Assembly (NCBI RefSeq): GCF_009811795.1
Contig: NZ_BLJE01000001.1
Span: 248,001-312,000 of the forward strand
Direction of reading: 5' to 3'
Source: Litoreibacter roseus
Lineage (GTDB): Bacteria > Pseudomonadota > Alphaproteobacteria > Rhodobacterales > Rhodobacteraceae
Length of the DNA: 64,000 nucleotides
The translations under genes were made by a program, and so were the position numbers. The notes below the pieces were generated by a model. That model was not told the DNA's origin. It saw only the letters and a program-made list of their open reading frames with translations, and made no database searches. The stretch's first letter is position 1; the number at the start of each line of letters is the position of its first letter. Shown here in pieces: positions 1 to 64,000 of the stretch.

Positions 1-264
1 TAGCGTCGCAATGTTCAACGTGTCCCAAATTGGTCGACCTAACTGAGTAATGTAGTCCCATCTGGGTGGCGTTGCTCGGGTCCAGATGTCATCGGCAATA
101 CGCGGCGCGTCCCAAACGAAGAACCACGTGGTTGAGGCCGAGATGATCTGCCAGCAATAGACAAAGACTGCCACGCCCAGAAGCCAGCCGAACCATCGGA
201 TCAGGCTTTCCCGACCCGTGCGCCGCCGCCAGATTTGTGCGCCGTCGCGCTCGAGAACCGGCAT
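1..264 (-). CDS. phnE: phosphonate-type ABC transporter permease, N-terminal part (cut by window edge)
   Basis: This is the first 88 codons of a second PhnE-like inner-membrane permease. The ATG at 264-262 overlaps the stop of the preceding permease (TAATG), so the two are translationally coupled. The visible part has a charged N-terminus followed by one hydrophobic segment (WFGWLLGVAVFVYCWQII) and then a periplasmic-looking stretch rich in Trp and Asp, as in PhnE proteins. It is the fourth gene of phnD-phnC-phnE-phnE. Two PhnE permeases in tandem are common in alphaproteobacterial phosphonate importers and probably form a heterodimeric channel. The rest of the gene lies outside the window, so integrity cannot be judged. 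Confidence 0.8.
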   Translation of the reverse strand, partial: MPVLERDGAQIWRRRTGRESLIRWFGWLLGVAVFVYCWQIISASTTWFFVWDAPRIADDIWTRATPPRWDYITQLGRPIWDTLNIATL

Positions 265-1079
265 TACTGCACCCTCGCGCGGATAACACCAGACAGGTAT
301 TCCAACGCCATGACAATGCCGATGATCAAGAGCAGGATCGCAGCCGCGGTGTCGTACTCGTAGCGGTCGAACGCGGTATTCAGTGTCGCGCCAATGCCGC
401 CTGCTCCGACGAGGCCGAGGATTGCACTTTCGCGGAAGTTGATGTCGATGCGGTACATGGATAGTCCCACCAGTCTGGGCATGACCTGCGGTTGGACACC
501 GTAGTTAATCCATTGCATCCAGCGTGCGCCAGAGGCCTTGATGGCCTCGGCCTGCACACGGTCCATCGCTTCGATCTCCTCCGCCAAAAGCTTGGAGAGG
601 AAGCCGATGGTCGCAAAAGACAGTGTCAGGAACCCTGCCAATGGGCCGAAGCCGAAGATGGCGACCAAGAGTATGGCAACGATGATCTCCTGCAACGCTC
701 TGCTGATGGCCACGACGCCCCGGCAGATGACGTAAACCGGCAACGGCGCGATGTTACGCGCCGCACCCAATCCGATGGGGATCGAAATTGCGATTCCGAC
801 CACGGACGCCGCAACTGTCATCACGATGCTTTCCCAAAGGCCGCTCCAGATGTCGCTCCAGCGGGAGGTGAAATCTGGACTTGTGAATGCCAGCACAAAG
901 GCCCAGCCACGGTCCAGCCCGTCATAAACGCGGCCCCAGTCGACCTCGATTGTCAGGAATGCCGCGACGAGGTAGGCGAAGAAGCCTAGGAATAAGGTCC
1001 ACCGCAGTGCTGGGTTCTGGACAAACGCGGGCTTCCGCCAGCGCTTTCCCAGCACATCATCCAACTCGCGATGGTTCAT
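264..1079 (-). CDS. phnE: phosphonate-type ABC transporter permease PhnE
   Basis: A 271-aa inner-membrane permease of the BPD_transp_1 family for uptake of phosphonates or related phosphorus compounds. It has about six hydrophobic segments. The EAA-type cytoplasmic loop, which docks on the ATPase, lies near residues 180-205 (around [18 protein letters not shown]), and the family stretch [16 protein letters not shown] lies near residues 215-235. The start ATG overlaps the end of phnC by 4 nt, and the stop overlaps the start of the next permease. Length and motifs are typical of PhnE. Substrate assignment rests on PhnD and PhnC and could include phosphite or other organophosphonates. Confidence 0.9.
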
Positions 1080-1873
1080 TCCGCAGCCTCGATGTCTTCG
1101 TCCTCCTCCTCGACCTTTTCGATGGTCGCTTCCCAGTCTTCTTCGCCATAGATTTCGGTCAGCTTGTCGGGGGTGAGGCCTGTTGGCAGGCCATCATAGA
1201 CGATCTCGCCGAAGCGCAAGCCGACAACACGGGGTACAAACATCTGAGCCAAGGCGACGTCGTGGATGTTGATGATCGCAGCCAATCCGCGTTCCTGGCA
1301 AAGCTCTGTGATCAGGCGCATGATCTGACGGCTGGTTTTCGGGTCGAGCGACGCGGTCGGTTCATCCACCAGCAAAAGCTTGGGATTCTGGATTAGTGCG
1401 CGGCAGATGCCGACGCGCTGCCGCTGCCCCCCGGACAATTCGTCAGCGCGTTTGTCAGCCATGTGCAGCAGACCAACCCGATCAAGCAGACGGAAGGCCT
1501 CATCCACATCAGACTGCGGATAGCGACGCAGGAAAGACCGCCAGAACCCCACGTAGCCAAGACGGCCCGACAGGACATTTTCCATAACCGTCAGCCGTTC
1601 TACGAGGGCGTATTCCTGAAATATCATCCCCATCTCGCGCCGCGCCTTTCGCAACGCGCCGGAGCCAAGGGAGACGAGGTCCACATCCTCCAGCAGCACC
1701 GCACCGCTGCTAGGCTCTACCAGCCGGTTGATGCAACGGATCATGGTCGATTTGCCCGCGCCGGAAGGCCCGATAAGGGCCAGTACCTGACCTTTGGGGA
1801 CCTCCAGATCAATCGCTTTGAGCGCTTGATCGCCGGTCTTGTAGGTTTTCGTAAGCTTTTGAAGGCGCAGCAT
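1076..1873 (-). CDS. phnC: phosphonate-type ABC transporter ATP-binding protein PhnC
   Basis: A 265-aa ABC ATPase that powers the PhnE permeases. Walker A is GPSGAGKST (about residues 35-43), the Q-loop is in [14 protein letters not shown], the signature is [15 protein letters not shown] (near 148) and Walker B is [12 protein letters not shown], followed by the switch His in NIHDVALA. The C-terminal tail is unusually acidic, with repeated Glu/Asp in the last 20 residues, which is an extension beyond the ATPase core. It lies 59 bp downstream of phnD and overlaps the following phnE by 4 nt. Assignment to the phosphonate subfamily comes from the neighbouring phnD and phnE genes. Confidence 0.92.
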
Positions 1874-1932
1874 GAAATGTCCTTAGCACGATGGTGGCGG
1901 ACCCCTTGGGGCCCGCACTTATTGGCGAAGGA

Positions 1933-2907
1933 TCACTCGCAGGCGTAAGAAACGCCGTTTGCCGTGTCGATCTTGCGGATGACTTCCCAGAACTCCTGAT
2001 AGGTCATCTCAAGAAACTGACCCTCGTTTGACTTCTCGAACTCCGCCTGCAGCGAGGTGCCTTCCCACTCGAAGTTGAAGAAGGCATTGCGGATTTTCTC
2101 CTGCAACTCAGGCTTGAGATTGTAGACCGTGCCGAATCCGGTTGTGGGGAAGGTTTGCGATTTATAGATCACCTTGACGTCATCTTCGCTGATCACGTCG
2201 CGGGAAATCATCCGAGACTTGACCGAGTTCGCAATGGACGCCGCCATATAGTCCTTGTTGGCCACGCCCAAGATCGAGTTGTCATGCTTTCCGGAATAAA
2301 CGGGCTCGAAGTCGCGCTCGGGCAGCATATCAAAATCGCCCTTCAGGATAGCCGAAGGTGCCTTGAAACCGGAGTTGGACGTAGGCGAGGTGAACGCCAA
2401 TTGCTTGCCCTTGATATCCTCGACCGCTTCGATGCCGGAACCAGGATAGGTGATAATTTCCATCTCATAGCCGAAGTTGCCATCCTCGGAGGCCATGATG
2501 GTGAAGGGCCGGAAGCCCGCACAATTCACAGCCAGTGGGTTCGAGCCGGTGTTGAAACCCGCAATGTGCAGTCGGCCCGAGCGCATGGCCTCAATCTGGG
2601 CCGCATTGTTCTGGACGGGGAAGAAGACGACATCCTTGCCGGTTTCAGCTTCAAGATGCTCCAAGAAGTCTGACCATGCGGTCTTGTAGACGGCGGGATC
2701 TTCGACCGGCGTGTAGGCGAAGATCAGTGTGTCGGGGTCAAGCTGGTCTGCCGGATCCGTTGGAATATCGGCGATCAGATCGCCATCCACATCGCAAAAC
2801 CGAGTGTCCAGATCGCCGCGTGGGCAGTCCTGTGCTGCCGCTGTGCCGCCCATCGACATGAGTGCAATGGCGGATGCACCGATCAGTAATTTTATATCAA
2901 GTCTCAT
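1933..2907 (-). CDS. phnD: phosphonate-type ABC transporter substrate-binding protein PhnD
   Basis: A 324-aa periplasmic binding protein. A signal peptide covers about residues 1-25 (hydrophobic core then GGTAAAQ). The mature protein has PhnD-family stretches such as YTPVEDPAVYKTAWSDFLEH, NNAAQIEAMRSGRLHIAGFN and AFTSPTSNSGFKAPSAIL. It is the first gene of the minus-strand operon, with a strong ribosome-binding site (GGGAGGA at 2912-2918). A short inverted repeat (CAGCC-TTTT-GGCTG, 2926-2939) sits just upstream of that site and could affect translation. No clear Pho box was recognised upstream. No C-P lyase genes occur in the window, so how the substrate is used is not shown. Confidence 0.9.
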   Translation of the reverse strand: MRLDIKLLIGASAIALMSMGGTAAAQDCPRGDLDTRFCDVDGDLIADIPTDPADQLDPDTLIFAYTPVEDPAVYKTAWSDFLEHLEAETGKDVVFFPVQNNAAQIEAMRSGRLHIAGFNTGSNPLAVNCAGFRPFTIMASEDGNFGYEMEIITYPGSGIEAVEDIKGKQLAFTSPTSNSGFKAPSAILKGDFDMLPERDFEPVYSGKHDNSILGVANKDYMAASIANSVKSRMISRDVISEDDVKVIYKSQTFPTTGFGTVYNLKPELQEKIRNAFFNFEWEGTSLQAEFEKSNEGQFLEMTYQEFWEVIRKIDTANGVSYACE

Positions 2908-3620
2908 AATGTCCTCCCTGACATACAGCCTTTTGGCTGCGATTGAGTGTGAGTGTTTAATCCGTGGTGATGACCCCGGCAGCGACAGAATGCATCTCCG
3001 GCCAAGCGCTCACGCGGGCCAGTCCAAGGCAACCAAGTTTCTGCGCGTCGATCAGAAGATGCAGTATGCCCCGCTTGATCGCAGCGAAACCGCGCGCTGC
3101 CCGACCATAGTCGGCGCGCGCGTCGAAATTCCAACGCGCGATTTCGGAATAGATATTTAAGCGGCTGGCTTGTTTGATGATGCGCACATTGATGATCAGC
3201 AACTTCAGCTCCAGAAAGATCTGGGGATGTCGCTCGGAATCAGACCAGCGCGTCAAACATTCGTCGCCGCCTGCATCGTGAATTCGCGTCTTTGCCATCC
3301 CACCTTCCGAGTCGCCTTCGGGCAAGGCTGTGGTGTTTCGCGCAGAATTACAAACATATTTGTTGCATGAGCCACGAACGGGGGGGCGTTTTCTGGCATG
3401 TTATATGTTTACGCCAGCGCGGATACTTCAGGTTTAAGGCAAGCCCGCAAAGATGGGTGAAGAGAATGATACCGCATAGCGGACCGCAACAAAGCCCGTC
3501 TGAGGAGACGAATAGAAATTGGCGGCTGACACGTGTCATGCTCGCCGACTGATTTGGTGGCCCGTGCCATCCCCGACACTGACCGTCGGTAATGGCTTTG
3601 AATGTGTCGTAAGCTCTGGA
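2908..3620. other. 713-bp region without a convincing gene
   Basis: This stretch separates phnD from the SnoaL-like gene, both on the minus strand. Open frames exist, the longest on the minus strand at 2957-3325 with a possible start near 3298. Its product resembles no family I recognise, has no obvious ribosome-binding site and has a composition no better than random frames. The region next to phnD should hold the promoter of the phosphonate operon. No tRNA, repeat array or mobile element is visible. Confidence 0.4.
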
Positions 3621-4157
3621 TCAGCTCGGTGTGAACGGCAATGAGGAGTGGTGCAGGATGATTTTCAATTCTTCATCATCCATCTGTTCGATCCCGAACG
3701 TGTATTCGACCTTTACCTCTGCGCCATCGGTCGTGGTGAAATAGTAGTTACCCATTGCTAGGGCGATATCGCCGTTGATTGTGGTGCCCTCGTTTTCCCA
3801 ACGCACAGCCGTATAAGGCGCTATGGCAAACCCCTTGTCCTCGCTGATGCTTCCCCCAACGAAGTAAGACAGCGCTTCGTCGAAGGTGCCCCGGAACTGG
3901 TCATCGCTCGCCAGTGTCGGTTTGAAGAGGACGATATCCTTGCCAAAGGCATAGAAGTTCAGAATGTGATCCCGCGCTGCGGCTTGATAGTCTCCGCCCG
4001 CCGTATGGACCGCGCCAATATTAACGATGCCTTCGCCCCAGGCGGTTTTGAATTCCGTTACACGATCAGGCGTCAGCGTCGGGTCATCCGAGGCGGCAGC
4101 GATGCCGGTGGATGCAAAAATTGCGAGAGCAGCGGTCGTGGTAAAAGTTTTAAGCAT
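3621..4157 (-). CDS. secreted SnoaL-like (NTF2-fold, DUF4440-type) protein
   Basis: A 178-aa protein with a clear signal peptide (MLKTFTTTAALAIFASTGIAAAS), so probably periplasmic. The mature part looks like the NTF2-like superfamily used by SnoaL, DUF4440 and CaMKII-association domains: an N-terminal helix with FKTAWGEGIVNIGAVH, a central part with FYAFGKDIVLFKPTLASD, and the characteristic C-terminal strand ending IILHHSSLPF. The substrate is unknown; family members include small isomerases, hydrolases and binding proteins. It is transcribed divergently from the LysR-type gene at 4266 with 108 bp between them, the classical arrangement in which the regulator controls its divergent neighbour. 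Confidence 0.7.
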   Translation of the reverse strand: MLKTFTTTAALAIFASTGIAAASDDPTLTPDRVTEFKTAWGEGIVNIGAVHTAGGDYQAAARDHILNFYAFGKDIVLFKPTLASDDQFRGTFDEALSYFVGGSISEDKGFAIAPYTAVRWENEGTTINGDIALAMGNYYFTTTDGAEVKVEYTFGIEQMDDEELKIILHHSSLPFTPS

Positions 4158-4265
4158 TAAAGATCTCCATTAGCATGACGACGGGTGTGTCGTTGTGAAC
4201 TAGAGATGGTGGGCATTATCAATAAAACCAATTGAAAGAATTTCGGAGATCCATAGTCTGAGGGT

Positions 4266-5210
4266 ATGGATAAAGAGTCGCCCGCCCGCCCGAGTTTGCG
4301 CCAGCTTCAGTATTTCGTTGCTGTCGCGGATCACTCCGCCTTTGGCCGCGCCGCGCAGGTCTTGGCTGTCAGTCAGCCCAGCCTGTCGAAGCAGTTGGCC
4401 ACCATGGAAGAAGAGCTTGGAGTGGCTCTTTTCGAACGCACATCGCGAAGAGTTAAACTGACCTCCCCTGGTGAAAAGCTACTGCCGCGTGCGCGTGTTA
4501 TCTTGCAGGAGGTTCGTGAGTTCCGCGCTGTCGCCCGCGGTGCAATCGGGCTGTTCGGCGATAAGCTCGCAATCGGGGTGCTTCCGTCCATTGGGGCTTA
4601 CTTCATGCCAATTGCAAACCGCAGGTTACACCGGCTCTATCCTCAACTGCGCCTCGCAGTGCAGGAGGGATCGACCGTGCAGCTGCTTGAGATGCTCAAG
4701 GAAGGGCGCCTTGATGCGGTGGTCGGGACGCCTGCAAATGATCCGGATATCGTCAGCCACACTCTGTTCACCGAAACCCTGTGGGCCTGTGCTGCGCCGG
4801 ACGATCCACTCAGCGCAGCGACCACGCCCATCACTCTGTCGCCGCTTGCAGAGCGGCCACTGCTCTCTCTCAGTTCAGAATTCCGCCTTTCGCGGATCGT
4901 GGAACGCCTGGCAGAACAGGCCGGGGCGTATGTCAGTCGGGATTATCAGGGCGCAAGTCTTGATGCGGTGCGGCAGATGGCGGTTATGGGGGCGGGGGTT
5001 GCAGTGCTTCCGTCGCTCTATGCCCTTGCCGAGGCGGTACGTGATCCTGAATTCGTGGTGCGTCGCATTGATCACCCTGACGCAAAACATGAGATCGCAT
5101 TCCACTGGCGCCGGTCGTCCCCATTACAGGATGATTGCCTTGAACTGGCCGAGCATTTGATTTTGGTAAAGCGCGAGATCAGGGAGGCGCGAGCGGAGCA
5201 GTTCCAGTAG
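4266..5210 (+). CDS. LysR-family transcriptional regulator, OxyR-like but without the redox cysteines
   Basis: A 314-aa regulator. The N-terminal winged helix-turn-helix (about residues 10-70) starts with LRQLQYFVAVADHSAFGRAA and contains SQPSLSKQLATMEEELGVAL. The effector domain (about 95-300) resembles OxyR proteins, for example GVLPSIGAYFMP and LKEGRLDAVVGTPANDPD. The place where OxyR has its two sensing cysteines reads RPLLSLSSEFRLSRIVERL here, with no Cys. The only cysteines seen in the effector domain lie in LWACAAPD and QDDCLELA, at other positions. It is therefore unlikely to sense peroxide by the OxyR disulfide mechanism. It probably regulates the divergent SnoaL-like gene, itself, or both. 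Confidence 0.85.
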   Translation: MDKESPARPSLRQLQYFVAVADHSAFGRAAQVLAVSQPSLSKQLATMEEELGVALFERTSRRVKLTSPGEKLLPRARVILQEVREFRAVARGAIGLFGDKLAIGVLPSIGAYFMPIANRRLHRLYPQLRLAVQEGSTVQLLEMLKEGRLDAVVGTPANDPDIVSHTLFTETLWACAAPDDPLSAATTPITLSPLAERPLLSLSSEFRLSRIVERLAEQAGAYVSRDYQGASLDAVRQMAVMGAGVAVLPSLYALAEAVRDPEFVVRRIDHPDAKHEIAFHWRRSSPLQDDCLELAEHLILVKREIREARAEQFQ

Positions 5211-5709
5211 CGCGCCTTGCAAGAACTCGCGTGGACGTTTGCTTTTACCGGTACTCCCAAAGTAGTCGGCGTCGGCATACCATGTAGCGACAGCAGCAAG
5301 CACCCCTCCGATTGGCGCCGCGGCTGAGCCCTCGGACCCAAAGGGGCGCGTCATCCGCTGCGAACGATCTGGCATGGGCATCTTACAAAGCAGAAGCTTC
5401 GCAAGCGTTGCGTGTTGGATTGGCTCGTCGCTGCCGATGGTTTGCAATTCGACCAAATGTTAGGCGGAGACCAGCGAGCAATTTTTCGCGAAAATATGTT
5501 CAGTTGGTCGGCGACACGTCGCGGCCCTCACTTGGATCGGCAGAGGTCTGCAGGGCGGCTTCGGGATCACCGGCAATTGGCCGCGCCGCAAAGCATTTTA
5601 AGTTTTTATAAAAGTTTATGGGTCCGTTCTGTCTTAGCGAAACCGCAAGACGCCCGAAGACGATACCGGGTGCCGCAAATCGCCAGACAATGATCACGGA
5701 GCGCCAGAC
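5211..5709. other. 499-bp region without a convincing gene
   Basis: This lies between the LysR gene and the polysaccharide-lyase-like gene, both on the plus strand. Short open frames occur on both strands but show no family resemblance or good ribosome-binding site. An AT-rich patch near 5595-5625 (ttttaagtttttataaaagttt) is the best candidate for the promoter of the lyase-like gene. No strong terminator hairpin was recognised downstream of the LysR gene. Confidence 0.4.
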
Positions 5710-7512
5710 ATGCAGACCCCTGTCCAATCCTCTTTCACACCGCCGCCCCTACTCCCGCCGCATCAACTGTTTCAGGGGGAAGGCGGGCAGATTGTCATGG
5801 AGGCCGAGAGCGGAGCCGCGACAGGGGACTGGATGCGGACGAATATCGGGGGCAATTCGGCACTGCTTTGGAACCCGAAACACAGCAGCTACGAGGCCGC
5901 GCCGTCCGATCAGTCTATCACATTCGATTTCCGCACCGATGAGGCGGGTATCTACAGCTTGGCCATGCTGGCGGCGCGCAACAAGAACACGATGGGGCAG
6001 GCGGATCTCCATAACAGCAAAGGCAAAGCCCGGGCGGATACCGGCAACGACGTCTATGTGAGGATCGTCGATCTGGACACCGGTGCCGTTATTCTTCAAC
6101 CCACTGAATTCTACGCCTGGCTTGGACACAGCAACAAGGAGCAGGTGTGGGGAACCAAGTTTTACATTGGCAGCGGATACAAACGACCAGCTGAGATCGA
6201 GCTTGATGCGGATACCAACTACCGGCTGGAGGTCATCGGACGGTCGGATGGATTCATCATCGACAAACTCACACTCAGCAATTCCGGTGCCCTGCGCGAT
6301 GAGGACGCGCCGGAGTCCCCCCGTGTTTCCGCGGTCAATGCTTCTGAAGTCGAAGGCATTTTTGACGCGAGCCCTCAGCCGCCAACGGCGGACTTTCGAA
6401 TCCAGACGTCTACCGATGGCACGTTCAACGGGACGATCAGCCTTACCAATTCAGGCGATACGGCCATCAAGGGGTGGTCGATGGAATTCGACGCCGACTT
6501 CGAGATTGAGAACATTGAGAGCGCCGAAGTTCTGTTTGTACAGGGCGATACGCATGTCATTGGCGACACGCGGGCCAACCGGGATATCGGACCCGGCGAA
6601 ACGGTCACGTTCTCAATCTCCGGCGCATATGACGGCCCGGATCTGCCGCAGCCAACGAATTTCCTGATCAATGGGACGGAGGTTAAGGCCTCCGGCAGCG
6701 TGGTGAGCGCTGCCGCCAGCGGCACGGCTCGTGCGCAGGTCCAGCCCGAGTTTAGCGACGACGTAGTGATCTTTCAAAGCTTTGAGACCCATGACGATGG
6801 CGCTCAGTATGATGAAAATCTTCAAAATGAAGATTGGGACGTTCAGTTTGTCAGTCAGAAAGATGGCCACGGAACAATCACGGATGGTGCAGCACGAGGC
6901 GGTGATAAGTCCTTGAAGATCACCTATCCTGACAATGCCTCAGACGGGGCAGGGGCGGCGTGGGAACTGCCGGAGAACGACGAGTACTATCTGTCCTATT
7001 GGCTGAAGTTCGAGGACGACTTCGACTTTAACGGCGACAACCACAGTGGTGGAAAGCTGCCCGGTTTGGCCGCGTCCGGATGGGCCAGCGGTGGTGATGA
7101 TGTGACGGGCGATAACGGATTTACTGCGCGCTACATGTGGCGCGAGGACGGGAAGGCAGAACTCTACCTTTATCACATGGATAAACCCTCCAAGTGGGGC
7201 GACCGGATCGGCTTCAAGGATGAACAGGGTGACGATGTCTTTTTTGAGGATGGTACCTGGCACAATCTGGTGCAGCGCGTCCAAGTGAATGACACCGGTC
7301 GCGCAAATGGTGAGATTGACGTGTGGATGGACGGCTCGCAGGTCGTAAGCGTCGATGGTTTGAGGTTTCAGACCGATAATTCAGGCATCGATTCTCTTTA
7401 TATGAGCACATTCTACGGCGGGTCGGGCAGTGGATGGTGGCCGGATCAGGAAACACAGGCCTTCTTCGATGACTTCCTCGTCACCACAAATCCTGACGAT
7501 GTCTGGGTGTGA
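5710..7512 (+). CDS. multidomain polysaccharide-lyase-like protein (PL14/PL20-type) with carbohydrate-binding modules
   Basis: A 600-aa protein in three parts. Residues about 25-190 form a jelly-roll, CBM-like module (starting IVMEAESGAATGDW). Residues about 220-325 look like a CBM2 module (DFRIQTSTDGTFNGTISL through FLINGTEV). Residues about 350-600 resemble beta-jelly-roll polysaccharide lyases of the PL14/PL20 type, with YLSYWLKFEDDFDFNGDN, then GGKLPGL, and later TARYMWREDGKAELYLY. Such enzymes cleave uronate polymers such as alginate or glucuronan. No signal peptide is visible: the N-terminus is Pro-rich and no upstream in-frame start was found. It sits just upstream of a regulator and an alginate-type biosynthesis operon, so it may trim that polymer. 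Family and substrate are inferred; fold-level confidence is moderate. Confidence 0.65.
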   Translation: MQTPVQSSFTPPPLLPPHQLFQGEGGQIVMEAESGAATGDWMRTNIGGNSALLWNPKHSSYEAAPSDQSITFDFRTDEAGIYSLAMLAARNKNTMGQADLHNSKGKARADTGNDVYVRIVDLDTGAVILQPTEFYAWLGHSNKEQVWGTKFYIGSGYKRPAEIELDADTNYRLEVIGRSDGFIIDKLTLSNSGALRDEDAPESPRVSAVNASEVEGIFDASPQPPTADFRIQTSTDGTFNGTISLTNSGDTAIKGWSMEFDADFEIENIESAEVLFVQGDTHVIGDTRANRDIGPGETVTFSISGAYDGPDLPQPTNFLINGTEVKASGSVVSAAASGTARAQVQPEFSDDVVIFQSFETHDDGAQYDENLQNEDWDVQFVSQKDGHGTITDGAARGGDKSLKITYPDNASDGAGAAWELPENDEYYLSYWLKFEDDFDFNGDNHSGGKLPGLAASGWASGGDDVTGDNGFTARYMWREDGKAELYLYHMDKPSKWGDRIGFKDEQGDDVFFEDGTWHNLVQRVQVNDTGRANGEIDVWMDGSQVVSVDGLRFQTDNSGIDSLYMSTFYGGSGSGWWPDQETQAFFDDFLVTTNPDDVWV

Positions 7513-7847
7513 CGAACAAGGCGCGTCCGACACGCTGCAACAATTGCTTCAATTTAATTGGATCGATTCGTGTCTGTCGCGCAATTGAGTCTGCTTCGGA
7601 AACAATGAAATGCTTGCGTGGGAGTTGTCGCCAGAGAGGCTCGTCCAGTATTTGTTTCTGTCGTCTGGATAGAGGCGGACACCTGCCAGCGACCCTCTCA
7701 GATTGTGTTCAGATCGCCTAAATTGAGGTCAATTCATGGTCAAATGTGGCGAAGAAGCACCATTTGTGGCGCATTCGTTAATTTTAGGTCAACAAATGTG
7801 CCGTTGTCACCTGATGTTCATCTCGCTTTTCGATAAGTTGACGCTGC
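7513..7847. promoter_or_regulatory. upstream region of the LuxR-type regulator with three GGTCAA repeats
   Basis: No gene is seen in this 335-bp gap. Three direct copies of GGTCAA occur at 7727-7732, 7738-7743 and 7787-7792. The first two starts are 11 bp apart, about one helical turn, and the third lies 49 bp further on. Related words ATGTGGCG, TTTGTGGCG and ATGTGCCG follow between them. These could be binding sites for a regulator, possibly the LuxR-type protein encoded downstream. The hexamers are read directly; the function is a guess. Confidence 0.35.
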
Positions 7848-7904
7848 GTGGGGGCGCTCAGAGATCAACAAGCGGTCTTTGATTTATTCGGGCAAGATTT
7901 TGAT

Positions 7905-8606
7905 ATGTTTGATACAATTACAGCGGCCGGAGGTGCCTCCCAACCTCGTGAGGCAGAAGATCCGGTTTCAAGTCCGGGCAAAATCGTTCTCGTTTCTGAT
8001 CGCAACCCGATCCTCTCTGATGGCGTCGCAAAGTTGCTTTCCAAAGACAATGACGTGAAATGTGAGAAAGCTATGCTGTCAGCAGGTCCGCTTGGCAACT
8101 TTGTCGCAAAGCATAGACCGGACGCGGTAATCTTCGATCCCAGCCAAGACGGCGCGATGCCAGCTAGCGCAGCCAACACCGCTGCAGGCATTCGCTACAT
8201 TGCATATGTCGAGAACGCATCAGAGGAAGTCTTGCACGAATGCCTGAGCGCGGAGTTCAGCGCCGTCGTCGCAAAGACCTGTTCCATGTCCGATCTGGAA
8301 TCTGCGCTCTGCGCGGCCTTCACGGGCGGCGTGTTTCTTGATGACGTGTTCCGGTCCATGTTGATAAGCCGGGGAACCGCAACTTCAACGCCGCCAATTC
8401 CGGATGGATTGCAGGATTTGAGCGAGCGCGAAACAACCGTTCTTTTAAGCATCGCGCAAGGATTGAGCCTGAAGCAGATTGCATTCGACATGGGTCTCAG
8501 CGTGAAGACTGTGGATACCTACAAGGCCCGCGCGATGAAGAAGCTCGAGCTTTCTGATCGTGCAGCGATCTTTAGCTATGTCCAGCAGCACAATCTACTG
8601 ACTTAG
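7905..8606 (+). CDS. LuxR/NarL-type response regulator
   Basis: A 233-aa regulator if it starts at the ATG at 7905; a GTG at 7848 would add 19 residues, and neither has a strong ribosome-binding site. The N-terminal receiver-like domain begins IVLVSDRNPILSDGV and has a possible phosphoacceptor Asp in DAVIFDPSQDG. The C-terminal LuxR helix-turn-helix contains LSERETTVLLSIAQGLSLKQ and then SVKTVDTYKARAMKKLEL. The receiver is diverged: the acidic pair of strand 1 is reduced to one Asp, so phosphorylation is uncertain. It lies between the lyase-like gene and algD and is closed by its own terminator. Position suggests control of the alginate-type operon, in place of the Pseudomonas AlgU/AlgB/AlgR set. 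Confidence 0.8.
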   Translation: MFDTITAAGGASQPREAEDPVSSPGKIVLVSDRNPILSDGVAKLLSKDNDVKCEKAMLSAGPLGNFVAKHRPDAVIFDPSQDGAMPASAANTAAGIRYIAYVENASEEVLHECLSAEFSAVVAKTCSMSDLESALCAAFTGGVFLDDVFRSMLISRGTATSTPPIPDGLQDLSERETTVLLSIAQGLSLKQIAFDMGLSVKTVDTYKARAMKKLELSDRAAIFSYVQQHNLLT

Positions 8607-8629
8607 CCATCACGCCCAATGAAACACGA

Positions 8630-8664
8630 ATGCTGCAGCGCGTTTGCGACTGCAGCATTTTTCT
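8630..8664 (+). terminator. Rho-independent terminator after the LuxR-type gene
   Basis: A perfect 9-bp stem (ATGCTGCAG at 8630-8638 with CTGCAGCAT at 8650-8658) is followed by a run of T (8658-8662 then CTTT). It begins 23 bp after the stop codon of the LuxR-type gene. It separates that gene from algD, which therefore needs its own promoter. Confidence 0.85.
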
Positions 8665-8804
8665 TTGCAATTTCCATTTAACATTATGATTTAAAAAGAT
8701 TTCCTACACATGTCGGGTATTTTCTGACTGTGCTGCAAGTGCGAAATGCTCCATCTCTTGCCGCGAGTTTTCAGCTTGATGCTTCGGCGCGTGGAAGGAT
8801 GATC
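8665..8804 (+). promoter_or_regulatory. probable promoter and leader of the alginate-type operon
   Basis: These 140 bp lie between a terminator and the start of algD, so the operon promoter is expected here. The first part is AT-rich (tttaacattatgatttaaaaag near 8678-8700). I could not assign convincing -35 and -10 boxes. A good ribosome-binding site, GGAAGGA (8793-8799), precedes the algD start. Confidence 0.45.
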
Positions 8805-10124
8805 ATGGCCAAAATTAGTGTTTTCGGAATTGGGTATGTCGGGGTGGTTGCGGCCGCCTGTCTTGCAAAAGATGGTCACGATGTTCTCGCGGTCGATATT
8901 GATCAGGGAAAGATCGATGCGATCAATAAGGGTGAAAGCCCGATCGTCGAAAAAGGTCTGGATGAGCTTGTCGCCTCTGGCGTTTCTGCCGGCAAGTTGC
9001 GGGCAACCGGTGACATCGCGAAAGCCGTTGCCGAGACCGATGTCTCATTTGTGTGCGTTGGCACGCCAAGTGCAGAAGACGGATCTGTCGGCCTGACGGC
9101 TGTGACCGCGGTCTGCGAGAGCATCGGCAAGGCGCTTGCGGAAAAATCGACGTTTCACTCGGTCGTCATTCGCTCAACGACGGTGCCTGGCACCACGGAA
9201 AACACCTGCATCCCGGCATTGGAAAAGCATTCCGGCAAAGAAGCGGGCCGCGGGTTCGGGGTTGGGTATTACCCTGAGTTTCTGCGCGAAAGCACCGCGA
9301 TCGAGGACTACTACGATCCCGGCCTGATTGTTTTCGGTGCTCTGGAAAGCCGGACTGCAGCAATCCTGACAAGTCTCAACAAGGACCTCCCGTGCGAAAT
9401 CCATGTCGTAGATGTCCGCACGGCTGAAATGGTGAAATACACCTCGAACACATGGCGCGCGGTCAAGGTGACGTTTGCGAACGAGATCGGGAACATCGCC
9501 AAGGCCTGCGGCTTGGACGGCCAGACCGTCATGCGGATCCTGTGTTCGGACGACAAGATCAACATGTCGCCCTACTTCATGCGACCTGGCTTTGCTTTTG
9601 GGGGGTCCTGCCTTCCCAAGGACGTCCGCGCCCTAAGGCGATTGGCGCTGAACATCGACGTCAAGGCGCCGCTTCTTGAAGCTGTCCTGGAAGCGAATGA
9701 CGAGCAGATCGCTCGTGCAGAAAAGATGGTGGAAAGCTCCGGTGCTAAGACCGTCGGTATGGTTGGCATCAGCTTCAAGCCGGGAACCGACGATCTGAGG
9801 GAAAGTCCGCTGGCCGAGCTCGCCGCGCGCCTGATCAAATCCGGCGTCAATGTCAGTGTCTATGATCCCTATGTGCATACTGCCTATGCGGAAAATATGA
9901 GCGCCGCGGGTCGTGGCAACGATGTGGTGCCGGACCTGCAAGAGCGTCTCGTCGGAAAACTCGACGATCTGATCTCGGGATCCGAGGCGATCATCGTAGG
10001 TAACCTCTACAGCGATACGGTCGATCAGTTGACGGGCATGTCCGAAGACAAGCTGGTTGTCGATCTCGCCCGGCTGAAGCCAAGTCTGACCTCAAACGGT
10101 GCCTACGAAGGCATCTGCTGGTAA
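8805..10124 (+). CDS. algD: GDP-mannose 6-dehydrogenase
   Basis: A 439-aa enzyme that oxidises GDP-mannose twice to GDP-mannuronate, the committed precursor of alginate. The NAD-binding motif GIGYVGVVAAACLAKDGHDV lies at the N-terminus. The catalytic cysteine is in PGFAFGGSCLPKDVRAL (Cys269, close to Cys268 of Pseudomonas AlgD), and the nucleotide-binding C-terminal domain has VGMVGISFKPGTDDLRESPL. The start at 8805 was chosen over upstream ATGs because it has GGAAGGA 5 nt before it and gives the family length (about 436 aa). The exact match of the FMRPGFAFGGSCLPKD type points to GDP-mannose rather than UDP-glucose dehydrogenase. It is the first gene of a 12-gene operon. Confidence 0.93.
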   Translation: MAKISVFGIGYVGVVAAACLAKDGHDVLAVDIDQGKIDAINKGESPIVEKGLDELVASGVSAGKLRATGDIAKAVAETDVSFVCVGTPSAEDGSVGLTAVTAVCESIGKALAEKSTFHSVVIRSTTVPGTTENTCIPALEKHSGKEAGRGFGVGYYPEFLRESTAIEDYYDPGLIVFGALESRTAAILTSLNKDLPCEIHVVDVRTAEMVKYTSNTWRAVKVTFANEIGNIAKACGLDGQTVMRILCSDDKINMSPYFMRPGFAFGGSCLPKDVRALRRLALNIDVKAPLLEAVLEANDEQIARAEKMVESSGAKTVGMVGISFKPGTDDLRESPLAELAARLIKSGVNVSVYDPYVHTAYAENMSAAGRGNDVVPDLQERLVGKLDDLISGSEAIIVGNLYSDTVDQLTGMSEDKLVVDLARLKPSLTSNGAYEGICW

Positions 10125-10136
10125 GGGCAGGCGCGC

Positions 10137-11612
10137 GTGCATCTCCTGATGTCCCATATCGCCTACCTTTCGGTGATGGTGTTGCTGGCTCTGTCAGCGC
10201 CCGTCACCGCCTTGGGCGAGGCGAAAGGCGCTATCATCGTGCTGGGGGTGATCGGTGTCTGGCGCTACGGCTGGGCCGTTGTGAATATGAGCCGCGCCGT
10301 ATGGTTCCTGCTGGTTGCGTATCCCAAGCGGAAACGGCGCGCTCAGGTCGCCTATGCCTCGCAGCCCCTGAAGGCGCACGCGTTCTTCCTGACGACGACC
10401 TACGGCATCGATCCGGAAGTGACGCTTCCCGTCTACCAGTCGATCTTTCGTGCGGCCGCGCAGGCAGAAGGCGGGGCGACGATTGTCGCATCCGTCGTCA
10501 ACACGTCCGATGCGCGACTGATCAGATCGATCTTTGCCAATATGTCGATCGATATGACAGGCGTCCGGCTCGACGTGGATCAAATTCCGGGGACTGGCAA
10601 ACGGGACGCTTTGGCCAAGTCTCTTCAGTTGATCCTACGTCAATGTCCGACGCGACGTGACGTGGTGATCTTCGTGGATGGGGACAGCTGCGTTCCGGAA
10701 GACATGGTGGAACGCTCTGCACAGGTTTTCACCGATCCTGCCGTTGGTGCGCTGACAACCGACGAAGCGGTCGAGATCCCGCAACCAGGCCTCTTCCGCG
10801 ACTGGTTTGAGTTGCGGTTTACACAGCGGCAAATGATGATGTCCTCGATGGGTCTGTCGAACCGCGTTCTGACCCTGACCGGTCGAATGTCAGCATTTCG
10901 CGCTGATCTGGCGACGGATCCCAGCTTTATTCGGATGGTTCAGGACGACTACATTGACCACTGGCGTCTGGGCCGGGTTCAGTTCCTGACGGGCGACGAC
11001 AAGTCGACTTGGTTCTGGCTGATGAAAAACGGCTACGAAATGGCCTATCTGCCCGACGTTAAATCCCTGTCCATGGAAACGCAGCCGAAACCGGGTTTTT
11101 TCGAAAGCGCAATTGTGCTGATGGTGCGTTGGTTCGGAAACATGCTCCGCACGAATGGTCGCGCATTGGCACTGCCCGCACGCAAGATCGGCTACTTCAC
11201 ATGGTGGTCGATCCTTGATCAGCGTTTGTCGATCTGGACCACATTGGCAGGCCCCTTGGGCGTCTTGCTGACGGCACTTTTCGCAGAGCCGCTGATCCTG
11301 CCCGCCTACATCGCTTGGGTCATGGGGACGCGTTACGTGTTCTGCACGATCCTCTGCGCATTCCGTGGTCGCAGCTTCCCGATCACCTATCCATTCCTGC
11401 TTTACTTCGGCCAGATCGTAGGCGCGGCCGTGAAAAGCTTCGTCCTCTTCCGATTGGATCGCCAAAAATGGACCCGCCAAGCTGCAAGCGGTGGCCCCGG
11501 TTTGCCTGTTCCGCTGGGGCAGCGGATCCGCGCGGCGGGCTCTGCCTACCTTCATGTCCTAACACTCGGATGGCTCGTTCTTGCGGTCGTCTACATCACC
11601 CAGCTCGTTTGA
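10137..11612 (+). CDS. alg8: alginate polymerase glycosyltransferase Alg8
   Basis: A 491-aa GT2-family membrane enzyme that polymerises mannuronate from GDP-mannuronate and, with Alg44, moves the chain across the inner membrane. Two transmembrane segments flank the N-terminus. The catalytic domain has VDGDS (near residue 180), ALTTDEAVEI, the Alg8-specific LSNRVLTLTGRMSAFRAD, the base motif QDDYIDHWRLGR and TGDDKSTWFWLMKNGYEMAY. The stretch MVRWFGNMLRTNGRALALP and three to four C-terminal membrane segments follow. Length matches Pseudomonas Alg8 (about 494). The start is GTG at 10137, 12 nt after algD; an ATG at 10149 is possible. Confidence 0.93.
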   Translation: MHLLMSHIAYLSVMVLLALSAPVTALGEAKGAIIVLGVIGVWRYGWAVVNMSRAVWFLLVAYPKRKRRAQVAYASQPLKAHAFFLTTTYGIDPEVTLPVYQSIFRAAAQAEGGATIVASVVNTSDARLIRSIFANMSIDMTGVRLDVDQIPGTGKRDALAKSLQLILRQCPTRRDVVIFVDGDSCVPEDMVERSAQVFTDPAVGALTTDEAVEIPQPGLFRDWFELRFTQRQMMMSSMGLSNRVLTLTGRMSAFRADLATDPSFIRMVQDDYIDHWRLGRVQFLTGDDKSTWFWLMKNGYEMAYLPDVKSLSMETQPKPGFFESAIVLMVRWFGNMLRTNGRALALPARKIGYFTWWSILDQRLSIWTTLAGPLGVLLTALFAEPLILPAYIAWVMGTRYVFCTILCAFRGRSFPITYPFLLYFGQIVGAAVKSFVLFRLDRQKWTRQAASGGPGLPVPLGQRIRAAGSAYLHVLTLGWLVLAVVYITQLV

Positions 11613-11640
11613 TTTGAAAGAAAAGAGGGACCTCACCCCG

Positions 11641-12780
11641 ATGCAAAATCAAGATCATCAACTCGAAGCGCTGCGCAAAAGCACGGATGCCCCCCAAACC
11701 TTCATGATGGACACGCCCATGGGCAATGAGCATCCGTTGCTGCCCATTCCGTTTATCGTGATGCTTGCCGAACGGCGTCTGGAAGGCAAAGGCCTTTCGC
11801 TGATCGGTGGGACGGCATCCGGCCTCGTTGATCCCTCGATGGATGGTAAACAGGAGCTTGCGACGCTGATCTTCAGCTTCGATGGATTCCGCATTGTTCT
11901 GTCCGCTGTTGTTAACATTCGTTTGAACGACAACAAGAGCCTGGGGCTGGTGGAGCTTGAGTTCGCTGATCCGGTCGGACCTCAATTGCCGCAGCTGCGC
12001 TATATCATTAATGCCTTTATCGCAGGCGATATCGTGGGGCTGGGGCCGTTATTGTCTGTTCCGTCGGTCGAAAAGAAGAAGAGCGGCGGTCGCGCGAAAT
12101 CCCTCAGCTTCACGGATCGTCTTGGTCAAGTGGTTCGCAAGGCCGGTGTCGCCGCTTTGGTCTTGGGCCTTCTAGGTGCGGTCGCGCTCACAGTTCAAAA
12201 TCGGGTTCTGACGTTGGACGAAATCCGCCCGGCCGTGGTCACCATTGAGGGTGAGGCTTTGCGATCGCCCACCGCCGGTCAGATCAGCTTTATCAACGCT
12301 CAGGCCGAGGAAGGCGATGTCGCCTTCGCGATCCTGTCCAACTCCGGCGCACAGCTCAGCGTTATGATGCCCTGTAACTGCGACATCACCAATGTCGCGT
12401 TCCGGGAAGGCTCAACTTTGTTGGCGGGCGAAGAAGTCATGACCTTGGTTGAACCGGGCGCTGGTGTCCACGTCGATGCGGTCATGAGCTACGAGGGCAT
12501 CAACGCGGCCCTCAAAGGTAGCGAGATCGAGATGGTCTTTGCGGATGGTCGTGTGGTGTCCGCCACCATCAGTCCGACCTCTTTCAGTGACATCATGATG
12601 GTACGGCCGTCCGAATGGACCCCCTTGACCTTGGTGCCTGAGGACAGCGTCGCGGAAGCCGATATCGGCCAAATGACCCGCGTCAGGCTGCGCCAGCCAA
12701 TGCCGGTCATCGGCGGCTTGCTTGCCTGGTTCGGGGATGGCGCATCGCTGCAGGCTCAGGCGGAAGCTGCGGCAGAATGA
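11641..12780 (+). CDS. alg44: Alg44-like copolymerase with degenerate PilZ domain
   Basis: A 379-aa inner-membrane protein that should work with Alg8. The N-terminal cytoplasmic part (about residues 20-125) has a PilZ-like pattern ending RYIINAFIAGDIVGLGPLLS, which parallels Alg44. One membrane segment follows (VAALVLGLLGAVALTV), then a periplasmic HlyD-like domain with LRSPTAGQISFI and the conserved PCNCDI pair of cysteines. Against Pseudomonas Alg44, the RxxxR motif is NEHPL here and DxSxxG reads GGTASG, so the c-di-GMP ligands appear missing. The start at 11641 has GAGGGA 10 nt upstream; an earlier in-frame start lies inside alg8. Identity rests on position and architecture. Confidence 0.82.
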   Translation: MQNQDHQLEALRKSTDAPQTFMMDTPMGNEHPLLPIPFIVMLAERRLEGKGLSLIGGTASGLVDPSMDGKQELATLIFSFDGFRIVLSAVVNIRLNDNKSLGLVELEFADPVGPQLPQLRYIINAFIAGDIVGLGPLLSVPSVEKKKSGGRAKSLSFTDRLGQVVRKAGVAALVLGLLGAVALTVQNRVLTLDEIRPAVVTIEGEALRSPTAGQISFINAQAEEGDVAFAILSNSGAQLSVMMPCNCDITNVAFREGSTLLAGEEVMTLVEPGAGVHVDAVMSYEGINAALKGSEIEMVFADGRVVSATISPTSFSDIMMVRPSEWTPLTLVPEDSVAEADIGQMTRVRLRQPMPVIGGLLAWFGDGASLQAQAEAAAE

Positions 12781-12874
12781 AAACCTGAACCGGAAGACTT
12801 GTAAAAAAGGGCATTTGGCCGAGCTCGCGGCCATTGCCCGGAAATTGGAATATCTCTTTGTTGGGGAAGTAAAA

Positions 12875-14275
12875 ATGTCCAAGATCTATCCGATCATTCT
12901 ATGCGGTGGCAGCGGCTCACGGCTGTGGCCCATGTCTCGCTCTGGTGAACCGAAGCAATTTCAATCTGTAACCGGTGTAGACGATCTGTCGTTGTTCCAG
13001 GCAACCGTTCAGCGACACAGATCCGCTAAGTTTGCGGACCCTGTGATTGTGACGAACCTCAAGCACACCCGGCGTGTGGCGCAACAACTGCAGGAAATCC
13101 AGTGCAAGGGAACGATCATCAGTGAACCGGTTGGACGCAATACCGGCCCGGCCGTCTTAGCCGCAGCACTTACGATCCTGAAAAGCGATCCGGATGCGAT
13201 CATGCTGGTTTTGCCATCCGATCATGTGATCCAGGGCGACGTGAACACCTCGGTGGTGGAGATGACACAGGCTGCAATTGACGGGCGTATCATCACGTTC
13301 GGGATCAAGCCCAGATACCCCGAGCCTGGTTTCGGCTACATCACGGATGGCGGGCGCTTCGTGAACTACAGCGGCCTTCACCGCGTTGATGCATTTATCG
13401 AGAAACCGCCACTCTCAGTCGCTCAGTCGCTGGTGTCTTTGGGCAAGGCCTATTGGGCTTCTGGCATCAGTATGTTCAGTGCGGCGACGATCGTCGAAGA
13501 ATACCGCAAGTACGATCCTGCAACCACAACGGCAGTTTCGCTGGCGGTTGAGGATGCGATCGAGAACGACTACGGCCCGATCCTCGAAAAAGTGGCGTTC
13601 AGCGCCGCCAAGGATTTGCCAACCGAAAGCGCTGTCTTCGAAAAGAGCGCCGCCGTCGCGTTGACACCTCTGGATATCACGTGGAGCGACGTGGGTTCAT
13701 GGTCTGCGGTCCATGACGTTGTCGCGAAATCTGACGATGGAAATGTTCTGCACGGCGATGTCCACGTCGTTGATACGACGAATTCTCTTATTCGATCTGA
13801 AGATCGTTTGGTCACTGTGGTGGGGCTGTCAAACATCATCGTGGTGGATACGCCGGATGCTGTCCTCGTGACGTCCCACGAAAAATGCCAAGACATCAAG
13901 ACGCTTGTGAACAACCTCAAGGTCGAAGACCGCCGCGAAACGGTTGAGCATGCAAGGCGCACGTACTCGTGGGGGGAAAGCCGCCGGATTGGGGCGACGC
14001 AGTCCTGTGAGATGACCATCGTGCGCTTGAAGTCCGGCTTCAGCATAGATCTGGACGCTGTGCAGGGCACGCAAATCATCAATGTGTCAGGTAAGTTCGC
14101 CATTAACGGATCGGCCGCGTCGCGCGATCTTGCCGTCGGTGACCAATTCACCAGCGAAAGCGTCGGGAACATGCGTTTGAGCAACAGTGGTGATGACATG
14201 GGGGAGGCGTTGATCGTTCGCTATCGTACAGATCAGTCTGCGACCGCGTCAGGCCAGATAGCTGTTGCGAGCTGA
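12875..14275 (+). CDS. algA: mannose-1-phosphate guanylyltransferase (AlgA-type, isomerase domain degenerate)
   Basis: A 466-aa protein. The N-terminal nucleotidyltransferase domain makes GDP-mannose from GTP and mannose-1-phosphate. It has ILCGGSGSRLWPMSRSGEPK at residues 5-24, PSDHVI, EPGFGYI and the FIEKP signature. The C-terminal cupin (about 360-460) matches type II phosphomannose isomerase only in outline: YSWGESRRIGATQSCEMTIV followed by LKSGFSIDL. The metal-binding run QMHHHRAEHW of AlgA is DLDAVQGTQI here, and the later active-site segment is also not conserved. It probably supplies GDP-mannose but not fructose-6-phosphate isomerisation. The start at 12875 has GGGGAAG just upstream. 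It lies 95 bp after alg44. Confidence 0.88.
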   Translation: MSKIYPIILCGGSGSRLWPMSRSGEPKQFQSVTGVDDLSLFQATVQRHRSAKFADPVIVTNLKHTRRVAQQLQEIQCKGTIISEPVGRNTGPAVLAAALTILKSDPDAIMLVLPSDHVIQGDVNTSVVEMTQAAIDGRIITFGIKPRYPEPGFGYITDGGRFVNYSGLHRVDAFIEKPPLSVAQSLVSLGKAYWASGISMFSAATIVEEYRKYDPATTTAVSLAVEDAIENDYGPILEKVAFSAAKDLPTESAVFEKSAAVALTPLDITWSDVGSWSAVHDVVAKSDDGNVLHGDVHVVDTTNSLIRSEDRLVTVVGLSNIIVVDTPDAVLVTSHEKCQDIKTLVNNLKVEDRRETVEHARRTYSWGESRRIGATQSCEMTIVRLKSGFSIDLDAVQGTQIINVSGKFAINGSAASRDLAVGDQFTSESVGNMRLSNSGDDMGEALIVRYRTDQSATASGQIAVAS

Positions 14276-14281
14276 TCCAAG

Positions 14282-15625
14282 ATGACCCTTCGCTGCCTCA
14301 CTCTAGTCTGCGCGACTGTGTTGTCATTGGCCGGAACGCTTGCATCTGCACAGCAGTCCGATCAATCAAGTTCGTTGTCGCTTGTGGATATGCAGGTTGT
14401 GATGGCGCAATTGGCACTTCGGGCAGGGGCGAATGGGCATCTGACACTTGCACGCGCGCAGACCGAAGACGAGCCGAAGGCGATTGTCTTGTCGAACGGG
14501 ACGTTCCGGCTTTCAGACATCACCCCAGACACGTTGCCGAATGCCGGACTTGGCCTCTCCTCCCAGCATCTGACCAGTCCGCGGCCCATCGTGGTATGGT
14601 CCAACGCCACACTGATCATGGAAGACGGGGACCGGTTGGAACTGCGCCGCGACACAGGTGCGTTCCTGTTGAATTTCGGCAGAGTGATTGCAGATGGCGC
14701 TCAGATCGGCGGTTCGCAACTGCCGAACCTGAAGGATCAGACCTTCAGGCCGTTCCTTTTGAGCGCAGGCAGTGGCAGCGTCGAAATCCGAAACTCCCGA
14801 CTGGAGTTTCTTGGCTTCGGGCGTGCCGGCAATTTCAGCGGCGTTTCCGTTCTCAACCGTGGGCTCTATCCGGCGCTTGGCCCAAGCCTGATCGAGGACA
14901 GCACGTTCCACAGCGTTCAGTCTGCCAGCTTTGACAGCACCAAAGGCACTGTCATTCGCAACAACAATTTCTCGGGAAGCGCGGCCACGTCTTTGCGGCT
15001 GATCGGCGCGGAAGGCGCTGAGGTCACGGGCAACACCATCTCTACCGCGAAAAACCATGGGTTGCGCATCACCGCAGGCAGTCGCCAGATCCTGATCAAG
15101 GATAATACGTTCCGAAATATTGCAGGCGTTGGCATACTTGCGGACCGCGGTGTCGAAAATCTGGTGGTTGCAGGGAACCACATCGATCAGTCAGCGAAGG
15201 GCGGCGTGTCGTTTGTACGGGTCACCTGCGCGATCTTGTCCGACAACCACGTTGCGCTTGTCGGACAAAAGGGCCTCTCCGTCCGCGAAAGTCAGGACGT
15301 GCACGTTCTCAACAACCAGCTTTTCGGAAATCGTGGCGCCGGCATTTATGTCGGGGATCAGGCACCGGACGCGCTGACGGTCCTGCAAGGCAATGTCTTT
15401 GAGAAGAATGGCAGGGGACTCTCAGGGGCCGCCGCCGAGCATCTTGTTCTCAAGGGCAACGATTTTTCCAAGCAGTTCCCAAGGCTTCTGGGGGGCGACC
15501 TGATGTCGGTCATTCATGTGATTGCGAGGGATTTGACGGGCGATGCCGTGATGTCGATCTCACCTCGGAAGACGGATCTGAATGTCGCGATGCCAAAACC
15601 CTGCGATGCACGGGCGGAGATCTGA
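14282..15625 (+). CDS. algG: AlgG-like periplasmic beta-helix protein without the epimerase catalytic motif
   Basis: A 447-aa protein with a signal peptide (cleavage after LASAQ) and a right-handed parallel beta-helix of NosD/CASH-type repeats from about residue 160 to 400, recognised by recurring xxxNxF and GNxI turns. Pseudomonas AlgG (about 540 aa) is the mannuronan C5-epimerase and also shields the polymer in the periplasm. The catalytic segment FDPHDRSHGLII aligns with FDSTKGTVI at residues 217-225 here, so Asp-Pro-His-Asp is replaced by Asp-Ser-Thr-Lys. No other DPHD occurs. It may be a scaffold or binding protein rather than an active epimerase. It lies 6 nt after algA and 2 nt before algI. 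Confidence 0.7.
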   Translation: MTLRCLTLVCATVLSLAGTLASAQQSDQSSSLSLVDMQVVMAQLALRAGANGHLTLARAQTEDEPKAIVLSNGTFRLSDITPDTLPNAGLGLSSQHLTSPRPIVVWSNATLIMEDGDRLELRRDTGAFLLNFGRVIADGAQIGGSQLPNLKDQTFRPFLLSAGSGSVEIRNSRLEFLGFGRAGNFSGVSVLNRGLYPALGPSLIEDSTFHSVQSASFDSTKGTVIRNNNFSGSAATSLRLIGAEGAEVTGNTISTAKNHGLRITAGSRQILIKDNTFRNIAGVGILADRGVENLVVAGNHIDQSAKGGVSFVRVTCAILSDNHVALVGQKGLSVRESQDVHVLNNQLFGNRGAGIYVGDQAPDALTVLQGNVFEKNGRGLSGAAAEHLVLKGNDFSKQFPRLLGGDLMSVIHVIARDLTGDAVMSISPRKTDLNVAMPKPCDARAEI

Positions 15626-15627
15626 CA

Positions 15628-17076
15628 ATGGTATTTTCCTCTGAATCCTTCCTGTTCCTGTTTCTGCCACTTTTCTTGCTGGCCTATTACGCCACACCTG
15701 TACGGTGGCGGTCGGCTACGATTTTGGTGGGCTCTTATACGTTCTACGCATGGTGGCGCATTGATTTTCTGGGATTGCTGATCCTGACGACGGTTTGGGC
15801 TTACGGCTTGGGTGCGTTGATTTCGCGGCATCGTGGCACCGCAAAAGGCCGCATGTATCTGACAATAGCGGTGACGGGCTGTTTGGGCGTTCTGGGCATC
15901 TTCAAGTACCTCAACTTTTTCCTCGACAGCATCGCGGCACTTGTCGGTACAGATGTGGCGGGGTTGGGCATTCACTGGCGCCTAATCTTGCCCATTGGTA
16001 TCTCGTTCTACGTTTTTCAGTCGATCAGCTACCTGGTTGACGTGCACCGGGGCGATGCAAAAGCAAACGCCACGCTGCTTGACTTCGCCGCTTTCATTGC
16101 ACTTTTCCCGCAGCTGATCGCAGGGCCAATTTTACGATACAAAGACCTCGAAGACCAGTTCCGCCAGCGCGAACACAGCGTCGAGCTGTTCTGTGATGGC
16201 ATGGCCCGCTTCATCATCGGTCTTGCCAAGAAGGTGTTGCTCGCAGATGCCATCGCGCCCCTGGCGGACCTCGCCTTTGCGGCAGAGGACCCCAGCATGG
16301 CACTCGCCTGGTTTGGTGCGGCAGCCTACATGCTGCAGCTTTACTTCGATTTCTCAGGCTACAGCAGCATGGCGATCGGGCTTGGCATGATGATGGGGTT
16401 CCGCTTCATAGAGAACTTCAACATGCCCTATATCAGCCGTTCGATCACTGAGTTCTGGCGGCGCTGGCATATCTCTCTGTCTGTCTGGCTGCGCGACTAC
16501 CTCTACATCCCTCTTGGCGGCAACCGGTCCGGCGTGGCGCGCACGTATATGAACCTGATGATCGTCATGACGTTGGGCGGCCTGTGGCACGGCGCAAACT
16601 GGACCTTCGTCCTGTGGGGCATCTGGCACGGGGGCATCCTCGCCATCGAGCGTGCGACCGGGTGGGATAAATCGTCCAGCCGCCATCTGATCGCTTTGCC
16701 AATGACACTTCTTTTCGTGCTGATCGGCTGGGTTATGTTCCGTGCCGCGACTGTGGATGAGGCGTTCGGGGTCTATGCAGGCATGATCGGCTTGAACGGT
16801 CTGATGCCTGATCCGTCCACATGGCAGGCTGTCACGCGAGAAAGCCTTGCCTTGTTGATTGTGGCCTTTGGTATTGCCGCGTCAGAGCCTTGGTTGCGCG
16901 GGATTTTCCGTCCCGATCCAGCGATCAGGATCTCCGCAAGTGGCGCTGCAGCGCTGACACGTAGCGATGTCGTGGCGCAGGCAACGCTGTCCGTGGCCGT
17001 AACGGTGATCGGCGCACTGACGATCATGAAACTGGCCGAACAAAGCTTTTCACCCTTCCTCTACTTCCAATTCTGA
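15628..17076 (+). CDS. algI: alginate O-acetylation protein AlgI (MBOAT)
   Basis: A 482-aa polytopic membrane-bound O-acyltransferase that moves acetyl groups to the periplasm for AlgJ and AlgX. The N-terminus MVFSSESFLFLFLPLF is nearly that of Pseudomonas AlgI. The family core is present: FRQREHSVELFCDGMARFI, DFSGYSSMAIGLGMMMGFRF, SITEFWRRWHISLSVWLRDY, LYIPLGGNRSG, and the catalytic-His region TLGGLWHGANWTFVLWGIWH. The reading frame is complete and all histidines look intact. It starts 2 nt after the algG-like gene and ends in the TGATG junction before algJ. Confidence 0.94.
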   Translation: MVFSSESFLFLFLPLFLLAYYATPVRWRSATILVGSYTFYAWWRIDFLGLLILTTVWAYGLGALISRHRGTAKGRMYLTIAVTGCLGVLGIFKYLNFFLDSIAALVGTDVAGLGIHWRLILPIGISFYVFQSISYLVDVHRGDAKANATLLDFAAFIALFPQLIAGPILRYKDLEDQFRQREHSVELFCDGMARFIIGLAKKVLLADAIAPLADLAFAAEDPSMALAWFGAAAYMLQLYFDFSGYSSMAIGLGMMMGFRFIENFNMPYISRSITEFWRRWHISLSVWLRDYLYIPLGGNRSGVARTYMNLMIVMTLGGLWHGANWTFVLWGIWHGGILAIERATGWDKSSSRHLIALPMTLLFVLIGWVMFRAATVDEAFGVYAGMIGLNGLMPDPSTWQAVTRESLALLIVAFGIAASEPWLRGIFRPDPAIRISASGAAALTRSDVVAQATLSVAVTVIGALTIMKLAEQSFSPFLYFQF

Positions 17077-17087
17077 TGGAGCCGTTG

Positions 17088-18170
17088 ATGTCCCGCCTCA
17101 TCACAGCGTTTAAACTGATCCTTCCGATTTGCTTCTTTGCCTATGCGGCGGTTGGAAATTTCGTGATCTTCACCGAAGACGGGATCGATCTGTCCGGAAA
17201 GGAGATCATGCGCGGTGAGGCGACCGGGCAGATTGATACGATTTACCGCCGAGATCTGCCCCACCGGGAACCGTCCATCGGCCTCATCGGTGCCGCACGC
17301 TACGCCGTCTTGGGCGAAGGCCGCGAGGGCGTCATCGCGGGGCAGGGCAACTGGCTTTTCAGTGCGGAAGAGCTCCGGGCCTACGGGCCAGACAGTACAG
17401 TCTTGGAAGAAACGGTCGCCAAGATGTCGGAGATCCGCGATCGGCTTGCGGAAGCGGGCTCCGACCTTGTCATCGTGCCGCTGCCCGCAAAGATCGACAT
17501 TGACCGGTCCTTTGCGCCAACGAGTGATGCGCCCAACGTGAGCGCGGCACAATATCAAGACTTTCTCGCAGCGCTGTCAGACGCAGGCTTGTCCACAGTT
17601 GATGTCCGGTCCGAGTTGCTTGACGCACAAAAAACCCGCCCTGCATTTTTACAAACGGACACCCATTGGCATCCCGAAACAGCGGCACTTGTTGCGTCGA
17701 TTGTGGCTGGCTCGAAGACTGTCCCACTTGGGGATGCGAAGTTCGAACGGCAGGCCCAAAAGGACGTGTCTTTTACTGGTGATCTCGTGTCGTTTGTCAC
17801 GAGCGAAAATCTCGCCCCGACGGTGGGTCTGCGCCCGGAAACGGTCCAGCCTTACCTTGCCATCGAGGCGGGCGGCGGCGTTGATTTGTTCGGATCTTCC
17901 AGTGCCATTGATGTCGCTCTTATCGGGACAAGTTATAGCGCGAACGAGAATTGGAGTTTCGCGGAAGCGCTCAAGCTGGCGTTGAAGCGGGATGTGCTCA
18001 ATCTTGCCCAAGAGGGGCAGGGACCGGTCACACCGATGATCGACTACCTCGCGGACGGTGCCGCTCGGTTGGACCAACCACCAGCGCTGATCATCTGGGA
18101 ATTTCCCGTACGCTACCTCACCGACCCGAAGCTTTGGGAAAAATCTGAAAAGGAGGAGGGCAATGTATAA
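17088..18170 (+). CDS. algJ: alginate O-acetyltransferase AlgJ
   Basis: A 360-aa periplasmic SGNH-hydrolase-like acetyltransferase anchored by one N-terminal membrane segment (FKLILPICFFAYAAVGNFVI). The catalytic set is present: Asp191 and His193 in QTDTHWHP and Ser282 in LIGTSYS, close to D190, H192 and S288 of Pseudomonas AlgJ. AGQGNWLF near residue 88 is also typical. The start at 17088 was preferred because GGAG lies 6 nt upstream; an ATG at 17076 overlaps the algI stop and lacks a ribosome-binding site. It precedes the lipoprotein gene with an 8-nt overlap. Confidence 0.9.
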   Translation: MSRLITAFKLILPICFFAYAAVGNFVIFTEDGIDLSGKEIMRGEATGQIDTIYRRDLPHREPSIGLIGAARYAVLGEGREGVIAGQGNWLFSAEELRAYGPDSTVLEETVAKMSEIRDRLAEAGSDLVIVPLPAKIDIDRSFAPTSDAPNVSAAQYQDFLAALSDAGLSTVDVRSELLDAQKTRPAFLQTDTHWHPETAALVASIVAGSKTVPLGDAKFERQAQKDVSFTGDLVSFVTSENLAPTVGLRPETVQPYLAIEAGGGVDLFGSSSAIDVALIGTSYSANENWSFAEALKLALKRDVLNLAQEGQGPVTPMIDYLADGAARLDQPPALIIWEFPVRYLTDPKLWEKSEKEEGNV

Positions 18171-18918
18171 TCTGTCCTACCCAATCAAAATTGCATGTCT
18201 TCTGATGATTGCTGCAAGCGTTTCGGCCTGCGCGCCGCCAACCAAGAAAACGATTGTTTACGTCAAAGCGCCGTCAACAGCGAACACCGTAGAGAAGCCG
18301 CAGAGAACTCAGGCCGAGCTTTATGAACGCGAGGTCAAGCGCCGCCTTTCGGCTGGTCAGTCGGTTTCGCCGGAAGATATTCGTCCTCTGGCGGACAGTG
18401 GCGATGGCTTCGCGGCCTTGCGTCTGGCTCAATCCCTTGAGCAAAGCGGTGCGTCCGCCAGCGATGTGGCGCATTACTACGCAATTGCCGCGGCCGCTGG
18501 AAAGGGTGGCGCGACCTATGGTCTGGTTCGGCAACTCCGCCGTCCCGGGATTGAGAACGCCGGCAAAGACCGCCTTACGTGGATCGAACAGACCACCAAC
18601 GGACTGGCGAGGAAGGGCGACCCAGTTGCCGCCGCGTTCATGGCCGAAGCGTACAGGTCAGGCAAACCGTTTGGCGAGAACCGCGACAAGTCTTTGTCTC
18701 TTCAAACCCAGCTTGCCGAAGGCGGCAACGCGAATGCCGCGCTCGATGCGATCACAACTCTTTTGTCAGAACCTGATCCGTCCCGTGAAGAGTTGGAGCA
18801 GGCGTTGTCATTGATTGATGTCGCGTTGGAAAACGGAAACCTCTCGACAAAGACAACCGCACAGAACCTGCGCCCCCGCGTCGTCGCAGCGCTGTCTGAA
18901 GAGCCAGTGGAGGGATGA
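18163..18918 (+). CDS. Sel1-like-repeat lipoprotein (small AlgK-like protein)
   Basis: A 251-aa predicted lipoprotein. The signal peptide ends in a lipobox VSAC, with the acylated cysteine at about residue 23. The mature part is alpha-helical with diverged Sel1/TPR-like repeats, for example DGFAALRLAQSLEQSGASA, HYYAIAAAAGKGGATYGLV and GDPVAAAFMAEAYRSGKPFG. In Pseudomonas the Sel1-repeat lipoprotein AlgK binds AlgX and localises the AlgE porin, but AlgK is about 475 aa. This protein may be a shortened AlgK counterpart, anchored to the outer membrane. It has a very strong ribosome-binding site (AGGAGGAGGG at 18151-18160). The gene lies between algJ and algX. Confidence 0.75.
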   Translation: MYNLSYPIKIACLLMIAASVSACAPPTKKTIVYVKAPSTANTVEKPQRTQAELYEREVKRRLSAGQSVSPEDIRPLADSGDGFAALRLAQSLEQSGASASDVAHYYAIAAAAGKGGATYGLVRQLRRPGIENAGKDRLTWIEQTTNGLARKGDPVAAAFMAEAYRSGKPFGENRDKSLSLQTQLAEGGNANAALDAITTLLSEPDPSREELEQALSLIDVALENGNLSTKTTAQNLRPRVVAALSEEPVEG

Positions 18919-18920
18919 CC

Positions 18921-20255
18921 ATGGTGTCTCGCAAATTCCGAACTCTCATCTCGATTGCTGCGCTGTGCGGCGGTGTCGCGACGTCTGCCATGGCCGACGA
19001 TGATCCTGACGCTTTCCAGTGTGCGGCTCTGAACGATCATCCGGTGACGCCCGTTCTTGAGGGGCATAACGGTGTTTTCTTCCGGGTGTTTCTCGATCTT
19101 CGGATGAACCACCCCTTTACGGACCAGACGGTCGACCTTTTGGGTCAACTTGCTGATGCGTTACGGGAAAACGGAACCGAACTCGTCTTTTTGCCGGTCC
19201 CCACCAAAAGCCTCGTTTTGAACGATGATCTTCCAAAGCAGGCAAGCCTCTATGGTTACGACATTGAAACGGCCACGCAGGTCTATCGCAATATTATCGA
19301 GCGGCTGCGCGACCGGGGTGTGGTTGCCATCGATGGGCAAGAGGCGATGCAGGACGGCAATCCCGACGCGCTGCCGTTCTTTCAGGCGGACTTTCACTGG
19401 ACTGCCGAAGGCGCCAGACGTGCTGCGCAAGGTGTGGCCGCTGAGATGGACCGTTTGAACTTGTTCGCTGGGATGGAACGTGGCGAGTACGAAACCACCC
19501 CGCTTCAGGAAGAGATCGCATTCTCCGGGCTGCGCCGTCAGATCCAGAAAAAATGCAAGGTCGCGCTGCCCGAACCGGTGACCATGACCTATCAAACGGA
19601 AGCCGTAGGTGGATCCGATGCCGACGCGGCAGTCGATCTTTTCGGGACCGCATCTTCTATTGATCTCGCGTTGGTCGGAACATCGTTCTCGGATATGGAA
19701 ATCAGCCATTTTGAGGGCTGGCTGAAACAGTATACCGGTCTCGAGGTGGTCAACTACGCGATCACAGGTGGCAACCAATTCGGCGCGATGCTGTCCTATC
19801 TGACGTCGCAGGATTTCCGGGAGAACCGCCCAAAATTCTTGGTCTGGGAAAACCCGCTTTACAACAATCTGATGCAGAACGGCGACCAGCCTTTACGCGA
19901 GATGGTTGCCGCCGCAGGCGAGACCTGTACGCTTGAGCTGCCGTCCGAATTGTCTGACCGAAATACGCTGACTGCCGATCTGAGCGGCATCGCCTTAGAA
20001 GCCTCCGACGTCATTCATGCCTCCGCTGCGGGCGAGGGCAGTCGGGAGGTCGAATTTCGATTTGAGACATCATCGGGCGCCGTGCGTCACAAGGCGTTGC
20101 GTCGCGAAAACCGCTTACGTGCAACAGGTAACTATTACATGCCGATCAATTCCCTCGGCACCGTCGATTTCACGAAACTCAGCGTGACCTTCGACCGAAC
20201 TCTTCCCAAAACCGCAAGCCTGCGCCTATGTCGCAGCCAAAAGGAGAACCTCTGA
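18921..20255 (+). CDS. algX: alginate acetyltransferase AlgX
   Basis: A 444-aa secreted protein with a signal peptide (cleavage after TSAMA). The SGNH-like domain has NGVFFRVFLDLR, VFLPVPTKSLVLND, Asp157 and His159 in QADFHWTAEG and Ser255 in LVGTSFSD, matching the Asp/His/Ser set of Pseudomonas AlgX (about 474 aa). The C-terminal part (about 325-440) fits the AlgX carbohydrate-binding module. AlgX acetylates mannuronate residues of the exported chain. The start at 18921 has GGAGGG 6 nt upstream; the ATG at 18915 directly abuts that site. Its start overlaps the end of the lipoprotein gene and its end precedes algF by 2 nt. Confidence 0.88.
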   Translation: MVSRKFRTLISIAALCGGVATSAMADDDPDAFQCAALNDHPVTPVLEGHNGVFFRVFLDLRMNHPFTDQTVDLLGQLADALRENGTELVFLPVPTKSLVLNDDLPKQASLYGYDIETATQVYRNIIERLRDRGVVAIDGQEAMQDGNPDALPFFQADFHWTAEGARRAAQGVAAEMDRLNLFAGMERGEYETTPLQEEIAFSGLRRQIQKKCKVALPEPVTMTYQTEAVGGSDADAAVDLFGTASSIDLALVGTSFSDMEISHFEGWLKQYTGLEVVNYAITGGNQFGAMLSYLTSQDFRENRPKFLVWENPLYNNLMQNGDQPLREMVAAAGETCTLELPSELSDRNTLTADLSGIALEASDVIHASAAGEGSREVEFRFETSSGAVRHKALRRENRLRATGNYYMPINSLGTVDFTKLSVTFDRTLPKTASLRLCRSQKENL

Positions 20256-20257
20256 CT

Positions 20258-20884
20258 ATGTTTGCCAACCCTCTCAAAATAGCAGCCCTCGCGGTTTTGC
20301 TGAGCCCTATTTCTGCTTTGGCTCAGGATGGCTCGCTGTATGAGCCCGCGCCGGATCCGTCCATGAGCTACGTGCGGGTCATCGATCCAGGTACCGAGAA
20401 TGTTGCGGTCGGTTCGAAACGTCTCGACGATGTGGCCGATGGTATCTCGCCCTACGTGGGCGTTGTGGCCGGCGACGTGCCCGTGATTACCGACGCGGTT
20501 GATATGACACTGACAGTGGAGGCGGCGACGTACTACACTGTGTTGGTCAGCGATGACGGCGCGACGCAAATCATAACTGACGCGATCACCAACAGTCCTG
20601 CTAAGGCCGATCTTGCCTTCTATAACCTGTCGGACCTCGGTAGCGCGGATCTGTTTGTCCCACGGGCCGATGCAATGGCTGTTGAAGGGGTTGTGCCCAC
20701 GAATGCCGCATCCGTCGCCTTGAACGCACCGCTCGAACTGGATTTCGAAGTCCGTGAAGGTAAGGCCGTGATGGCCACCGTCGAAACCGTCAGCCTCAAA
20801 CGCAAATCAGGTGTCTCCATTGTCGTAACCGGCAGTGCAGGCAGCTACGAGGCGATCTCAATCGATAACAGCTACATCTACTGA
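20258..20884 (+). CDS. algF: alginate O-acetylation accessory protein AlgF
   Basis: A 208-aa periplasmic protein with a signal peptide ending SALAQ. It begins with the AlgF-like segment DGSLYEPAPDPSMSYVRVI and continues through two beta-rich domains (for example YYTVLVSDDGATQIITDAI and AKADLAFYNLSDLGSADLFV). In Pseudomonas, AlgF is needed for acetylation together with AlgI, AlgJ and AlgX. The start at 20258 was chosen for size and the AAGGAGAA site upstream; an earlier in-frame ATG lies inside algX. Length is near the family value of about 216. Confidence 0.87.
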   Translation: MFANPLKIAALAVLLSPISALAQDGSLYEPAPDPSMSYVRVIDPGTENVAVGSKRLDDVADGISPYVGVVAGDVPVITDAVDMTLTVEAATYYTVLVSDDGATQIITDAITNSPAKADLAFYNLSDLGSADLFVPRADAMAVEGVVPTNAASVALNAPLELDFEVREGKAVMATVETVSLKRKSGVSIVVTGSAGSYEAISIDNSYIY

Positions 20885-20922
20885 ACCCGTCGTCACGACC
20901 GGTCCAAGAAGAGGAAACGCCC

Positions 20923-23679
20923 ATGTCCAGTCTCGCTTTCAAAACAGGACGCGTCACGCTTGTCTCGGCATTGATCGCGGGGCTGGCAACGGGTGTCACA
21001 GCGGATCCCATCAAGCTGGAATTTATGCCACCCGAGTTGGACGTGGAAAACATCTGCTCCCCTCGGGAACCGGACGGCGCTCTGCTGGAGAAATGGTCGG
21101 GCTGGACCGGCGGTGATCTGCCCGAGACCAACCCAAGCCTTCTGAAGCGCGATCTGCAACGATTGGAACAGATCGATCCGGTCGCGTGGTACGACACCAT
21201 TGAGACGGCGATCTCGCTCTTCCCGAATATTGACGAGAAATACACCGAGAACCACGCTTTGGTGGACCGGATAGATCTGATGGTCGCAGCCGGACGTGAT
21301 GACAAGCTGATGACCCGCCGTCTGGTGCCTCAGCTCATGCTGAATGCGGAAACACTTTCGCCGCGCTTTCAGAACATTCTGGGCAATTACCTGATTGAGG
21401 GCGTCGGGATTGAGCCGGATGAGCGGCGCGGGCTGCAATTGATCAAAGCCAGCGCCTACGCCGGAAACGCCGACGCGCTTTTGCATCTCGCAAAGCTGGA
21501 TATTGAAGGTGCACCCGCAACGGGCTGGGATATTCCACCGGATCTCGCGATCACGATGGCCCTCGGTGCTTTGGTGGGCGAATTAAATCCGACGATCTGT
21601 GACCGGATTTGGCGCATCGCGCGGGAATTCCACAACGGTGATCTTGTGGTACGCGATGTGTCAACAGCTGAGGCGTGGTTCCGGTTCGCCGCTGATCTGG
21701 GCGATGCCAACGCGGCATGGGAAGTCACGGAATACCACATGGAAAGCGAAGGCTTTGCCAAAGACAATGACATTCTCATCGAATACCTGACGAAAGCGGC
21801 GGATGGTGGTCTTCCTTACGCGAAGCTCGAACTCGGTAGCCTCTACGAAGAAGGCGCGTTGGTCGAAAAGAACTTCGACGAGTCACTCAGGCTCTATCGC
21901 GAAGCGGCCGCATTCGACAACAGATCCGGCCTGCTGCGTCTGGCAAGGTTCCTGGAAGAGAACGTGGGGACGCGCCCTGAGCTAGAAGAAGAGCGCCTAG
22001 AGGTTCTGACCAAACTGATCAATCTGCCCGACGCACCAGGCTGGGCTTTTACAAGACTTGCAAACAACGTGCTGAAAACAAAGGGGCGATGGGCTGGCGA
22101 CACCGAGGCGCGCGCTCTTTTGGAGAAAGCCGTCGCGCGGGATGATCCGGACGCCTTTGAGCGTTTGGGATTGCTGCTGATGAGAGATCGCCGCGACGCG
22201 GATGCGTTCAACCGCGGCATTGATCTGATGGTGCGTGCGGTGTCTCACCACGGCTCGATCAACTCAATGGACAAGCTTCGTGGGGCGCATATGTGCGTGG
22301 CCAACAAAGAGCCGATGCTGGAGCAGGCAAATTATTGGCTTCATATGGATCAATCCTCAGGGACAGCGACGCTGGAATTCACCGCAGAACAGATGCAGGC
22401 CCAGCCTTGGCAAGACGATCCGATCATGCTGGCGACGATGCAATCACAGGCCCTTTATGGTCGGCCCAAGTCTTTGGCAAACTACATGGCGATGCTCGAC
22501 AGTTCTGAAACGGCCAGCCCGGAAGAGCGTCAGTTCTGGTCGGAATACGCCGGTGCCTATGACCGCGTTCTAAAGGCCCGTGCCAGTATCGCCTATGAGC
22601 TTGCAGCGACCGACAAGGACCGCCAATCGGCGCTGAACCTTATGCGACGCGCCGTGCAGGAAGGTGATCCGGATGCGGCGGTGGCTTTGGCGGAAATCCT
22701 GCTTGAGTTGGAACAGTCCCCCGAGCATGTTCGCGTCGAAGCGTCGGATCTGTTGCTGCCGATCGCGGCGACCGGCGACGGTGACGCCATGAACCTGCTC
22801 TTGCTTCTTGCGGGTGGCGGCGTTGAGGCGCAGCAGAGTATCTATACTCAATTCGCCGAGGCCATCGAGGTGCGTGGCGACTTTGAAGCCCTTCTCTTTT
22901 CGCTTCCATTCGTCGATGGGCAAAAGCGGATCGATTATCTGGACCGCGCAATCTCGGTTATGATTTGCGACTTCAAGTCGACCATGCGGGTTGCCGCGGT
23001 TCTGAATTCGATCGGGGAAGGGGAGGCGTCTCGCCGCTGGCTCGATACCGCATCCCACCTAACCGAAGGCGTGCCATGGACGCTTGTTAAATTGGGCGAT
23101 GGATATGTGAACATGGTGGGTGATGCGGCAACGCCAAAAGCGATAGAGCGGTACTCTCAGGCGCTGGAGGCAGGCTCCGAGGTCGGCGGCCTGCGGCTCT
23201 GGTCCTTTTTTGGTGATCCGAAATCTGAACTCTATAGCGAAGAAAAAACTGTCGAGTTGCTGACCACTCTCATCAAGATGGCTGACATCGAAAGCCTGTC
23301 ATCCGTCTTGGGCAAGATGCGCGGCAGCAGCGATGAGATTCAGGCAGCGGTCGGTGCGCGCGTTGATGTGCGCGAGAAATATCTGGTCGCGGCAGAAGCG
23401 GGCGATCCGCGGGCGATGCGTGGATACGCACAACTTACACGCGATGGGGCGACAAGCGCTGACGAGTTGTCCGAGTCCGTTGCATGGATGACCAAAGCAG
23501 CGGAACATGATGATATCCCCGCAATGGTTGAACTATCGCAGATCTACGCATTCGGCCTTGGTGTCGAGCCCTCTCCAGAAGATGCAATCGCGTGGCTTGA
23601 AAAAGCTGCCGCCGCCGGAAGTGAACCCGCGGCAGGATACCTCGATCTTCTGAAACTTCAGCGTAATCTGACCCAATGA
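20923..23679 (+). CDS. large secreted Sel1-repeat protein (AlgK-like)
   Basis: A 918-aa protein with a signal peptide (cleavage near GVTAD) but no lipobox cysteine, so probably soluble in the periplasm. Most of it is Sel1-like/TPR repeats: clear copies are NADALLHLAKLDIEGAPATG, LPYAKLELGSLYEEGALVEK, GDPDAAVALAEILLELE, GDPRAMRGYAQLTRDGATSA and IPAMVELSQIYAFGLGVEPS. The scaffold is about twice the size of Pseudomonas AlgK. It could link the acetylation proteins to an outer-membrane exporter that is not encoded here. It lies 38 bp after algF and overlaps algL by 4 nt. The alginate role is inferred from the operon; the repeat architecture is clear. Confidence 0.75.
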   Translation: MSSLAFKTGRVTLVSALIAGLATGVTADPIKLEFMPPELDVENICSPREPDGALLEKWSGWTGGDLPETNPSLLKRDLQRLEQIDPVAWYDTIETAISLFPNIDEKYTENHALVDRIDLMVAAGRDDKLMTRRLVPQLMLNAETLSPRFQNILGNYLIEGVGIEPDERRGLQLIKASAYAGNADALLHLAKLDIEGAPATGWDIPPDLAITMALGALVGELNPTICDRIWRIAREFHNGDLVVRDVSTAEAWFRFAADLGDANAAWEVTEYHMESEGFAKDNDILIEYLTKAADGGLPYAKLELGSLYEEGALVEKNFDESLRLYREAAAFDNRSGLLRLARFLEENVGTRPELEEERLEVLTKLINLPDAPGWAFTRLANNVLKTKGRWAGDTEARALLEKAVARDDPDAFERLGLLLMRDRRDADAFNRGIDLMVRAVSHHGSINSMDKLRGAHMCVANKEPMLEQANYWLHMDQSSGTATLEFTAEQMQAQPWQDDPIMLATMQSQALYGRPKSLANYMAMLDSSETASPEERQFWSEYAGAYDRVLKARASIAYELAATDKDRQSALNLMRRAVQEGDPDAAVALAEILLELEQSPEHVRVEASDLLLPIAATGDGDAMNLLLLLAGGGVEAQQSIYTQFAEAIEVRGDFEALLFSLPFVDGQKRIDYLDRAISVMICDFKSTMRVAAVLNSIGEGEASRRWLDTASHLTEGVPWTLVKLGDGYVNMVGDAATPKAIERYSQALEAGSEVGGLRLWSFFGDPKSELYSEEKTVELLTTLIKMADIESLSSVLGKMRGSSDEIQAAVGARVDVREKYLVAAEAGDPRAMRGYAQLTRDGATSADELSESVAWMTKAAEHDDIPAMVELSQIYAFGLGVEPSPEDAIAWLEKAAAAGSEPAAGYLDLLKLQRNLTQ

Positions 23680-24707
23680 GGATGTCCCGGCTGCCCATCG
23701 TTCTGGGCGCACTGTCTGTCATTGGCTGCACCATAGGACCAGCCAATGCGCAATGTGGACTGTCGAATGCCCCTGTTGTTACCTTGGATATCCCAAGCAG
23801 GTATACTGCTGAAAGCGAGAGCCGGTCCGACATTGATGCGGAGCTAAACGCGCTTGTGAACAAGCGGCTCAAGCCAGTAGATGTGTTCGTGCAGGACCTG
23901 GCGCGTGAGGCCAACAAGTCGCTGGTCGAGGATGATCCCGAGGAGGCCGCTGATCACGCACGCTGCGTTATCGATGCGTTGCACCGATGGGCTGAGGCGG
24001 ATGCCCTGTCCACGCTCGCGTCACTCAATGCAAAAATGGCGGTCGGGTCTCGTTTGGGTGGCATGGCAATGTCGCTCTGGCAGTTGGAGATACCGGACGA
24101 CCGCGCTGACGAGGTTAAAACCATCGGAACTTGGATGTCAGGCATCGCACGGGACCAAATGCAGTTCTGGGCGACTGATGCGCCCAATGGGGCGCGGCAA
24201 GGGAATTTGCGTGCGTGGGCTGCACTTGGCGTCGGTGCCGTCGGCGCTGTTTCTGGCGATGACGCGTTTCTGAGTTGGTCCAAGAATTCCGTAGGCTTCA
24301 TTCTGAGCACAGCTGCCCCAGACGGAAGCATCCCGCAGGAGATGCGGCGCGCGCAGTGGGCGCTGCACTATCAGTTGCACGCGGTTTCACCGCTTGTTGT
24401 TACGACGGCGCTTCTGAAAACACAGGATGTCCATCTGTCAGAGGGACAAATGGGGGCATTGAAGCGCGCTGTTGACTACGCGATCTCCGACCTCGACACC
24501 GGCGATGTCACCCGCGAAAAGACAGGGCACGTGCAGAAATATTTCGATGGAACTGAAGAGTTGCGGTCTTTCGAATTGGCGTGGGCAGATGCATTTTTGT
24601 GGCTTGCGGATGCACCCGAAGTGGCCGATTTCGTGGAGCCCTATCGACCCCTCGGAAACTCTAAATTGGGCGGACGTCAGGTGGATATCTGGTCCGCTAG
24701 GCGCTGA
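23676..24707 (+). CDS. algL: AlgL-like (PL5 fold) periplasmic protein with altered active site
   Basis: A 343-aa protein with a signal peptide (cleavage near ANAQC) and the alpha/alpha-toroid pattern of PL5 alginate lyases. In Pseudomonas AlgL the segment NNHSYWAAW holds Asn201, His202 and Trp205, and Arg249 and Tyr256 complete the site. Here the equivalent segment is GNLRAWAAL: Asn177 and Trp181 are kept but His202 is Leu178. Arg225 and Tyr232 in MRRAQWALHY keep the correct spacing of 7. Loss of the charge-neutralising/base histidine makes normal lyase activity doubtful. It may retain polymer binding. It is the last gene of the operon. Confidence 0.78.
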   Translation: MRMSRLPIVLGALSVIGCTIGPANAQCGLSNAPVVTLDIPSRYTAESESRSDIDAELNALVNKRLKPVDVFVQDLAREANKSLVEDDPEEAADHARCVIDALHRWAEADALSTLASLNAKMAVGSRLGGMAMSLWQLEIPDDRADEVKTIGTWMSGIARDQMQFWATDAPNGARQGNLRAWAALGVGAVGAVSGDDAFLSWSKNSVGFILSTAAPDGSIPQEMRRAQWALHYQLHAVSPLVVTTALLKTQDVHLSEGQMGALKRAVDYAISDLDTGDVTREKTGHVQKYFDGTEELRSFELAWADAFLWLADAPEVADFVEPYRPLGNSKLGGRQVDIWSARR

Positions 24708-25011
24708 TACGCGACAAAGTCGCTTTGCTGTCCGCTGAAAAAACAAGCACGCAGGGCTGAGTTTGCGGAAAACGACATCAAAATCCCCAACTGCCTCTTA
24801 TTCAAGCAGATGCCACTTTACTGGCGCGGGGTGTTGGCAAAGTTTGCCTATGTTCCGGCGCATAAGCGCACTGGGCAGAAGCGTGCGGCAGCCATTTGAT
24901 TTGGAGATCTTGCAGCCACCGCACTCAACGCAACGATAAAGTTGCGAAGGGAAGCGTTAGTCATTCGCTGGGCGTGTGGCAAGTGTTTGACCCTTCGCGG
25001 GGGGCCTCTCT
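24708..25011 (+). promoter_or_regulatory. intergenic region upstream of urtA with a perfect 13-bp dyad
   Basis: No gene is seen here. A small hairpin GCGAC-AAA-GTCGC (24711-24723) with a short T run may end the alginate-type operon, though it is weak. A perfect palindrome GGCAAA-G-TTTGCC lies at 24836-24848, 164 bp upstream of urtA, and could bind a dimeric nitrogen or carbon regulator. The promoter of urtA should be between that point and 25011; no boxes were assigned with confidence. Confidence 0.4.
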
Positions 25012-26295
25012 ATGGCATTTTTCAAAGACCTGACACTCTGCGCCGCGTCGCTGAGTGCGTTTACCTTGTCCGCCTTCGCCGACGGCCACGAGCCGATCAA
25101 GGTCGGCATTCTGCACTCGCTCTCGGGCACGATGGCAATTTCCGAAACCACCCTGAAAGACACGATGCTGCTTCTGATCGAAGAGCAGAACGCCAAAGGC
25201 GGCGTACTTGGACGCCAAATCGAGCCGGTGGTCGTCGATCCGGCTTCCGACTGGCCGCTTTTCGCGGAAAAGGCTCGCGAGCTTCTGACCGTTCACGAGG
25301 TGGATGTGATCTTCGGAAACTGGACCTCAGTAAGTCGAAAATCCGTTCTGCCGGTGATCGAAGAACTTAACGGCCTGCTGTTCTACCCCGTCCAATATGA
25401 GGGTGAAGAAAGCTCGAAAAACGTATTCTACACGGGTGCCGCCCCCAACCAACAAGCGATCCCGGCAACGGATTACTTCCTTGAGGAGCTTGAGGTCGAG
25501 AAGTTTGCGCTTCTTGGAACGGACTACGTTTACCCCCGGACGACAAACAATATTCTTGAGAGCTATCTTAAGGAAAAAGGCATCCCCGAAGAAGATATCT
25601 TCGTAAACTACACGCCCTTCGGTCACTCTGACTGGTCTAAAATTGTCTCCGACGTCGTGGCGCTTGGCGCTGACGGTAAAAAGGTTGGCGTGATTTCGAC
25701 GATCAACGGGGACGCAAATATCGGCTTTTACAAAGAGCTTGCCGCGCTTGGCGTGTCTGCAGATGACATTCCGGTCGTCGCATTCTCGGTGGGCGAAGAG
25801 GAACTGTCCGGTCTAGACACCTCCAACCTTGTCGGTCACCTCGCGGCATGGAACTACTTTCAATCCGCTGAGTCTGAAGCCAACGATGAATTCATTGCTG
25901 CTTGGAAGGCGAAAATGGGTGAAGATCGTGTGACCAATGACCCTATGGAGGCTCACTACATCGGCTTCAATATGTGGGTAAACGCGGTAGAACAGGCCGG
26001 GACCACGGATGTCGATGCGGTCCGCACCGCGATGTACGGGCAGGAGTTTCCGAACCTGACGGGCGGCACTGCCGTGATGCTGCCAAACCACCATCTCGCG
26101 AAGCCTGTCTTAATTGGTGAGATCCAGGATGATGGTCAGTTTGATATCGTGAGCCAGACCGAGGAAGTACCCGGCGACGCCTGGACCGACTTTCTGCCCG
26201 AGTCTGCCATCCTGAAATCCGATTGGCAGGAACTTGAGTGCGGGATGTACAACACCGAGACCTCAAGCTGCGTACAGATCAAGTCGAACTACTGA
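25012..26295 (+). CDS. urtA: urea ABC transporter substrate-binding protein UrtA
   Basis: A 427-aa periplasmic binding protein of the branched-chain amino acid/urea family. A signal peptide (cleavage near AFADG) is followed by UrtA hallmarks: VGILHSLSGTMAISETTLKD, EEQNAKGGVLGRQIEPVVVD, FGNWTSVSRKSVLPVIE, LFYPVQYEGEESSKNVFYTG and YPRTTNNILE. The C-terminus has GGTAVMLPNHHLAKPV, typical of UrtA rather than LivJ. It delivers urea to UrtBC. It is the first gene of urtABCDE and is separated from urtB by a strong hairpin. Confidence 0.95.
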   Translation: MAFFKDLTLCAASLSAFTLSAFADGHEPIKVGILHSLSGTMAISETTLKDTMLLLIEEQNAKGGVLGRQIEPVVVDPASDWPLFAEKARELLTVHEVDVIFGNWTSVSRKSVLPVIEELNGLLFYPVQYEGEESSKNVFYTGAAPNQQAIPATDYFLEELEVEKFALLGTDYVYPRTTNNILESYLKEKGIPEEDIFVNYTPFGHSDWSKIVSDVVALGADGKKVGVISTINGDANIGFYKELAALGVSADDIPVVAFSVGEEELSGLDTSNLVGHLAAWNYFQSAESEANDEFIAAWKAKMGEDRVTNDPMEAHYIGFNMWVNAVEQAGTTDVDAVRTAMYGQEFPNLTGGTAVMLPNHHLAKPVLIGEIQDDGQFDIVSQTEEVPGDAWTDFLPESAILKSDWQELECGMYNTETSSCVQIKSNY

Positions 26296-26307
26296 TGTAT
26301 CCAGTGT

Positions 26308-26330
26308 CCCCGGCGCAGTGTGCGCCGGGG
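26308..26330 (+). promoter_or_regulatory. strong hairpin between urtA and urtB
   Basis: A perfect 10-bp GC-rich stem (CCCCGGCGCA with TGCGCCGGGG) closed by a 3-nt loop starts 12 nt after the urtA stop. No T run follows, so it is probably an mRNA-stabilising or processing hairpin that allows high UrtA levels relative to the membrane and ATPase subunits. Partial termination is also possible. Confidence 0.7.
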
Positions 26331-26362
26331 ATATCTGTCGCACACCGGGGACCAAACCCATC

Positions 26363-28309
26363 ATGATCCTTCGTCTTTTCGTCGCAATGGCGCTGATGGT
26401 TTGCGCTTCTTCCGTGACGGGCCAAACACTGCAGGACGTGCTTCAGGATCATCAAGGCGCCGTCGAAAAAGCTTCCCGCAAGACCATTGATCCTGTGATC
26501 GAAGACCTGATCGCGTCCGGCCTCCCCAGCGTTCCTGGTTTCTTGGAAGAATGGCGTGAAAAGAACGTTTGGGTGCGCAAATCCGACGGTCTGTTTTTCT
26601 ACGCGGATACCGTGGACAAGGCGACCTACACGCTCCGAGATCTCACTACGGGCGCGGATGTTGGAACGGTCGAAAAGAGCGACATCAAGCAGCTCAGACC
26701 AAACTCAGGCGTGCGTTCGGTAATCGCGACTGCACTTGTACGGTTTCAACTGTCCGATCCCGATCCCTTTCGACGGATAGATGCGCTGACGTCGATTGAA
26801 CGCGACCCCGAGCCTGAGCATCTGGAGCCGCTCCGCGCGTCCATCGCAGATGAAACTGCGCCAGCTTTAAGGGCGCGCAAAGAGCGGCTGGAGCGCTTGC
26901 TCTCCGTATCGTTTGAACAAGATGAAGATCGGCGTATCATTGCAATCCGAAGCTTTGATGGTGATCTGGGCGTTGACGCACGTGCTGCACTTAACCCCAT
27001 TTTGCGCACCAAGCTGGTCTATGCCGAAGACGTGCCGGACGACGCCAACATCGCCGCACAGGTCATACCCGGATCTGAAGATTTGAGCGTTGAAGCCGCC
27101 TACGCCCTGATGGTTGGTGCCGGGGCCGCGGCCGCTATCCCTGACGCAGACGCGCGCAAGGCTATCCTGATCAAAAACATCCAAGACGGGCAGGTGGCCG
27201 GGTTCGACCTTGTCGACCTGGATACTCAAGATGCACGTGATCAGGCTTACGTCGCTTTGGCCCAAACAACAGATATCCCGGTTTGGTCGCCTACATTGGC
27301 AAAGTCTGACATCGTAAAGGAAGAGCCGTTTGCCTTGGTCTATGGTGAGCCATCCGAAGCCGTCACAGACGCAGCGTTAAAGATTTTGAACGGGATAGAG
27401 ACACGGGTCGCCGCAAATCAGTTCCTCGATCTTGGCCTGGATGCGATTTCACTGGCCTCGATCTACTTTCTGGCCGCTATCGGTCTTGCGATCACCTTCG
27501 GCGTCATGGGCGTTATCAATATGGCCCATGGAGAGTTTATCATGATGGGCGCGTATACAGGTTACGTCGTGCAACTCTTTGTGCCCGACTACACCCTGTC
27601 GCTCATTCTTGCCGTGCCGTTGGCTTTTGCCGTGACGTTCGCCGCTGGTGTCGCGATGGAGCGGTTGGTGATCCGTTGGCTGTACAACCGTCCTTTGGAG
27701 ACGCTGCTCGCGACATTCGGCATCTCGATCGCACTACAACAACTCGCGAAAAACATCTTCGGCACCCAAGCTCGGCCGCTAACCGCACCGGGTTGGCTGG
27801 ACGGCGCGTGGATGATCAATGACGTCGTGTCGATCAGTTACATTCGAATTGCGATCTTCGGTCTGAGCCTGCTGTTTCTGGGCATACTTCTCTACATTCT
27901 CAAGCGGACACGGCTTGGGTTGGAGGTCCGCGCCGTCACCCAGAACCCCAAAATGGCCGCCGCTGTGGGGATTAATCCGGATCGGATCAATATGCTGACA
28001 TTCGGGCTTGGGTCGGGCATTGCCGGGATCGCAGGCGTGGCAATCGGGCTTTATGCAAAGGTCACGTCAGAACTTGGCACAGATTACATCGTTCAAAGTT
28101 TCATGACCGTCGTTGTCGGAGGTGTCGGAAACATCTGGGGCACGCTTCTGGGGGCCACCATGATCGGCAGTCTCCAGAAGGGTATAGAATGGTTCAATCC
28201 GTCCAATACCCTTGCGGCGCAAACCTATATGATTTTGTTCATCATTCTGTTCATTCAGATCAGGCCACGGGGCATCATAGCGTTGAAAGGCAGGGCCGCG
28301 GGTGACTGA
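26363..28309 (+). CDS. urtB: urea ABC transporter permease UrtB
   Basis: A 648-aa protein. Residues 1-20 are a signal peptide, and about 20-350 form a periplasmic, HEAT-like alpha-helical extension known in proteobacterial UrtB (LEPLRASIADETAPALRARK and similar repeats). About 360-648 form the LivH-type permease with eight or so membrane segments, including TFGVMGVINMAHGEFIMMGA and VRAVTQNPKMAAAVGINPDR. The start at 26363 follows from the signal peptide; an upstream in-frame start overlaps urtA. Its end overlaps urtC by 8 nt. It forms the urea channel with UrtC. Confidence 0.93.
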   Translation: MILRLFVAMALMVCASSVTGQTLQDVLQDHQGAVEKASRKTIDPVIEDLIASGLPSVPGFLEEWREKNVWVRKSDGLFFYADTVDKATYTLRDLTTGADVGTVEKSDIKQLRPNSGVRSVIATALVRFQLSDPDPFRRIDALTSIERDPEPEHLEPLRASIADETAPALRARKERLERLLSVSFEQDEDRRIIAIRSFDGDLGVDARAALNPILRTKLVYAEDVPDDANIAAQVIPGSEDLSVEAAYALMVGAGAAAAIPDADARKAILIKNIQDGQVAGFDLVDLDTQDARDQAYVALAQTTDIPVWSPTLAKSDIVKEEPFALVYGEPSEAVTDAALKILNGIETRVAANQFLDLGLDAISLASIYFLAAIGLAITFGVMGVINMAHGEFIMMGAYTGYVVQLFVPDYTLSLILAVPLAFAVTFAAGVAMERLVIRWLYNRPLETLLATFGISIALQQLAKNIFGTQARPLTAPGWLDGAWMINDVVSISYIRIAIFGLSLLFLGILLYILKRTRLGLEVRAVTQNPKMAAAVGINPDRINMLTFGLGSGIAGIAGVAIGLYAKVTSELGTDYIVQSFMTVVVGGVGNIWGTLLGATMIGSLQKGIEWFNPSNTLAAQTYMILFIILFIQIRPRGIIALKGRAAGD

Positions 28310-29477
28310 GATCGCGCAACGCTCCTTCTTTTTGCGGAACCCGTCGGTGCTGGTCTTTCTGGCGCTTCTTTCGGTGTTCACTCTGGCGGTGACGCTGGCC
28401 AGCGAAGCGACGGGCTTTGGCTGGATGTCCACATCCTTTGTCAAAACTCTGGGCAAGACCTTGTGCCTCTGCCTGATCGCCATCGCGATGGACTTGGTCT
28501 GGGGATACTGCGGCATTCTGAGCCTCGGACATTTCGCGTTTTTCGGGCTGGGTGGCTACATGATCGGGATGTGGCTCATGTATGAGCGAACGAAAGACAT
28601 TGTCGCGCAATCTCTGCAGAATGAAGTTCTTCCCCCGACACCAGACGAATTGCGCGACGCGATCGGCACGCAAATCTTCGGCGTGGTTGGCGGATCTGAT
28701 ATTCCGCTTGTGTGGACTTTTGCCGATAGCCTGTTCATCCAGCTTGTGCTTGTGGTCCTTGTGCCCGGTCTTCTTGCTCTGGTCTTCGGGTGGCTTGCCT
28801 TTCGAAGCCGGGTCACGGGCGTCTACCTGTCCATCCTGACCCAAGCCATGACGCTGGCGCTGTCGCTGTATCTTTTTCAGAACGACAGTGGATTGCGCGG
28901 GAACAACGGTCTGTCGGGACTTCAGAACATACCGGGCCTGACCGGGGTGTCGCAGGATGTCATTTCGATCTGGTTTTTCTGGGCCTCTGCGCTTGCGCTT
29001 GCGCTCGGGTATCTTTTGGCTGCCTTCATGGTGAGCGGAAAATTCGGGTCGGTCATCCGGGGGATACGGGACGATGAAGCGCGGGTGCGGTTCCTTGGCT
29101 ATAACGTCGAGGCCTACAAGTTGGTCATTTTTACTGGAACGGCCATGATTTCTGCGATTGCAGGTGCGCTTTATTATCCGCAGGCCGGTATCGTGAACCC
29201 CGCCGAGATTGCACCGATTGCCTCGATCTATCTTGCCGTCTGGGTCGCGATTGGCGGGCGAGGACGTCTTTACGGGGCCGTGATCGGCGCTGCATTCGTG
29301 TCGCTGCTCAGCTCATGGTTTACGGGTGGATCCGCCCCCGACATCCCGCTTGGCACGTTTACGATTCAGTGGACGGATTGGTGGCTGGTCGTATTGGGAT
29401 TGTCGTTTGTTGCGGTGACACTCTTCGCCCCCCAAGGCATCAGCGGTGTCTTTGACAAGTTGGTGCGCAAGTCATGA
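28302..29477 (+). CDS. urtC: urea ABC transporter permease UrtC
   Basis: A 391-aa LivM-type inner-membrane permease with about ten hydrophobic segments. Typical stretches are MDLVWGYCGILSLGHFAFFG, FRSRVTGVYLSILTQAMTLA, NNGLSGLQNIPG and GIRDDEARVRFLGYNVEAYK. A GTG start overlaps the end of urtB, and the stop overlaps urtD by 4 nt. It pairs with UrtB as the heterodimeric urea channel. Length and motifs are typical. Confidence 0.93.
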   Translation: MTEIAQRSFFLRNPSVLVFLALLSVFTLAVTLASEATGFGWMSTSFVKTLGKTLCLCLIAIAMDLVWGYCGILSLGHFAFFGLGGYMIGMWLMYERTKDIVAQSLQNEVLPPTPDELRDAIGTQIFGVVGGSDIPLVWTFADSLFIQLVLVVLVPGLLALVFGWLAFRSRVTGVYLSILTQAMTLALSLYLFQNDSGLRGNNGLSGLQNIPGLTGVSQDVISIWFFWASALALALGYLLAAFMVSGKFGSVIRGIRDDEARVRFLGYNVEAYKLVIFTGTAMISAIAGALYYPQAGIVNPAEIAPIASIYLAVWVAIGGRGRLYGAVIGAAFVSLLSSWFTGGSAPDIPLGTFTIQWTDWWLVVLGLSFVAVTLFAPQGISGVFDKLVRKS

Positions 29478-30214
29478 CGACACTTCTGGAAGTGTCCGGG
29501 GTTTCCGTGTCCTTTGATGGATTCAAGGCGATCAACAACCTCAGCTTTCAGATCGGCGAGGCCGAGATGCGGGCGATCATCGGTCCAAACGGCGCAGGCA
29601 AGACAACCTTCATGGACATCGTGACTGGTAAGACCAGACCGGATGAGGGCCACGTCATCTGGGGGGACCGGTCGGTTTCTCTTTTAAAGATGTCAGAAAG
29701 CCAGATCGCGCGCGTAGGTATAGGTCGCAAGTTTCAACGTCCTACTGTGTTCGAGGCGCAGACCGTCCGTGAAAACCTCGCGATGGCGCTCAAGAACGCG
29801 CGTGGTCCGTTCGACGTCCTTTTCTATCGTAAGTCCAAGAGCGGCGCTGACCGTATCGAGGCGCTGGCCGAGGAAATAGGTCTCAGCAACCAGTTGCCTC
29901 GCATTGCGGGTACCTTGAGCCATGGGCAAAAACAGTGGCTGGAGATCGGTATGTTGTTGGCGCAAGAGCCGCGCCTATTGCTGATTGATGAACCTGCCGC
30001 GGGCATGACGCCGGAAGAACGGGAACACACGACGCAGATCCTTGTCGAAGCAGCCAAAACGCGCGCCGTCGTCGTGGTTGAACATGACATGGAGTTCGTC
30101 CGGCGGCTGAATTGCAAAGTAACTGTGCTTCACGAGGGCGCTGTTTTGGCGGAAGGGTCCCTTGACCATGTGACGCAAAATCAAACCGTCATCGACGTTT
30201 ACCTGGGGCGATAG
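29474..30214 (+). CDS. urtD: urea ABC transporter ATP-binding protein UrtD
   Basis: A 246-aa ABC ATPase of the LivG type. Walker A is GPNGAGKTT (near residue 37), RKFQRPTVFEAQTVRENL follows, the signature is LSHGQKQWLEIGMLLAQEP and Walker B is LLLIDEPAAGM. The variant signature LSHGQKQWLEI is diagnostic of UrtD. It energises UrtBC together with UrtE, which starts 4 nt later. Confidence 0.94.
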   Translation: MTTLLEVSGVSVSFDGFKAINNLSFQIGEAEMRAIIGPNGAGKTTFMDIVTGKTRPDEGHVIWGDRSVSLLKMSESQIARVGIGRKFQRPTVFEAQTVRENLAMALKNARGPFDVLFYRKSKSGADRIEALAEEIGLSNQLPRIAGTLSHGQKQWLEIGMLLAQEPRLLLIDEPAAGMTPEEREHTTQILVEAAKTRAVVVVEHDMEFVRRLNCKVTVLHEGAVLAEGSLDHVTQNQTVIDVYLGR

Positions 30215-30218
30215 ATCA

Positions 30219-30914
30219 ATGCTCTCAGTTGAAAACCTGTCCTTGCATTATGGTCAAAGCCAGATCTTGTTCGACGTCTCTCTCAAGGCGCAGCGTGGGC
30301 AAGTCAGCTGTGTCATGGGCACGAACGGCGTTGGCAAGACGTCGCTTCTGAAGGCTGTCTCAGGTGTTCTTCCGATTTCTGGCGGGACAATAACGCTGCA
30401 GGGAAGTCCGATGCAGACTTTGCCGCCACATCAGCGCGCTCAGAACGGCATCGCATATGTTCCGCAGGGGCGTGAGATCTTTCCCCTGATGACCGTGCGC
30501 GAAAACTTACAGTCCGGATACGCCTGCCTCCCGAAGTCAGAACAGAAAGTTCCAGACCAGATTTACGAGCTTTTCCCGGTATTGAAAGAGATGCTCAACC
30601 GCCGCGGTGGGGACTTGTCGGGTGGGCAACAGCAGCAACTCGCGATTGCCCGTGCATTGATTACGAAGCCGAAGCTCCTGTTGCTTGATGAGCCGACCGA
30701 GGGCATTCAACCCAACATTATCCAGCAGATCGGACGCGTGATCTCGTTCCTGCGGGACGAGGGCGATATGGCGATCGTGCTGGTCGAACAGTATTTTGAT
30801 TTCGCCTACGGTATCGCGGATCATTTCTATGCGATGAAGCGTGGCGCGATGGTGCTTGATGGCGCAAAGGATGAAGTGGATCGTGACACGATGTTGGGTC
30901 TCGTCGCTGTCTGA
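30219..30914 (+). CDS. urtE: urea ABC transporter ATP-binding protein UrtE
   Basis: A 231-aa ABC ATPase of the LivF type. Walker A is GTNGVGKTS, the signature is LSGGQQQQLAIARALITKP and Walker B is LLLLDEPTEGIQP; the trio GGQQQQLAIARAL with EGIQPNIIQQI is typical of UrtE. It is the last gene of the urea transporter operon. No urease genes are in the window, so urea hydrolysis must be encoded elsewhere. Confidence 0.94.
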   Translation: MLSVENLSLHYGQSQILFDVSLKAQRGQVSCVMGTNGVGKTSLLKAVSGVLPISGGTITLQGSPMQTLPPHQRAQNGIAYVPQGREIFPLMTVRENLQSGYACLPKSEQKVPDQIYELFPVLKEMLNRRGGDLSGGQQQQLAIARALITKPKLLLLDEPTEGIQPNIIQQIGRVISFLRDEGDMAIVLVEQYFDFAYGIADHFYAMKRGAMVLDGAKDEVDRDTMLGLVAV

Positions 30915-31090
30915 GCCATCACCCAACTATCAAATTTGTCGCGTGGTCTGAACTTCGATGATTTGCGGCCTCTGCTTGACGCTCCTGCGCTTCTCACGGA
31001 TTACTGCCTCAACCAGCCTATTTTGGCGGATAACAGACCTCAGCGTGCCCACGTGGCGGTGGGCCGCATAAGCGTAGAAGCGATAGGCAG

Positions 31091-32074
31091 ATGTCAGAAC
31101 CCGAAAATGCGAAGATCAATGCGGCAATCTGCATAGCCACCATGGATCGTCACGACATGCTGCGCGATCTGTTGCGCTCGATGACGGCGCTGGAAATCCC
31201 CGAGGATGTCGAAGTCTTCTTCGTGATCATCGATAACAATGAGGCGGGAGATTCCGGGCCAATTGTGGATGAACTTCGATCTGCATTCGGTGACCGTAAG
31301 GTATATTTCGATGTGGAGCCTATTCGCGGCATTCCGTTTTCCCGTAACAAGGCGGTCGAGGTTGCCTTGGCTAAAGGTGCAGATGTTGTTCTTTTCGTCG
31401 ACGATGATGAGATCGTTCCGACCGACTGGTTTTCAAAAATCTGGGCTTTCTACAAAGCCGAAGACCACGTTCTGATCGGGGGGCCGGTTAAACCAAGATT
31501 TGATGGCGAGCCCGCTGACCTGATGGAAAAACTCGTGCGGGATGGCCTATCAGCACGAACCGCCCGTGTTGCACAAAAAGCTGCTGACCGCGTTGAGAAA
31601 GGTGAAGGCCATACGGTCACCGTCATCACAAGCAACTGGCTGGCAGATGCGCGGATTTTCAAAGACCACGACATATGGTTCGACACAAAGCTTCAGTTTA
31701 CTGGCGGAAGTGACACGCAGTTTTACCGTGATGTCAGGGCAAAGGGCCTTAGCACTGGCTGGTGTTCGGATGCATATGTCATCGAGACCATACCCGAAGA
31801 GCGGCTGTCGCTCGGCTATCAGTTCCGCAGAGGCAAAGAACAATCTCGCGTATCATTGGCCGCTAAGATCCGGGACAAAGGCTTGGTGAAGATGGTCCCT
31901 GTTACGTTCGTTTCCATCTTGCTTCGAAGCATAGGGATTGCCGCGACGACGCTCCTGGTTTTCGTAAAACCGGGCGACGCGCTTGTACGGATCGCCCGGT
32001 CCTCTGGCTGGCTTGTCGGCCGTGTAACGGCCCTTTTGGGTGCCAAGTCGTCTCTTTATGCACCCGACACGTGA
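31091..32074 (+). CDS. family 2 glycosyltransferase
   Basis: A 327-aa GT-A fold enzyme. The nucleotide-sugar-binding part begins NAAICIATMDRHDMLRDLL, with the DxD-type motif in VVLFVDDDEIVPTDWFSKI (near residue 100) and an acceptor-side motif TGGSDTQFYRDV (near 203). The last 60 residues contain a hydrophobic segment (MVPVTFVSILLRSIGIAATT) that may tie it to the inner membrane. It stands alone, 176 bp after urtE and 7 bp before the convergent Old Yellow Enzyme gene. It resembles single-sugar transferases of surface polysaccharide pathways; donor and acceptor are unknown. Confidence 0.8.
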   Translation: MSEPENAKINAAICIATMDRHDMLRDLLRSMTALEIPEDVEVFFVIIDNNEAGDSGPIVDELRSAFGDRKVYFDVEPIRGIPFSRNKAVEVALAKGADVVLFVDDDEIVPTDWFSKIWAFYKAEDHVLIGGPVKPRFDGEPADLMEKLVRDGLSARTARVAQKAADRVEKGEGHTVTVITSNWLADARIFKDHDIWFDTKLQFTGGSDTQFYRDVRAKGLSTGWCSDAYVIETIPEERLSLGYQFRRGKEQSRVSLAAKIRDKGLVKMVPVTFVSILLRSIGIAATTLLVFVKPGDALVRIARSSGWLVGRVTALLGAKSSLYAPDT

Positions 32075-32081
32075 TGACCCA

Positions 32082-33170
32082 TCAGTGGTGGTAAAACGGA
32101 TAGTCCGTGTAGCCCTTTTCGTCGCCGCCATAAAACGTATCGCTGTCTGGCTCGGTCAATTCCGCGCCGATACGAAACCTCTCTGGCAGGTCCGGATTTG
32201 CGATAAAAGGCCGGCCAAAAGTGAAAGCGTTCGCGTCTTGGTCCGAGATATGGGAACTGGCGCTTTCCGCATCATATCCGCCATTTCCAATGTAAAACCC
32301 GTCATAGGCGGCGCGAAGGCGTTTGATGAACGCTTTGTTCTCGTCGGAGGCTTCGTTTCCAGGAAACTGCTCAATCGTATGCACATAGGCCAAATTGCGG
32401 GTCCCGAGCATTTTGAGCACCGTGGTGAAGAGTGCGTCAGGATCACTATCGCTCATGTCGTGCGCCTCGCCCAACGGTGACAGGCGAACGCCGACACGCC
32501 CGGGCGACCAAACGCCATTCACCACGTCCAGCACATCTTCCAGCAACCGCATCCGGTTCTCGATGCTGCCGCCGTAGGCATCGTCGCGCTTGTTTACGCC
32601 GTCCTGCAAGAACTGATCCAGAAGATAGCCGTTCGCCGCATGAACTTCGACACCATCAAAGCCGGCTTCCTTCGCGGCCTTTGCCGCAGCTTCAAAATCA
32701 GAGATTGTTTCCTGAATCCCGGCTGCATCAAGGGCCACAGGCTCCGAGCAATCTTCAAAGCCGTTTTCGGTAAAAGTCTGCGCGTCCGCTGCAATGGCGC
32801 TCGCTGACACAGGCTGGTGCCCGTCGGGTAAAATGGAGACATGGCTGATCCGCCCAACGTGCCACAGTTGGCAGAAGATCCGGCCGCCACTCGCATGCAC
32901 GGCATCTGTGATCTTTTTCCATCCGGTGACATGGCTGTCCTTGTAGATGCCGGGGGTGTCGATGTAGCCCTTGCCCATCGCCGAGATTTGGGTTGCCTCG
33001 CTGATGATCAACCCGGCGGAGGCCCGCTGTCGGTAGTACTCCACCATCATTTCCGTCGGCGTCCCGTCGCCTTGCGCTCGGTTGCGGGTCAGCGGGGCCA
33101 TCAATACGCGGTTGGGCAGCAGCAGATCGCCCATTTGCGTGGGCTCGAACAGGACGGAATTCTTTGTCAT
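32082..33170 (-). CDS. Old Yellow Enzyme family ene-reductase (NemA-like)
   Basis: A 362-aa FMN-dependent NADPH oxidoreductase of the OYE family. Family motifs are LLPNRVLMAPLTRNRAQGDG (FMN binding), QLWHVGRISH (active-site region), DGVEVHAANGYLLDQFLQDG and DDAYGGSIENRMRLLEDVLD, with GRPFIANPDLPERF near the C-terminus. The start at 33170 was chosen because GAGGATCCC precedes it and it gives the family length; an upstream in-frame extension lacks homology. Such enzymes reduce activated alkenes, quinones or nitro compounds. It lies 116 bp downstream of pcaQ on the same strand, but a shared role is not shown. Confidence 0.88.
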   Translation of the reverse strand: MTKNSVLFEPTQMGDLLLPNRVLMAPLTRNRAQGDGTPTEMMVEYYRQRASAGLIISEATQISAMGKGYIDTPGIYKDSHVTGWKKITDAVHASGGRIFCQLWHVGRISHVSILPDGHQPVSASAIAADAQTFTENGFEDCSEPVALDAAGIQETISDFEAAAKAAKEAGFDGVEVHAANGYLLDQFLQDGVNKRDDAYGGSIENRMRLLEDVLDVVNGVWSPGRVGVRLSPLGEAHDMSDSDPDALFTTVLKMLGTRNLAYVHTIEQFPGNEASDENKAFIKRLRAAYDGFYIGNGGYDAESASSHISDQDANAFTFGRPFIANPDLPERFRIGAELTEPDSDTFYGGDEKGYTDYPFYHH

Positions 33171-33286
33171 GGGATCCTCGGAGGTTGATGCATGTCCGAA
33201 GAGAACACGTGGTCCGAGACTGGGTTCCTGTATTCCTTTTCTGTGACCAATTCGCGTGGACCGGAGTTTTGTAAGCGGGCGCCGCC

Positions 33287-34210
33287 TCAGGTCGTCGGCA
33301 TCACCCGACACAGGTCACGCAGCACCTCACAGAACTGGACTGCGGTCGGTTCCTGTTCCTGATCGCGACGGGTGCAGAGCCCGACCGGACCAAGCGTTGA
33401 CGTTGTATCAAGCGGTAGGGACACGAAGGTGCCTGTATCCAGCTCATGCCGGATGACGCCGGCAGAGATAAACCAGATGGCATTGTACGCGTGGGTAAAC
33501 GCCTTGCCGAAACTGTCAGATACGGTGTTGATCGCATCTGATGGGATATCCAAGCCGTGCTCGAAAAAGAGTCGCTCTACAAAGGGTCGGATAATGGATC
33601 CCTCATCGGGTATCAGAACAGGATAACTCTCGCACATATCGCGTGCGATGCGAGATCTACCGGCCAAGGGATGGCTGGCCGACACCGTTGCTACGACATG
33701 CTCCTTGAACAGCGGATCAAATCCGAGGCCTATCATGTTTTCTGGTGCGGGCAGGCGTCCGATGACCAGATCAAGATGCCCATTCCGCAATTGATCCAGC
33801 AAAACCTGATTTTCCCCGGTCCGGATCGTCAAACCGTTCGTGAAACCCGTTGTCCGAAACTGGGCAACGGCTTGCGGAACAAGCGCCGCGGAGACCGTCG
33901 GCAGTGCTCCGATCCGCAAAGCCGGACCGTTGTCGCCGTCCTGAGAAAGCACCCTCAAACCATCGCGGGCCTGTGATAGGCTATGACTGGCATATTTTAG
34001 GAAAACCTTGCCGTGAGCAGAAAGCCGTATGCCGCGACCGGCCTTTTCCAAGAGAGATTGCCCGCATACGGCCTCAAGGTCTCGCAAGGTTCGGCTGACC
34101 GCTGGCTGCGTAAGGTTCAGCATCTCGGCCGCACGGGTAACGCTTTTCCAGCGCGCAACCTCCACGAAAACCTCGAGATGCCTTAGCTTCAGATGATCTG
34201 ATAATCGCAT
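33287..34210 (-). CDS. pcaQ: LysR-family regulator PcaQ of protocatechuate catabolism
   Basis: A 307-aa LysR regulator. The DNA-binding domain reads LRHLEVFVEVARWKSVTRAA with LTQPAVSRTLRDLEAV. The effector domain matches PcaQ in style, with ALRIGALPTVSAALVPQAV, QLRNGHLDLVIGRL and IPDEGSIIRPFVERLF. It is divergent from pcaC-pcaH-pcaG with 90 bp between start codons, the usual layout in alphaproteobacteria, where PcaQ activates the pca operon in response to beta-carboxy-cis,cis-muconate. Assignment rests on both sequence and neighbours. Confidence 0.9.
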   Translation of the reverse strand: MRLSDHLKLRHLEVFVEVARWKSVTRAAEMLNLTQPAVSRTLRDLEAVCGQSLLEKAGRGIRLSAHGKVFLKYASHSLSQARDGLRVLSQDGDNGPALRIGALPTVSAALVPQAVAQFRTTGFTNGLTIRTGENQVLLDQLRNGHLDLVIGRLPAPENMIGLGFDPLFKEHVVATVSASHPLAGRSRIARDMCESYPVLIPDEGSIIRPFVERLFFEHGLDIPSDAINTVSDSFGKAFTHAYNAIWFISAGVIRHELDTGTFVSLPLDTTSTLGPVGLCTRRDQEQEPTAVQFCEVLRDLCRVMPTT

Positions 34211-34224
34211 ATCATTTATGGTAT
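34209..34224. promoter_or_regulatory. candidate PcaQ operator
   Basis: An imperfect dyad ATATC-N6-GGTAT lies at the pcaQ start and upstream of the pcaC promoter area, within an AT-rich stretch. LysR regulators bind such interrupted dyads near the divergent promoter, and the published PcaQ box of Sinorhizobium is also an ATA-NNN-type dyad with GG/CC flanks. The match is approximate. Confidence 0.4.
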
Positions 34225-34300
34225 GACTTTATGTTATTTAGTTTATTATACATACAGTTTCTATCATGCAAATATTCCAAAAATGGAGGAGCCAGCCAAC

Positions 34301-34693
34301 ATGACATCGAAAGACAGCCGGAGCCGCTTCGATGCCGGTATGGCAGTCCGGCGTAAGGTGTTGGGCGACGCACATGTGGATGCGGCCGAGGCGGCGAAGA
34401 CACCGGTTGATGCGCCTTTCCAGACATTGATTACGGAAAGTGCGTGGGGCACGGTCTGGTCCAGTGATGCGATCAGCCTGCGCGAGCGGTCCATGCTGAC
34501 CCTTGCTGTGCTGGCCGCGACAGGAAATTTCGAGGAAATCCCGATGCATGTCCGCGCAACCGTAAATACCGGCGCGACGCAAAGTGACGTGATGGAGGTT
34601 TTCCAGCATGTTGCAATTTATGCTGGCGTGCCTCGGGCCAATCACGCGATCAAATTGGCAAAAGAGGTCTTTGCCCAGAACGAGCGACCCTGA
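34301..34693 (+). CDS. pcaC: 4-carboxymuconolactone decarboxylase PcaC
   Basis: A 130-aa enzyme that decarboxylates gamma-carboxymuconolactone to beta-ketoadipate enol-lactone. It is a CMD/AhpD-like alpha-helical protein: RFDAGMAVRRKVLGDAHVDA at the start, AWGTVWSSDAISLRERSMLT in the middle, then IPMHVRATVNTGATQSDVME and YAGVPRANHAIKLAKEV. The start at 34301 has GGAGGAG 9 nt upstream. It is the first gene of the operon and ends 3 nt before pcaH. Confidence 0.93.
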   Translation: MTSKDSRSRFDAGMAVRRKVLGDAHVDAAEAAKTPVDAPFQTLITESAWGTVWSSDAISLRERSMLTLAVLAATGNFEEIPMHVRATVNTGATQSDVMEVFQHVAIYAGVPRANHAIKLAKEVFAQNERP

Positions 34694-34696
34694 AAG

Positions 34697-35434
34697 ATGA
34701 CTGAGACAGTAAACCTGCAGCCATTCTCCAGGCGCGATTTGGCTTGGCACCCGCCCGCATTGGCACCGGACTATAAAAGCTCTCATCTGCGGAGCCCGCA
34801 GCATCCGCCGATCTCGTTCCCCAATACTCTTTCGGAATGCGCCGGACCGGTTTTTGGCCATGATATCATCGGACCGCAAGACCACGATCTTATCGTAAAC
34901 TATGCCTCCTCCGGCCAGACAGCCATTGGGCCGCGCCTTATTGTGCACGGCAGGCTTATTGATGAAGACGGACGCGCGGTCCCCAATGCTTTGATTGAGA
35001 TCTGGCAGGCCAATGCGGGTGGCCGCTACAGACACAAGAAAGATGGGTATCTTGCGCCGCTTGATCCGAACTTTGGCGGCTGCGGTCGGACGGTAACGGA
35101 TCAGGACGGTGCCTACAGCTTCCATACCGTCCAGCCTGGACCGTATCCGTGGCCCAACGGCGGAAATGACTGGCGCCCCGCTCATATTCATTTCTCGGTC
35201 TTCGGCAGTGGCTTCGCGCAACGTCTCATCACGCAGATGTATTTCGAAGGCGACCCTCATATTGCGCTGTGTCCAATCGTTCAGGCGATCCCTGATCAGG
35301 CTGCGATCACGAGGCTGGTGGCAAAGCTGGACATGGAAAAAACGATCCCGATGGATGCACGGGCTTATAGGTTCGATCTTATATTGCGCGGCCGCCAGGC
35401 GACGTATTTCGAGAACCGGCCGGAGGGGTCATGA
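34697..35434 (+). CDS. pcaH: protocatechuate 3,4-dioxygenase beta subunit PcaH
   Basis: A 245-aa subunit of the intradiol ring-cleaving dioxygenase that opens protocatechuate to beta-carboxy-cis,cis-muconate. The Fe(III) ligands of the family are present: Tyr in GRYRHKKDG, Tyr in PGPYPWPNGGNDWRPAHIHF, and the two His in AHIHF. The N-terminal half has TLSECAGPVFG and LIVHGRLIDEDGRAVPNALI. It is fused in expression with pcaG (4-nt overlap). A complete subunit of normal length. Confidence 0.95.
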   Translation: MTETVNLQPFSRRDLAWHPPALAPDYKSSHLRSPQHPPISFPNTLSECAGPVFGHDIIGPQDHDLIVNYASSGQTAIGPRLIVHGRLIDEDGRAVPNALIEIWQANAGGRYRHKKDGYLAPLDPNFGGCGRTVTDQDGAYSFHTVQPGPYPWPNGGNDWRPAHIHFSVFGSGFAQRLITQMYFEGDPHIALCPIVQAIPDQAAITRLVAKLDMEKTIPMDARAYRFDLILRGRQATYFENRPEGS

Positions 35435-36036
35435 GCGCAGATTTGAAAGAAAGTCCGTCCCAGACGGCCGGGCCTTATGTTCACATAGGGTGCGTGCCCA
35501 GTTTTGCGGGATTAGAGGGCATGTATAGGGGACGCGATCTAGGCGCCCAGATGATACGGGACGGCGTGGTCGGAGAGCGGATCACAATTCAAGGCCGCAT
35601 TTTCGATGGTGCTGGCGAGGCATCAAAAGATGCGATGGTAGAGATCTGGCAAGCCGACTCAGCCGGTCGCTTCAACAGCCCCGGAGACACAGGTGAGGCA
35701 TCGGATCCGTCTTTTTCCGGGTGGGGTCGTCAGCCGACCGATGGCGAGACCGGTCTGTTTCGGTTCGAGACCATCAAGCCCGGAGCGGTTCCTTGGAATG
35801 ATGGACGCCAACAGGCGCCGCATATCTCTGTTTGGGTTGTTGCACGCGGAATAAATCTTGGACTGCACACGCGGATATACTTCTCGGACGAGGCGGCCAA
35901 CGCGGATGATCCTCTGCTTTCGATGATTTCTGACACGGCCCGGCGGTCCACCTTGGTCGCCAACCGCTCTGGTGATACGTTTCATTTCGACATACACCTG
36001 CAAGGCGAGAAAGAGACGGTATTTTTCGATGTCTGA
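35431..36036 (+). CDS. pcaG: protocatechuate 3,4-dioxygenase alpha subunit PcaG
   Basis: A 201-aa non-catalytic partner of PcaH. It starts SPSQTAGPYVHIGCVP and has IQGRIFDGAGEASKDAMVEI, WGRQPTDGETGLFRFETIKP and APHISVWVVARGINLGLHTR, all typical of PcaG. The C-terminus FHFDIHLQGEKETVFFDV ends in the usual FFD-x pattern. It overlaps pcaH by 4 nt and the next gene by 8 nt. Confidence 0.95.
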   Translation: MSADLKESPSQTAGPYVHIGCVPSFAGLEGMYRGRDLGAQMIRDGVVGERITIQGRIFDGAGEASKDAMVEIWQADSAGRFNSPGDTGEASDPSFSGWGRQPTDGETGLFRFETIKPGAVPWNDGRQQAPHISVWVVARGINLGLHTRIYFSDEAANADDPLLSMISDTARRSTLVANRSGDTFHFDIHLQGEKETVFFDV

Positions 36037-36871
36037 CGTTGCCGGAAAACCCTGCATTCTATGTTGCGCGATCACCGGGTCGGTACCGCGAAAGTCTGAT
36101 AATCCTGCGGTTCCAATCACGGTCTCTGAACAAGTTGAATCGAGCCATGCGGCGGTTGAGGCCGGGGCATCCATCATACATGCACATGTCAGAAACGCCG
36201 ACGAAACGCCCTCAAGTGATCCTGAAAAATTCGCGGCATTGAAAGAAGGGCTTGAGAAACACTGTCCTGGAGTGATCATCCAATTCTCAACGGGCGGTAG
36301 ATCGGGTGCCGGGAAAGAGCGGGGCGGCATGCTGTCCCTACGACCGGATATGGCGTCGCTTTCCGTCGGCTCCAACAACTTTCCCACCCGCGTTTATGAA
36401 AATTCACCTGATCTGGTGGCATGGCTGTCGGAAGAGATGCAGCGCTACGATATTATGCCCGAGGTCGAAGCGTTCGATCTGAGCCATATCCTTCAGGCGA
36501 TTAAGTTGCAGGGCGACGGAAAGCTCCACAAAAAGCTCTACGTGCAATTTGTGATGGGCGTCAAAAACGCGATGCCTGCGGACCGGGCGATCTTCGACAT
36601 CTATCTGCAGGAGGTAACCCGCCGCGCGCCGGAAGCCGTTTGGTGTGCCGCTGGTATCGGCGCAGCGCAGATTGTTGTGAACGAGTGGGCGATCGCGGCC
36701 GGAGGTCATACGCGGGCCGGGCTTGAAGACAATGTGCGGCTGGATCGCGACCGGTTGGCGCCATCGAACGCTGCATTAATTGAGCGGGCCGCTGAGATCT
36801 GCGCGCGCTACGACAGGCCAGTCGCGACATCTGCCCAAGCGCGGGAAATTCTGGGGTTGCGCGCCGGGTGA
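36029..36871 (+). CDS. beta-keto acid cleavage enzyme (BKACE, DUF849 family)
   Basis: A 280-aa zinc enzyme of the BKACE family, TIM-barrel fold. The zinc-binding HAH is in IIHAHVRNADE (near residue 48). The active-site STGGRSG follows GVIIQF, and the NEWA segment is near residue 217. The family joins a beta-keto acid with acetyl-CoA to give acetoacetate and a shorter acyl-CoA. Inside the pca operon the expected substrate is beta-ketoadipate, giving succinyl-CoA and acetoacetate, which would replace PcaI/PcaJ plus PcaF. The start at 36029 overlaps pcaG by 8 nt; an earlier in-frame start overlaps much more. Substrate is inferred from context. Confidence 0.85.
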   Translation: MSDVAGKPCILCCAITGSVPRKSDNPAVPITVSEQVESSHAAVEAGASIIHAHVRNADETPSSDPEKFAALKEGLEKHCPGVIIQFSTGGRSGAGKERGGMLSLRPDMASLSVGSNNFPTRVYENSPDLVAWLSEEMQRYDIMPEVEAFDLSHILQAIKLQGDGKLHKKLYVQFVMGVKNAMPADRAIFDIYLQEVTRRAPEAVWCAAGIGAAQIVVNEWAIAAGGHTRAGLEDNVRLDRDRLAPSNAALIERAAEICARYDRPVATSAQAREILGLRAG

Positions 36872-37926
36872 GCGATATCTTCTCTCACGGTTGGCTGGGC
36901 GGTCTGTTTGGTGATCCAGATATGGCCCGTTTGCTGTCGGCGGAGTATCAGTTGGCCGCGATGATCCGCGTCGAGCAGGTCTACACCACCGCGCTTGGCG
37001 AGGTGGGGCAAATACCGAAAGATGCGGCACGGGCGGCAGCTGATGCCATTTTGGTGGCACCGATAGATATGAAAGCGCTGTCAGATGCCGCCGCGCGGGA
37101 TGGCATTCCCGTTCCTGATCTGGTTCGGCAAATTAAAGCACATGCGCCTGAGGGCCTTCACCACACAATCCATACTGGGATGACCACACAAGACGTTGTG
37201 GACACGAGTCTTGTTCTGATTCTGAAAGACATTCTCGATGTGCTGGACAGCCGGTTGGCTGATTTGATCGCGGCACTTGAAAAAATCCGGGCGGAGTACG
37301 GGAAACTGCCATTGATGGGACAGACGTGGATGCAGGCCGCTCTGCCAATCACTGTTGCAGATCGCGTATCCACATGGGTTACCCCTTTGAAGGATCATCA
37401 ACTCCGTCTCGCTGAGATGCGTCCCCGGCTTTTGCGTCTCTCTTTGGGTGGGCCTGTCGGAACGCGCGCGCAAATGGGTGAGTACGGTGATACGATTGCC
37501 ACCAATATGGCCTGCGCGCTTGAGATCGGGAACCCGGACAAGGCATGGCATACAACACGTGCGCCAATCGCCGAACTCGCGTCTTGGCTGTCGCTTGTTT
37601 CCGGCGCGCTTGGGAAACTTGGGCAGGACGTGGCGCTGATGGCGCAGCAGGGGATCGACGCTATCGAACTGCGCGGAGGCGGGGCATCCTCTGCGATGGG
37701 ACACAAAAAAAATCCCATTGTGGCTCATCTTCTTGTTGCGCTGGCGCGCTTTAATGCGGCGCAGGTTTCGGGCGTGCATCAAGCGCTGCTGCATGAGCAG
37801 GAACGATCTGGTGCGGCTTGGATGCTGGAATGGATGATATTGCCCCAGATGCTGCAGACGACCGGCCGCAGTCTGATCGCAGCAGGCGAATTATTGTCTC
37901 ATGTCAAGCGCATTGGTGATCGTTGA
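36868..37926 (+). CDS. pcaB: 3-carboxy-cis,cis-muconate cycloisomerase PcaB
   Basis: A 352-aa member of the fumarase/aspartase superfamily that lactonises beta-carboxymuconate. Family motifs are HTIHTGMTTQDVVDTSLVL (near residue 95), LGGPVGTRAQMGEYG and the superfamily signature GGGASSAMGHKKNPIVAHL (near 270). It starts with GTG overlapping the previous stop by 4 nt. It is somewhat shorter than many PcaB proteins (about 350-450 aa) but looks complete. It closes the pca operon; pcaD (enol-lactone hydrolase) is not in the window. Confidence 0.92.
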   Translation: MSDIFSHGWLGGLFGDPDMARLLSAEYQLAAMIRVEQVYTTALGEVGQIPKDAARAAADAILVAPIDMKALSDAAARDGIPVPDLVRQIKAHAPEGLHHTIHTGMTTQDVVDTSLVLILKDILDVLDSRLADLIAALEKIRAEYGKLPLMGQTWMQAALPITVADRVSTWVTPLKDHQLRLAEMRPRLLRLSLGGPVGTRAQMGEYGDTIATNMACALEIGNPDKAWHTTRAPIAELASWLSLVSGALGKLGQDVALMAQQGIDAIELRGGGASSAMGHKKNPIVAHLLVALARFNAAQVSGVHQALLHEQERSGAAWMLEWMILPQMLQTTGRSLIAAGELLSHVKRIGDR

Positions 37927-38327
37927 CCTTATGGAGCCCACGAGAAATCCGAGCGTATGCGACGGTCGGGTTAACTGATGACCATGGGTCAACTCGTGGC
38001 CGAACCTGAGTCGAAAAATCTGGGTTGATTTGGATAGTAGGCAGATATTCTCGCTATTCTGCAACTTTTCGATCTGTCTTCGCCCATCAAAGCGCTTAGA
38101 TTTTCCACTTTAAGTTGAGTTAAATTGGCGAGATTCGACACAAGGCGAGCGAAAATTCGCCTTTTTATCGTCATATCAAGTCGTAAAAATGCGTTCTGGC
38201 CAAAAAAGTAGCCAGAGTGCAACAGATGCACGGTTTTGCGTCAGGCCTAAACCGAACAAATGCTGAATACACTCGCGGCGATCTCTATAACTCTTGGCCA
38301 GGGTGTGTATTGAGGGGTTGAGGAAAC
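37927..38327 (+). other. 401-bp region between pcaB and the Hint/RTX gene
   Basis: No gene is seen. It contains a likely terminator at 38142-38166 and, in its last 150 bp, probably the promoter of the Hint/RTX gene. The stretch from 38030 to 38170 is AT-rich compared with the surroundings. Confidence 0.5.
38142..38166 (+). terminator. probable Rho-independent terminator
   Basis: A 7-bp stem AAGGCGA/TCGCCTT with an 8-nt loop is followed by five T residues. It lies about 215 bp after the pcaB stop and could end that operon, or insulate the next gene from read-through. Confidence 0.6.
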
Positions 38328-41300
38328 GTGGCACAGATTGCAGCATGGCTGTTCGGATCTTCTGCGTTGGCGGAAGACAGCATCACGGGGAATGGTGCGC
38401 AAAACGGCAGCTATCAGAATGGCGCAACCGCGTCCGGTGGCCAAGGTCGGTTCGACGGGAACAATGACTACGTTCTTGTAGCGCCTGATCCAATTTTCCA
38501 GCTTGCGACCGGGACGATTGTCACCGAGTTCACGCCTGATACCGTTCACAACGGAACGCTGATGTCCCGCGACAGCTCGGGCAATGATGACGGCGGTCAC
38601 TTCCGGCTTCGGGTCGAGTCCAACGGCAGCATCGAAGTGCGCCACCAGACCTCAAGCAACTCAACCACGTATTCTACCTCCAACGGGTTTTACAGTGCGG
38701 GCGACACACTGCGCGTCACCTATTCATGGGACAATGGAAATGGCGGCGGGGACTACACGGTCGAAAACCTGACCGACGGCACATCTTTTACGACGCCGAC
38801 CTCGACAAACCTTACAATGGATATGGGTGGGTCGTTCAACGAACCATGGACGTTCGGCGCATCTCAGTCCAACTCAGGCAACAACACAGCCACACCGCTG
38901 AATACTTATTTCGACGGGTCAATCGACTACATCTCGATTTTTGACACGGTTGAGACACCGGATAGTCCGTTCGTCCTTGATGGCATCGTGTCAGGTACAT
39001 CTGGCAACGATGTTATAGATGACAGCTACACAAACGATCCGGACGGTGATCTGATCGACCGAAATGACGCCACCGGCGTTTTCGGAACCGAAGGCAACGA
39101 CGACGTGGTGCTTGCGGGCGATGGGAACGATGCCATCAACTCAGGATCTGGCGACGATCAGGTCTTCGGTCAGGATGGCGACGACGTCATTGATGGCGGG
39201 ATCGGTGCGGATCAGCTTTCGGGTGGACGCGGAAACGACATAATCAACGACGGCGACGGGGCGGCACAGGACCCTGTTGTCATCACGGATGAGAACTTCT
39301 CCGGCGGCGCGTCCGGTTGGTCGAACAACGCAACCTCTGCTGCATCGCCGGCCCCCAGCAGACATCTTGGACCGCTGCAGGACAGCAACAACGCCCAGTC
39401 CCTATTTAAGACGTTTTCTCTGGATCCAGGTCGACCCGCAGCGGTCGTCGAGTTCGATCTCTACCGGATGGGGGGATGGGACGGCGAACCCATTACCATC
39501 TATGGCAATGATGAAGTCATCTTTCAGGATCTGTTTGAGGATACAGATGGCGCCCGGACGCTGACGTCACAGGTCGAAGTCGATGGTGTGTTTTACGATA
39601 TTACCTTGGATGCGCCGAACGCGTCGTCCGGTCCGACAGGCAATGCCAACAACATCCAAGTCTATAACGTCAGGCTCGAGATCACCGACCCGGGCGACAC
39701 CTTCAAGTTGGGTTTCGGTATCAACACGACCGTGTCGACCGAGACTATCGGTATCGACAACCTCAAGATCATTTCAGCAGATGATCCCGCGACCGATATT
39801 GACGCCACCACAGCTCTTCCGACAGACGATATTCTGATCGGCGGAGATGGGGACGACACGCTGACGGCGACCTCTGGCGATGACATTCTCTACGGCGACC
39901 AGCAAGGTCAGGACATCACAGAGAAGTTTCAGTATGAAGTCTACGACTTCAACTTTTCTTCAGACGCGGGACAGGCGTTCGATATCGAGAGCGGAACGCT
40001 GGTCGACAGTGGTGACACCAGCAGTTTCGATGTCAGCGCGCTGGCAAATGCGGCGCGTGGCACAACGGGTAACCCGGAAGATTTCGGGATAATCTATACA
40101 TCCGAGCTGCGGCCTACAGAGGATGGAACCTACCGCTTTACGACCACGTCCGATGACGGGTCGACAATTCGCATCATCGACAGTGACGGAAATCCGCTGA
40201 CCTTTGCCAACCAGACTGGTGGCAACCTCCCCTATATGAACAACGACTTCCACCAAGGCGCGACGCAGCGCTTTGGGGACGTGGCGCTGGACGCTGGCGA
40301 AACCTACACCATCGAAGTTCGGTATTGGGAAAACCGCGGTGGGGACTCGCTTTCAAGCACAATCAGAACGCCAAGCGGCGCGACATCGAACCTGTTAACC
40401 AGTCCGTTGGTAGGTTTTGTCGCTGAACCGGAAAGCGGGAATGACGGCAACGATATCCTGTCGGGTGGTGATGGCGCTGATGAGCTTTATGGCCAGGGTG
40501 GTGATGACACGCTGACTGGTGGAGCGGGCGCAGATATTCTGTCCGGCGGCAGCGGAAACGACACGTTGAATGTCGGCGGAGGGGACTCAGCGGACGGTGG
40601 GGACGGGGATGACACGTTCATCATCGACGGCACAGCGCTCGGATCTGGCGAAGTTTCCATCATCGGTGGTGAAGGGAATGAGACGAACGGTGACACTCTT
40701 GATTTCAACGGATTCCTCGAAAAAGGGTCTGTGGTCCGCACAAATGAGGATGACGGTGCGGGTGGAATATCCGGCAGCGCGACCTTGCTTGATGGGACAA
40801 AAGTCAACTTCCAAAATATCGAGACGATCATCTGCTTCACGCCATCCACCACCATCATGACAGAAAGCGGACCCTGTCGGGTTGATAAGCTGCGCCCCGG
40901 AGATCGCATTCAAACACGAGACAACGGACTACAACCATTACTCTGGGTCGGGCGCCGGGACCTCGACGCGGTTGACTTGGCCCACCAATCCAAGCTCGCG
41001 CCGGTGCGCGTGCGCGCCGGCGCATTTGGACCGGGTGTTCCGGAACGTGATGTTATCGTGTCGCCCCAGCACCGCTTGCTGACAAGTTGTCCAATGAATG
41101 CACTTTTGTTCGGCGACAGTGAGGTTCTTGCCCCGGCCGTCGGGCTGGTGGATGGCACACACGTTGTACGTGACACTCAGGTTACCGAGGTCAGCTACAT
41201 CCACCTGCTATTTGAGGAACATCAGATCGTCATGGCTGAAGGGCTCTGGAGCGAGAGCTTGTTCATGGGGCAGATGTCGCTTGCCGCTTTGGGTGAGGAT

Positions 41301-41414
41301 GTCAGGCACGAGCTTGAAACGCTATTCCCGGAGCTCGACAGCACCGATGGCGCACGACGGTTCCTGGGTGTGAGTGAAGCCAAAGTGTTGCAACCCTATG
41401 CGTTCGCGCAATAG
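38328..41414 (+). CDS. large multidomain LamG/RTX/PA14/Hint protein
   Basis: A 1028-aa protein with a GTG start and no signal peptide. Order: a LamG/concanavalin-like domain (about residues 20-215); RTX-type Gly/Asp repeats (about 225-310, for example GNDDVVLAGDGNDAINSGSG); a jelly-roll domain (about 315-495); a short RTX block (504-526); a PA14-like domain (about 530-698, with YRFTTTSDDGSTIRIIDSDG); a third RTX block (704-765); and a C-terminal Hint domain beginning at Cys836 (CFTPSTTIMTESGPCRVDKL). RTX repeats bind calcium and usually mark type I secretion. The Hint_2 class is common in Rhodobacterales and may self-cleave at the cysteine. A surface or adhesive role is likely; function is unknown. 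Confidence 0.85.
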   Translation: MAQIAAWLFGSSALAEDSITGNGAQNGSYQNGATASGGQGRFDGNNDYVLVAPDPIFQLATGTIVTEFTPDTVHNGTLMSRDSSGNDDGGHFRLRVESNGSIEVRHQTSSNSTTYSTSNGFYSAGDTLRVTYSWDNGNGGGDYTVENLTDGTSFTTPTSTNLTMDMGGSFNEPWTFGASQSNSGNNTATPLNTYFDGSIDYISIFDTVETPDSPFVLDGIVSGTSGNDVIDDSYTNDPDGDLIDRNDATGVFGTEGNDDVVLAGDGNDAINSGSGDDQVFGQDGDDVIDGGIGADQLSGGRGNDIINDGDGAAQDPVVITDENFSGGASGWSNNATSAASPAPSRHLGPLQDSNNAQSLFKTFSLDPGRPAAVVEFDLYRMGGWDGEPITIYGNDEVIFQDLFEDTDGARTLTSQVEVDGVFYDITLDAPNASSGPTGNANNIQVYNVRLEITDPGDTFKLGFGINTTVSTETIGIDNLKIISADDPATDIDATTALPTDDILIGGDGDDTLTATSGDDILYGDQQGQDITEKFQYEVYDFNFSSDAGQAFDIESGTLVDSGDTSSFDVSALANAARGTTGNPEDFGIIYTSELRPTEDGTYRFTTTSDDGSTIRIIDSDGNPLTFANQTGGNLPYMNNDFHQGATQRFGDVALDAGETYTIEVRYWENRGGDSLSSTIRTPSGATSNLLTSPLVGFVAEPESGNDGNDILSGGDGADELYGQGGDDTLTGGAGADILSGGSGNDTLNVGGGDSADGGDGDDTFIIDGTALGSGEVSIIGGEGNETNGDTLDFNGFLEKGSVVRTNEDDGAGGISGSATLLDGTKVNFQNIETIICFTPSTTIMTESGPCRVDKLRPGDRIQTRDNGLQPLLWVGRRDLDAVDLAHQSKLAPVRVRAGAFGPGVPERDVIVSPQHRLLTSCPMNALLFGDSEVLAPAVGLVDGTHVVRDTQVTEVSYIHLLFEEHQIVMAEGLWSESLFMGQMSLAALGEDVRHELETLFPELDSTDGARRFLGVSEAKVLQPYAFAQ

Positions 41415-41432
41415 TCCGGGACTGATCCTGGC

Positions 41433-42863
41433 TCAGATATAGGGGATGTCGCTCAGGTGCGGGACAGTCCGTTCTGCGATTTGATCATACGCTTTATCGC
41501 GCCTGCGAAACGCTAACGGAAGCTGCATTGAGAGCTGAAGCAGGCGGCGGTCGTTATAGGGATTTACGATAAAGTTATTCGGCACCCCATATTCCCGAGC
41601 ACCCTGATTGTGCGGAAGCACAATGTCGGTCCAGAGCAGATCATAGACTTTAGAGCGTCCAACCTCGGGCAACGTCTGATACCACATCATAAATTCGTGG
41701 GTCCAACGGTCTGTCGTGGAATGCGCCGCGCCGGACGCCTCGCCAAGACGAAGCCGTCTGATCGCATGTGTGAGGTTCAAAGGGCCCTCGCTTTGCCCTG
41801 TCCAATTCGTTGCCCTGAGGATTCCCATGATGTTGCCCCGAGGCAGAACGTGACCCTCGGGCAGCGTTTCCATGATCCCAAGCGACCGCAGCGCTGTGCC
41901 GTAAATCGCGTAGCCGTTGCGAAGCAGATAGGTCTGTTTGGAACGCATGGTCAGTTTTTGAAACAGGTATTCCTCATGGGGGAGGTCAAGGCGACGTGCG
42001 ATGACCTTTGCGGTTTCTGAATCGAGCCCGGACTGCCGATGAAACCGCCACGTGAAGAGCGTTCGGGCGCGGTGTATTTCTGCCGATCCCACGCCGATTA
42101 GACATCGGGAGTCTCGTCCCCCGGACAGGGGGACCATACATGTCTGGGTTCGCAGGATCTCACAAAACACGGCTCTCAGGCGTTCGATGATCAGGTCTGT
42201 TGTTTCGACCGGTGTATCTTGACGGACCTCCAGATCGGTGTCCGGTCGTGGCCAGAAGCGCGCGGTCGTGAACGTTCTGAGATCGAGATAAAAGTTCGCC
42301 AGCATGCGCTTTACGCGCTGGTCCCGAGTGTGCCCCAGGGTATAGAACTGTGCGCCCGACCGGATGTCGTCAAATGGCACAACTTCGTTGGGCAAAATGT
42401 CATCGCGAAGGGCGAGCATCAGCGAAGAAGCCACAATGCGGGTTGTTGGATCATAAACCATGCCGAGATCGGCGACCGGATCAGTATAGACGCTCTGGAA
42501 CTCTGGCGTCAGCACAGCGAAGAGGTAGCGCCCGGCGCACCCCGTGATCGTCTCTTCGACCGCATCAATGAAACCGGGATCTGTTGCAGCCAGTCTGAAT
42601 TTTACGCCTTTGTGCAGGGACTTGCCATTTGCGTCTACTGCGATGCCCAGAAGAAACCCGACTGGCTTACCATTCGCATCGGTCAGTGGTGCAGTATCAA
42701 GCTTTTCGGAATGTCGAAGCGTCCAGCCGTTGCAGGCCTTTTCTTGCCAGCCCGGCGTGTCAAGCGAAGCCTCTTGCGACAGGATGAATTGGTAGATGAA
42801 GGTTTCTGCAAAGTCTCGATTGCTCTGTTCGCAACTCGTCAGGGCGGTGGGGCGCACGGTCAT
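41433..42863 (-). CDS. asparagine-synthetase-like PP-loop protein without the glutaminase cysteine
   Basis: A 476-aa protein. The C-terminal half holds the ATP-pyrophosphatase PP-loop MVPLSGGRDSRCLIGVG (near residue 240), as in AsnB and beta-lactam synthetase-like enzymes, followed by DSETAKVIARRLDLPHEEYL. The N-terminal half resembles the Ntn fold but lacks the catalytic Cys at position 2, so it should not use glutamine directly. Such proteins often adenylate carboxylates in surface-polymer or natural-product pathways. The ATG at 42863 was chosen over an upstream TTG; neither has a clear ribosome-binding site. It is convergent with the Hint/RTX gene. Substrate unknown. Confidence 0.75.
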   Translation of the reverse strand: MTVRPTALTSCEQSNRDFAETFIYQFILSQEASLDTPGWQEKACNGWTLRHSEKLDTAPLTDANGKPVGFLLGIAVDANGKSLHKGVKFRLAATDPGFIDAVEETITGCAGRYLFAVLTPEFQSVYTDPVADLGMVYDPTTRIVASSLMLALRDDILPNEVVPFDDIRSGAQFYTLGHTRDQRVKRMLANFYLDLRTFTTARFWPRPDTDLEVRQDTPVETTDLIIERLRAVFCEILRTQTCMVPLSGGRDSRCLIGVGSAEIHRARTLFTWRFHRQSGLDSETAKVIARRLDLPHEEYLFQKLTMRSKQTYLLRNGYAIYGTALRSLGIMETLPEGHVLPRGNIMGILRATNWTGQSEGPLNLTHAIRRLRLGEASGAAHSTTDRWTHEFMMWYQTLPEVGRSKVYDLLWTDIVLPHNQGAREYGVPNNFIVNPYNDRRLLQLSMQLPLAFRRRDKAYDQIAERTVPHLSDIPYI

Positions 42864-42934
42864 AAAGGCATGGGCTTTCGAAGATCTGTCGCGCCGAGCA
42901 GACAAAGATCGCCCGCATCTGTCAACCGCGGCGG

Positions 42935-43579
42935 CTAGCTGTCCTCCAGCAAGATTTTCAAGCGGGCAGCATGAGATGACCGAATATGTTTACGCGCGGC
43001 CGCCTCGGCTTCGACTGCGTCTCCGACGGCAATGGCGTCGATAATCTTCCGATGCTCGGAAATTGCCTGATCCTTCCGGGCCTCCAGTCCTAAGGTTGAC
43101 CGACCCAGCAGGGCCATGGACAGGTCCAGTCCGTCAATCATCTCGATGAGGTATCTGTTGCTGGCCCCGTGGCAGATTGTGCGATGAAAAAGCTTGTTCA
43201 GACGCGAGGCCTCAACCTCATTATCCTTTACTTCGATCTGCGCGGGCAGCATATCATAAAGCGCCGCGATTTCGACCTCTGACATTTGTCGGGCCGCTAG
43301 GCCGGCTGCTGTTCCCTCAAGAACCTCACGGATTTTGTAGAGTTCCGAGATAGACTGGAAATCCAGCTGCTTAACCACGGCGCCCTTGTGCGGGGCATGG
43401 GTGAGCAGACCGTCACTTTCCAGCCGCCGCAAAGCCTCGCGCACAGGTGTTCTGGACACGCCAAGGCTTTCTGCGATCTCGACCTCGCGCAGTTTTGCGC
43501 CCGGTTTCAAGTCGCCCGCGATAATCTTGTCGTGCAACGCGCGATACGCGTCATCTGCTGTGAGTTTCTTCTGCGCCAT
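42935..43579 (-). CDS. GntR-family regulator (FadR/FCD type)
   Basis: A 214-aa regulator. The winged helix-turn-helix has DAYRALHDKIIAGDLKPGAK and then AESLGVSRTPVREALRRLES. The FCD effector domain follows, with LYKIREVLEGTAAGLAARQM, LNKLFHRTICHGASNRYLIE and SEHRKIIDAIAVGDAVEAEA; FCD domains usually bind carboxylic acids through metal-binding His and Asp. The start at 43579 has AAAGGA 9 nt upstream. It is divergent from the TPP-enzyme/ALDH/tcuAB operon, with a perfect palindrome between, so it is probably the operon's repressor. Confidence 0.9.
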   Translation of the reverse strand: MAQKKLTADDAYRALHDKIIAGDLKPGAKLREVEIAESLGVSRTPVREALRRLESDGLLTHAPHKGAVVKQLDFQSISELYKIREVLEGTAAGLAARQMSEVEIAALYDMLPAQIEVKDNEVEASRLNKLFHRTICHGASNRYLIEMIDGLDLSMALLGRSTLGLEARKDQAISEHRKIIDAIAVGDAVEAEAAARKHIRSSHAARLKILLEDS

Positions 43580-43650
43580 GGCCTGTTCCTTTGGTCCGTT
43601 GATCAAACGCAGAAATTCATCCGGGTCCACAAAAATCGCTTGCAACTAAA

Positions 43651-43662
43651 ATTGTATACAAT
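43651..43662. promoter_or_regulatory. palindromic operator for the divergent GntR regulator
   Basis: ATTGTATACAAT is a perfect 12-bp palindrome and matches the TTGTATACAA type bound by FCD-class GntR regulators. A second, weaker half (TAATACAATC) follows. It lies 72 bp upstream of the GntR start and 55 bp upstream of the TPP-enzyme start, so it could control both directions. Confidence 0.75.
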
Positions 43663-43716
43663 GTAATACAATCTTAAAGCCGACGGTAAAACCACCACTC
43701 GGCACAGGAGAGAGTG

Positions 43717-45315
43717 ATGAATGTTTCCGAGGTGATTGCCAAATATCTAACTTCTGCGGGGATCGGTCCGATCTTTGGATACCCAGGTGATCCGTCGGTT
43801 GAGTTTCTCGAAGGTTGCCGGAAGGAAGGCGTGGACTTCGTGTTGGCGCGGCGCGAAGGAACGGCTGGCTTGATGGCGGAGGCCTATGGAATGTTGACTG
43901 GAAAACCGGGCGTCGTGCTTTCGACTCTGGGACCAGGATCGACCAATCTTGTCAATGCACTGGCCAATGCTTATCTGGATCGAACTCCGATGATCGCCTT
44001 GTCCGGTCAGATTGACACAAAGCGACTGCCCACATTCACCCACCAGGTCGTCGACCAACATGCAATCTTTGCGCCGGTCGCGAAATACGTCGCGGATGTG
44101 ATGCCCCATACGGCGGGTCACGTGCTGCGCAAAGCGCACCGGACCGCAACTGCACCGCGACCCGGGCCTGTTCACTTGTCTACACCCGCAGACGTTGTTG
44201 GCGCAGTTGCAGAAGATTCAGAGATCAGATTGCCACCAACAAAATCGCTCGGGATGGGCGTCGCTGTGGTGTCCGACAACGGAGCTGATCCAATCCTGCA
44301 GATCGCTGCAGCGGAAAAACCGATTATTCTCTACGGCATCTCAGCGATGCAGGGCGACGCCGGTTCTTCAATTACCGCGCTGGCGGAACGCATTGGCGCG
44401 GCTGTCGTATCCTCCCCGATGGCAAAGGGTACAGTTTCGGAAGATCATCCGCTGTTCGCCGGAACGCTCGACATGGCTTGTAATACGGTGATGTGGGACT
44501 TTCTCGACCAAGCGGACCTGATCCTCGCTATTGGTTTCGACGCAGTGGAACTGATTAAGCCGTGGTCCGTGCAGGCCCCAGTGCTTCACATCGATGAGGT
44601 TGCGAACACGGACCAGATTTATGCAGCAGACATCGAGGTTGTCGGGCCACTTTCTGAAACCGTGGCAATGCTGACCGATGGGGTCAAAGCAGGCACCGGT
44701 TTCAGTCACGCAGAGATGAGAACCCACCGCGAAACGCTCCAAGCGGCGTTTGATGCGGGTCGCGTTTCTGGCACGCTCAACCCGTCCGATGTGATACATG
44801 TGGCGCGCGGTGCAATTGGCAGTGATGCGATCGTCACGACGGATGTTGGTAGCCACAAGTTGCTCGTGGGGCAGGGGTGGCGGCCATCCGGGTCCCGCCA
44901 GCTGTTGATGACGAACGGTCTGTCGTCGATGGGCTTCTCCCTGCCAGCCGCAATTGCCGCAAAGATCGTCCATCCCGAGCGGGAAGTGGTCTGTTTTACG
45001 GGCGACGGAGGCTTGGCTATGGTGCAAAGTGAGCTGCGTCTCGCCGCCTCAATGAAACTTGGTATCAAGGTTGTTGTGTTTCTGGATCAATCGCTTAACC
45101 GGATCGAACTGAAGCAAATGGCCCGCCAGTATGCGTCTACCGGGACGGTCATCGAGGAAACCGATACGGTGCTGATGGCGCAATCCATGGCGTGCAACGG
45201 GATCGTGGTTGAAACTGAACGCGCCCTTGCAGACGCCCTGTCACAGGACGTTGGGGATACGCCCCTTGTGATTGGCACCCGGATCGATCCGGCGCAATAT
45301 CTGGCGCAGTTCTGA
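43717..45315 (+). CDS. thiamine-diphosphate-dependent enzyme (acetolactate synthase-like)
   Basis: A 532-aa ThDP enzyme of the large-subunit acetolactate synthase/decarboxylase family. The catalytic Glu47 sits in LARREGTAGLMAEAYGMLTG. Other motifs are STLGPGSTNLVNALANAYLD, LSGQIDTKRLPTFTHQVVDQ and, for diphosphate/metal binding, FTGDGGLAMVQSELRLAAS through LDQSLNRIELKQM. It could decarboxylate or transfer a two-carbon unit from a 2-oxo acid; it is not clearly ilvB. An ATG at 43717 was preferred over GTG at 43714. It overlaps the aldehyde dehydrogenase gene by 1 nt (TGATG). Substrate unknown; context suggests a di- or tricarboxylate pathway. Confidence 0.8.
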   Translation: MNVSEVIAKYLTSAGIGPIFGYPGDPSVEFLEGCRKEGVDFVLARREGTAGLMAEAYGMLTGKPGVVLSTLGPGSTNLVNALANAYLDRTPMIALSGQIDTKRLPTFTHQVVDQHAIFAPVAKYVADVMPHTAGHVLRKAHRTATAPRPGPVHLSTPADVVGAVAEDSEIRLPPTKSLGMGVAVVSDNGADPILQIAAAEKPIILYGISAMQGDAGSSITALAERIGAAVVSSPMAKGTVSEDHPLFAGTLDMACNTVMWDFLDQADLILAIGFDAVELIKPWSVQAPVLHIDEVANTDQIYAADIEVVGPLSETVAMLTDGVKAGTGFSHAEMRTHRETLQAAFDAGRVSGTLNPSDVIHVARGAIGSDAIVTTDVGSHKLLVGQGWRPSGSRQLLMTNGLSSMGFSLPAAIAAKIVHPEREVVCFTGDGGLAMVQSELRLAASMKLGIKVVVFLDQSLNRIELKQMARQYASTGTVIEETDTVLMAQSMACNGIVVETERALADALSQDVGDTPLVIGTRIDPAQYLAQF

Positions 45316-46733
45316 TGGCAGTTTCGGACATCTGGACCGGCAGCATTTACGCGAACCAAAGCCATCCCGGCGATGTGACTTTTGAGGTGCTGGACAAGTA
45401 TCATTTAACGCCACTGACCCGTGTTACGACCGCAAACGCGACACATATCGAAGAAGCCATGACACTGGCAGAGCGCTACGGCGCACGTGTACCGTCAGCC
45501 TACGCGCGTTACGAAATCTTGATGCGCGTACGCGATCTGGTGGCGGAGCGGCGAGACAGGTTCCAGCAGGTAATCACCAGCGAGGCGGGCTTTCCGATCA
45601 ACGATGCGAACGGCGAAATCAACCGGGCTCTGCAAACCTTGGCTTTGTCTGCGGAGGAGGCCAAGCGGTTAGCGGGCGACGTCATTCCCTTCGACGGGGC
45701 ACCCTCGGGTGGCGGACGCATTGGTTTTACACTGCGTGTTCCTTTGGGAACAGTCGTCGCAATCACGCCTTTCAATGCGCCACTGAACACGGTGTGTCAC
45801 AAGGTCGGTCCGGCATTCGCGGCGGGGAATGCGGTGATCCTGAAGCCTTCCGATAAGACGCCGCTGACATCCGCGCTGCTGGCTGAATGCTTTGCTGAGG
45901 CAGGCGCCCCAAACGGTGCCATCGCGGTGTTGCAAGGCGGCGTCAAAGTTGGGCAAGCGCTCTTGGCTGACCCGCGCCCTGCTTTCTACGCCTTTACAGG
46001 GTCTACGGCTGCAGGTGCTGCTATCCACGCGGCTGCCGGTCTACGTCGGACCCAGATGGAACTTGGGTCCATTGCCGGTACCATCGTGATGGATGATGCT
46101 GATATTAAAGATGCCGCGCAAAAATGTGTCGGCGCATCCTTCCGGAAAGCCGGTCAGGTCTGCACCTCCATCCAGATGTTGATGGTGCATGAAACGGTTC
46201 TGGAAGACTTCAAAGAGACATTTCTGGCGGGTGCAAAGGCGCTGACGGTCGGCAACCCAGCTGAGCCGGGCGTCGATGTTGGGCCCATGATATCTGTTGC
46301 TGCGGCAGAGCGGGTTGCAGACCTTCTGAAAGACGAACCGCTTTTGATAGGTGGAGACCGCAGCAATGCAGTCGTATCCCCCACTGTGATCAACAGCCCT
46401 AAGACTGGAACACGCGCGCTGACGGAAGAAATTTTTGGCCCCGTTACCTGCATCATTCCCATAGCCTCGCTCGACGACGCCGTCTCACGCATAAACGCGA
46501 CGCCCTACGGTCTGGCTTCGGGTTTGTTCACAGACCGGATCAAGGATGCCTTTAAAGCAGCGACCCAACTGAAAGTGGGGGGCATTCATATTAATGAGAC
46601 CAGCTCGTCCCGCGTCGATCTGATGCCCTATGGTGGTACCAAAGCCAGCGGGTTTGGCCACGAAGGCCCAAAATACGCGGTCCGCGAAATGAGCGAGGAG
46701 CGGCTGGTGACGTTTTCAGGATTGCGCACGTGA
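45315..46733 (+). CDS. NAD(P)-dependent aldehyde dehydrogenase
   Basis: A 472-aa aldehyde dehydrogenase superfamily member. The cofactor site includes FNAPLNTVCHKVGPAFAAGN and LKPSDKTPLTS, the general base Glu is in MELGSIAGTIVMDDAD, and the nucleophile is Cys283 in RKAGQVCTSIQM. EEIFGPVTCI and NETSSSRVDLMPYGGTKASG complete the fold. It is most like the lactaldehyde/glycolaldehyde or succinate-semialdehyde branches. Placed directly after a ThDP enzyme, it probably oxidises the aldehyde that enzyme releases. It overlaps tcuA by 4 nt. Confidence 0.85.
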   Translation: MAVSDIWTGSIYANQSHPGDVTFEVLDKYHLTPLTRVTTANATHIEEAMTLAERYGARVPSAYARYEILMRVRDLVAERRDRFQQVITSEAGFPINDANGEINRALQTLALSAEEAKRLAGDVIPFDGAPSGGGRIGFTLRVPLGTVVAITPFNAPLNTVCHKVGPAFAAGNAVILKPSDKTPLTSALLAECFAEAGAPNGAIAVLQGGVKVGQALLADPRPAFYAFTGSTAAGAAIHAAAGLRRTQMELGSIAGTIVMDDADIKDAAQKCVGASFRKAGQVCTSIQMLMVHETVLEDFKETFLAGAKALTVGNPAEPGVDVGPMISVAAAERVADLLKDEPLLIGGDRSNAVVSPTVINSPKTGTRALTEEIFGPVTCIIPIASLDDAVSRINATPYGLASGLFTDRIKDAFKAATQLKVGGIHINETSSSRVDLMPYGGTKASGFGHEGPKYAVREMSEERLVTFSGLRT

Positions 46734-48130
46734 AGGACTATGATGTTTTGATTGCGGGCGGCGGGAATGCTGCGCTGTGTGCCGCGATTGCAGCGGCAAA
46801 AGGAGGCGCATCGGTTTGTATCGTCGAGGCCGCACCTAAGGCGTGGCGGGGAGGTAACACACGCCATACCCGCAACTGCCGAATTGCCCATGACGAAGGG
46901 AACGGCATTTTGACCGGTCCCTATCCAGTAGATGAATTCATGGATGATCTGATGCGCGTCACGAAGGGCGTGACTGACGAAGAATTGGCCGAATTGACAC
47001 TTGAGCGCTCGAAAGAGCTTTGGGATTTCTTGAGCGCGCAAGGTGTCCGGTTCCAACCGTCGCTGGGCGGTACATTGTCTTTGGGGCGGACAAATGCGTT
47101 CTTTCTGGGTGGCGGACGCTCCATGTTGAACGCGCTCTATATCACCGCTGAGGATGCCGGGGTCGACGTGTTCTACGACACCCGCGTTGTCGGTTTGAAC
47201 ATCGAAAACGGGTTCTTTCTGTCGGCTGATGTCGAGGCCGACTGGCAAACCGACGCGCCTCAGCGGCGTGAGATCCAAGCGCGGTCCTTTGTCGCCGCAG
47301 CGGGTGGATTTGAGGCGAACATCGAGTGGCTCACAGAGGCTTGGGGACCTGCCGCAGAGAACTTTCTGATCCGGGGGACGCCCTACAATACTGGCGGTGT
47401 TCTAAAGCTGCTACTCGACGCGGACGTCCAGCGGACGGGCGAGCCAGATCAATGCCACGCCGTCGCCGTTGACGGGCGCGCGCCGAAATTCGACGGCGGG
47501 ATTGTCACACGTCTGGATTGCGTTCCCTTTGGCGTTGTTTTGAATGCGGAAGGCAAGCGCTTTTATGATGAGGGCGAGGACTTCTGGCCCAAGCGTTATG
47601 CGATCTGGGGACGTCTTGTAGCCGCCCAGCCGGATCAGGTCGGTCACGTCATCATCGACGCGAAATCCATTGATCTTTTCATGCCATCAGTGTTCCCGCC
47701 CGAAACCGCAGACACGCTGGAAGACCTCGCGGCAAAAATTGATCTGGACCCGCAGACAGTAAAAGAAACGATTGCGGCCTTCAACGCGGCCTGCCTGCCA
47801 GGGTCATTCGATCACACCGTTCACGACGATTGCAGAACGGAGGGTTTGGAGCCGCCAAAGTCTCACTGGGCGCGTCCCATCGATACAGGACCGTATTATG
47901 CGTACACCCTGCGACCGGGCATCACGTTTACGTACATGGGGGTCAAGGTGAACCGGGACGCGCGAATGGTTATGGCGGATGGCTCCGTCAGCCCCAACCT
48001 TTTTGCCGCTGGCGAGATCATGGCGGGCAATATTTTGGGGCAAGGATATCTTGCGGGGATCGGTATGACGATTGGCAGCGTTTTCGGACGGATCGCCGGA
48101 GAAGAGGCGGCGCGATATGTCCGAAATTGA
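46730..48130 (+). CDS. tcuA: FAD-dependent tricarballylate dehydrogenase TcuA-like
   Basis: A 466-aa flavoprotein of the fumarate reductase/succinate dehydrogenase fold. The FAD site is DVLIAGGGNAALCAAIAAAK with a GGNTRHTRNCR segment, as in TcuA of Salmonella, which oxidises tricarballylate to cis-aconitate. ARPIDTGPYYAYTLRPGITF and GEIMAGNILGQGYLAGIG lie near the C-terminus. It has a GTG start and overlaps tcuB by 14 nt. The product likely passes electrons to TcuB. The true substrate could be another polycarboxylate. Confidence 0.83.
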   Translation: MKDYDVLIAGGGNAALCAAIAAAKGGASVCIVEAAPKAWRGGNTRHTRNCRIAHDEGNGILTGPYPVDEFMDDLMRVTKGVTDEELAELTLERSKELWDFLSAQGVRFQPSLGGTLSLGRTNAFFLGGGRSMLNALYITAEDAGVDVFYDTRVVGLNIENGFFLSADVEADWQTDAPQRREIQARSFVAAAGGFEANIEWLTEAWGPAAENFLIRGTPYNTGGVLKLLLDADVQRTGEPDQCHAVAVDGRAPKFDGGIVTRLDCVPFGVVLNAEGKRFYDEGEDFWPKRYAIWGRLVAAQPDQVGHVIIDAKSIDLFMPSVFPPETADTLEDLAAKIDLDPQTVKETIAAFNAACLPGSFDHTVHDDCRTEGLEPPKSHWARPIDTGPYYAYTLRPGITFTYMGVKVNRDARMVMADGSVSPNLFAAGEIMAGNILGQGYLAGIGMTIGSVFGRIAGEEAARYVRN

Positions 48131-49247
48131 TTTGGCGAAATTAACACAGATGCACCAGGACGAGGTCGCGCGTCAGATGTCGATCTGTAACGCGTGCCGC
48201 TACTGCGAGGGACTTTGTGCAGTTTTCCCGGCGATGGAGCTGCGAAAGAGCTTCAACGCAGGCGATGTCGATTTCTTGTCGAACCTCTGTCACAACTGCG
48301 GGGCGTGTTACTACGACTGCCAATACGCACCGCCTCATGAATTCGGCGTCAACGTTCCCAAAGCGATGGCAGACCTGCGCGAAGATACCTACGCAAACTA
48401 TGCGTGGCCGGCTCCGGCGCAACGGCTCTTCCAAAAGAACGGAATGTGGATCACCGTCTCGTTGATTGTGGCGGTTGCAGTATTCATTGGTGGATTTGTG
48501 GCCTTCGCTGATCCTGAAGCCTTATTCGCGAGCGGATTGGAGAGCGGGGCTTTCTACCGGGTCATGCCGCATAACACGATGGTTGCCATTTTTGGCTCGG
48601 CGTTTCTGTTCGCCATCGTTTCTATCGGCATAAGTCTCAGACGGTTCTGGCACGCCGCTGGCGCCATGCCGGTGACGCTCGCCAGCCTCTGGCAGGCGGC
48701 GAAAGATGCGGGACAGTTGCGTTATCTGGACGGTGGCGGCATGGGCTGCATGAATGAAAGTGAGCGCCCGAATGATCGACGGAGACTTTATCATCACCTG
48801 ACGATGTATGGCTTCCTGTTGTGCTTCGCATCGACGAGTACCGGGACGCTGTTTCATTACGTGCTGGACTGGCAGGCGCCATATCCGTGGTGGACCCCGG
48901 TGAAGATTTTTGGCGTGCTGGGCGGCATTGGGATTGTTGTCGGACCCATCGGGTTGCTGCGCGAGAAGGGCCGTCGGGATGAAGCCATTACGACCTCAAA
49001 CAACGGTCTGGGGGAAGCCTTCCTCTGGAGCCTTATTCTGCTGGGCGCGACCGGTTTGCTGCTGACTGCGTTGCGAGACACGTCCGCTATGGGTTTGCTG
49101 CTTGCCGTCCACCTTGGCGTGGTTTTCGCCTTCTTCGTAACGATGCCGTATGGAAAGTTCGTCCATGGCCTTTACCGCTTTGCAGCACTGATGCGCCACG
49201 CTCACGAACAGGCTGTCGATCATGAACGGGAGCGTGCGGCGGCATAA
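48117..49247 (+). CDS. tcuB: TcuB-like iron-sulfur membrane electron-transfer protein
   Basis: A 376-aa protein. The N-terminal part has two cysteine clusters, CNACRYCEGLC and CHNCGACYYDC, for [4Fe-4S] centres. The rest has about six membrane segments with conserved His, in the style of TcuB, which re-oxidises TcuA and passes electrons to quinone. The start at 48117 gives family-like length and lies inside the tcuA end. The transporter TcuC and the regulator TcuR of Salmonella are not present; the GntR regulator replaces TcuR. Confidence 0.85.
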   Translation: MSEIDLAKLTQMHQDEVARQMSICNACRYCEGLCAVFPAMELRKSFNAGDVDFLSNLCHNCGACYYDCQYAPPHEFGVNVPKAMADLREDTYANYAWPAPAQRLFQKNGMWITVSLIVAVAVFIGGFVAFADPEALFASGLESGAFYRVMPHNTMVAIFGSAFLFAIVSIGISLRRFWHAAGAMPVTLASLWQAAKDAGQLRYLDGGGMGCMNESERPNDRRRLYHHLTMYGFLLCFASTSTGTLFHYVLDWQAPYPWWTPVKIFGVLGGIGIVVGPIGLLREKGRRDEAITTSNNGLGEAFLWSLILLGATGLLLTALRDTSAMGLLLAVHLGVVFAFFVTMPYGKFVHGLYRFAALMRHAHEQAVDHERERAAA

Positions 49248-49258
49248 TCCATTGACCG

Positions 49259-51607
49259 TCAGGGCGATCGCGTCAGTGGTTTGTCAAACCACTTCGTGCC
49301 GGTTGTCAGTATATGCCGTTCGATCACGGCTTCCGCGATGTTCACACCCACACCGAAATCAGGCTCGGCAAATAACTTGAGATCTGGTGTGCTGGTCATC
49401 CTTTGTACCACCCATTTTTCTGATCCGAACCGTGACAATCGCAGATCGATACTTGCCATCACAAGATCGGGCAGCGCGTGAAACGCCGCAAGGACGGTTT
49501 TCTGAAACGCCTCCGAGATCAAGTGGGTGCATGCGAACGTCATCCGGTCGGGGGAAGTCTCGAAGAAAACTGCCTCACCTTTTGCCGGGACTGCGGCAGG
49601 TTCTAAATCCGCGTCGGACAAAATGGTTTCAGGGTCTGACGTTGAGCGTGTGATTTTGGACTGAAGCGCGCTCAAGAGGTTCTGCAGGTTCGTCGCCCCG
49701 TCACCAGTAACGAAGAGCGGACTGTCCGCAACCGCATGAACAATTTGGCCCTCAATTACTGCGATGGACAGTTTGGGTAGGCCATCATCGATCTGCGGCG
49801 CAATGGCAAAACTCTCGAGGTTTTCGGCCCGTTTGGTGAGCATCCGTTTCAAAAACTGCGGGCTTTGCGTGTTCACATACTGTGGTTGCCCTCGTTTTGG
49901 AATGACGGTCACGGTCGCGTTCGTACCAAGAGCCGCTAGATGCGCGCACGCGATATCGACTTTGCGCCCTCGGAAGATTCTCTGATCGGCGACAGGCACG
50001 CCCGCCTTCATAAGCAACGCACGCAGAGCGAACACCTGCTTGGCTGCCAAGAGATTGCCGACAACCGTCGAGTTCTTTGCCGCCGTTGTGTAGCCCCACC
50101 TTTCGTTCGCCAAATACTCAATCAGACCGTCTTCCAAGATCCTAGGCTCTGCCCCTCTCAGATGGATCAGATCAAGTACACTGTCCGTCACTGTCTCGGC
50201 GTCTCCGATGGGCGCATGTTGGCTTGGGGCGCTGTCGAAATGTGTGGCCATATCGAACTCAAGCGCGTGCTCGGTGCCATCCATCTGCAGCGCTGCATTG
50301 TGGATGTAGTTCTCCGTCGTGCCGCGCCATCCCGTGATTGCCATATGAGCTTTGACAACGTCGCCAGAGCGCCCGACATACGTGAGATTTACTTGATCGC
50401 GCGAGATATCGTGTGAAATCTCCACGTCGTTTTCCGTCGCAATCCGTGCCAGAACATCCTCAAAGCCTTCGCTGAAACGCCCGGTGTATCTGGCCGAACA
50501 GGTGACATGGGGCCACGCGTCGATGTTGCCGTCAAAGTTTGAGACGGTGGGCAGGATATGCGCAAAGTTGTTCACCCGTTGACCGTGGGTGATGTATTGA
50601 AAAAACAGGACGTTGGGGCGGCTGTTCGCTTCGCAGATGACGGCGCGACGCTCTGACAGTGGTTTGGTGAAGTTCTCCGCCAGAACGTCAAATCCCCAGA
50701 AATCAGCTGGCCCGAGTGCCTTGGCTGCCCGCTCGACCATGTCGACAATTGAGGGGTGTATGATATCGGTTACGTTGTAGTAATCCGCACCGCCGTAATA
50801 ATTTGGATTATGACCTAAAACGACGATCTCGTCTTTCGGCAGGACACTCGCGGGTGTCAGGTTTTGTTTGGACAAATGAAACTGCGCCAAATCATCCAGA
50901 TTTACAGTTTTACCAACCACGCCCGGAAGGGTATTTCGCTTGCGGTTTTTCTCATGAACAATCTGTTCAATGGATCGCGTGCCATCGCCGACGACGTTTG
51001 CGGCGATGCGTAGATAGCAAACACAGACCTTTCCCCCTGCCACATTGATCCTCAGGTCCGCACCGGGCACGAAGTCTTCAATCAGAATTTTACGCTCGGG
51101 GCTCGCCTCGCGGGCATGGGCCCACGCCGCCTTTAGTTCCTCTTCGGTTGTGACGTCGATTGTGACGCCTGCATAAAGGGACCCGTAGGCAGGTTTGACG
51201 ACTACAGACTTGCTCTGAGAGAATGCCGCAAGCACTTCGTCGTAGGTATCGACGATATGCGCGTATGGGACCCGGATGCCGGCAAGCCGCATGACCTCTT
51301 TGCTGTATTGCTTGTCGTTGGCAACCGCTTCAACTACGGCGCTGACCCGCGAACTTCTGGAACCTTGGAGGCAAACTTCTCCGTGTGGCGAGACGATCAG
51401 ATAACGCGGAGGTTGTCCGCTTCCGATTGGCAGAACTGTTAGTCCGCTTTCCGCTATGGCCACCGACATCTCATGTTGTTTCCAGCGGGGAACAGGTTCG
51501 AGCAATTCGTTGGTTTGCGCCTCCCGGATTGCCGCGACTTCGCGCAGCGTTTCCTTGAAATTTTCCACCTGCCGTTCAGAGCGGCGGTATTTCAGAATGT
51601 CATTCAT
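49259..51607 (-). CDS. tandem ATP-grasp ligase (cyanophycin-synthetase-like, no Mur ligase domain)
   Basis: A 782-aa protein with two ATP-grasp-like halves. The first (about residues 80-440) has the cyanophycin synthetase/GshAB style: KQYSKEVMRLAGIRVPYAHI, SVVVKPAYGSLYAGVTIDVT, LIEDFVPGADLRINVAGGKV and the metal site VICEANSRPNV. The second (about 520-782) has a weaker pattern starting LLAAKQVFALRALLMKAGVP. The C-terminal Mur ligase domain of cyanophycin synthetase is absent, so it is not CphA. It likely joins amino acids or carboxylates through acyl-phosphates. The start at 51607 was chosen as the first ATG free of the ddl-like gene, 45 bp downstream of it. Product unknown. Confidence 0.7.
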   Translation of the reverse strand: MNDILKYRRSERQVENFKETLREVAAIREAQTNELLEPVPRWKQHEMSVAIAESGLTVLPIGSGQPPRYLIVSPHGEVCLQGSRSSRVSAVVEAVANDKQYSKEVMRLAGIRVPYAHIVDTYDEVLAAFSQSKSVVVKPAYGSLYAGVTIDVTTEEELKAAWAHAREASPERKILIEDFVPGADLRINVAGGKVCVCYLRIAANVVGDGTRSIEQIVHEKNRKRNTLPGVVGKTVNLDDLAQFHLSKQNLTPASVLPKDEIVVLGHNPNYYGGADYYNVTDIIHPSIVDMVERAAKALGPADFWGFDVLAENFTKPLSERRAVICEANSRPNVLFFQYITHGQRVNNFAHILPTVSNFDGNIDAWPHVTCSARYTGRFSEGFEDVLARIATENDVEISHDISRDQVNLTYVGRSGDVVKAHMAITGWRGTTENYIHNAALQMDGTEHALEFDMATHFDSAPSQHAPIGDAETVTDSVLDLIHLRGAEPRILEDGLIEYLANERWGYTTAAKNSTVVGNLLAAKQVFALRALLMKAGVPVADQRIFRGRKVDIACAHLAALGTNATVTVIPKRGQPQYVNTQSPQFLKRMLTKRAENLESFAIAPQIDDGLPKLSIAVIEGQIVHAVADSPLFVTGDGATNLQNLLSALQSKITRSTSDPETILSDADLEPAAVPAKGEAVFFETSPDRMTFACTHLISEAFQKTVLAAFHALPDLVMASIDLRLSRFGSEKWVVQRMTSTPDLKLFAEPDFGVGVNIAEAVIERHILTTGTKWFDKPLTRSP

Positions 51608-51651
51608 CACTGCGCGTCCGAAGAGGTGTCCTGCATACCTTACTCGTAATG

Positions 51652-52554
51652 CTATCTGTCCAGAGAGCAATCATTGACCATCCAGAGACACAAGTCAGAA
51701 TGGCTCATGCCCGCGTGTACGGCCTGCTCAACAACAAGCGCTTGGGGGCGCATGCCCGGTTGCGTGTTGGTTTCCAGAAGGAATAACCCGTCCGCGCCGC
51801 GCGTCTCGTCCCAGCGAAAATCTGATCTTGAAAGTCCGCGGCACCCCAGTGCGGTATGCGCAGACAAAGCTTGCTGTGCACAAAGCGTGTATATGTCATT
51901 GGGCAAGGGGGCCGGGGTGATATGCCGTGTCCGGTCGTCTACGTATTTGTCATCATAGCCAAAAATATCGCCGACGATAACTTCAGTTATGCCCAAGAGG
52001 CGGTCACCGATGATGCCCACGGTGACCTCGCGCCCGGGAATGTAGTCCTCGACCATCATCGGTTGATCACACGCGGCCGCAATCTCCGGAACATTGTCGA
52101 AGTCGTTCAGCAGATATATGTTGTCTGAAGATCCGCCATTGCTCGGTTTTACGATAAAGCGATCTCCGGAAAATTGGCCCCTCTCAATGGGCGCGCCAAG
52201 CTCAAATTCGACAGCGTGGGGGGTATTTATCCCTGCATCGCGGTAGATCTGCTTTGATTTCATCTTGTCCATCGCTAACGCCGACGCAAGAACCCCGGAA
52301 TGCGAATACGGCGTCTTCATCAGTTCAAAAACGCTTTGCACTCGTCCGTTTTCTCCGTCGCTTCCATGAAGCAAATTTATAACCGCGTCGGGTTTTTCAC
52401 GTTCGAGAAGGTTCGAAAGTGTTGTGATGTCGCCGTCATAGATCATCAGCGTGGCATCCAACGCGTCTTTGAGCGCGTCAACGCAGAACCGGGCGGAATT
52501 CATGGACACCTCCCGCTCGAACGAAGCGCCGCCACCTAGCACACTGACACGCAT
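51652..52554 (-). CDS. D-alanine-D-alanine-ligase-like ATP-grasp enzyme
   Basis: A 300-aa ATP-grasp ligase. It has VSVLGGGASFEREVSMNSAR at the N-terminus (serine-containing Ddl motif), LLHGSDGENGRVQSVFELM, MDKMKSKQIYRDAGINTPHA, RFIVKPSNGGSSDNIYLL, VEDYIPGREVTVGIIGD and FLLETNTQPGM with the metal-binding Glu and Asn. This is the Ddl core, but the genome should also carry a standard ddl in the mur/fts cluster, so this copy probably makes another dipeptide. It is co-directional with the tandem ATP-grasp gene 44 bp downstream, suggesting a two-enzyme peptide or amide pathway. Confidence 0.78.
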   Translation of the reverse strand: MRVSVLGGGASFEREVSMNSARFCVDALKDALDATLMIYDGDITTLSNLLEREKPDAVINLLHGSDGENGRVQSVFELMKTPYSHSGVLASALAMDKMKSKQIYRDAGINTPHAVEFELGAPIERGQFSGDRFIVKPSNGGSSDNIYLLNDFDNVPEIAAACDQPMMVEDYIPGREVTVGIIGDRLLGITEVIVGDIFGYDDKYVDDRTRHITPAPLPNDIYTLCAQQALSAHTALGCRGLSRSDFRWDETRGADGLFLLETNTQPGMRPQALVVEQAVHAGMSHSDLCLWMVNDCSLDR

Positions 52555-52716
52555 ACTGCCTCCCGATTACGTTGCGCGGCGCAGGCACTGATAGTGGGAC
52601 ACTGCCCGCGCTAGAGAGCCTGCGCAGTCCGGACCATTTGTCTAGCACCCATATGGTTAACAAATCTATGGACGGCAATCCGAACCAGTGCTTGGCCCGC
52701 GCAGCATAGCGTGAAG

Positions 52717-53402
52717 CTAATCTTCGAAATAGTCGCTGTGCGACTTCCACACCGCCTCAACAGTGGAATCCAGCCGGGCGAGATGGGTTCTGATGGCCTG
52801 TTCGAGGGCGTCGCGGCTATCAGCTTTCAGCAACTTCAAGATCTCTTCATGATCATCGAGAAGCTGCTCCATACGGTCTTTCTCCGTGAGGCTGAGCACG
52901 CATAACCTGTCAACCTGAGCCTTGTTTTTCGCAATCACCTCAAACGCCATGTCTGCATTGGCGACGCGGCACAGAAGCCGGTGGAAGTGATAGTCAAGCG
53001 CATGAAACTCATCGAAATCAAGCGTATCAACAGCAGAGCGCTGATCTTTTAGGTTGCTGTTCAGTTCATCAAGTCCGGAGCCGTCCCACGTCGCGGCCGT
53101 CTTCCGCAGAACCTTGATTTCGACGGCCAACCGGACGAAACGCGCGGTCGATATTTTTCGAAGCGAAAACTTTTTAATCAGTGCCGCCTTCTGCGGACGA
53201 ATGAGCAGCAGACCCAGATTGCCTAGACGACTGAAATCATCACGTACGGGTTGGCGCGATACACCAAAGCGACTGGCAATCTCGACTTCCTATATTTTTT
53301 CGTACCAGGCATAAATTCGAGAGAGATGATCTCTTGGTAAACATAGTTAAACACTACGTCTGAAGTCGTACGCCGTTGCGCGATGTCAGCAAGCTGCTGC
53401 AT
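52717..53402 (-). pseudogene. GntR-family regulator, frameshifted
   Basis: The C-terminal FCD part (52717-53130 and upstream in the same frame) reads normally, with YHFHRLLCRVANADMAFEVI and LLDDHEEILKLL. The N-terminal helix-turn-helix is split. From an ATG at 53402 one frame gives NYVYQEIISLEFMPGTKKY; the continuation EVEIASRFGVSRQPVRDDF is in another frame. The break falls at about 53288-53300, next to a T6 run, and the first frame meets a stop soon after. This would have been the regulator of the uronate operon upstream of it (stop of kduD remnant 9 nt away). Confidence 0.85.
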
Positions 53403-53411
53403 TTCTGATAG

Positions 53412-54087
53412 TTACCGCTGCGGATGTAACGTGTTGACGGTCCCATGGATATACTGCGCGGCCGGCGAGGTAAGGAAAACAACAGCCCCCGCGATGTCAT
53501 CTGGTTTCCCCCGCCGCTCGGCAGGGGTGCGCTCTAGGATCGCCTTGTTGCGCTCGGCATTTGCTCGCAACGCTTCGGTGTTATTGGTTTCTATGTATCC
53601 GGGCGCGATGACATTCACATTGATGCCCTGTGCCGCGCATTCATTTGCAAGCAGCTTGGTGATCCCGGCTATTTGGAACCACAGAAGTGATGCGACGTCG
53701 ATGATCTTGCCTTCTGCATCTTGGGCGAAGATCGCTTTGGCGAAGGCCTGACAGGTAAAAAAACGGCCTTCAGATTGACGCCGATCACGTCATCCCAGTC
53801 ACTTTCATCAAAGTCGATGCGGCCCGCCCGCCGTATAATTCCGGCGTTGTTTACCAAGATGCCGAGTTCGCGATCGACAAAGATATCCCGTGCTGCCATC
53901 GGATCTGCAAAACCCAAATGCAGCTCTTCCCCTTGCTCGATCTGATTGACCGTATCGGCGCAGGACGACCGACTGGCGCAGATCACCCGCGCGCCTACGC
54001 GGCCATGGCGACAGCGATCGCCTGTCCGATCCCGGTATTCGCACCGGTTACAAGGGACGTCTGGTTTTTGAGCGAAAGTGGGTTCAT
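53412..54087 (-). pseudogene. kduD: kduD remnant (2-dehydro-3-deoxy-D-gluconate 5-dehydrogenase-like SDR)
   Basis: Pieces of KduD are found in three frames. The start MNPLSLKNQTSLVTGANTGI (ATG at 54087) runs into a TAG. The middle piece has LGILVNNAGIIRRAGRIDFD and WDDVIGVNLKAVF, then shifts frame at a run of T/A near 53756-53765. The end piece has NVIAPGYIETNNTEALRANA. Between VASLLWFQ and ITKLLANE the catalytic YxxxK segment is missing, so about 15 codons are deleted. KduD oxidises and reduces 3-deoxy-uronate intermediates in the pectin/alginate-oligomer route. Non-functional as read. Confidence 0.87.
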
Positions 54088-54782
54088 CGAAGGTCTTCCA
54101 TCGCGATCATTTCGACGTCCTTGTAGTCGATGCTGTCGCCCGCCATCGCCCAGCAAAACGTGTAGCTTTCCGTTCCGGCCCGCAGTGGATTGACCAAGGT
54201 GGTGACAGTATGCCTTCTTCGTTTTTCATCACGATGTGACAGGTTTCCTCAGGCTTGCCCATAAAGTGAAAGCCTCGGGTTTGCTCATCAAGATTGAAGG
54301 AGTGATATGCTTCCATACGGCGATCGTGCAAATGGGCGGGCGTGGTATTCCAGACAGACCCGACGTGAAACATCGTGTACCCCATCGCAAGCTGGCAGGT
54401 CGGCATGACGTTGTGGTGAGTTAATTGAAAGATCGTCCGATCGTTTGCTGCTGCCGGGCACCCATCTTGACGCTGGCCGCATCATTCAGCGTAACAAGTC
54501 GACTTGGTGGGTGTGGTGCGCAGGCGCCAAAATGACGTCGTACTTCCTGCCGCCGTTGCAAGATACGATCCCTGTTTCGCTGATGTTAAGGATGCCCATT
54601 TCGCGGCGATCAGGGACTGAAGACGTCTCGCATTCCTTCACCTCGTCAAGTACCAGATCGAAACCCATCGGGCAGGCGCTCCCGACAATGAGGCGATCAT
54701 AGTGCGACTAGGTCCGCCGGATTTCTCCATCCTTGAACATATAGCCCACATGGAAAATTTCGCTCAAAGCGGCAGTGTCCAT
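54084..54782 (-). pseudogene. kduI: kduI remnant (5-dehydro-4-deoxy-D-glucuronate isomerase)
   Basis: The N-terminus MDTAALSEIFHVGYMFKDGE is followed by an in-frame TAG near 54710 where a Tyr is expected, then SHYDRLIVG continues. DRREMGILNISETGIVS, then a deletion, leads to APAHHTHQVDLLR and a stop. After a shift, TCQLAMGYTMFHVGSVWNTT and the zinc-site segment AHLHDRRMEAYHSFNLD are readable. A last shift separates MKNEEGILSPPWSIHCG from the C-terminus AMAGDSIDYKDVEMIAMEDL. Total length is about 140 nt below a full kduI gene. Its stop overlaps the kduD start (ATGA), showing the original operon. Confidence 0.88.
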
Positions 54783-54785
54783 AGC

Positions 54786-55075
54786 CTTTGTCACGAGAGG
54801 GAGTGAAACAGTCCATGAGCGTGCCGGGTTCGACGCATTTGCAGCCATGGGTGGCTTTCGATGGATGGCGAAACTATCGCATGGGCCGACGCGCTTTTCC
54901 TCGCCGTCCATGGTAGAGAGGAACTGTCTGCTTTCAATGTAAGTGGATTGTACGTGGGGATGCTGATGAAGTTTTCCCTCCGCATTTTCTTCGAACCGGA
55001 AGGCAACGACCATCAGGTCAGCGTGATCCGCAAGAACTTGGCGAGCTACACCGGGATCAGCGGAAACGGGTTGGA
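54786..55075 (-). pseudogene. kdgF: kdgF remnant (cupin for unsaturated uronate opening)
   Basis: The readable core VVAFRFEENAEGKLHQHPHV, with metal-binding histidines and QSTYIESRQFLSTMDGEE, matches KdgF, which converts 4,5-unsaturated monouronates from pectin or alginate into the linear ketone. VGPCDSFAIHRKPP is followed by a frame change; the true end GTLMDCFTPSRD is in another frame. The N-terminus is only partly readable (PVSADPGVARQVLADHADLM) without a convincing start. It was the first gene of kdgF-kduI-kduD-gntR. Ends are approximate. Confidence 0.8.
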
Positions 55076-55285
55076 AATCAGCGATAAGCGCCTCTTGCTT
55101 CTAAACTCGCAATGCGAAATGCGCCTAGCACAGCAGGACATCTACGCGTCTATTACGCATCTATAGCTAGTACTGATATGTTAGTATGCTAGATTGCTGG
55201 AAGTACAGGTGTACTTCCATTCAGATGAAGCCATCATGTTGCTTTGCTGTTCGACATCGAGGACCGGCGAGGCCGGTTGGAGGTT

Positions 55286-55780
55286 TTAAGACGCGGTGAT
55301 TTCTTCGGCCATCATGATCGCGTTTGTATCCTTCACGGTCTCCATCACCGCGAAGGAATGGGTCTGCATCACGCCGGGTAATTTACCGATCTGCTCGCCC
55401 AGAACTTCGCGAAAGTGAGCCATATTCCGTGTCCGCACTTTGAGCATGTAGTCGAACGATCCAGCGATCATGAGGCAGCTTTGAACCTCTGGTATGCGGG
55501 TCACTGCCACATTAAAGGCGTCAAGCATCTCGTCGCTTGTCTTGGTCAGGTTTACATGGACGACCGTCACATGGCTGAGATCGACCTGATCCGGTGCAAT
55601 CCGGGCATGATACCCGCTGATGACACCTGTTTTCTCCAACCTCCGCACACGTTCAGCAGTTGGCGTTTTTGTCAGAAAAACCCGTCTGGCGAGTTCCACA
55701 ATAGAGAGGCGCCCGTCTCGCTGAAGTTCATCGAGGATACGTTGATCTATTCGGTCTAATACCCTGCGCATTCCAGCCAT
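55286..55780 (-). CDS. Lrp/AsnC-family transcriptional regulator
   Basis: A 164-aa regulator. The helix-turn-helix is DRIDQRILDELQRDGRLSIV with LARRVFLTKTPTAERVRRLE, and the RAM ligand domain (about residues 65-155) includes VTVVHVNLTKTSDEMLDAFN, VQSCLMIAGSFDYMLKVRT and LPGVMQTHSFAVMETVKDT. Such regulators respond to amino acids. It is divergent from the uspA-AGCS pair, so it may control amino-acid uptake by that symporter. AGGAATA precedes the ATG at 55780. The PutR/BkdR subgroup is possible. Confidence 0.88.
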   Translation of the reverse strand: MAGMRRVLDRIDQRILDELQRDGRLSIVELARRVFLTKTPTAERVRRLEKTGVISGYHARIAPDQVDLSHVTVVHVNLTKTSDEMLDAFNVAVTRIPEVQSCLMIAGSFDYMLKVRTRNMAHFREVLGEQIGKLPGVMQTHSFAVMETVKDTNAIMMAEEITAS

Positions 55781-55985
55781 TATTCCTATTAATGCCTGTC
55801 AAATAGGCAATTAGACCGGAATATAGCCAACATAAGTCCCATAAGCTAGGCGAAAAGACCAATACTGAGATGTGATAGAAGCAATGAATTTGTGTGATGC
55901 TTTAAATGGGGTGCGCATTTTTCATGCTCCTATTCGCAGTGTCGGGCGCTGTTTCGGCACACCCACAGGGACGAAAGGAAATTAA

Positions 55986-56423
55986 ATGACCACAACGTTG
56001 GTAATTGGCCTCGATGGGCAAGAGACGGGGGATCGCGCGCTTGCCTTTGCCAAAGATCTCGCGTCGACCATCAAGGATTGCGAGCTTCTGGTGGCCTATG
56101 TGATCGAATGGTCGCCGTATTCATTCCAAACCGCCGAGGAAAATGCGCTCCGACATGGGCGCAAAGAAGCAGAGATCTCGACCGCGCACGAGCGGATCGT
56201 TGATCCTGCCGTCAAAGCGTTGACGGAGGCTGGTTTGAACGCGCGCGGGGTCGTTCGGCACGGGGACGTCGCCGACACGCTCAACCAGATTTGTGAAGAA
56301 AATGGCGGTCAGCAGATCATCGTCTGCCGCGCGTCGGCGGGCGGTTTTGCCAAGCGCATCTTTGGAAGTTCTACAGCAAACCTTGTGATGAGCGCGACTG
56401 TGCCCGTCACAGTCATCGCGTGA
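55986..56423 (+). CDS. universal stress protein, UspA family
   Basis: A 145-aa single-domain UspA protein. It begins [20 protein letters not shown], and the nucleotide-site region is [20 protein letters not shown] followed by [20 protein letters not shown], ending VTVIA. The usual ATP-site G-2x-G-9x-G(S/T) appears as [15 protein letters not shown], partly kept. Good ribosome-binding site (AAAGGAAATT) upstream. It is 11 nt ahead of the symporter gene, and such UspA-transporter pairs are common. Confidence 0.88.
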
Positions 56424-56434
56424 GGAGTGGACAA

Positions 56435-57979
56435 ATGAATGTATTCACCAAAGCCAGTTTGGCGCTGCCATGTGTGCTGATGACCCTGCCGGTCCACGCG
56501 CAGGAGGCGTTGTCGCTGGATGAACGGGTCAACCAAACCTTTGCAGAAATCACCGGACCGTTCGTCAGTCTGATCTTTGCGCCACTGCCGGGCACAAGTT
56601 TTCCATGGATCGTGATGTGGCTCGTTGTCGCCGCAACGGTATTCACGCTGTATTTCTCGTTCGTGCAGCTGCGGTTCTTTAGCCATGCAATTTCTCTTGT
56701 GAAAGGCGACTACTCCGACCCGAAAGACGCAGGCGAAGTTAGCCACTTTCAGGCCCTCGCGACGGCGTTGTCCGGCACCGTGGGTCTTGGGAACATTGCA
56801 GGCGTTGCCGTGGCCGTCGGCATTGGCGGTCCCGGGGCTACGTTCTGGATGATCCTCGCGGGTCTTCTTGGCATGGCATCGAAATTCACCGAATGTACGT
56901 TGGGCGTGAAGTACCGCAACGAATATGAAGATGGCTCGGTCTCGGGCGGGCCAATGTATTATCTGTCGAAAGGCTTTGCAGAGCGTGGCTTGCCAGGGGG
57001 CAAGATCCTGGCCGTCTTGTTCTCGATCTTCTGTATTCTCGGTGCTTTGGGCGGGGGGAATATGTTTCAGGCCAATCAGGCACATGCACAGATCGCAGGC
57101 ATCGTTGGCGACTACCCCGGCTGGATCACAGGTCTCGTCTTTGCAGCTGTTGTCTTTGCGGTCATCGTCGGCGGCATCAAATCCATTGCGCGGGTGACTG
57201 AAAAGGTCGTGCCATTCATGGGCGTTCTCTATGTCGGTGCAGCGCTGATCATTATTTTGGTGAACTACGACAAAATCGGCTGGGCGTTCGGCCAGATCTT
57301 CGAAGGTGCATTCACTGGTCTCGGGGTCGCAGGTGGCTTTGTTGGCGCCCTGATCCAAGGTTTCAAGCGGGCCGCATTTTCCAACGAGGCGGGTGTGGGT
57401 TCAGCGGCGATTGCGCACTCTGCCGTGCGCACAAAAGAACCGATTACAGAAGGTTTCGTATCCCTATTGGAGCCCCTGATCGACACCGTCGTGATCTGTA
57501 CGATGACCGCTTTGGTGATCATCATCTCCGGACAACTGATCTCTGATCCTGAAACAGGTCTTTACGTGCTTGACGGGGGCGCGATTGCGACCGTTGACGG
57601 CAACAGCGGTGTCGCTTTGACCTCAGCGGCGTTCGGATCTGCCATCGGCTGGTTCCCGTATCTGTTGGCACTTGCGGTCATTCTCTTCGCCTTCTCGACC
57701 ATGATCTCTTGGTCCTACTATGGATTGAAGGCGTGGACATATCTCTTTGGGGAAGGCAAGGGATCGGAGCTGACGTTCAAGATCATCTTCTGTATCTTCA
57801 TTGTGATTGGTGCAGCGGCAAGTCTTGGTCCGGTAATCGACTTCTCAGATGCAGCGATCTTTGCGATGGCGGTGGTCAACATCACCGGGCTTTACTTCCT
57901 GATGTCGATCGTTCGGGCTGAACTCAAATCCTACAGCGATCGCTTGGCCACAGGCGAGATCAGAAAGTTCGCACACTAA
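56435..57979 (+). CDS. alanine/glycine:cation symporter family protein (AGCS)
   Basis: A 514-aa sodium (or proton)-coupled amino-acid transporter with about 10-11 membrane segments. An N-terminal signal-like segment ([17 protein letters not shown]) precedes the family core. AGCS signatures are [40 protein letters not shown] and [20 protein letters not shown]. It probably imports alanine or glycine. The start at 56435 has GAGGAGTGG 6 nt upstream. Lrp at 55286 is the likely regulator. Confidence 0.9.
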
Positions 57980-57988
57980 CTGAAACTT

Positions 57989-58017
57989 GGAGGGAGGCGA
58001 CATGATTGCCTCCTTCC
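57989..58017 (+). terminator. probable terminator after the symporter gene
   Basis: A 10-bp stem (GGAGGGAGGC with GCCTCCTTCC, one G-T pair) and a 9-nt loop start 9 nt after the symporter stop. No T run follows, so it may instead protect the mRNA 3' end. Confidence 0.5.
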
Positions 58018-58092
58018 ACTCTCATCAGACCACTTTAAAGATCGCCAATGACAACAGTGTGTCGTCCGTCGATCTCAAATAAATAAAGAGGA

Positions 58093-58168
<76 letters not shown>

Positions 58169-58253
58169 CGGTTGCAGCGCTTGAACGCTGCGGTGTGGGT
58201 CTATGCGGCGGCGCGGATCAATTCAAGCAAAAAATCCGCGCAATCCAAGTGCA

Positions 58254-58610
58254 TCAGGACTCGTCGTCGTCCTCAGAGGCGACGTCCGCCAGCTCGTCCA
58301 GGCTGACCGTATCTTCGTCTTCGTCCTCTTCCAGAACGTCATCGCCCAGATCGACATCCGCCTCATCCGCGTCATCATCGTCGTCGAGGATGACAGCATC
58401 GTCGTCATCGCTTTCGACCTCTGGCTTGTTGTCTGTGTTTTGCGCGTCAGGCTTATCTGCGCGCATCGTGCGGGATTTACTGCCTGTAAGACTTTCCAAC
58501 GTGAACTCATGTCCGCAGGAGGGGCAGGTCATCGGATTGTTTTGCAGGTCGTAAAAGCGGGTCGAGCAGCTTGGGCAAACGCGCTTAACGCCCCATTCTT
58601 CCTTGGGCAT
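58254..58610 (-). CDS. TIGR02300-type FYDLN acidic protein
   Basis: A 118-aa protein. The N-terminus PKEEWGVKRVCPSCSTRFYD continues to a second Cys pair (MTCPSCGHEF), giving a CxxC-n-CxxC zinc ribbon; the FYDLQ segment marks the family. The remaining two thirds are almost only Asp and Glu with a few hydrophobics, ending SEDDDES. The start at 58610 was chosen because homology begins there; the frame continues upstream to 58754 without family similarity. Alphaproteobacterial members are of unknown function, perhaps nucleic-acid or ribosome related. Downstream of the tRNA-Ala on the same strand is only intergenic sequence. Confidence 0.88.
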   Translation of the reverse strand: MPKEEWGVKRVCPSCSTRFYDLQNNPMTCPSCGHEFTLESLTGSKSRTMRADKPDAQNTDNKPEVESDDDDAVILDDDDDADEADVDLGDDVLEEDEDEDTVSLDELADVASEDDDES

Positions 58611-58771
58611 GATCGTCCTCGTATCTCTCTTCGAAAATAGGGTTCGCGCCAGTTGCCACACCGCGCAGGGCGTGTCAAAGGCTTTCCCCCGAAGCGGCCA
58701 GATCGGCCTTCCGATTGTGCAAATGGGACGGTAGGTTCTGATTTGCAAGGGCAAACATAAGGGCAGGGTAG

Positions 58772-59458
58772 ATGGCAGAGACCATCAAACTGGGACAGCC
58801 GCCGATAGAGGTGACCGTAAAGCAATCCGCGCGGGCGCGGCGGATCTCCCTGCGCGTGTCAGGGTTGGACGGAAAGGTGTCTTTGACCGTGCCCCGTACG
58901 GCCAGACGGCGGGATGCACACGCCTTTCTCACTGAAAAAGAGCCTTGGATTCGAAGTCATCTTCAGTCTCGGCCTGATCTTGTGCAAATCGCCGTCGGAA
59001 CGGAACTGCCCGTCGAAGGTATGCCGCGTCGCGTAGTAATAGGCGATGTCAGGGCACCACAACTGACGGATGCGCAACTGCTGGTCCCGGCCGGGCCCGA
59101 TAAGGTCGCGTCGCGCTGTTTGGCGTTGCTGAAGGTCACCGCACGGGACCGTTTGGCCAGTGCGTCGCAAAAACACGCCGAAACGCTGGGCCGTCCGTTT
59201 CACAAAATCACCCTTCGGGACACGCGATCGCGGTGGGGGTCCTGCACGTCCCAAGGCAACCTGATGTATTCATGGCGGCTGATCCTCGCGCCGCCCGAGG
59301 TTCTGGACTATGTCGCGGCTCACGAGGTCGCCCATCTGGCGCATATGGACCACAGCCAGCGCTTCTGGACGGCGGTGGGCGGGCTCTGTCCCGGATATCA
59401 GACGCCCCGCGCATGGCTGCGTCGCAATGGGGCCACGCTTCACCGCTATCAGTTCTAG
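58772..59458 (+). CDS. YgjP/SprT-like zinc metallopeptidase (DUF45)
   Basis: A 228-aa protein of the M48-like/YgjP family. The zinc site is VAAHEVAHLAHMDHSQRFW: the HExxH motif with a third His 5 residues further on. Other family features are RARRISLRVSGLDGKVSLTV near the start, and ITLRDTRSRWGSCTSQGNLM just before the active site. Length is typical (about 230). Its partner and substrate are unknown. It is divergent from the FYDLN gene with about 160 bp between start codons and is followed by a GntR gene 39 bp later. Confidence 0.88.
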   Translation: MAETIKLGQPPIEVTVKQSARARRISLRVSGLDGKVSLTVPRTARRRDAHAFLTEKEPWIRSHLQSRPDLVQIAVGTELPVEGMPRRVVIGDVRAPQLTDAQLLVPAGPDKVASRCLALLKVTARDRLASASQKHAETLGRPFHKITLRDTRSRWGSCTSQGNLMYSWRLILAPPEVLDYVAAHEVAHLAHMDHSQRFWTAVGGLCPGYQTPRAWLRRNGATLHRYQF

Positions 59459-59497
59459 ACCGTTGACGGCGTACAGGTTTGTGATCACGTTGCGCGG

Positions 59498-60163
59498 ATG
59501 TTGATCCAACATCAAAAGACGGACGCCGCCAGCGCTTTGCCCACCGGGGCGGCCAATGATATGGTGTATCGCAGATTGCGCGGCGAGATCATGCATGGCC
59601 AGATCGCACCGGGTTCTGCACTGACGTTACGCGGGATTGGCAAGCGCTTCGATGTCTCCATGACCCCTGCACGGGAAGCCGTGCGCCGGTTGGTGGCGGA
59701 GGGGGCGCTGTCCTTGTCGTCTTCTGGGCGGGTTTCGACGCCTGAGCTATCGAACGACCGGATTGAGGAGCTCGCTGCGCTGAGGGCTTTGCTGGAGCCG
59801 GAGCTGTCCGCCCGCGCGCTGCCCCGTGCGCATATGGCGCTGATCGAGCGTTTGCAATCGATCAACGGGCAAATCTCTCAGGCCGTCGCAAAACAGGACG
59901 CTGTTGGCTACATCAAAAGCAACTTGGACTTCCACCGGACACTTTACTTACGGGCTCAGGCACCTGCCATGCTTGCGATGGCCGAGACCGTCTGGCTTCA
60001 GATGGGACCGACGATGCGCAGTCTCTATGCAAAGCTGGAACGTACCGAGATCCCTCGCCATCATAAGCTAATCGTGGCTGCGCTGAAGGCCGGGGATGAG
60101 CCCGGCCTGCGCGTCGCTGTCCGGGCCGATGTCACCCATGGGTTGCGCATGCTGGCGCAATAG
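59498..60163 (+). CDS. GntR-family regulator (FCD type)
   Basis: A 221-aa regulator. The helix-turn-helix reads MVYRRLRGEIMHGQIAPGSA with KRFDVSMTPAREAVRRLVAE; the FCD domain covers about 85-215 with LAALRALLEPELSARALPRA, IKSNLDFHRTLYLRAQAPAM and HHKLIVAALKAGDEPGLRVA. The ATG at 59498 is the first in frame. It ends convergent to lpd with a 26-bp gap. Its targets are not evident; many such regulators in Rhodobacterales control small-acid catabolism. Confidence 0.85.
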   Translation: MLIQHQKTDAASALPTGAANDMVYRRLRGEIMHGQIAPGSALTLRGIGKRFDVSMTPAREAVRRLVAEGALSLSSSGRVSTPELSNDRIEELAALRALLEPELSARALPRAHMALIERLQSINGQISQAVAKQDAVGYIKSNLDFHRTLYLRAQAPAMLAMAETVWLQMGPTMRSLYAKLERTEIPRHHKLIVAALKAGDEPGLRVAVRADVTHGLRMLAQ

Positions 60164-60189
60164 CGCCAGATATCTAATACCCTGAAAAA

Positions 60190-61578
60190 TCAGGAATGAA
60201 TTGGTCCGTCACCGCAGGCCAAAGCTGCTTCGCGCACGGCTTCGGAATAGGTCGGGTGCGCGTGGCAGGTGCGGGCGAGGTCTTCGGCGGCGGCACCGAA
60301 TTCCATCGCGACGCAGACCTCGTGGATCAGATCGCCTGCCATGGGGCCGATGATATGCGCCCCGATAATCCGGTCCGTTTCGGCATCCGCCAGAATTTTG
60401 ACAAACCCTTCCGCGGCATGGTTGGCCTTGGCACGCCCGTTGCCCATGAAACTGAACTTACCTGCCTTGTATTTATGGCCTGCGTCTTTCAGTTGCGCTT
60501 CGGTTTGGCCGACATTCGCGACCTCGGGGTGGGTGTAGATCACACCGGGGATAACCCCATAATTTACATGACCTTTTTGGCCTGCGATGGTCTCCGCAGC
60601 GGCCATGCCTTCATCCTCGGCCTTGTGGGCCAGCATGGGACCGTCGATACAATCGCCGATGGCATAAATGCCTTTGATATTGGTTGCCCAGTGACCATCG
60701 GTCTTGATTTGGCCGCGGTCTGACATCTCGACGCCGAGCGCCTCAAGACCCAAGCCGTCGGTGAAAGGTTTACGACCGGTGGAGACCAGAACAATGTCCG
60801 CGTCTTCCACGTGTTCGCTGTCATCCTTGCGCAGCTTGTAGGTGACTTTGGCCTTGTTTCCCTTGGTCTCCACGCCTTGCACGGCGGCGCCCAATTGGAA
60901 CTCAAGCCCCTGTTTTGTCAATATTTTCTGGAACTGACGCTGCACCTCGGCGTCCATGCCGGGGGTGATCGTGTCGAGATATTCGATCACCTTCACTTCG
61001 GACCCCAGACGTTTGTAGACGGAGCCCAGTTCAAGCCCGATCACGCCTGCGCCGATGACGACCATCTTCTTCGGCACCTTCGACAGTTCCAGCGCGCCGG
61101 TGGAGGACACGACGACTTTTTCGTCAATCTCGACGCCGGGCAATGTGGCCACATCCGAGCCTGACGCGATCACGATATTCTTGGCCTCGTGCACGTCGTC
61201 GCCAACCCTGACCTTGCCCGCCTCGGGGATGGAGGCCCAGCCTTTGATCCAGTCTATCTTGTTCTTTTTGAACAGAAATTCGATGCCGGAAGTGTTCTGG
61301 CCAATAGTCTCCTTCTTGTAGGTCAGCATCTGTTTCCAGTCGACCGAGGGCGCCTTGCCCTTCAGGCCCATCTTGGCGAAGTTATGCTCTGCCTCATGCA
61401 GCTGATGGCTGGCGTGCAGCAGCGCCTTGGAGGGGATGCAGCCCACGTTCAGACAGGTGCCGCCCAAGGTCTCCCGCCCTTCGACACAGGCGGTTTTCAG
61501 ACCCAGTTGCGCGCAGCGGATGGCGCAGACATAGCCCCCCGGGCCGGAGCCGATTATGATGACGTCATAGCTGGACAT
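60190..61578 (-). CDS. lpd: dihydrolipoyl dehydrogenase
   Basis: A 462-aa FAD enzyme (E3) that re-oxidises dihydrolipoamide in 2-oxo acid dehydrogenases. FAD site [20 protein letters not shown], redox-active disulfide [17 protein letters not shown] (Cys at about 40 and 45), NAD site [23 protein letters not shown] second site [17 protein letters not shown], and the C-terminal active-site His in [11 protein letters not shown]. Full length and typical. It lies downstream of odhB on the same strand, separated by small membrane genes, consistent with the E3 of 2-oxoglutarate dehydrogenase. Confidence 0.96.
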
Positions 61579-61653
61579 TGGGGGTCTCCTTCAGGGCGTT
61601 TTGGCGTATCGGACTTGTGTCGGACTTTCATCGGACTTCCGTCGGACCTTTTT

Positions 61654-62043
61654 TCAGATGAGGGCTGCGATGAGCATGATCAAGGTGGCGATGAACCCGA
61701 CCATCCAGATGACAGAGCGCCACGGCGCCAGCCCCTGGGCATAGGCGGGAATATAGAGGATGCGGGCCACCAGATAGGCATGCGCACACCACTCTGTGAC
61801 GGGGGAGGATTGGTCGGCGAGTGTGACGACAACAACCGCGATGGTGAAGAGGATCAGTCCCTCGAAATGATTGTCCATCGCCCGCTTGAGCCGTCCGGCC
61901 ACCCCGCTGAGCGGCAGCGGCTCGTCCCGGGGTCCGGCGGTGGTTTTCGTGCCCAGCTGCAGATTGGCCGGGATGGCCATGAGCACGAACTGCACGACCT
62001 GCAACAGGGCGGCGAGGGTCAGGATGTAGAGTTCGGTGGTCAT
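61654..62043 (-). CDS. MAPEG-family membrane protein
   Basis: A 129-aa protein with four membrane segments and the MAPEG pattern: LYILTLAALLQVVQFVLMAI, then PLSGVAGRLKRAMDNHFEGL with the conserved Arg/Asn/His/Glu of the glutathione-binding fold, and ARILYIPAYAQGLAPWRSVI. MAPEG proteins include microsomal glutathione S-transferase-like enzymes, but bacterial members of this short type have unknown roles. The start at 62043 gives the family length and overlaps the upstream gene's end by 4 nt. Confidence 0.85.
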   Translation of the reverse strand: MTTELYILTLAALLQVVQFVLMAIPANLQLGTKTTAGPRDEPLPLSGVAGRLKRAMDNHFEGLILFTIAVVVVTLADQSSPVTEWCAHAYLVARILYIPAYAQGLAPWRSVIWMVGFIATLIMLIAALI

Positions 62044-62507
62044 GTGAGCTTGCCTTTGCGTGTCAGAGAATATGACCATCCGATGAGCACGGCATAAATG
62101 ATACCCCAGATCATCAGAATTCTGGGACTGAAGTTCGCATTCGAGACCGTGGGGTCGTAGAACAAAAGTTGGGGTGCCAGCGCAAACAACCCGTATATTG
62201 AAAAAAGGACCGCTGCCGTCACGATGGCCGCCAGGGTCGTTCTTTTCGACAGCTTCCACGCGAAGACCGCCCAGATGACATGCAGCGCGGCAACGATAAG
62301 GCTGAGGCCGATCATCGCGCTTGGTCTGACGATTGGCTCAAGACTTCCCCACATGCTGTTCACGGCCTCGAACAGGTTATAGGTCATAGCCAAAGTGACG
62401 AGCGCGCAAAACACCAACGTGACCCAGATGCCGAGTGGTTTTGACATGTTCTGGATGACCTTTGCTTGCGGGTTTGAGGTATGCGGGGATGTCGTGTCGG
62501 TGGTCAT
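62040..62507 (-). CDS. small integral membrane protein, unknown function
   Basis: A 155-aa protein with a polar N-terminus (about 25 residues) and four hydrophobic segments, for example LGIWVTLVFCALVTLAMTYN, SAMIGLSLIVAALHVIWAVF and IVTAAVLFSIYGLFALAPQL. I do not recognise a family. It overlaps the MAPEG gene by 4 nt and is presumably co-expressed with it in the odhB-lpd region. Confidence 0.7.
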   Translation of the reverse strand: MTTDTTSPHTSNPQAKVIQNMSKPLGIWVTLVFCALVTLAMTYNLFEAVNSMWGSLEPIVRPSAMIGLSLIVAALHVIWAVFAWKLSKRTTLAAIVTAAVLFSIYGLFALAPQLLFYDPTVSNANFSPRILMIWGIIYAVLIGWSYSLTRKGKLT

Positions 62508-62592
62508 GCGTCGTTTGTCACCTTGGAGTGGTGGGTTAGGTCGCCTAGTTTACTGTTGCTTTATAGCCCTAAGGCAGTTGCGATCTCCGACA

Positions 62593-62820
62593 CTAACCCC
62601 CTTCTTTCAGACTGACATGGTTTGCCAGTCTGATACCTTTATTGATCTCAGTAACATACGATACGGGAATGCCTGCTATCTTGCAGATATCCCTAATCGA
62701 CAGTTCACTAAGAGAGTTCGCATATCTAATGCCAAATAGGTGAATAGTCGTTGCGACCATACCCGCGGAAGCAGAATTGTAATTCGCCTTTAAAATCTGC
62801 CCAAATTCCTGTTCAGTCAT
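62593..62820 (-). CDS. small HTH-like protein
   Basis: A 75-aa protein. It reads MTEQEFGQILKANYNSASAG with a centre IHLFGIRYANSLSELSI, then DICKIAGIPVSYVTEINKGI, which fits a helix-turn-helix-like fold seen in small roseobacter proteins next to odhB. GAGG precedes the ATG, and it starts 7 nt after the odhB stop on the same strand, which supports translation and coupling to the TCA-cycle operon. Function unknown; a DNA-binding regulator is possible. Confidence 0.65.
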   Translation of the reverse strand: MTEQEFGQILKANYNSASAGMVATTIHLFGIRYANSLSELSIRDICKIAGIPVSYVTEINKGIRLANHVSLKEGG

Positions 62821-62827
62821 AATAACC

Positions 62828-64000
62828 TCACAAATCCATCAGTAACCTTCTGGGATCCTCAAGCGCCTCTTTCACGCGGACCAGAAAGGTTACGGCGCCT
62901 TTGCCGTCTACGATGCGGTGGTCGTAGCTCAGGGCCAGATACATCATCGGGCGGATGACGACCTCTCCGCCGATGGCCATGGGGCGGTCCTGAATCTTGT
63001 GCATACCCAAGATACCCGATTGCGGCGGGTTCAGGATGGGCGAGGACATGAGCGAGCCGTAGACGCCGCCGTTTGAAATCGTGAAGCTGCCGCCCTGCAT
63101 CTCGGCCATGCTTAGCTTGCCGTCCCGGGCGCGGGCGCCTTTTTCGGCGATGGCCTTTTCGATGGCCGCAAAGCTCATGCTGTCGGCGTCGCGGATCACC
63201 GGCACCACAAGGCCCGTGGGCGTGCCTGCGGCGATGCCCATGTGGACGTAGTTCTTGTATACGATGTCCGTGCCGTCGATCTCGGCGTTGACCTCTGGCA
63301 CTTCTTTCAGGGCATGGCAGCAGGCCTTGGTGAAGAAGGACATGAAGCCCAGTTTCACGCCGTGTTTCTTCAGGAACAGGTCCTTGTATTCATTGCGCAG
63401 CGCCATGACCTCGGTCATGTCGACCTCGTTGTAGGTGGTCAGCATCGCGGCGGTGTTCTGGCTGTCCTTCAGGCGGCGCGCGATGGTCTGGCGCAGGCGG
63501 GTCATCTTCACCCGCTCTTCCCGAGCTGCATCATCGGCGGGGACGGGCGCGCGGGGCGGGGCCTTGGCCTCTGGTGCGGCCTGCGTGCTGGCCTGCAGGG
63601 CCTTCTGGACGTCCTCTTTCATGATGCGCCCGTCGCGGCCCGTGCCGGTGACCTGATCGGCGCTGAGGTTTTTCTCGGCCATCAGTTTGTTGGCGGAGGG
63701 GGCGTTTTCCACGTCCGTGCGACCGGACCCTTGCGGGGCAGGGCTGTCGGCTGGTTTGCTGTCGGCAGCCGGGGCGCTTGCGGCGGCCCCTTCGCCTTGG
63801 GTCATAATGGCCAGCTTGCCGCCAGCCTCGACCGTGTCGCCTTCCCCGGCGAGAATTTCGGTAAGGGTGCCGGCCGCTGGGGCGGGGACCTCGACGGAGA
63901 CCTTGTCGGTTTCCAGCTCGCACAGCATTTCGTCGGCGGCGATGGTGTCGCCTGCTTTCTTGAACCATGTGGACACGGTGGCTTCCGTGACGCTTTCGCC
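62828..64000 (-). CDS. odhB: dihydrolipoyl succinyltransferase, E2 of 2-oxoglutarate dehydrogenase (5' end outside window)
   Basis: The frame stays open to the window edge; the visible 390 codons start inside the lipoyl domain ([20 protein letters not shown], lipoyl lysine in [17 protein letters not shown]). An Ala/Pro/Glu-rich linker follows, then the E1/E3-binding domain ([20 protein letters not shown] with [12 protein letters not shown]), a second linker, and the catalytic domain ending with the His/Asp motif [37 protein letters not shown] is typical of succinyltransferases. Only about the first dozen residues are missing. Upstream odhA (sucA) is expected outside the window; lpd follows further downstream. 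Confidence 0.95.

Follow-up and report, generated by a model that had tools for sequence, protein, structure and literature searches.

Does a bacterial operon that resembles the alginate operon still direct the synthesis of regulated, epimerised alginate when the known active sites of several of its proteins are gone? This question is raised by a locus of Litoreibacter roseus, which was analysed within a 64,000-nucleotide stretch of contig NZ_BLJE01000001.1 (hereafter the window). The loss of regulatory and processing sites, which an earlier preliminary description of the locus had not remarked on, is the more interesting point. Known catalytic residues have disappeared in evolution and the proteins have persisted, a natural experiment on which members of the alginate machinery serve as enzymes and which serve as scaffold. 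The operon of Pseudomonas and Azotobacter has the order algD-8-44-K-E-G-X-L-I-J-F-A.

Layout, distribution and flanking genes

Twelve successive ORFs, all uninterrupted and separated by short gaps or overlaps, were found at positions 8805 to 24707 on the plus strand, in line with the run of genes proposed in the preliminary description. Ten are homologues of algD, alg8, alg44, algA, algG, algI, algJ, algX, algF and algL; of the other two, one codes for a small lipoprotein and one for a large protein with Sel1 repeats. Most of the proposed identities were supported by Pfam and NCBIfam profiles (GDP/UDP-sugar dehydrogenase, GT2, mannose-1-phosphate guanylyltransferase, beta-helix, MBOAT, ALGX twice, AlgF, Sel1 and PL5 Alginate_lyase). 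The Pfam search returned no match for Alg44 or the small lipoprotein, and Alg44 was identified by its position, sequence similarity and fold.

The operon had been described as rearranged, as if this were particular to one genome; the same order is usual in an alphaproteobacterial clade. A synteny survey, as the preliminary description had suggested, found the order again in the loci retrieved from Rhodobacterales and Hyphomicrobiales, and the order is not chance because it recurs in both groups. Relatives of the operon are common to many Rhodobacterales and rhizobia (Hyphomicrobiales). The Alg8 tree placed the operon next to Tropicimonas and other Roseobacteraceae, which agrees with the probable roseobacter origin proposed earlier. 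Reduced-type loci, in which algI, algJ and algF are missing, form a nested and monophyletic subclade in this tree; the remaining loci of the clade are termed full-type. Carriers include the culturable Loktanella salsilacus DSM 16199 (L118) and Rhizobium rhizophilum (L122), and the reduced-type Fertoeibacter niger (L179), which has one locus. The site counts reported below cover up to 66 full-type and 18 reduced-type loci, 170 further Alg8-relative loci having been set aside. The swap of alg8 and alg44 printed for L038 and L136 reflects over-long ORF starts, the usual order being seen for L038, and the printed swap of algI and algJ in L159 and L161 probably has the same origin. In L032, the ORFs of AlgX and SLR are short and algL was not found, and L154 is without alg44, algA, algG, algI and algJ. 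In 13 pairs, every gene for which dN/dS was finite gave a ratio under 0.6, with dS saturated in several pairs; by these rough signs, all operon genes look to be under purifying selection.

The single regulator reported ahead of the operon is a NarL/LuxR-type response regulator (7848..8606, +; GerE 1.2e-14). Of 84 loci, 49 have its ORF cluster next to the operon; these are exclusively full-type and include the window. The protein is likely the operon regulator. Farther upstream, a PL14-type polysaccharide lyase with a CBM2 domain (5710..7512, +; PF21294 2.3e-36; CBM_2 1.7e-9) has the alginate lyase 5gmt as the best solved relative of its PL14 domain (1.9e-12), and is possibly a polymer-processing enzyme outside the conserved core. 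PL14 was rejected as a core partner of the clade, with no match in the 39 loci surveyed; a match was present in two of 12 more distant loci (L188 and L198). A lyase-like ORF cluster lies upstream in 12 of the 18 reduced-type loci, and PF14099 was detected in the two members tested. The 6 promoter-like sites correspond to chance level (6.9 expected), and the 24 terminator-like sites slightly exceed the expectation of 18.4 (sd 4.2). A weak terminator-like site 3' of algL (24711-24723) carries no evidential weight.

Precursor, polymerase and acetylation genes

The algD gene (8805..10124, +) encodes a GDP-mannose 6-dehydrogenase that matched 1mfz over its full length with 439 bits, the top-scoring UDP-glucose dehydrogenase reaching 245 bits, and GGSCLPKD is kept. 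By its sequence, AlgD is a GDP-mannose dehydrogenase orthologue. The alg8 gene (10137..11612, +), adjoining the gene of the Alg44 co-polymerase, encodes a GT2 polymerase (GT2 Pfam) with DGDS, TTDE and TGDDKSTW motifs, the last being present in all 66 full-type and all 18 reduced-type sequences. Sequence searches of Alg8 and Alg44 against the PDB gave nothing useful. The algA gene (12875..14275, +) encodes the guanylyltransferase half of the enzyme, covering positions 1-389 of 467 in TIGR01479 with 364 bits, slightly below the cut-off of 372.95. The C-terminal isomerase motif of the bifunctional PMI/GMP enzyme is absent in the window and in the clade, so the precursor role of AlgA is half supported. 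In the genome profile search, neither the type I phosphomannose isomerase families (PF01238, PF20511) nor PF07221 had a match, which leaves the source of mannose-6-phosphate unexplained.

The O-acetylation set is present with its catalytic motifs: algI (15628..17076, +), an MBOAT acyltransferase (MBOAT 2e-31; LWHGANW); algJ (17076..18170, +), an SGNH acetyltransferase (ALGX Pfam 1.6e-60) with DTHW and GTSY kept; algX (18915..20255, +), the terminal acetyltransferase (ALGX Pfam 5.8e-51) with D159, H161 and S257 kept; and algF (20228..20884, +; AlgF Pfam 44.6 bits, over the cut-off). Among full-type AlgJ sequences, DTHW was found in 65/66 and G(S/T)SYS in 66/66. The D, H and S columns of AlgX are intact in 62/62 aligned full-type and 0/17 aligned reduced-type sequences, and in the latter His is replaced by Arg (once by Gln) and Ser mostly by Glu or Asp. 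A GTS string occurs in 3 of the 18 reduced-type AlgX sequences, yet the aligned column holds Ser in none of the 17. Given that the reduced-type loci form one clade, the AlgX change and the gene loss represent a single event. AlgX in this subclade would act as a scaffold, and a polymer without acetyl groups is predicted for reduced-type strains such as F. niger.

The earlier statement that catalytic residues are kept stands for the AlgD, Alg8, AlgI, AlgJ and AlgX motifs; it had made no such claim for AlgG, AlgL, Alg44 or the isomerase half of AlgA, whose known key residues are missing. An acetylated mannuronate-based polymer had been named as the simplest prediction, and the kept precursor, polymerase and acetylation motifs support it. 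From the AlgD orthology and the kept polymerase and acetylation motifs, we infer an O-acetylated mannuronate polymer as the best prediction for the operon product.

Altered sites and the export route

The alg44 gene (11641..12780, +) encodes a PilZ domain and a membrane-fusion-type periplasmic domain. In the Foldseek search, its AF2 model (pLDDT 86.6) matched the Alg44 PilZ structures 4rt0, 4rt1 and 4xrn with target TM-scores of 0.72-0.79, and also BesA/MexA adaptors. The c-di-GMP site (RxxxR, DxSxxG) is absent from this Alg44, and alignment with canonical loci places N-E-H-P-L at the RxxxR position (11725..11739, +). The PilZ c-di-GMP signature was detected in 0/64 full-type, 0/18 reduced-type and 10/10 canonical sequences, and a looser pattern gave the same result. 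A bare RxxxR occurs within the first 70 residues of 12/64 full-type and 5/18 reduced-type sequences, none of which has the full signature, and the aligned Arg-Arg columns are kept in 0/63 and 0/18, respectively. The D44/S46/G49 columns were excluded because a gap shifts them. Judging from the model, Alg44 appears to retain the PilZ fold without the c-di-GMP site; c-di-GMP gating at Alg44 is therefore not expected, and polymer synthesis should escape it there. Control has probably moved to transcription via the upstream NarL/LuxR-type regulator.

The algG-like beta-helix protein (14282..15625, +) scored 53.6 bits against the AlgG model NF038177 (cut-off 700) and matched 4ozz at 2.7e-10. R-L-I-G occupies the DPHD position (14996..15007, +). 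DPHD, the mark of a mannuronan C5-epimerase, was found in 0/66 full-type, 0/18 reduced-type and 10/10 canonical AlgG sequences, with a D.HD string in 1/18 reduced-type sequences. In 23 sequences, 39 columns are conserved at 90%, none of them at the former DPHD positions, which vary freely. AlgG would thus be retained as a non-catalytic part of the periplasmic conduit, so no AlgG-made guluronate is expected and the polymer would be acetylated polymannuronate. Structural roles for such proteins exist, since Pseudomonas mutants without AlgK, AlgX or AlgG are described as making oligomers and not alginate (PMC4444821). Work on such mutants points to a structural need for AlgG and AlgX in the periplasmic alginate conduit in addition to their enzymatic roles. 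RTX proteins were considered as extracellular AlgE-type epimerases replacing AlgG and rejected: their cluster adjoins 17 full-type loci with DPHD in none, two tested members show solely RTX repeats (Pfam), and none lies in the window.

The role of AlgL is disputed. Here, the algL-like PL5 protein (23676..24707, +; Alginate_lyase 9.3e-25) has a remodelled active site, in which N-L-R-A-W (24204..24218, +) replaces the N-H-S-Y-W part of NNHSYW and the NNHxYW motif with His202 is absent. Compared with the PL5 AlgL structures 4ozv and 7sa8, the family and the Arg249, Tyr256 and Trp205 equivalents are the same, whereas His202 is replaced by Leu, Lys66 by Arg and Tyr259 mostly by His, and an Arg adjoins the lost His. 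The Arg249 and Tyr256 equivalents occur in 27/27 aligned sequences. The protein thus retains Arg249, Tyr256 and, as Arg, Lys66, which are positions for binding and acid/base chemistry, but lacks His202, which would make it a weakened, re-specialised or binding-only form. It could be argued that AlgG and AlgL are active via other residues, with the Arg of NLRAW standing in for His202 and another site in AlgG. NLRAW is kept in 29/29 full-type and reduced-type sequences (NNH in 0/29), so the AlgL site is constrained and not decaying, and the kept Arg249 and Tyr256 equivalents fit the same idea. Loss of His202 is also no proof of lost function, as a published H202A mutant reportedly had undetectable activity in vitro and grew like the wild type. 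Against this stand the NLAAW of the incomplete locus L154, which lacks the Arg, and the conserved AlgG columns, which avoid the former DPHD positions. We regard continued activity of both proteins as unlikely.

The operon had been called complete, and this did not hold: the outer-membrane porin AlgE (PF13372) has no match in the genome, and AlgK is represented only by remote Sel1/SLR proteins. The AlgE family was found in 1 of the 20 operon-bearing genomes examined (off-locus), compared with 4 of 4 controls, and no outer-membrane channel was identified. The small lipoprotein-like protein slrL (18163..18918, +; lipobox-like VSAC, position conserved in most loci), listed as an SLR lipoprotein in the preliminary description, is an AlgK-like candidate. 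The large Sel1/SLR solenoid (20923..23679, +; Sel1 6.2e-26) is a candidate AlgK-like scaffold. Its profile matched AlgK 7ula at 2.1e-5, one of 23 matches that were mostly Sel1 proteins. The AlgK model NF038194 reached 38.6 bits (cut-off 700). A beta-barrel in the large Sel1/SLR protein was rejected, as its AF2 model (pLDDT 76.9) is nearly all helix; Foldseek gave Sel1/TPR solenoids with low TM-scores, and AlgK was absent among the 50 matches listed. Export would proceed without a detectable AlgE, and the SLR proteins may connect the conduit with a channel in the outer membrane whose gene lies elsewhere.

Competing explanations and known systems

Considered together, these results point to a polymannuronate machine that is probably blind to c-di-GMP and non-epimerising, with AlgG, and in the subclade AlgX, as scaffold. 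AlgA and AlgD would supply GDP-mannuronate, Alg8/Alg44 would polymerise and translocate the chain, and AlgI-AlgJ-AlgX-AlgF would O-acetylate it in the periplasm. Points that weigh against this reading are the unexplained mannose-6-phosphate source, the search for an outer-membrane channel that identified none, the H202A result, the single origin of the reduced-type loci, the saturated dS values, and the site-lacking matches among the extra alphaproteobacterial loci described below. The fuller combination of AlgG as a dead epimerase, AlgL with the NLRAW site and a new activity, a c-di-GMP-blind synthase, an AlgX altered in the reduced branch after the acetyl-supply genes were lost, and AlgE-less export by an undescribed outer-membrane route is plausible and is proposed tentatively.

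Another reading is that the product is a different GDP-hexuronate polymer or a mixed polymer, in which case the loss of the sites for epimerisation, cleavage and c-di-GMP would reflect a change of substrate. The three sites are altered together, Alg8 shares only about 42% identity with two Alg8 proteins of the Pseudomonas type, and the upstream lyase-like genes vary by lineage (PL14 here; PF14099 in the two reduced-type members tested). However, the orthology and conserved motif of AlgD, the alginate lyase relative of PL14 and the kept Arg249, Tyr256 and Lys66 (as Arg) positions of AlgL make a different polymer improbable. An ordinary Pseudomonas-like system, c-di-GMP-activated, epimerised and AlgE-exported, would suit the ten homologous genes of the twelve and is very improbable given the absent c-di-GMP, epimerase and isomerase motifs and the rarity of AlgE in the operon-bearing genomes examined. 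A decaying, non-functional operon copy, suggested by the several absent motifs and the damaged or shortened look of L032 and L154, was rejected as highly improbable in view of twelve intact genes, a gene order kept across two taxonomic orders, the dN/dS values and newly conserved residues.

Three predictions follow from the c-di-GMP-blind polymannuronate machine: that bacteria make a polymannuronate devoid of guluronate produced by AlgG, that its synthesis proceeds without c-di-GMP acting on Alg44, and that export uses a channel yet to be found. Internal controls are provided by the kept AlgX triad wherever acetylation genes are present, and by related alphaproteobacterial loci that keep the sites. 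Four such loci (L071, on a Rhizobium sullae plasmid, L100, L187 and L189) share algD, alg8, algG and algL homologues with the window and keep DPHD and NNH; L071 and L187 also have algX and algF. The PilZ pattern, which the window lacks, is present in L071, L100 and L189, and L187 has no Alg44 match. AlgG of L071, L100 and L189 measures 1196-1256 aa. Among 12 extra alphaproteobacterial loci, the PilZ pattern was present in 7/8 Alg44-like matches (all except L197), low-score AlgL-like matches without NNH occurred in L188, L191 and L193, and L191 also had a low-score AlgG-like match without DPHD.

Bundalovic-Torma et al. 2020 (PMC7112194) described atypical alginate operons that have lost algKE or modification genes, are rearranged and have divergent alg44 and algX clusters; such losses and rearrangement are shared with the present system. 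The available part of that paper deals with lost loci, rearrangement and divergence, not with lost active sites, and its operons may overlap with this clade. With the Pseudomonas/Azotobacter operon, ten homologous genes, the AlgD, Alg8, AlgI, AlgJ and AlgX motifs and the Alg44 PilZ fold are held in common. The present operon differs in gene order, in the missing AlgE and in having two other proteins in place of a recognisable AlgK. It differs further in the missing AlgA isomerase motif and in the lost or replaced site residues of AlgG, AlgL and Alg44, whereas the ten Pseudomonas-type loci all retain the Alg44 signature, DPHD, NNH and the AlgA isomerase motif.

Operon content and distribution

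Twelve plus-strand ORFs lie in succession at 8805-24707 according to ORF calling of the window, in the order algD, alg8, alg44, algA, algG-like, algI, algJ, a small lipoprotein-like gene (slrL, 18163-18918), algX, algF, the gene of a 918-aa Sel1 protein (SLR, 20923-23679) and algL-like. Pfam/NCBIfam matches comprised GDP/UDP-sugar dehydrogenase, GT2, guanylyltransferase, MBOAT, ALGX (twice), AlgF, Sel1 and PL5, and the AlgG-like protein was a beta-helix with a weak AlgG match. The operon is real and conserved, and the preliminary description was correct about its alginate-type identity and its likely product class, a mannuronate-based acetylated polymer. Upstream of it lie the genes of a PL14-CBM2 lyase at 5710-7512 and, nearer to algD, of a NarL/LuxR-type regulator at 7848-8606; the alginate lyase 5gmt is the nearest solved relative of the PL14 domain. 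PL14 matches were also observed near the distant Alg8-like genes of 2 of 12 more distant loci (L188 and L198). Approximately 300 bases downstream of the operon, the genes at 25012-30914 resemble a urea-type ABC transporter cluster.

Alg8 matches at E ≤ 1e-20 were detected in 59 of 394 genomes of the family; by hand count of the table, 30 were close (at least 54% identity in the best piece; the window's genome included), and the remaining 29 showed identities of at most 40%. The contig scan of GTDB genomes yielded 250 stretches encoding Alg8 relatives, which may include distant ones; the best 80 were retained. Carriers with a name include Loktanella, Yoonia, Tropicimonas, Maritimibacter, Rhizobium, Agrobacterium, Roseibium, Cohaesibacter and Devosia. 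At the same threshold, the plasmid collection provided 14 records (Rhizobium 9, Loktanella 2, Salipiger 1, Tateyamaria 1 and Jannaschia 1). After removal of 11 loci sharing their Alg8 end with another, all counts were based on 66 full-type loci (algI and algJ present; window included), 18 reduced-type loci (no algI, no algF), 9 incomplete loci, the loci L071, L100 and L101 outside these types, and ten canonical Pseudomonas-type loci, which served as the reference for site comparison.

The recurring order was algD-8-44-A-G-[I-J]-slrL-X-[F]-SLR-L, and many loci ended before algL at the 10-kb flank or a contig end. Three loci (L043, L170 and L180) lacked algD and algA; a full-type locus of this kind accompanied a reduced locus both in genome G183 (L043 with L042) and in isolate CCMM004 (L171, L180). 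In such genomes the second locus is probably supplied with precursor by the first, consistent with a common pool of GDP-mannuronate. In L032, the AlgX and SLR ORFs were short and algL was not found. The compact locus L154 of a Cognatishimia metagenome assembly (8561-17075) had algX directly after alg8, with alg44, algA, algG, algI and algJ not found, reflecting either a real deletion or an assembly fault.

Several neighbouring genes recurred. An RTX-repeat protein without DPHD, possibly a secreted lyase or other polymer enzyme, adjoined 17 full-type loci (L036, L102, L110, L178 and 13 others) and was upstream in 16. A ParA/VirC1-like ATPase cluster (one member tested) preceded the operon in 11 full-type loci (L133 and 10 others). 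A lyase-like ORF cluster was upstream in 12 of 18 reduced-type loci (L040, L049 and 10 others), on the opposite strand in 11 of the 12, and both tested members matched PF14099, as did the gene at the same place on the 54-kb Tateyamaria omphalii plasmid (L073), where annotated type II secretion genes (L073:1-8878) adjoin the reduced-type operon. A further Alg8-like gene, with 28-40% identity to Alg8 of the window, occurred in 29 family genomes without a close Alg8 and in at least 3 with one. Its neighbours in L055, L058 and L061 were an AlgA-like protein, an AlgD-like protein with about 44-46% identity to AlgD of Pseudomonas type, a large RTX protein, a small response-regulator-like gene and a protein of 469-478 aa, which was HlyD-type in the single case tested; L055 and L061 also have a hybrid histidine kinase. 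These loci possibly make another GDP-uronate polymer.

Conserved and altered sites

Precursor and polymerase motifs were retained. AlgD scored 439 bits against the GDP-mannose dehydrogenase 1mfz in a full-length match and 245 bits against the best UDP-glucose dehydrogenase, and GGSCLPKD was kept in every aligned full-type, reduced-type and canonical sequence; the same applied to DGD, TTDE (TTNE in canonical loci) and TGDDKS(T/S)W of Alg8. The match of AlgA to the bifunctional model, which has 467 positions, was confined to positions 1-389, and its isomerase motif was present in 0/63 full-type, 0/18 reduced-type and 10/10 canonical sequences. The window AlgA was the sole match to this model in its genome, where none of the isomerase families PF01238, PF20511 and PF07221 was found.

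The PilZ signature of Alg44 (proteins of at least 300 aa) was detected in 0/64 full-type, 0/18 reduced-type and 10/10 canonical sequences, and a looser pattern gave an unchanged result. In the predicted structure, the N-terminal domain of the window Alg44 still has the Alg44 PilZ fold (TM by target 0.72-0.79). The pattern was kept in L071, L100 and seven of eight Alg44-like matches among the 12 more distant loci, that of L197 lacking it.

The AlgG motif DPHD, the His of which is the probable proton-abstracting base according to PMC4444821, occurred in none of 66 full-type and 18 reduced-type loci and in all ten canonical ones. The AlgL motif NNH was absent from 11/11 full-type and 18/18 reduced-type sequences, all of which read NLRAW (NLAAW in the incomplete L154), and present in 10/10 canonical loci; algL was examinable in only 11 of the 66 full-type loci because flanks were cut. 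The equivalents of Arg249 and Tyr256 were kept, and Lys66 was replaced by Arg, in 27/27 aligned full-type and reduced-type sequences. According to PMC8829089, the H202A mutant of P. aeruginosa AlgL showed no in vitro activity but grew like the wild type, in contrast to R249 and Y256 mutants; for this reason AlgL is not called dead here. DPHD and NNH were both kept in L071, L100, L187 and L189. The low-score AlgL-like matches of L188, L191 and L193 lacked NNH, and the low-score AlgG-like match of L191 lacked DPHD. The AlgE-bearing L101 (8339-9895), outside the class, has DAAD in place of DPHD in AlgG, so that the epimerase motif was perhaps lost there independently. In L071 (Rhizobium sullae), AlgG comprises 1248 aa, and beside the locus lies a PL7 alginate lyase that carries RTX repeats (9275-11035).

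Acetylation sites were maintained in full-type loci: DTHW in 65/66 and G(T/S)SYS in 66/66 AlgJ sequences, and Asp, His and Ser in 62/62 aligned AlgX sequences. In 17 reduced-type AlgX sequences, the His column contained Arg (16) or Gln (1), and the Ser column Glu (12), Asp (4) or Lys (1).

Export

The preliminary description called the operon complete, which was wrong: AlgE (PF13372) had no match in the window's genome. The family was likewise without a match in 19 of 20 operon-bearing genomes (20 of the 30 close ones searched) and matched in 4/4 control genomes outside the class. Genome G279 gave two matches (50.6 and 37.3 bits; family cut-off 25.2) on contigs other than that of the operon. 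The 918-aa Sel1 protein was modelled as an alpha solenoid with no barrel, and the window's genome encodes one Wza-type OPX protein, away from the operon.

Direction of change and selection

In a quick Alg8 tree, built without bootstrap and with a long-branch warning at the outgroup join, the clade formed a single branch (93 rows, SH-aLRT 100). The 18 reduced loci grouped as a single clade (100) that also takes in the incomplete L165 and is nested among full-type loci; the losses of algI, algJ, algF and the AlgX triad therefore count as one event. Other alphaproteobacterial loci (Alg8 40-51% identity) kept the sites where the genes were clearly recognisable. In 13 close pairs, no gene with a finite Nei-Gojobori dN/dS reached 0.6: the values were 0.06-0.47 for AlgG, 0.05-0.22 for AlgX, and 0.19 and 0.24 for AlgL, which had a value in two pairs. 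They are rough because several dS were saturated. Ranked by rounded dN, AlgG came first or shared first place in 9 of the 13 pairs, the pattern expected of a protein freed from catalysis and not from structure.

No description of the clade or its site losses was found in titles and abstract beginnings, with partial coverage, of the alginate literature on Rhodobacterales, alphaproteobacteria, the carrier genera, scaffold proteins, AlgE, AlgX and Alg44 c-di-GMP; a literature search of partial coverage likewise found no paper on alginate with Rhodobacterales or alg8. The interest lies in regulatory and processing sites that have been lost throughout the clade in proteins that are themselves retained.
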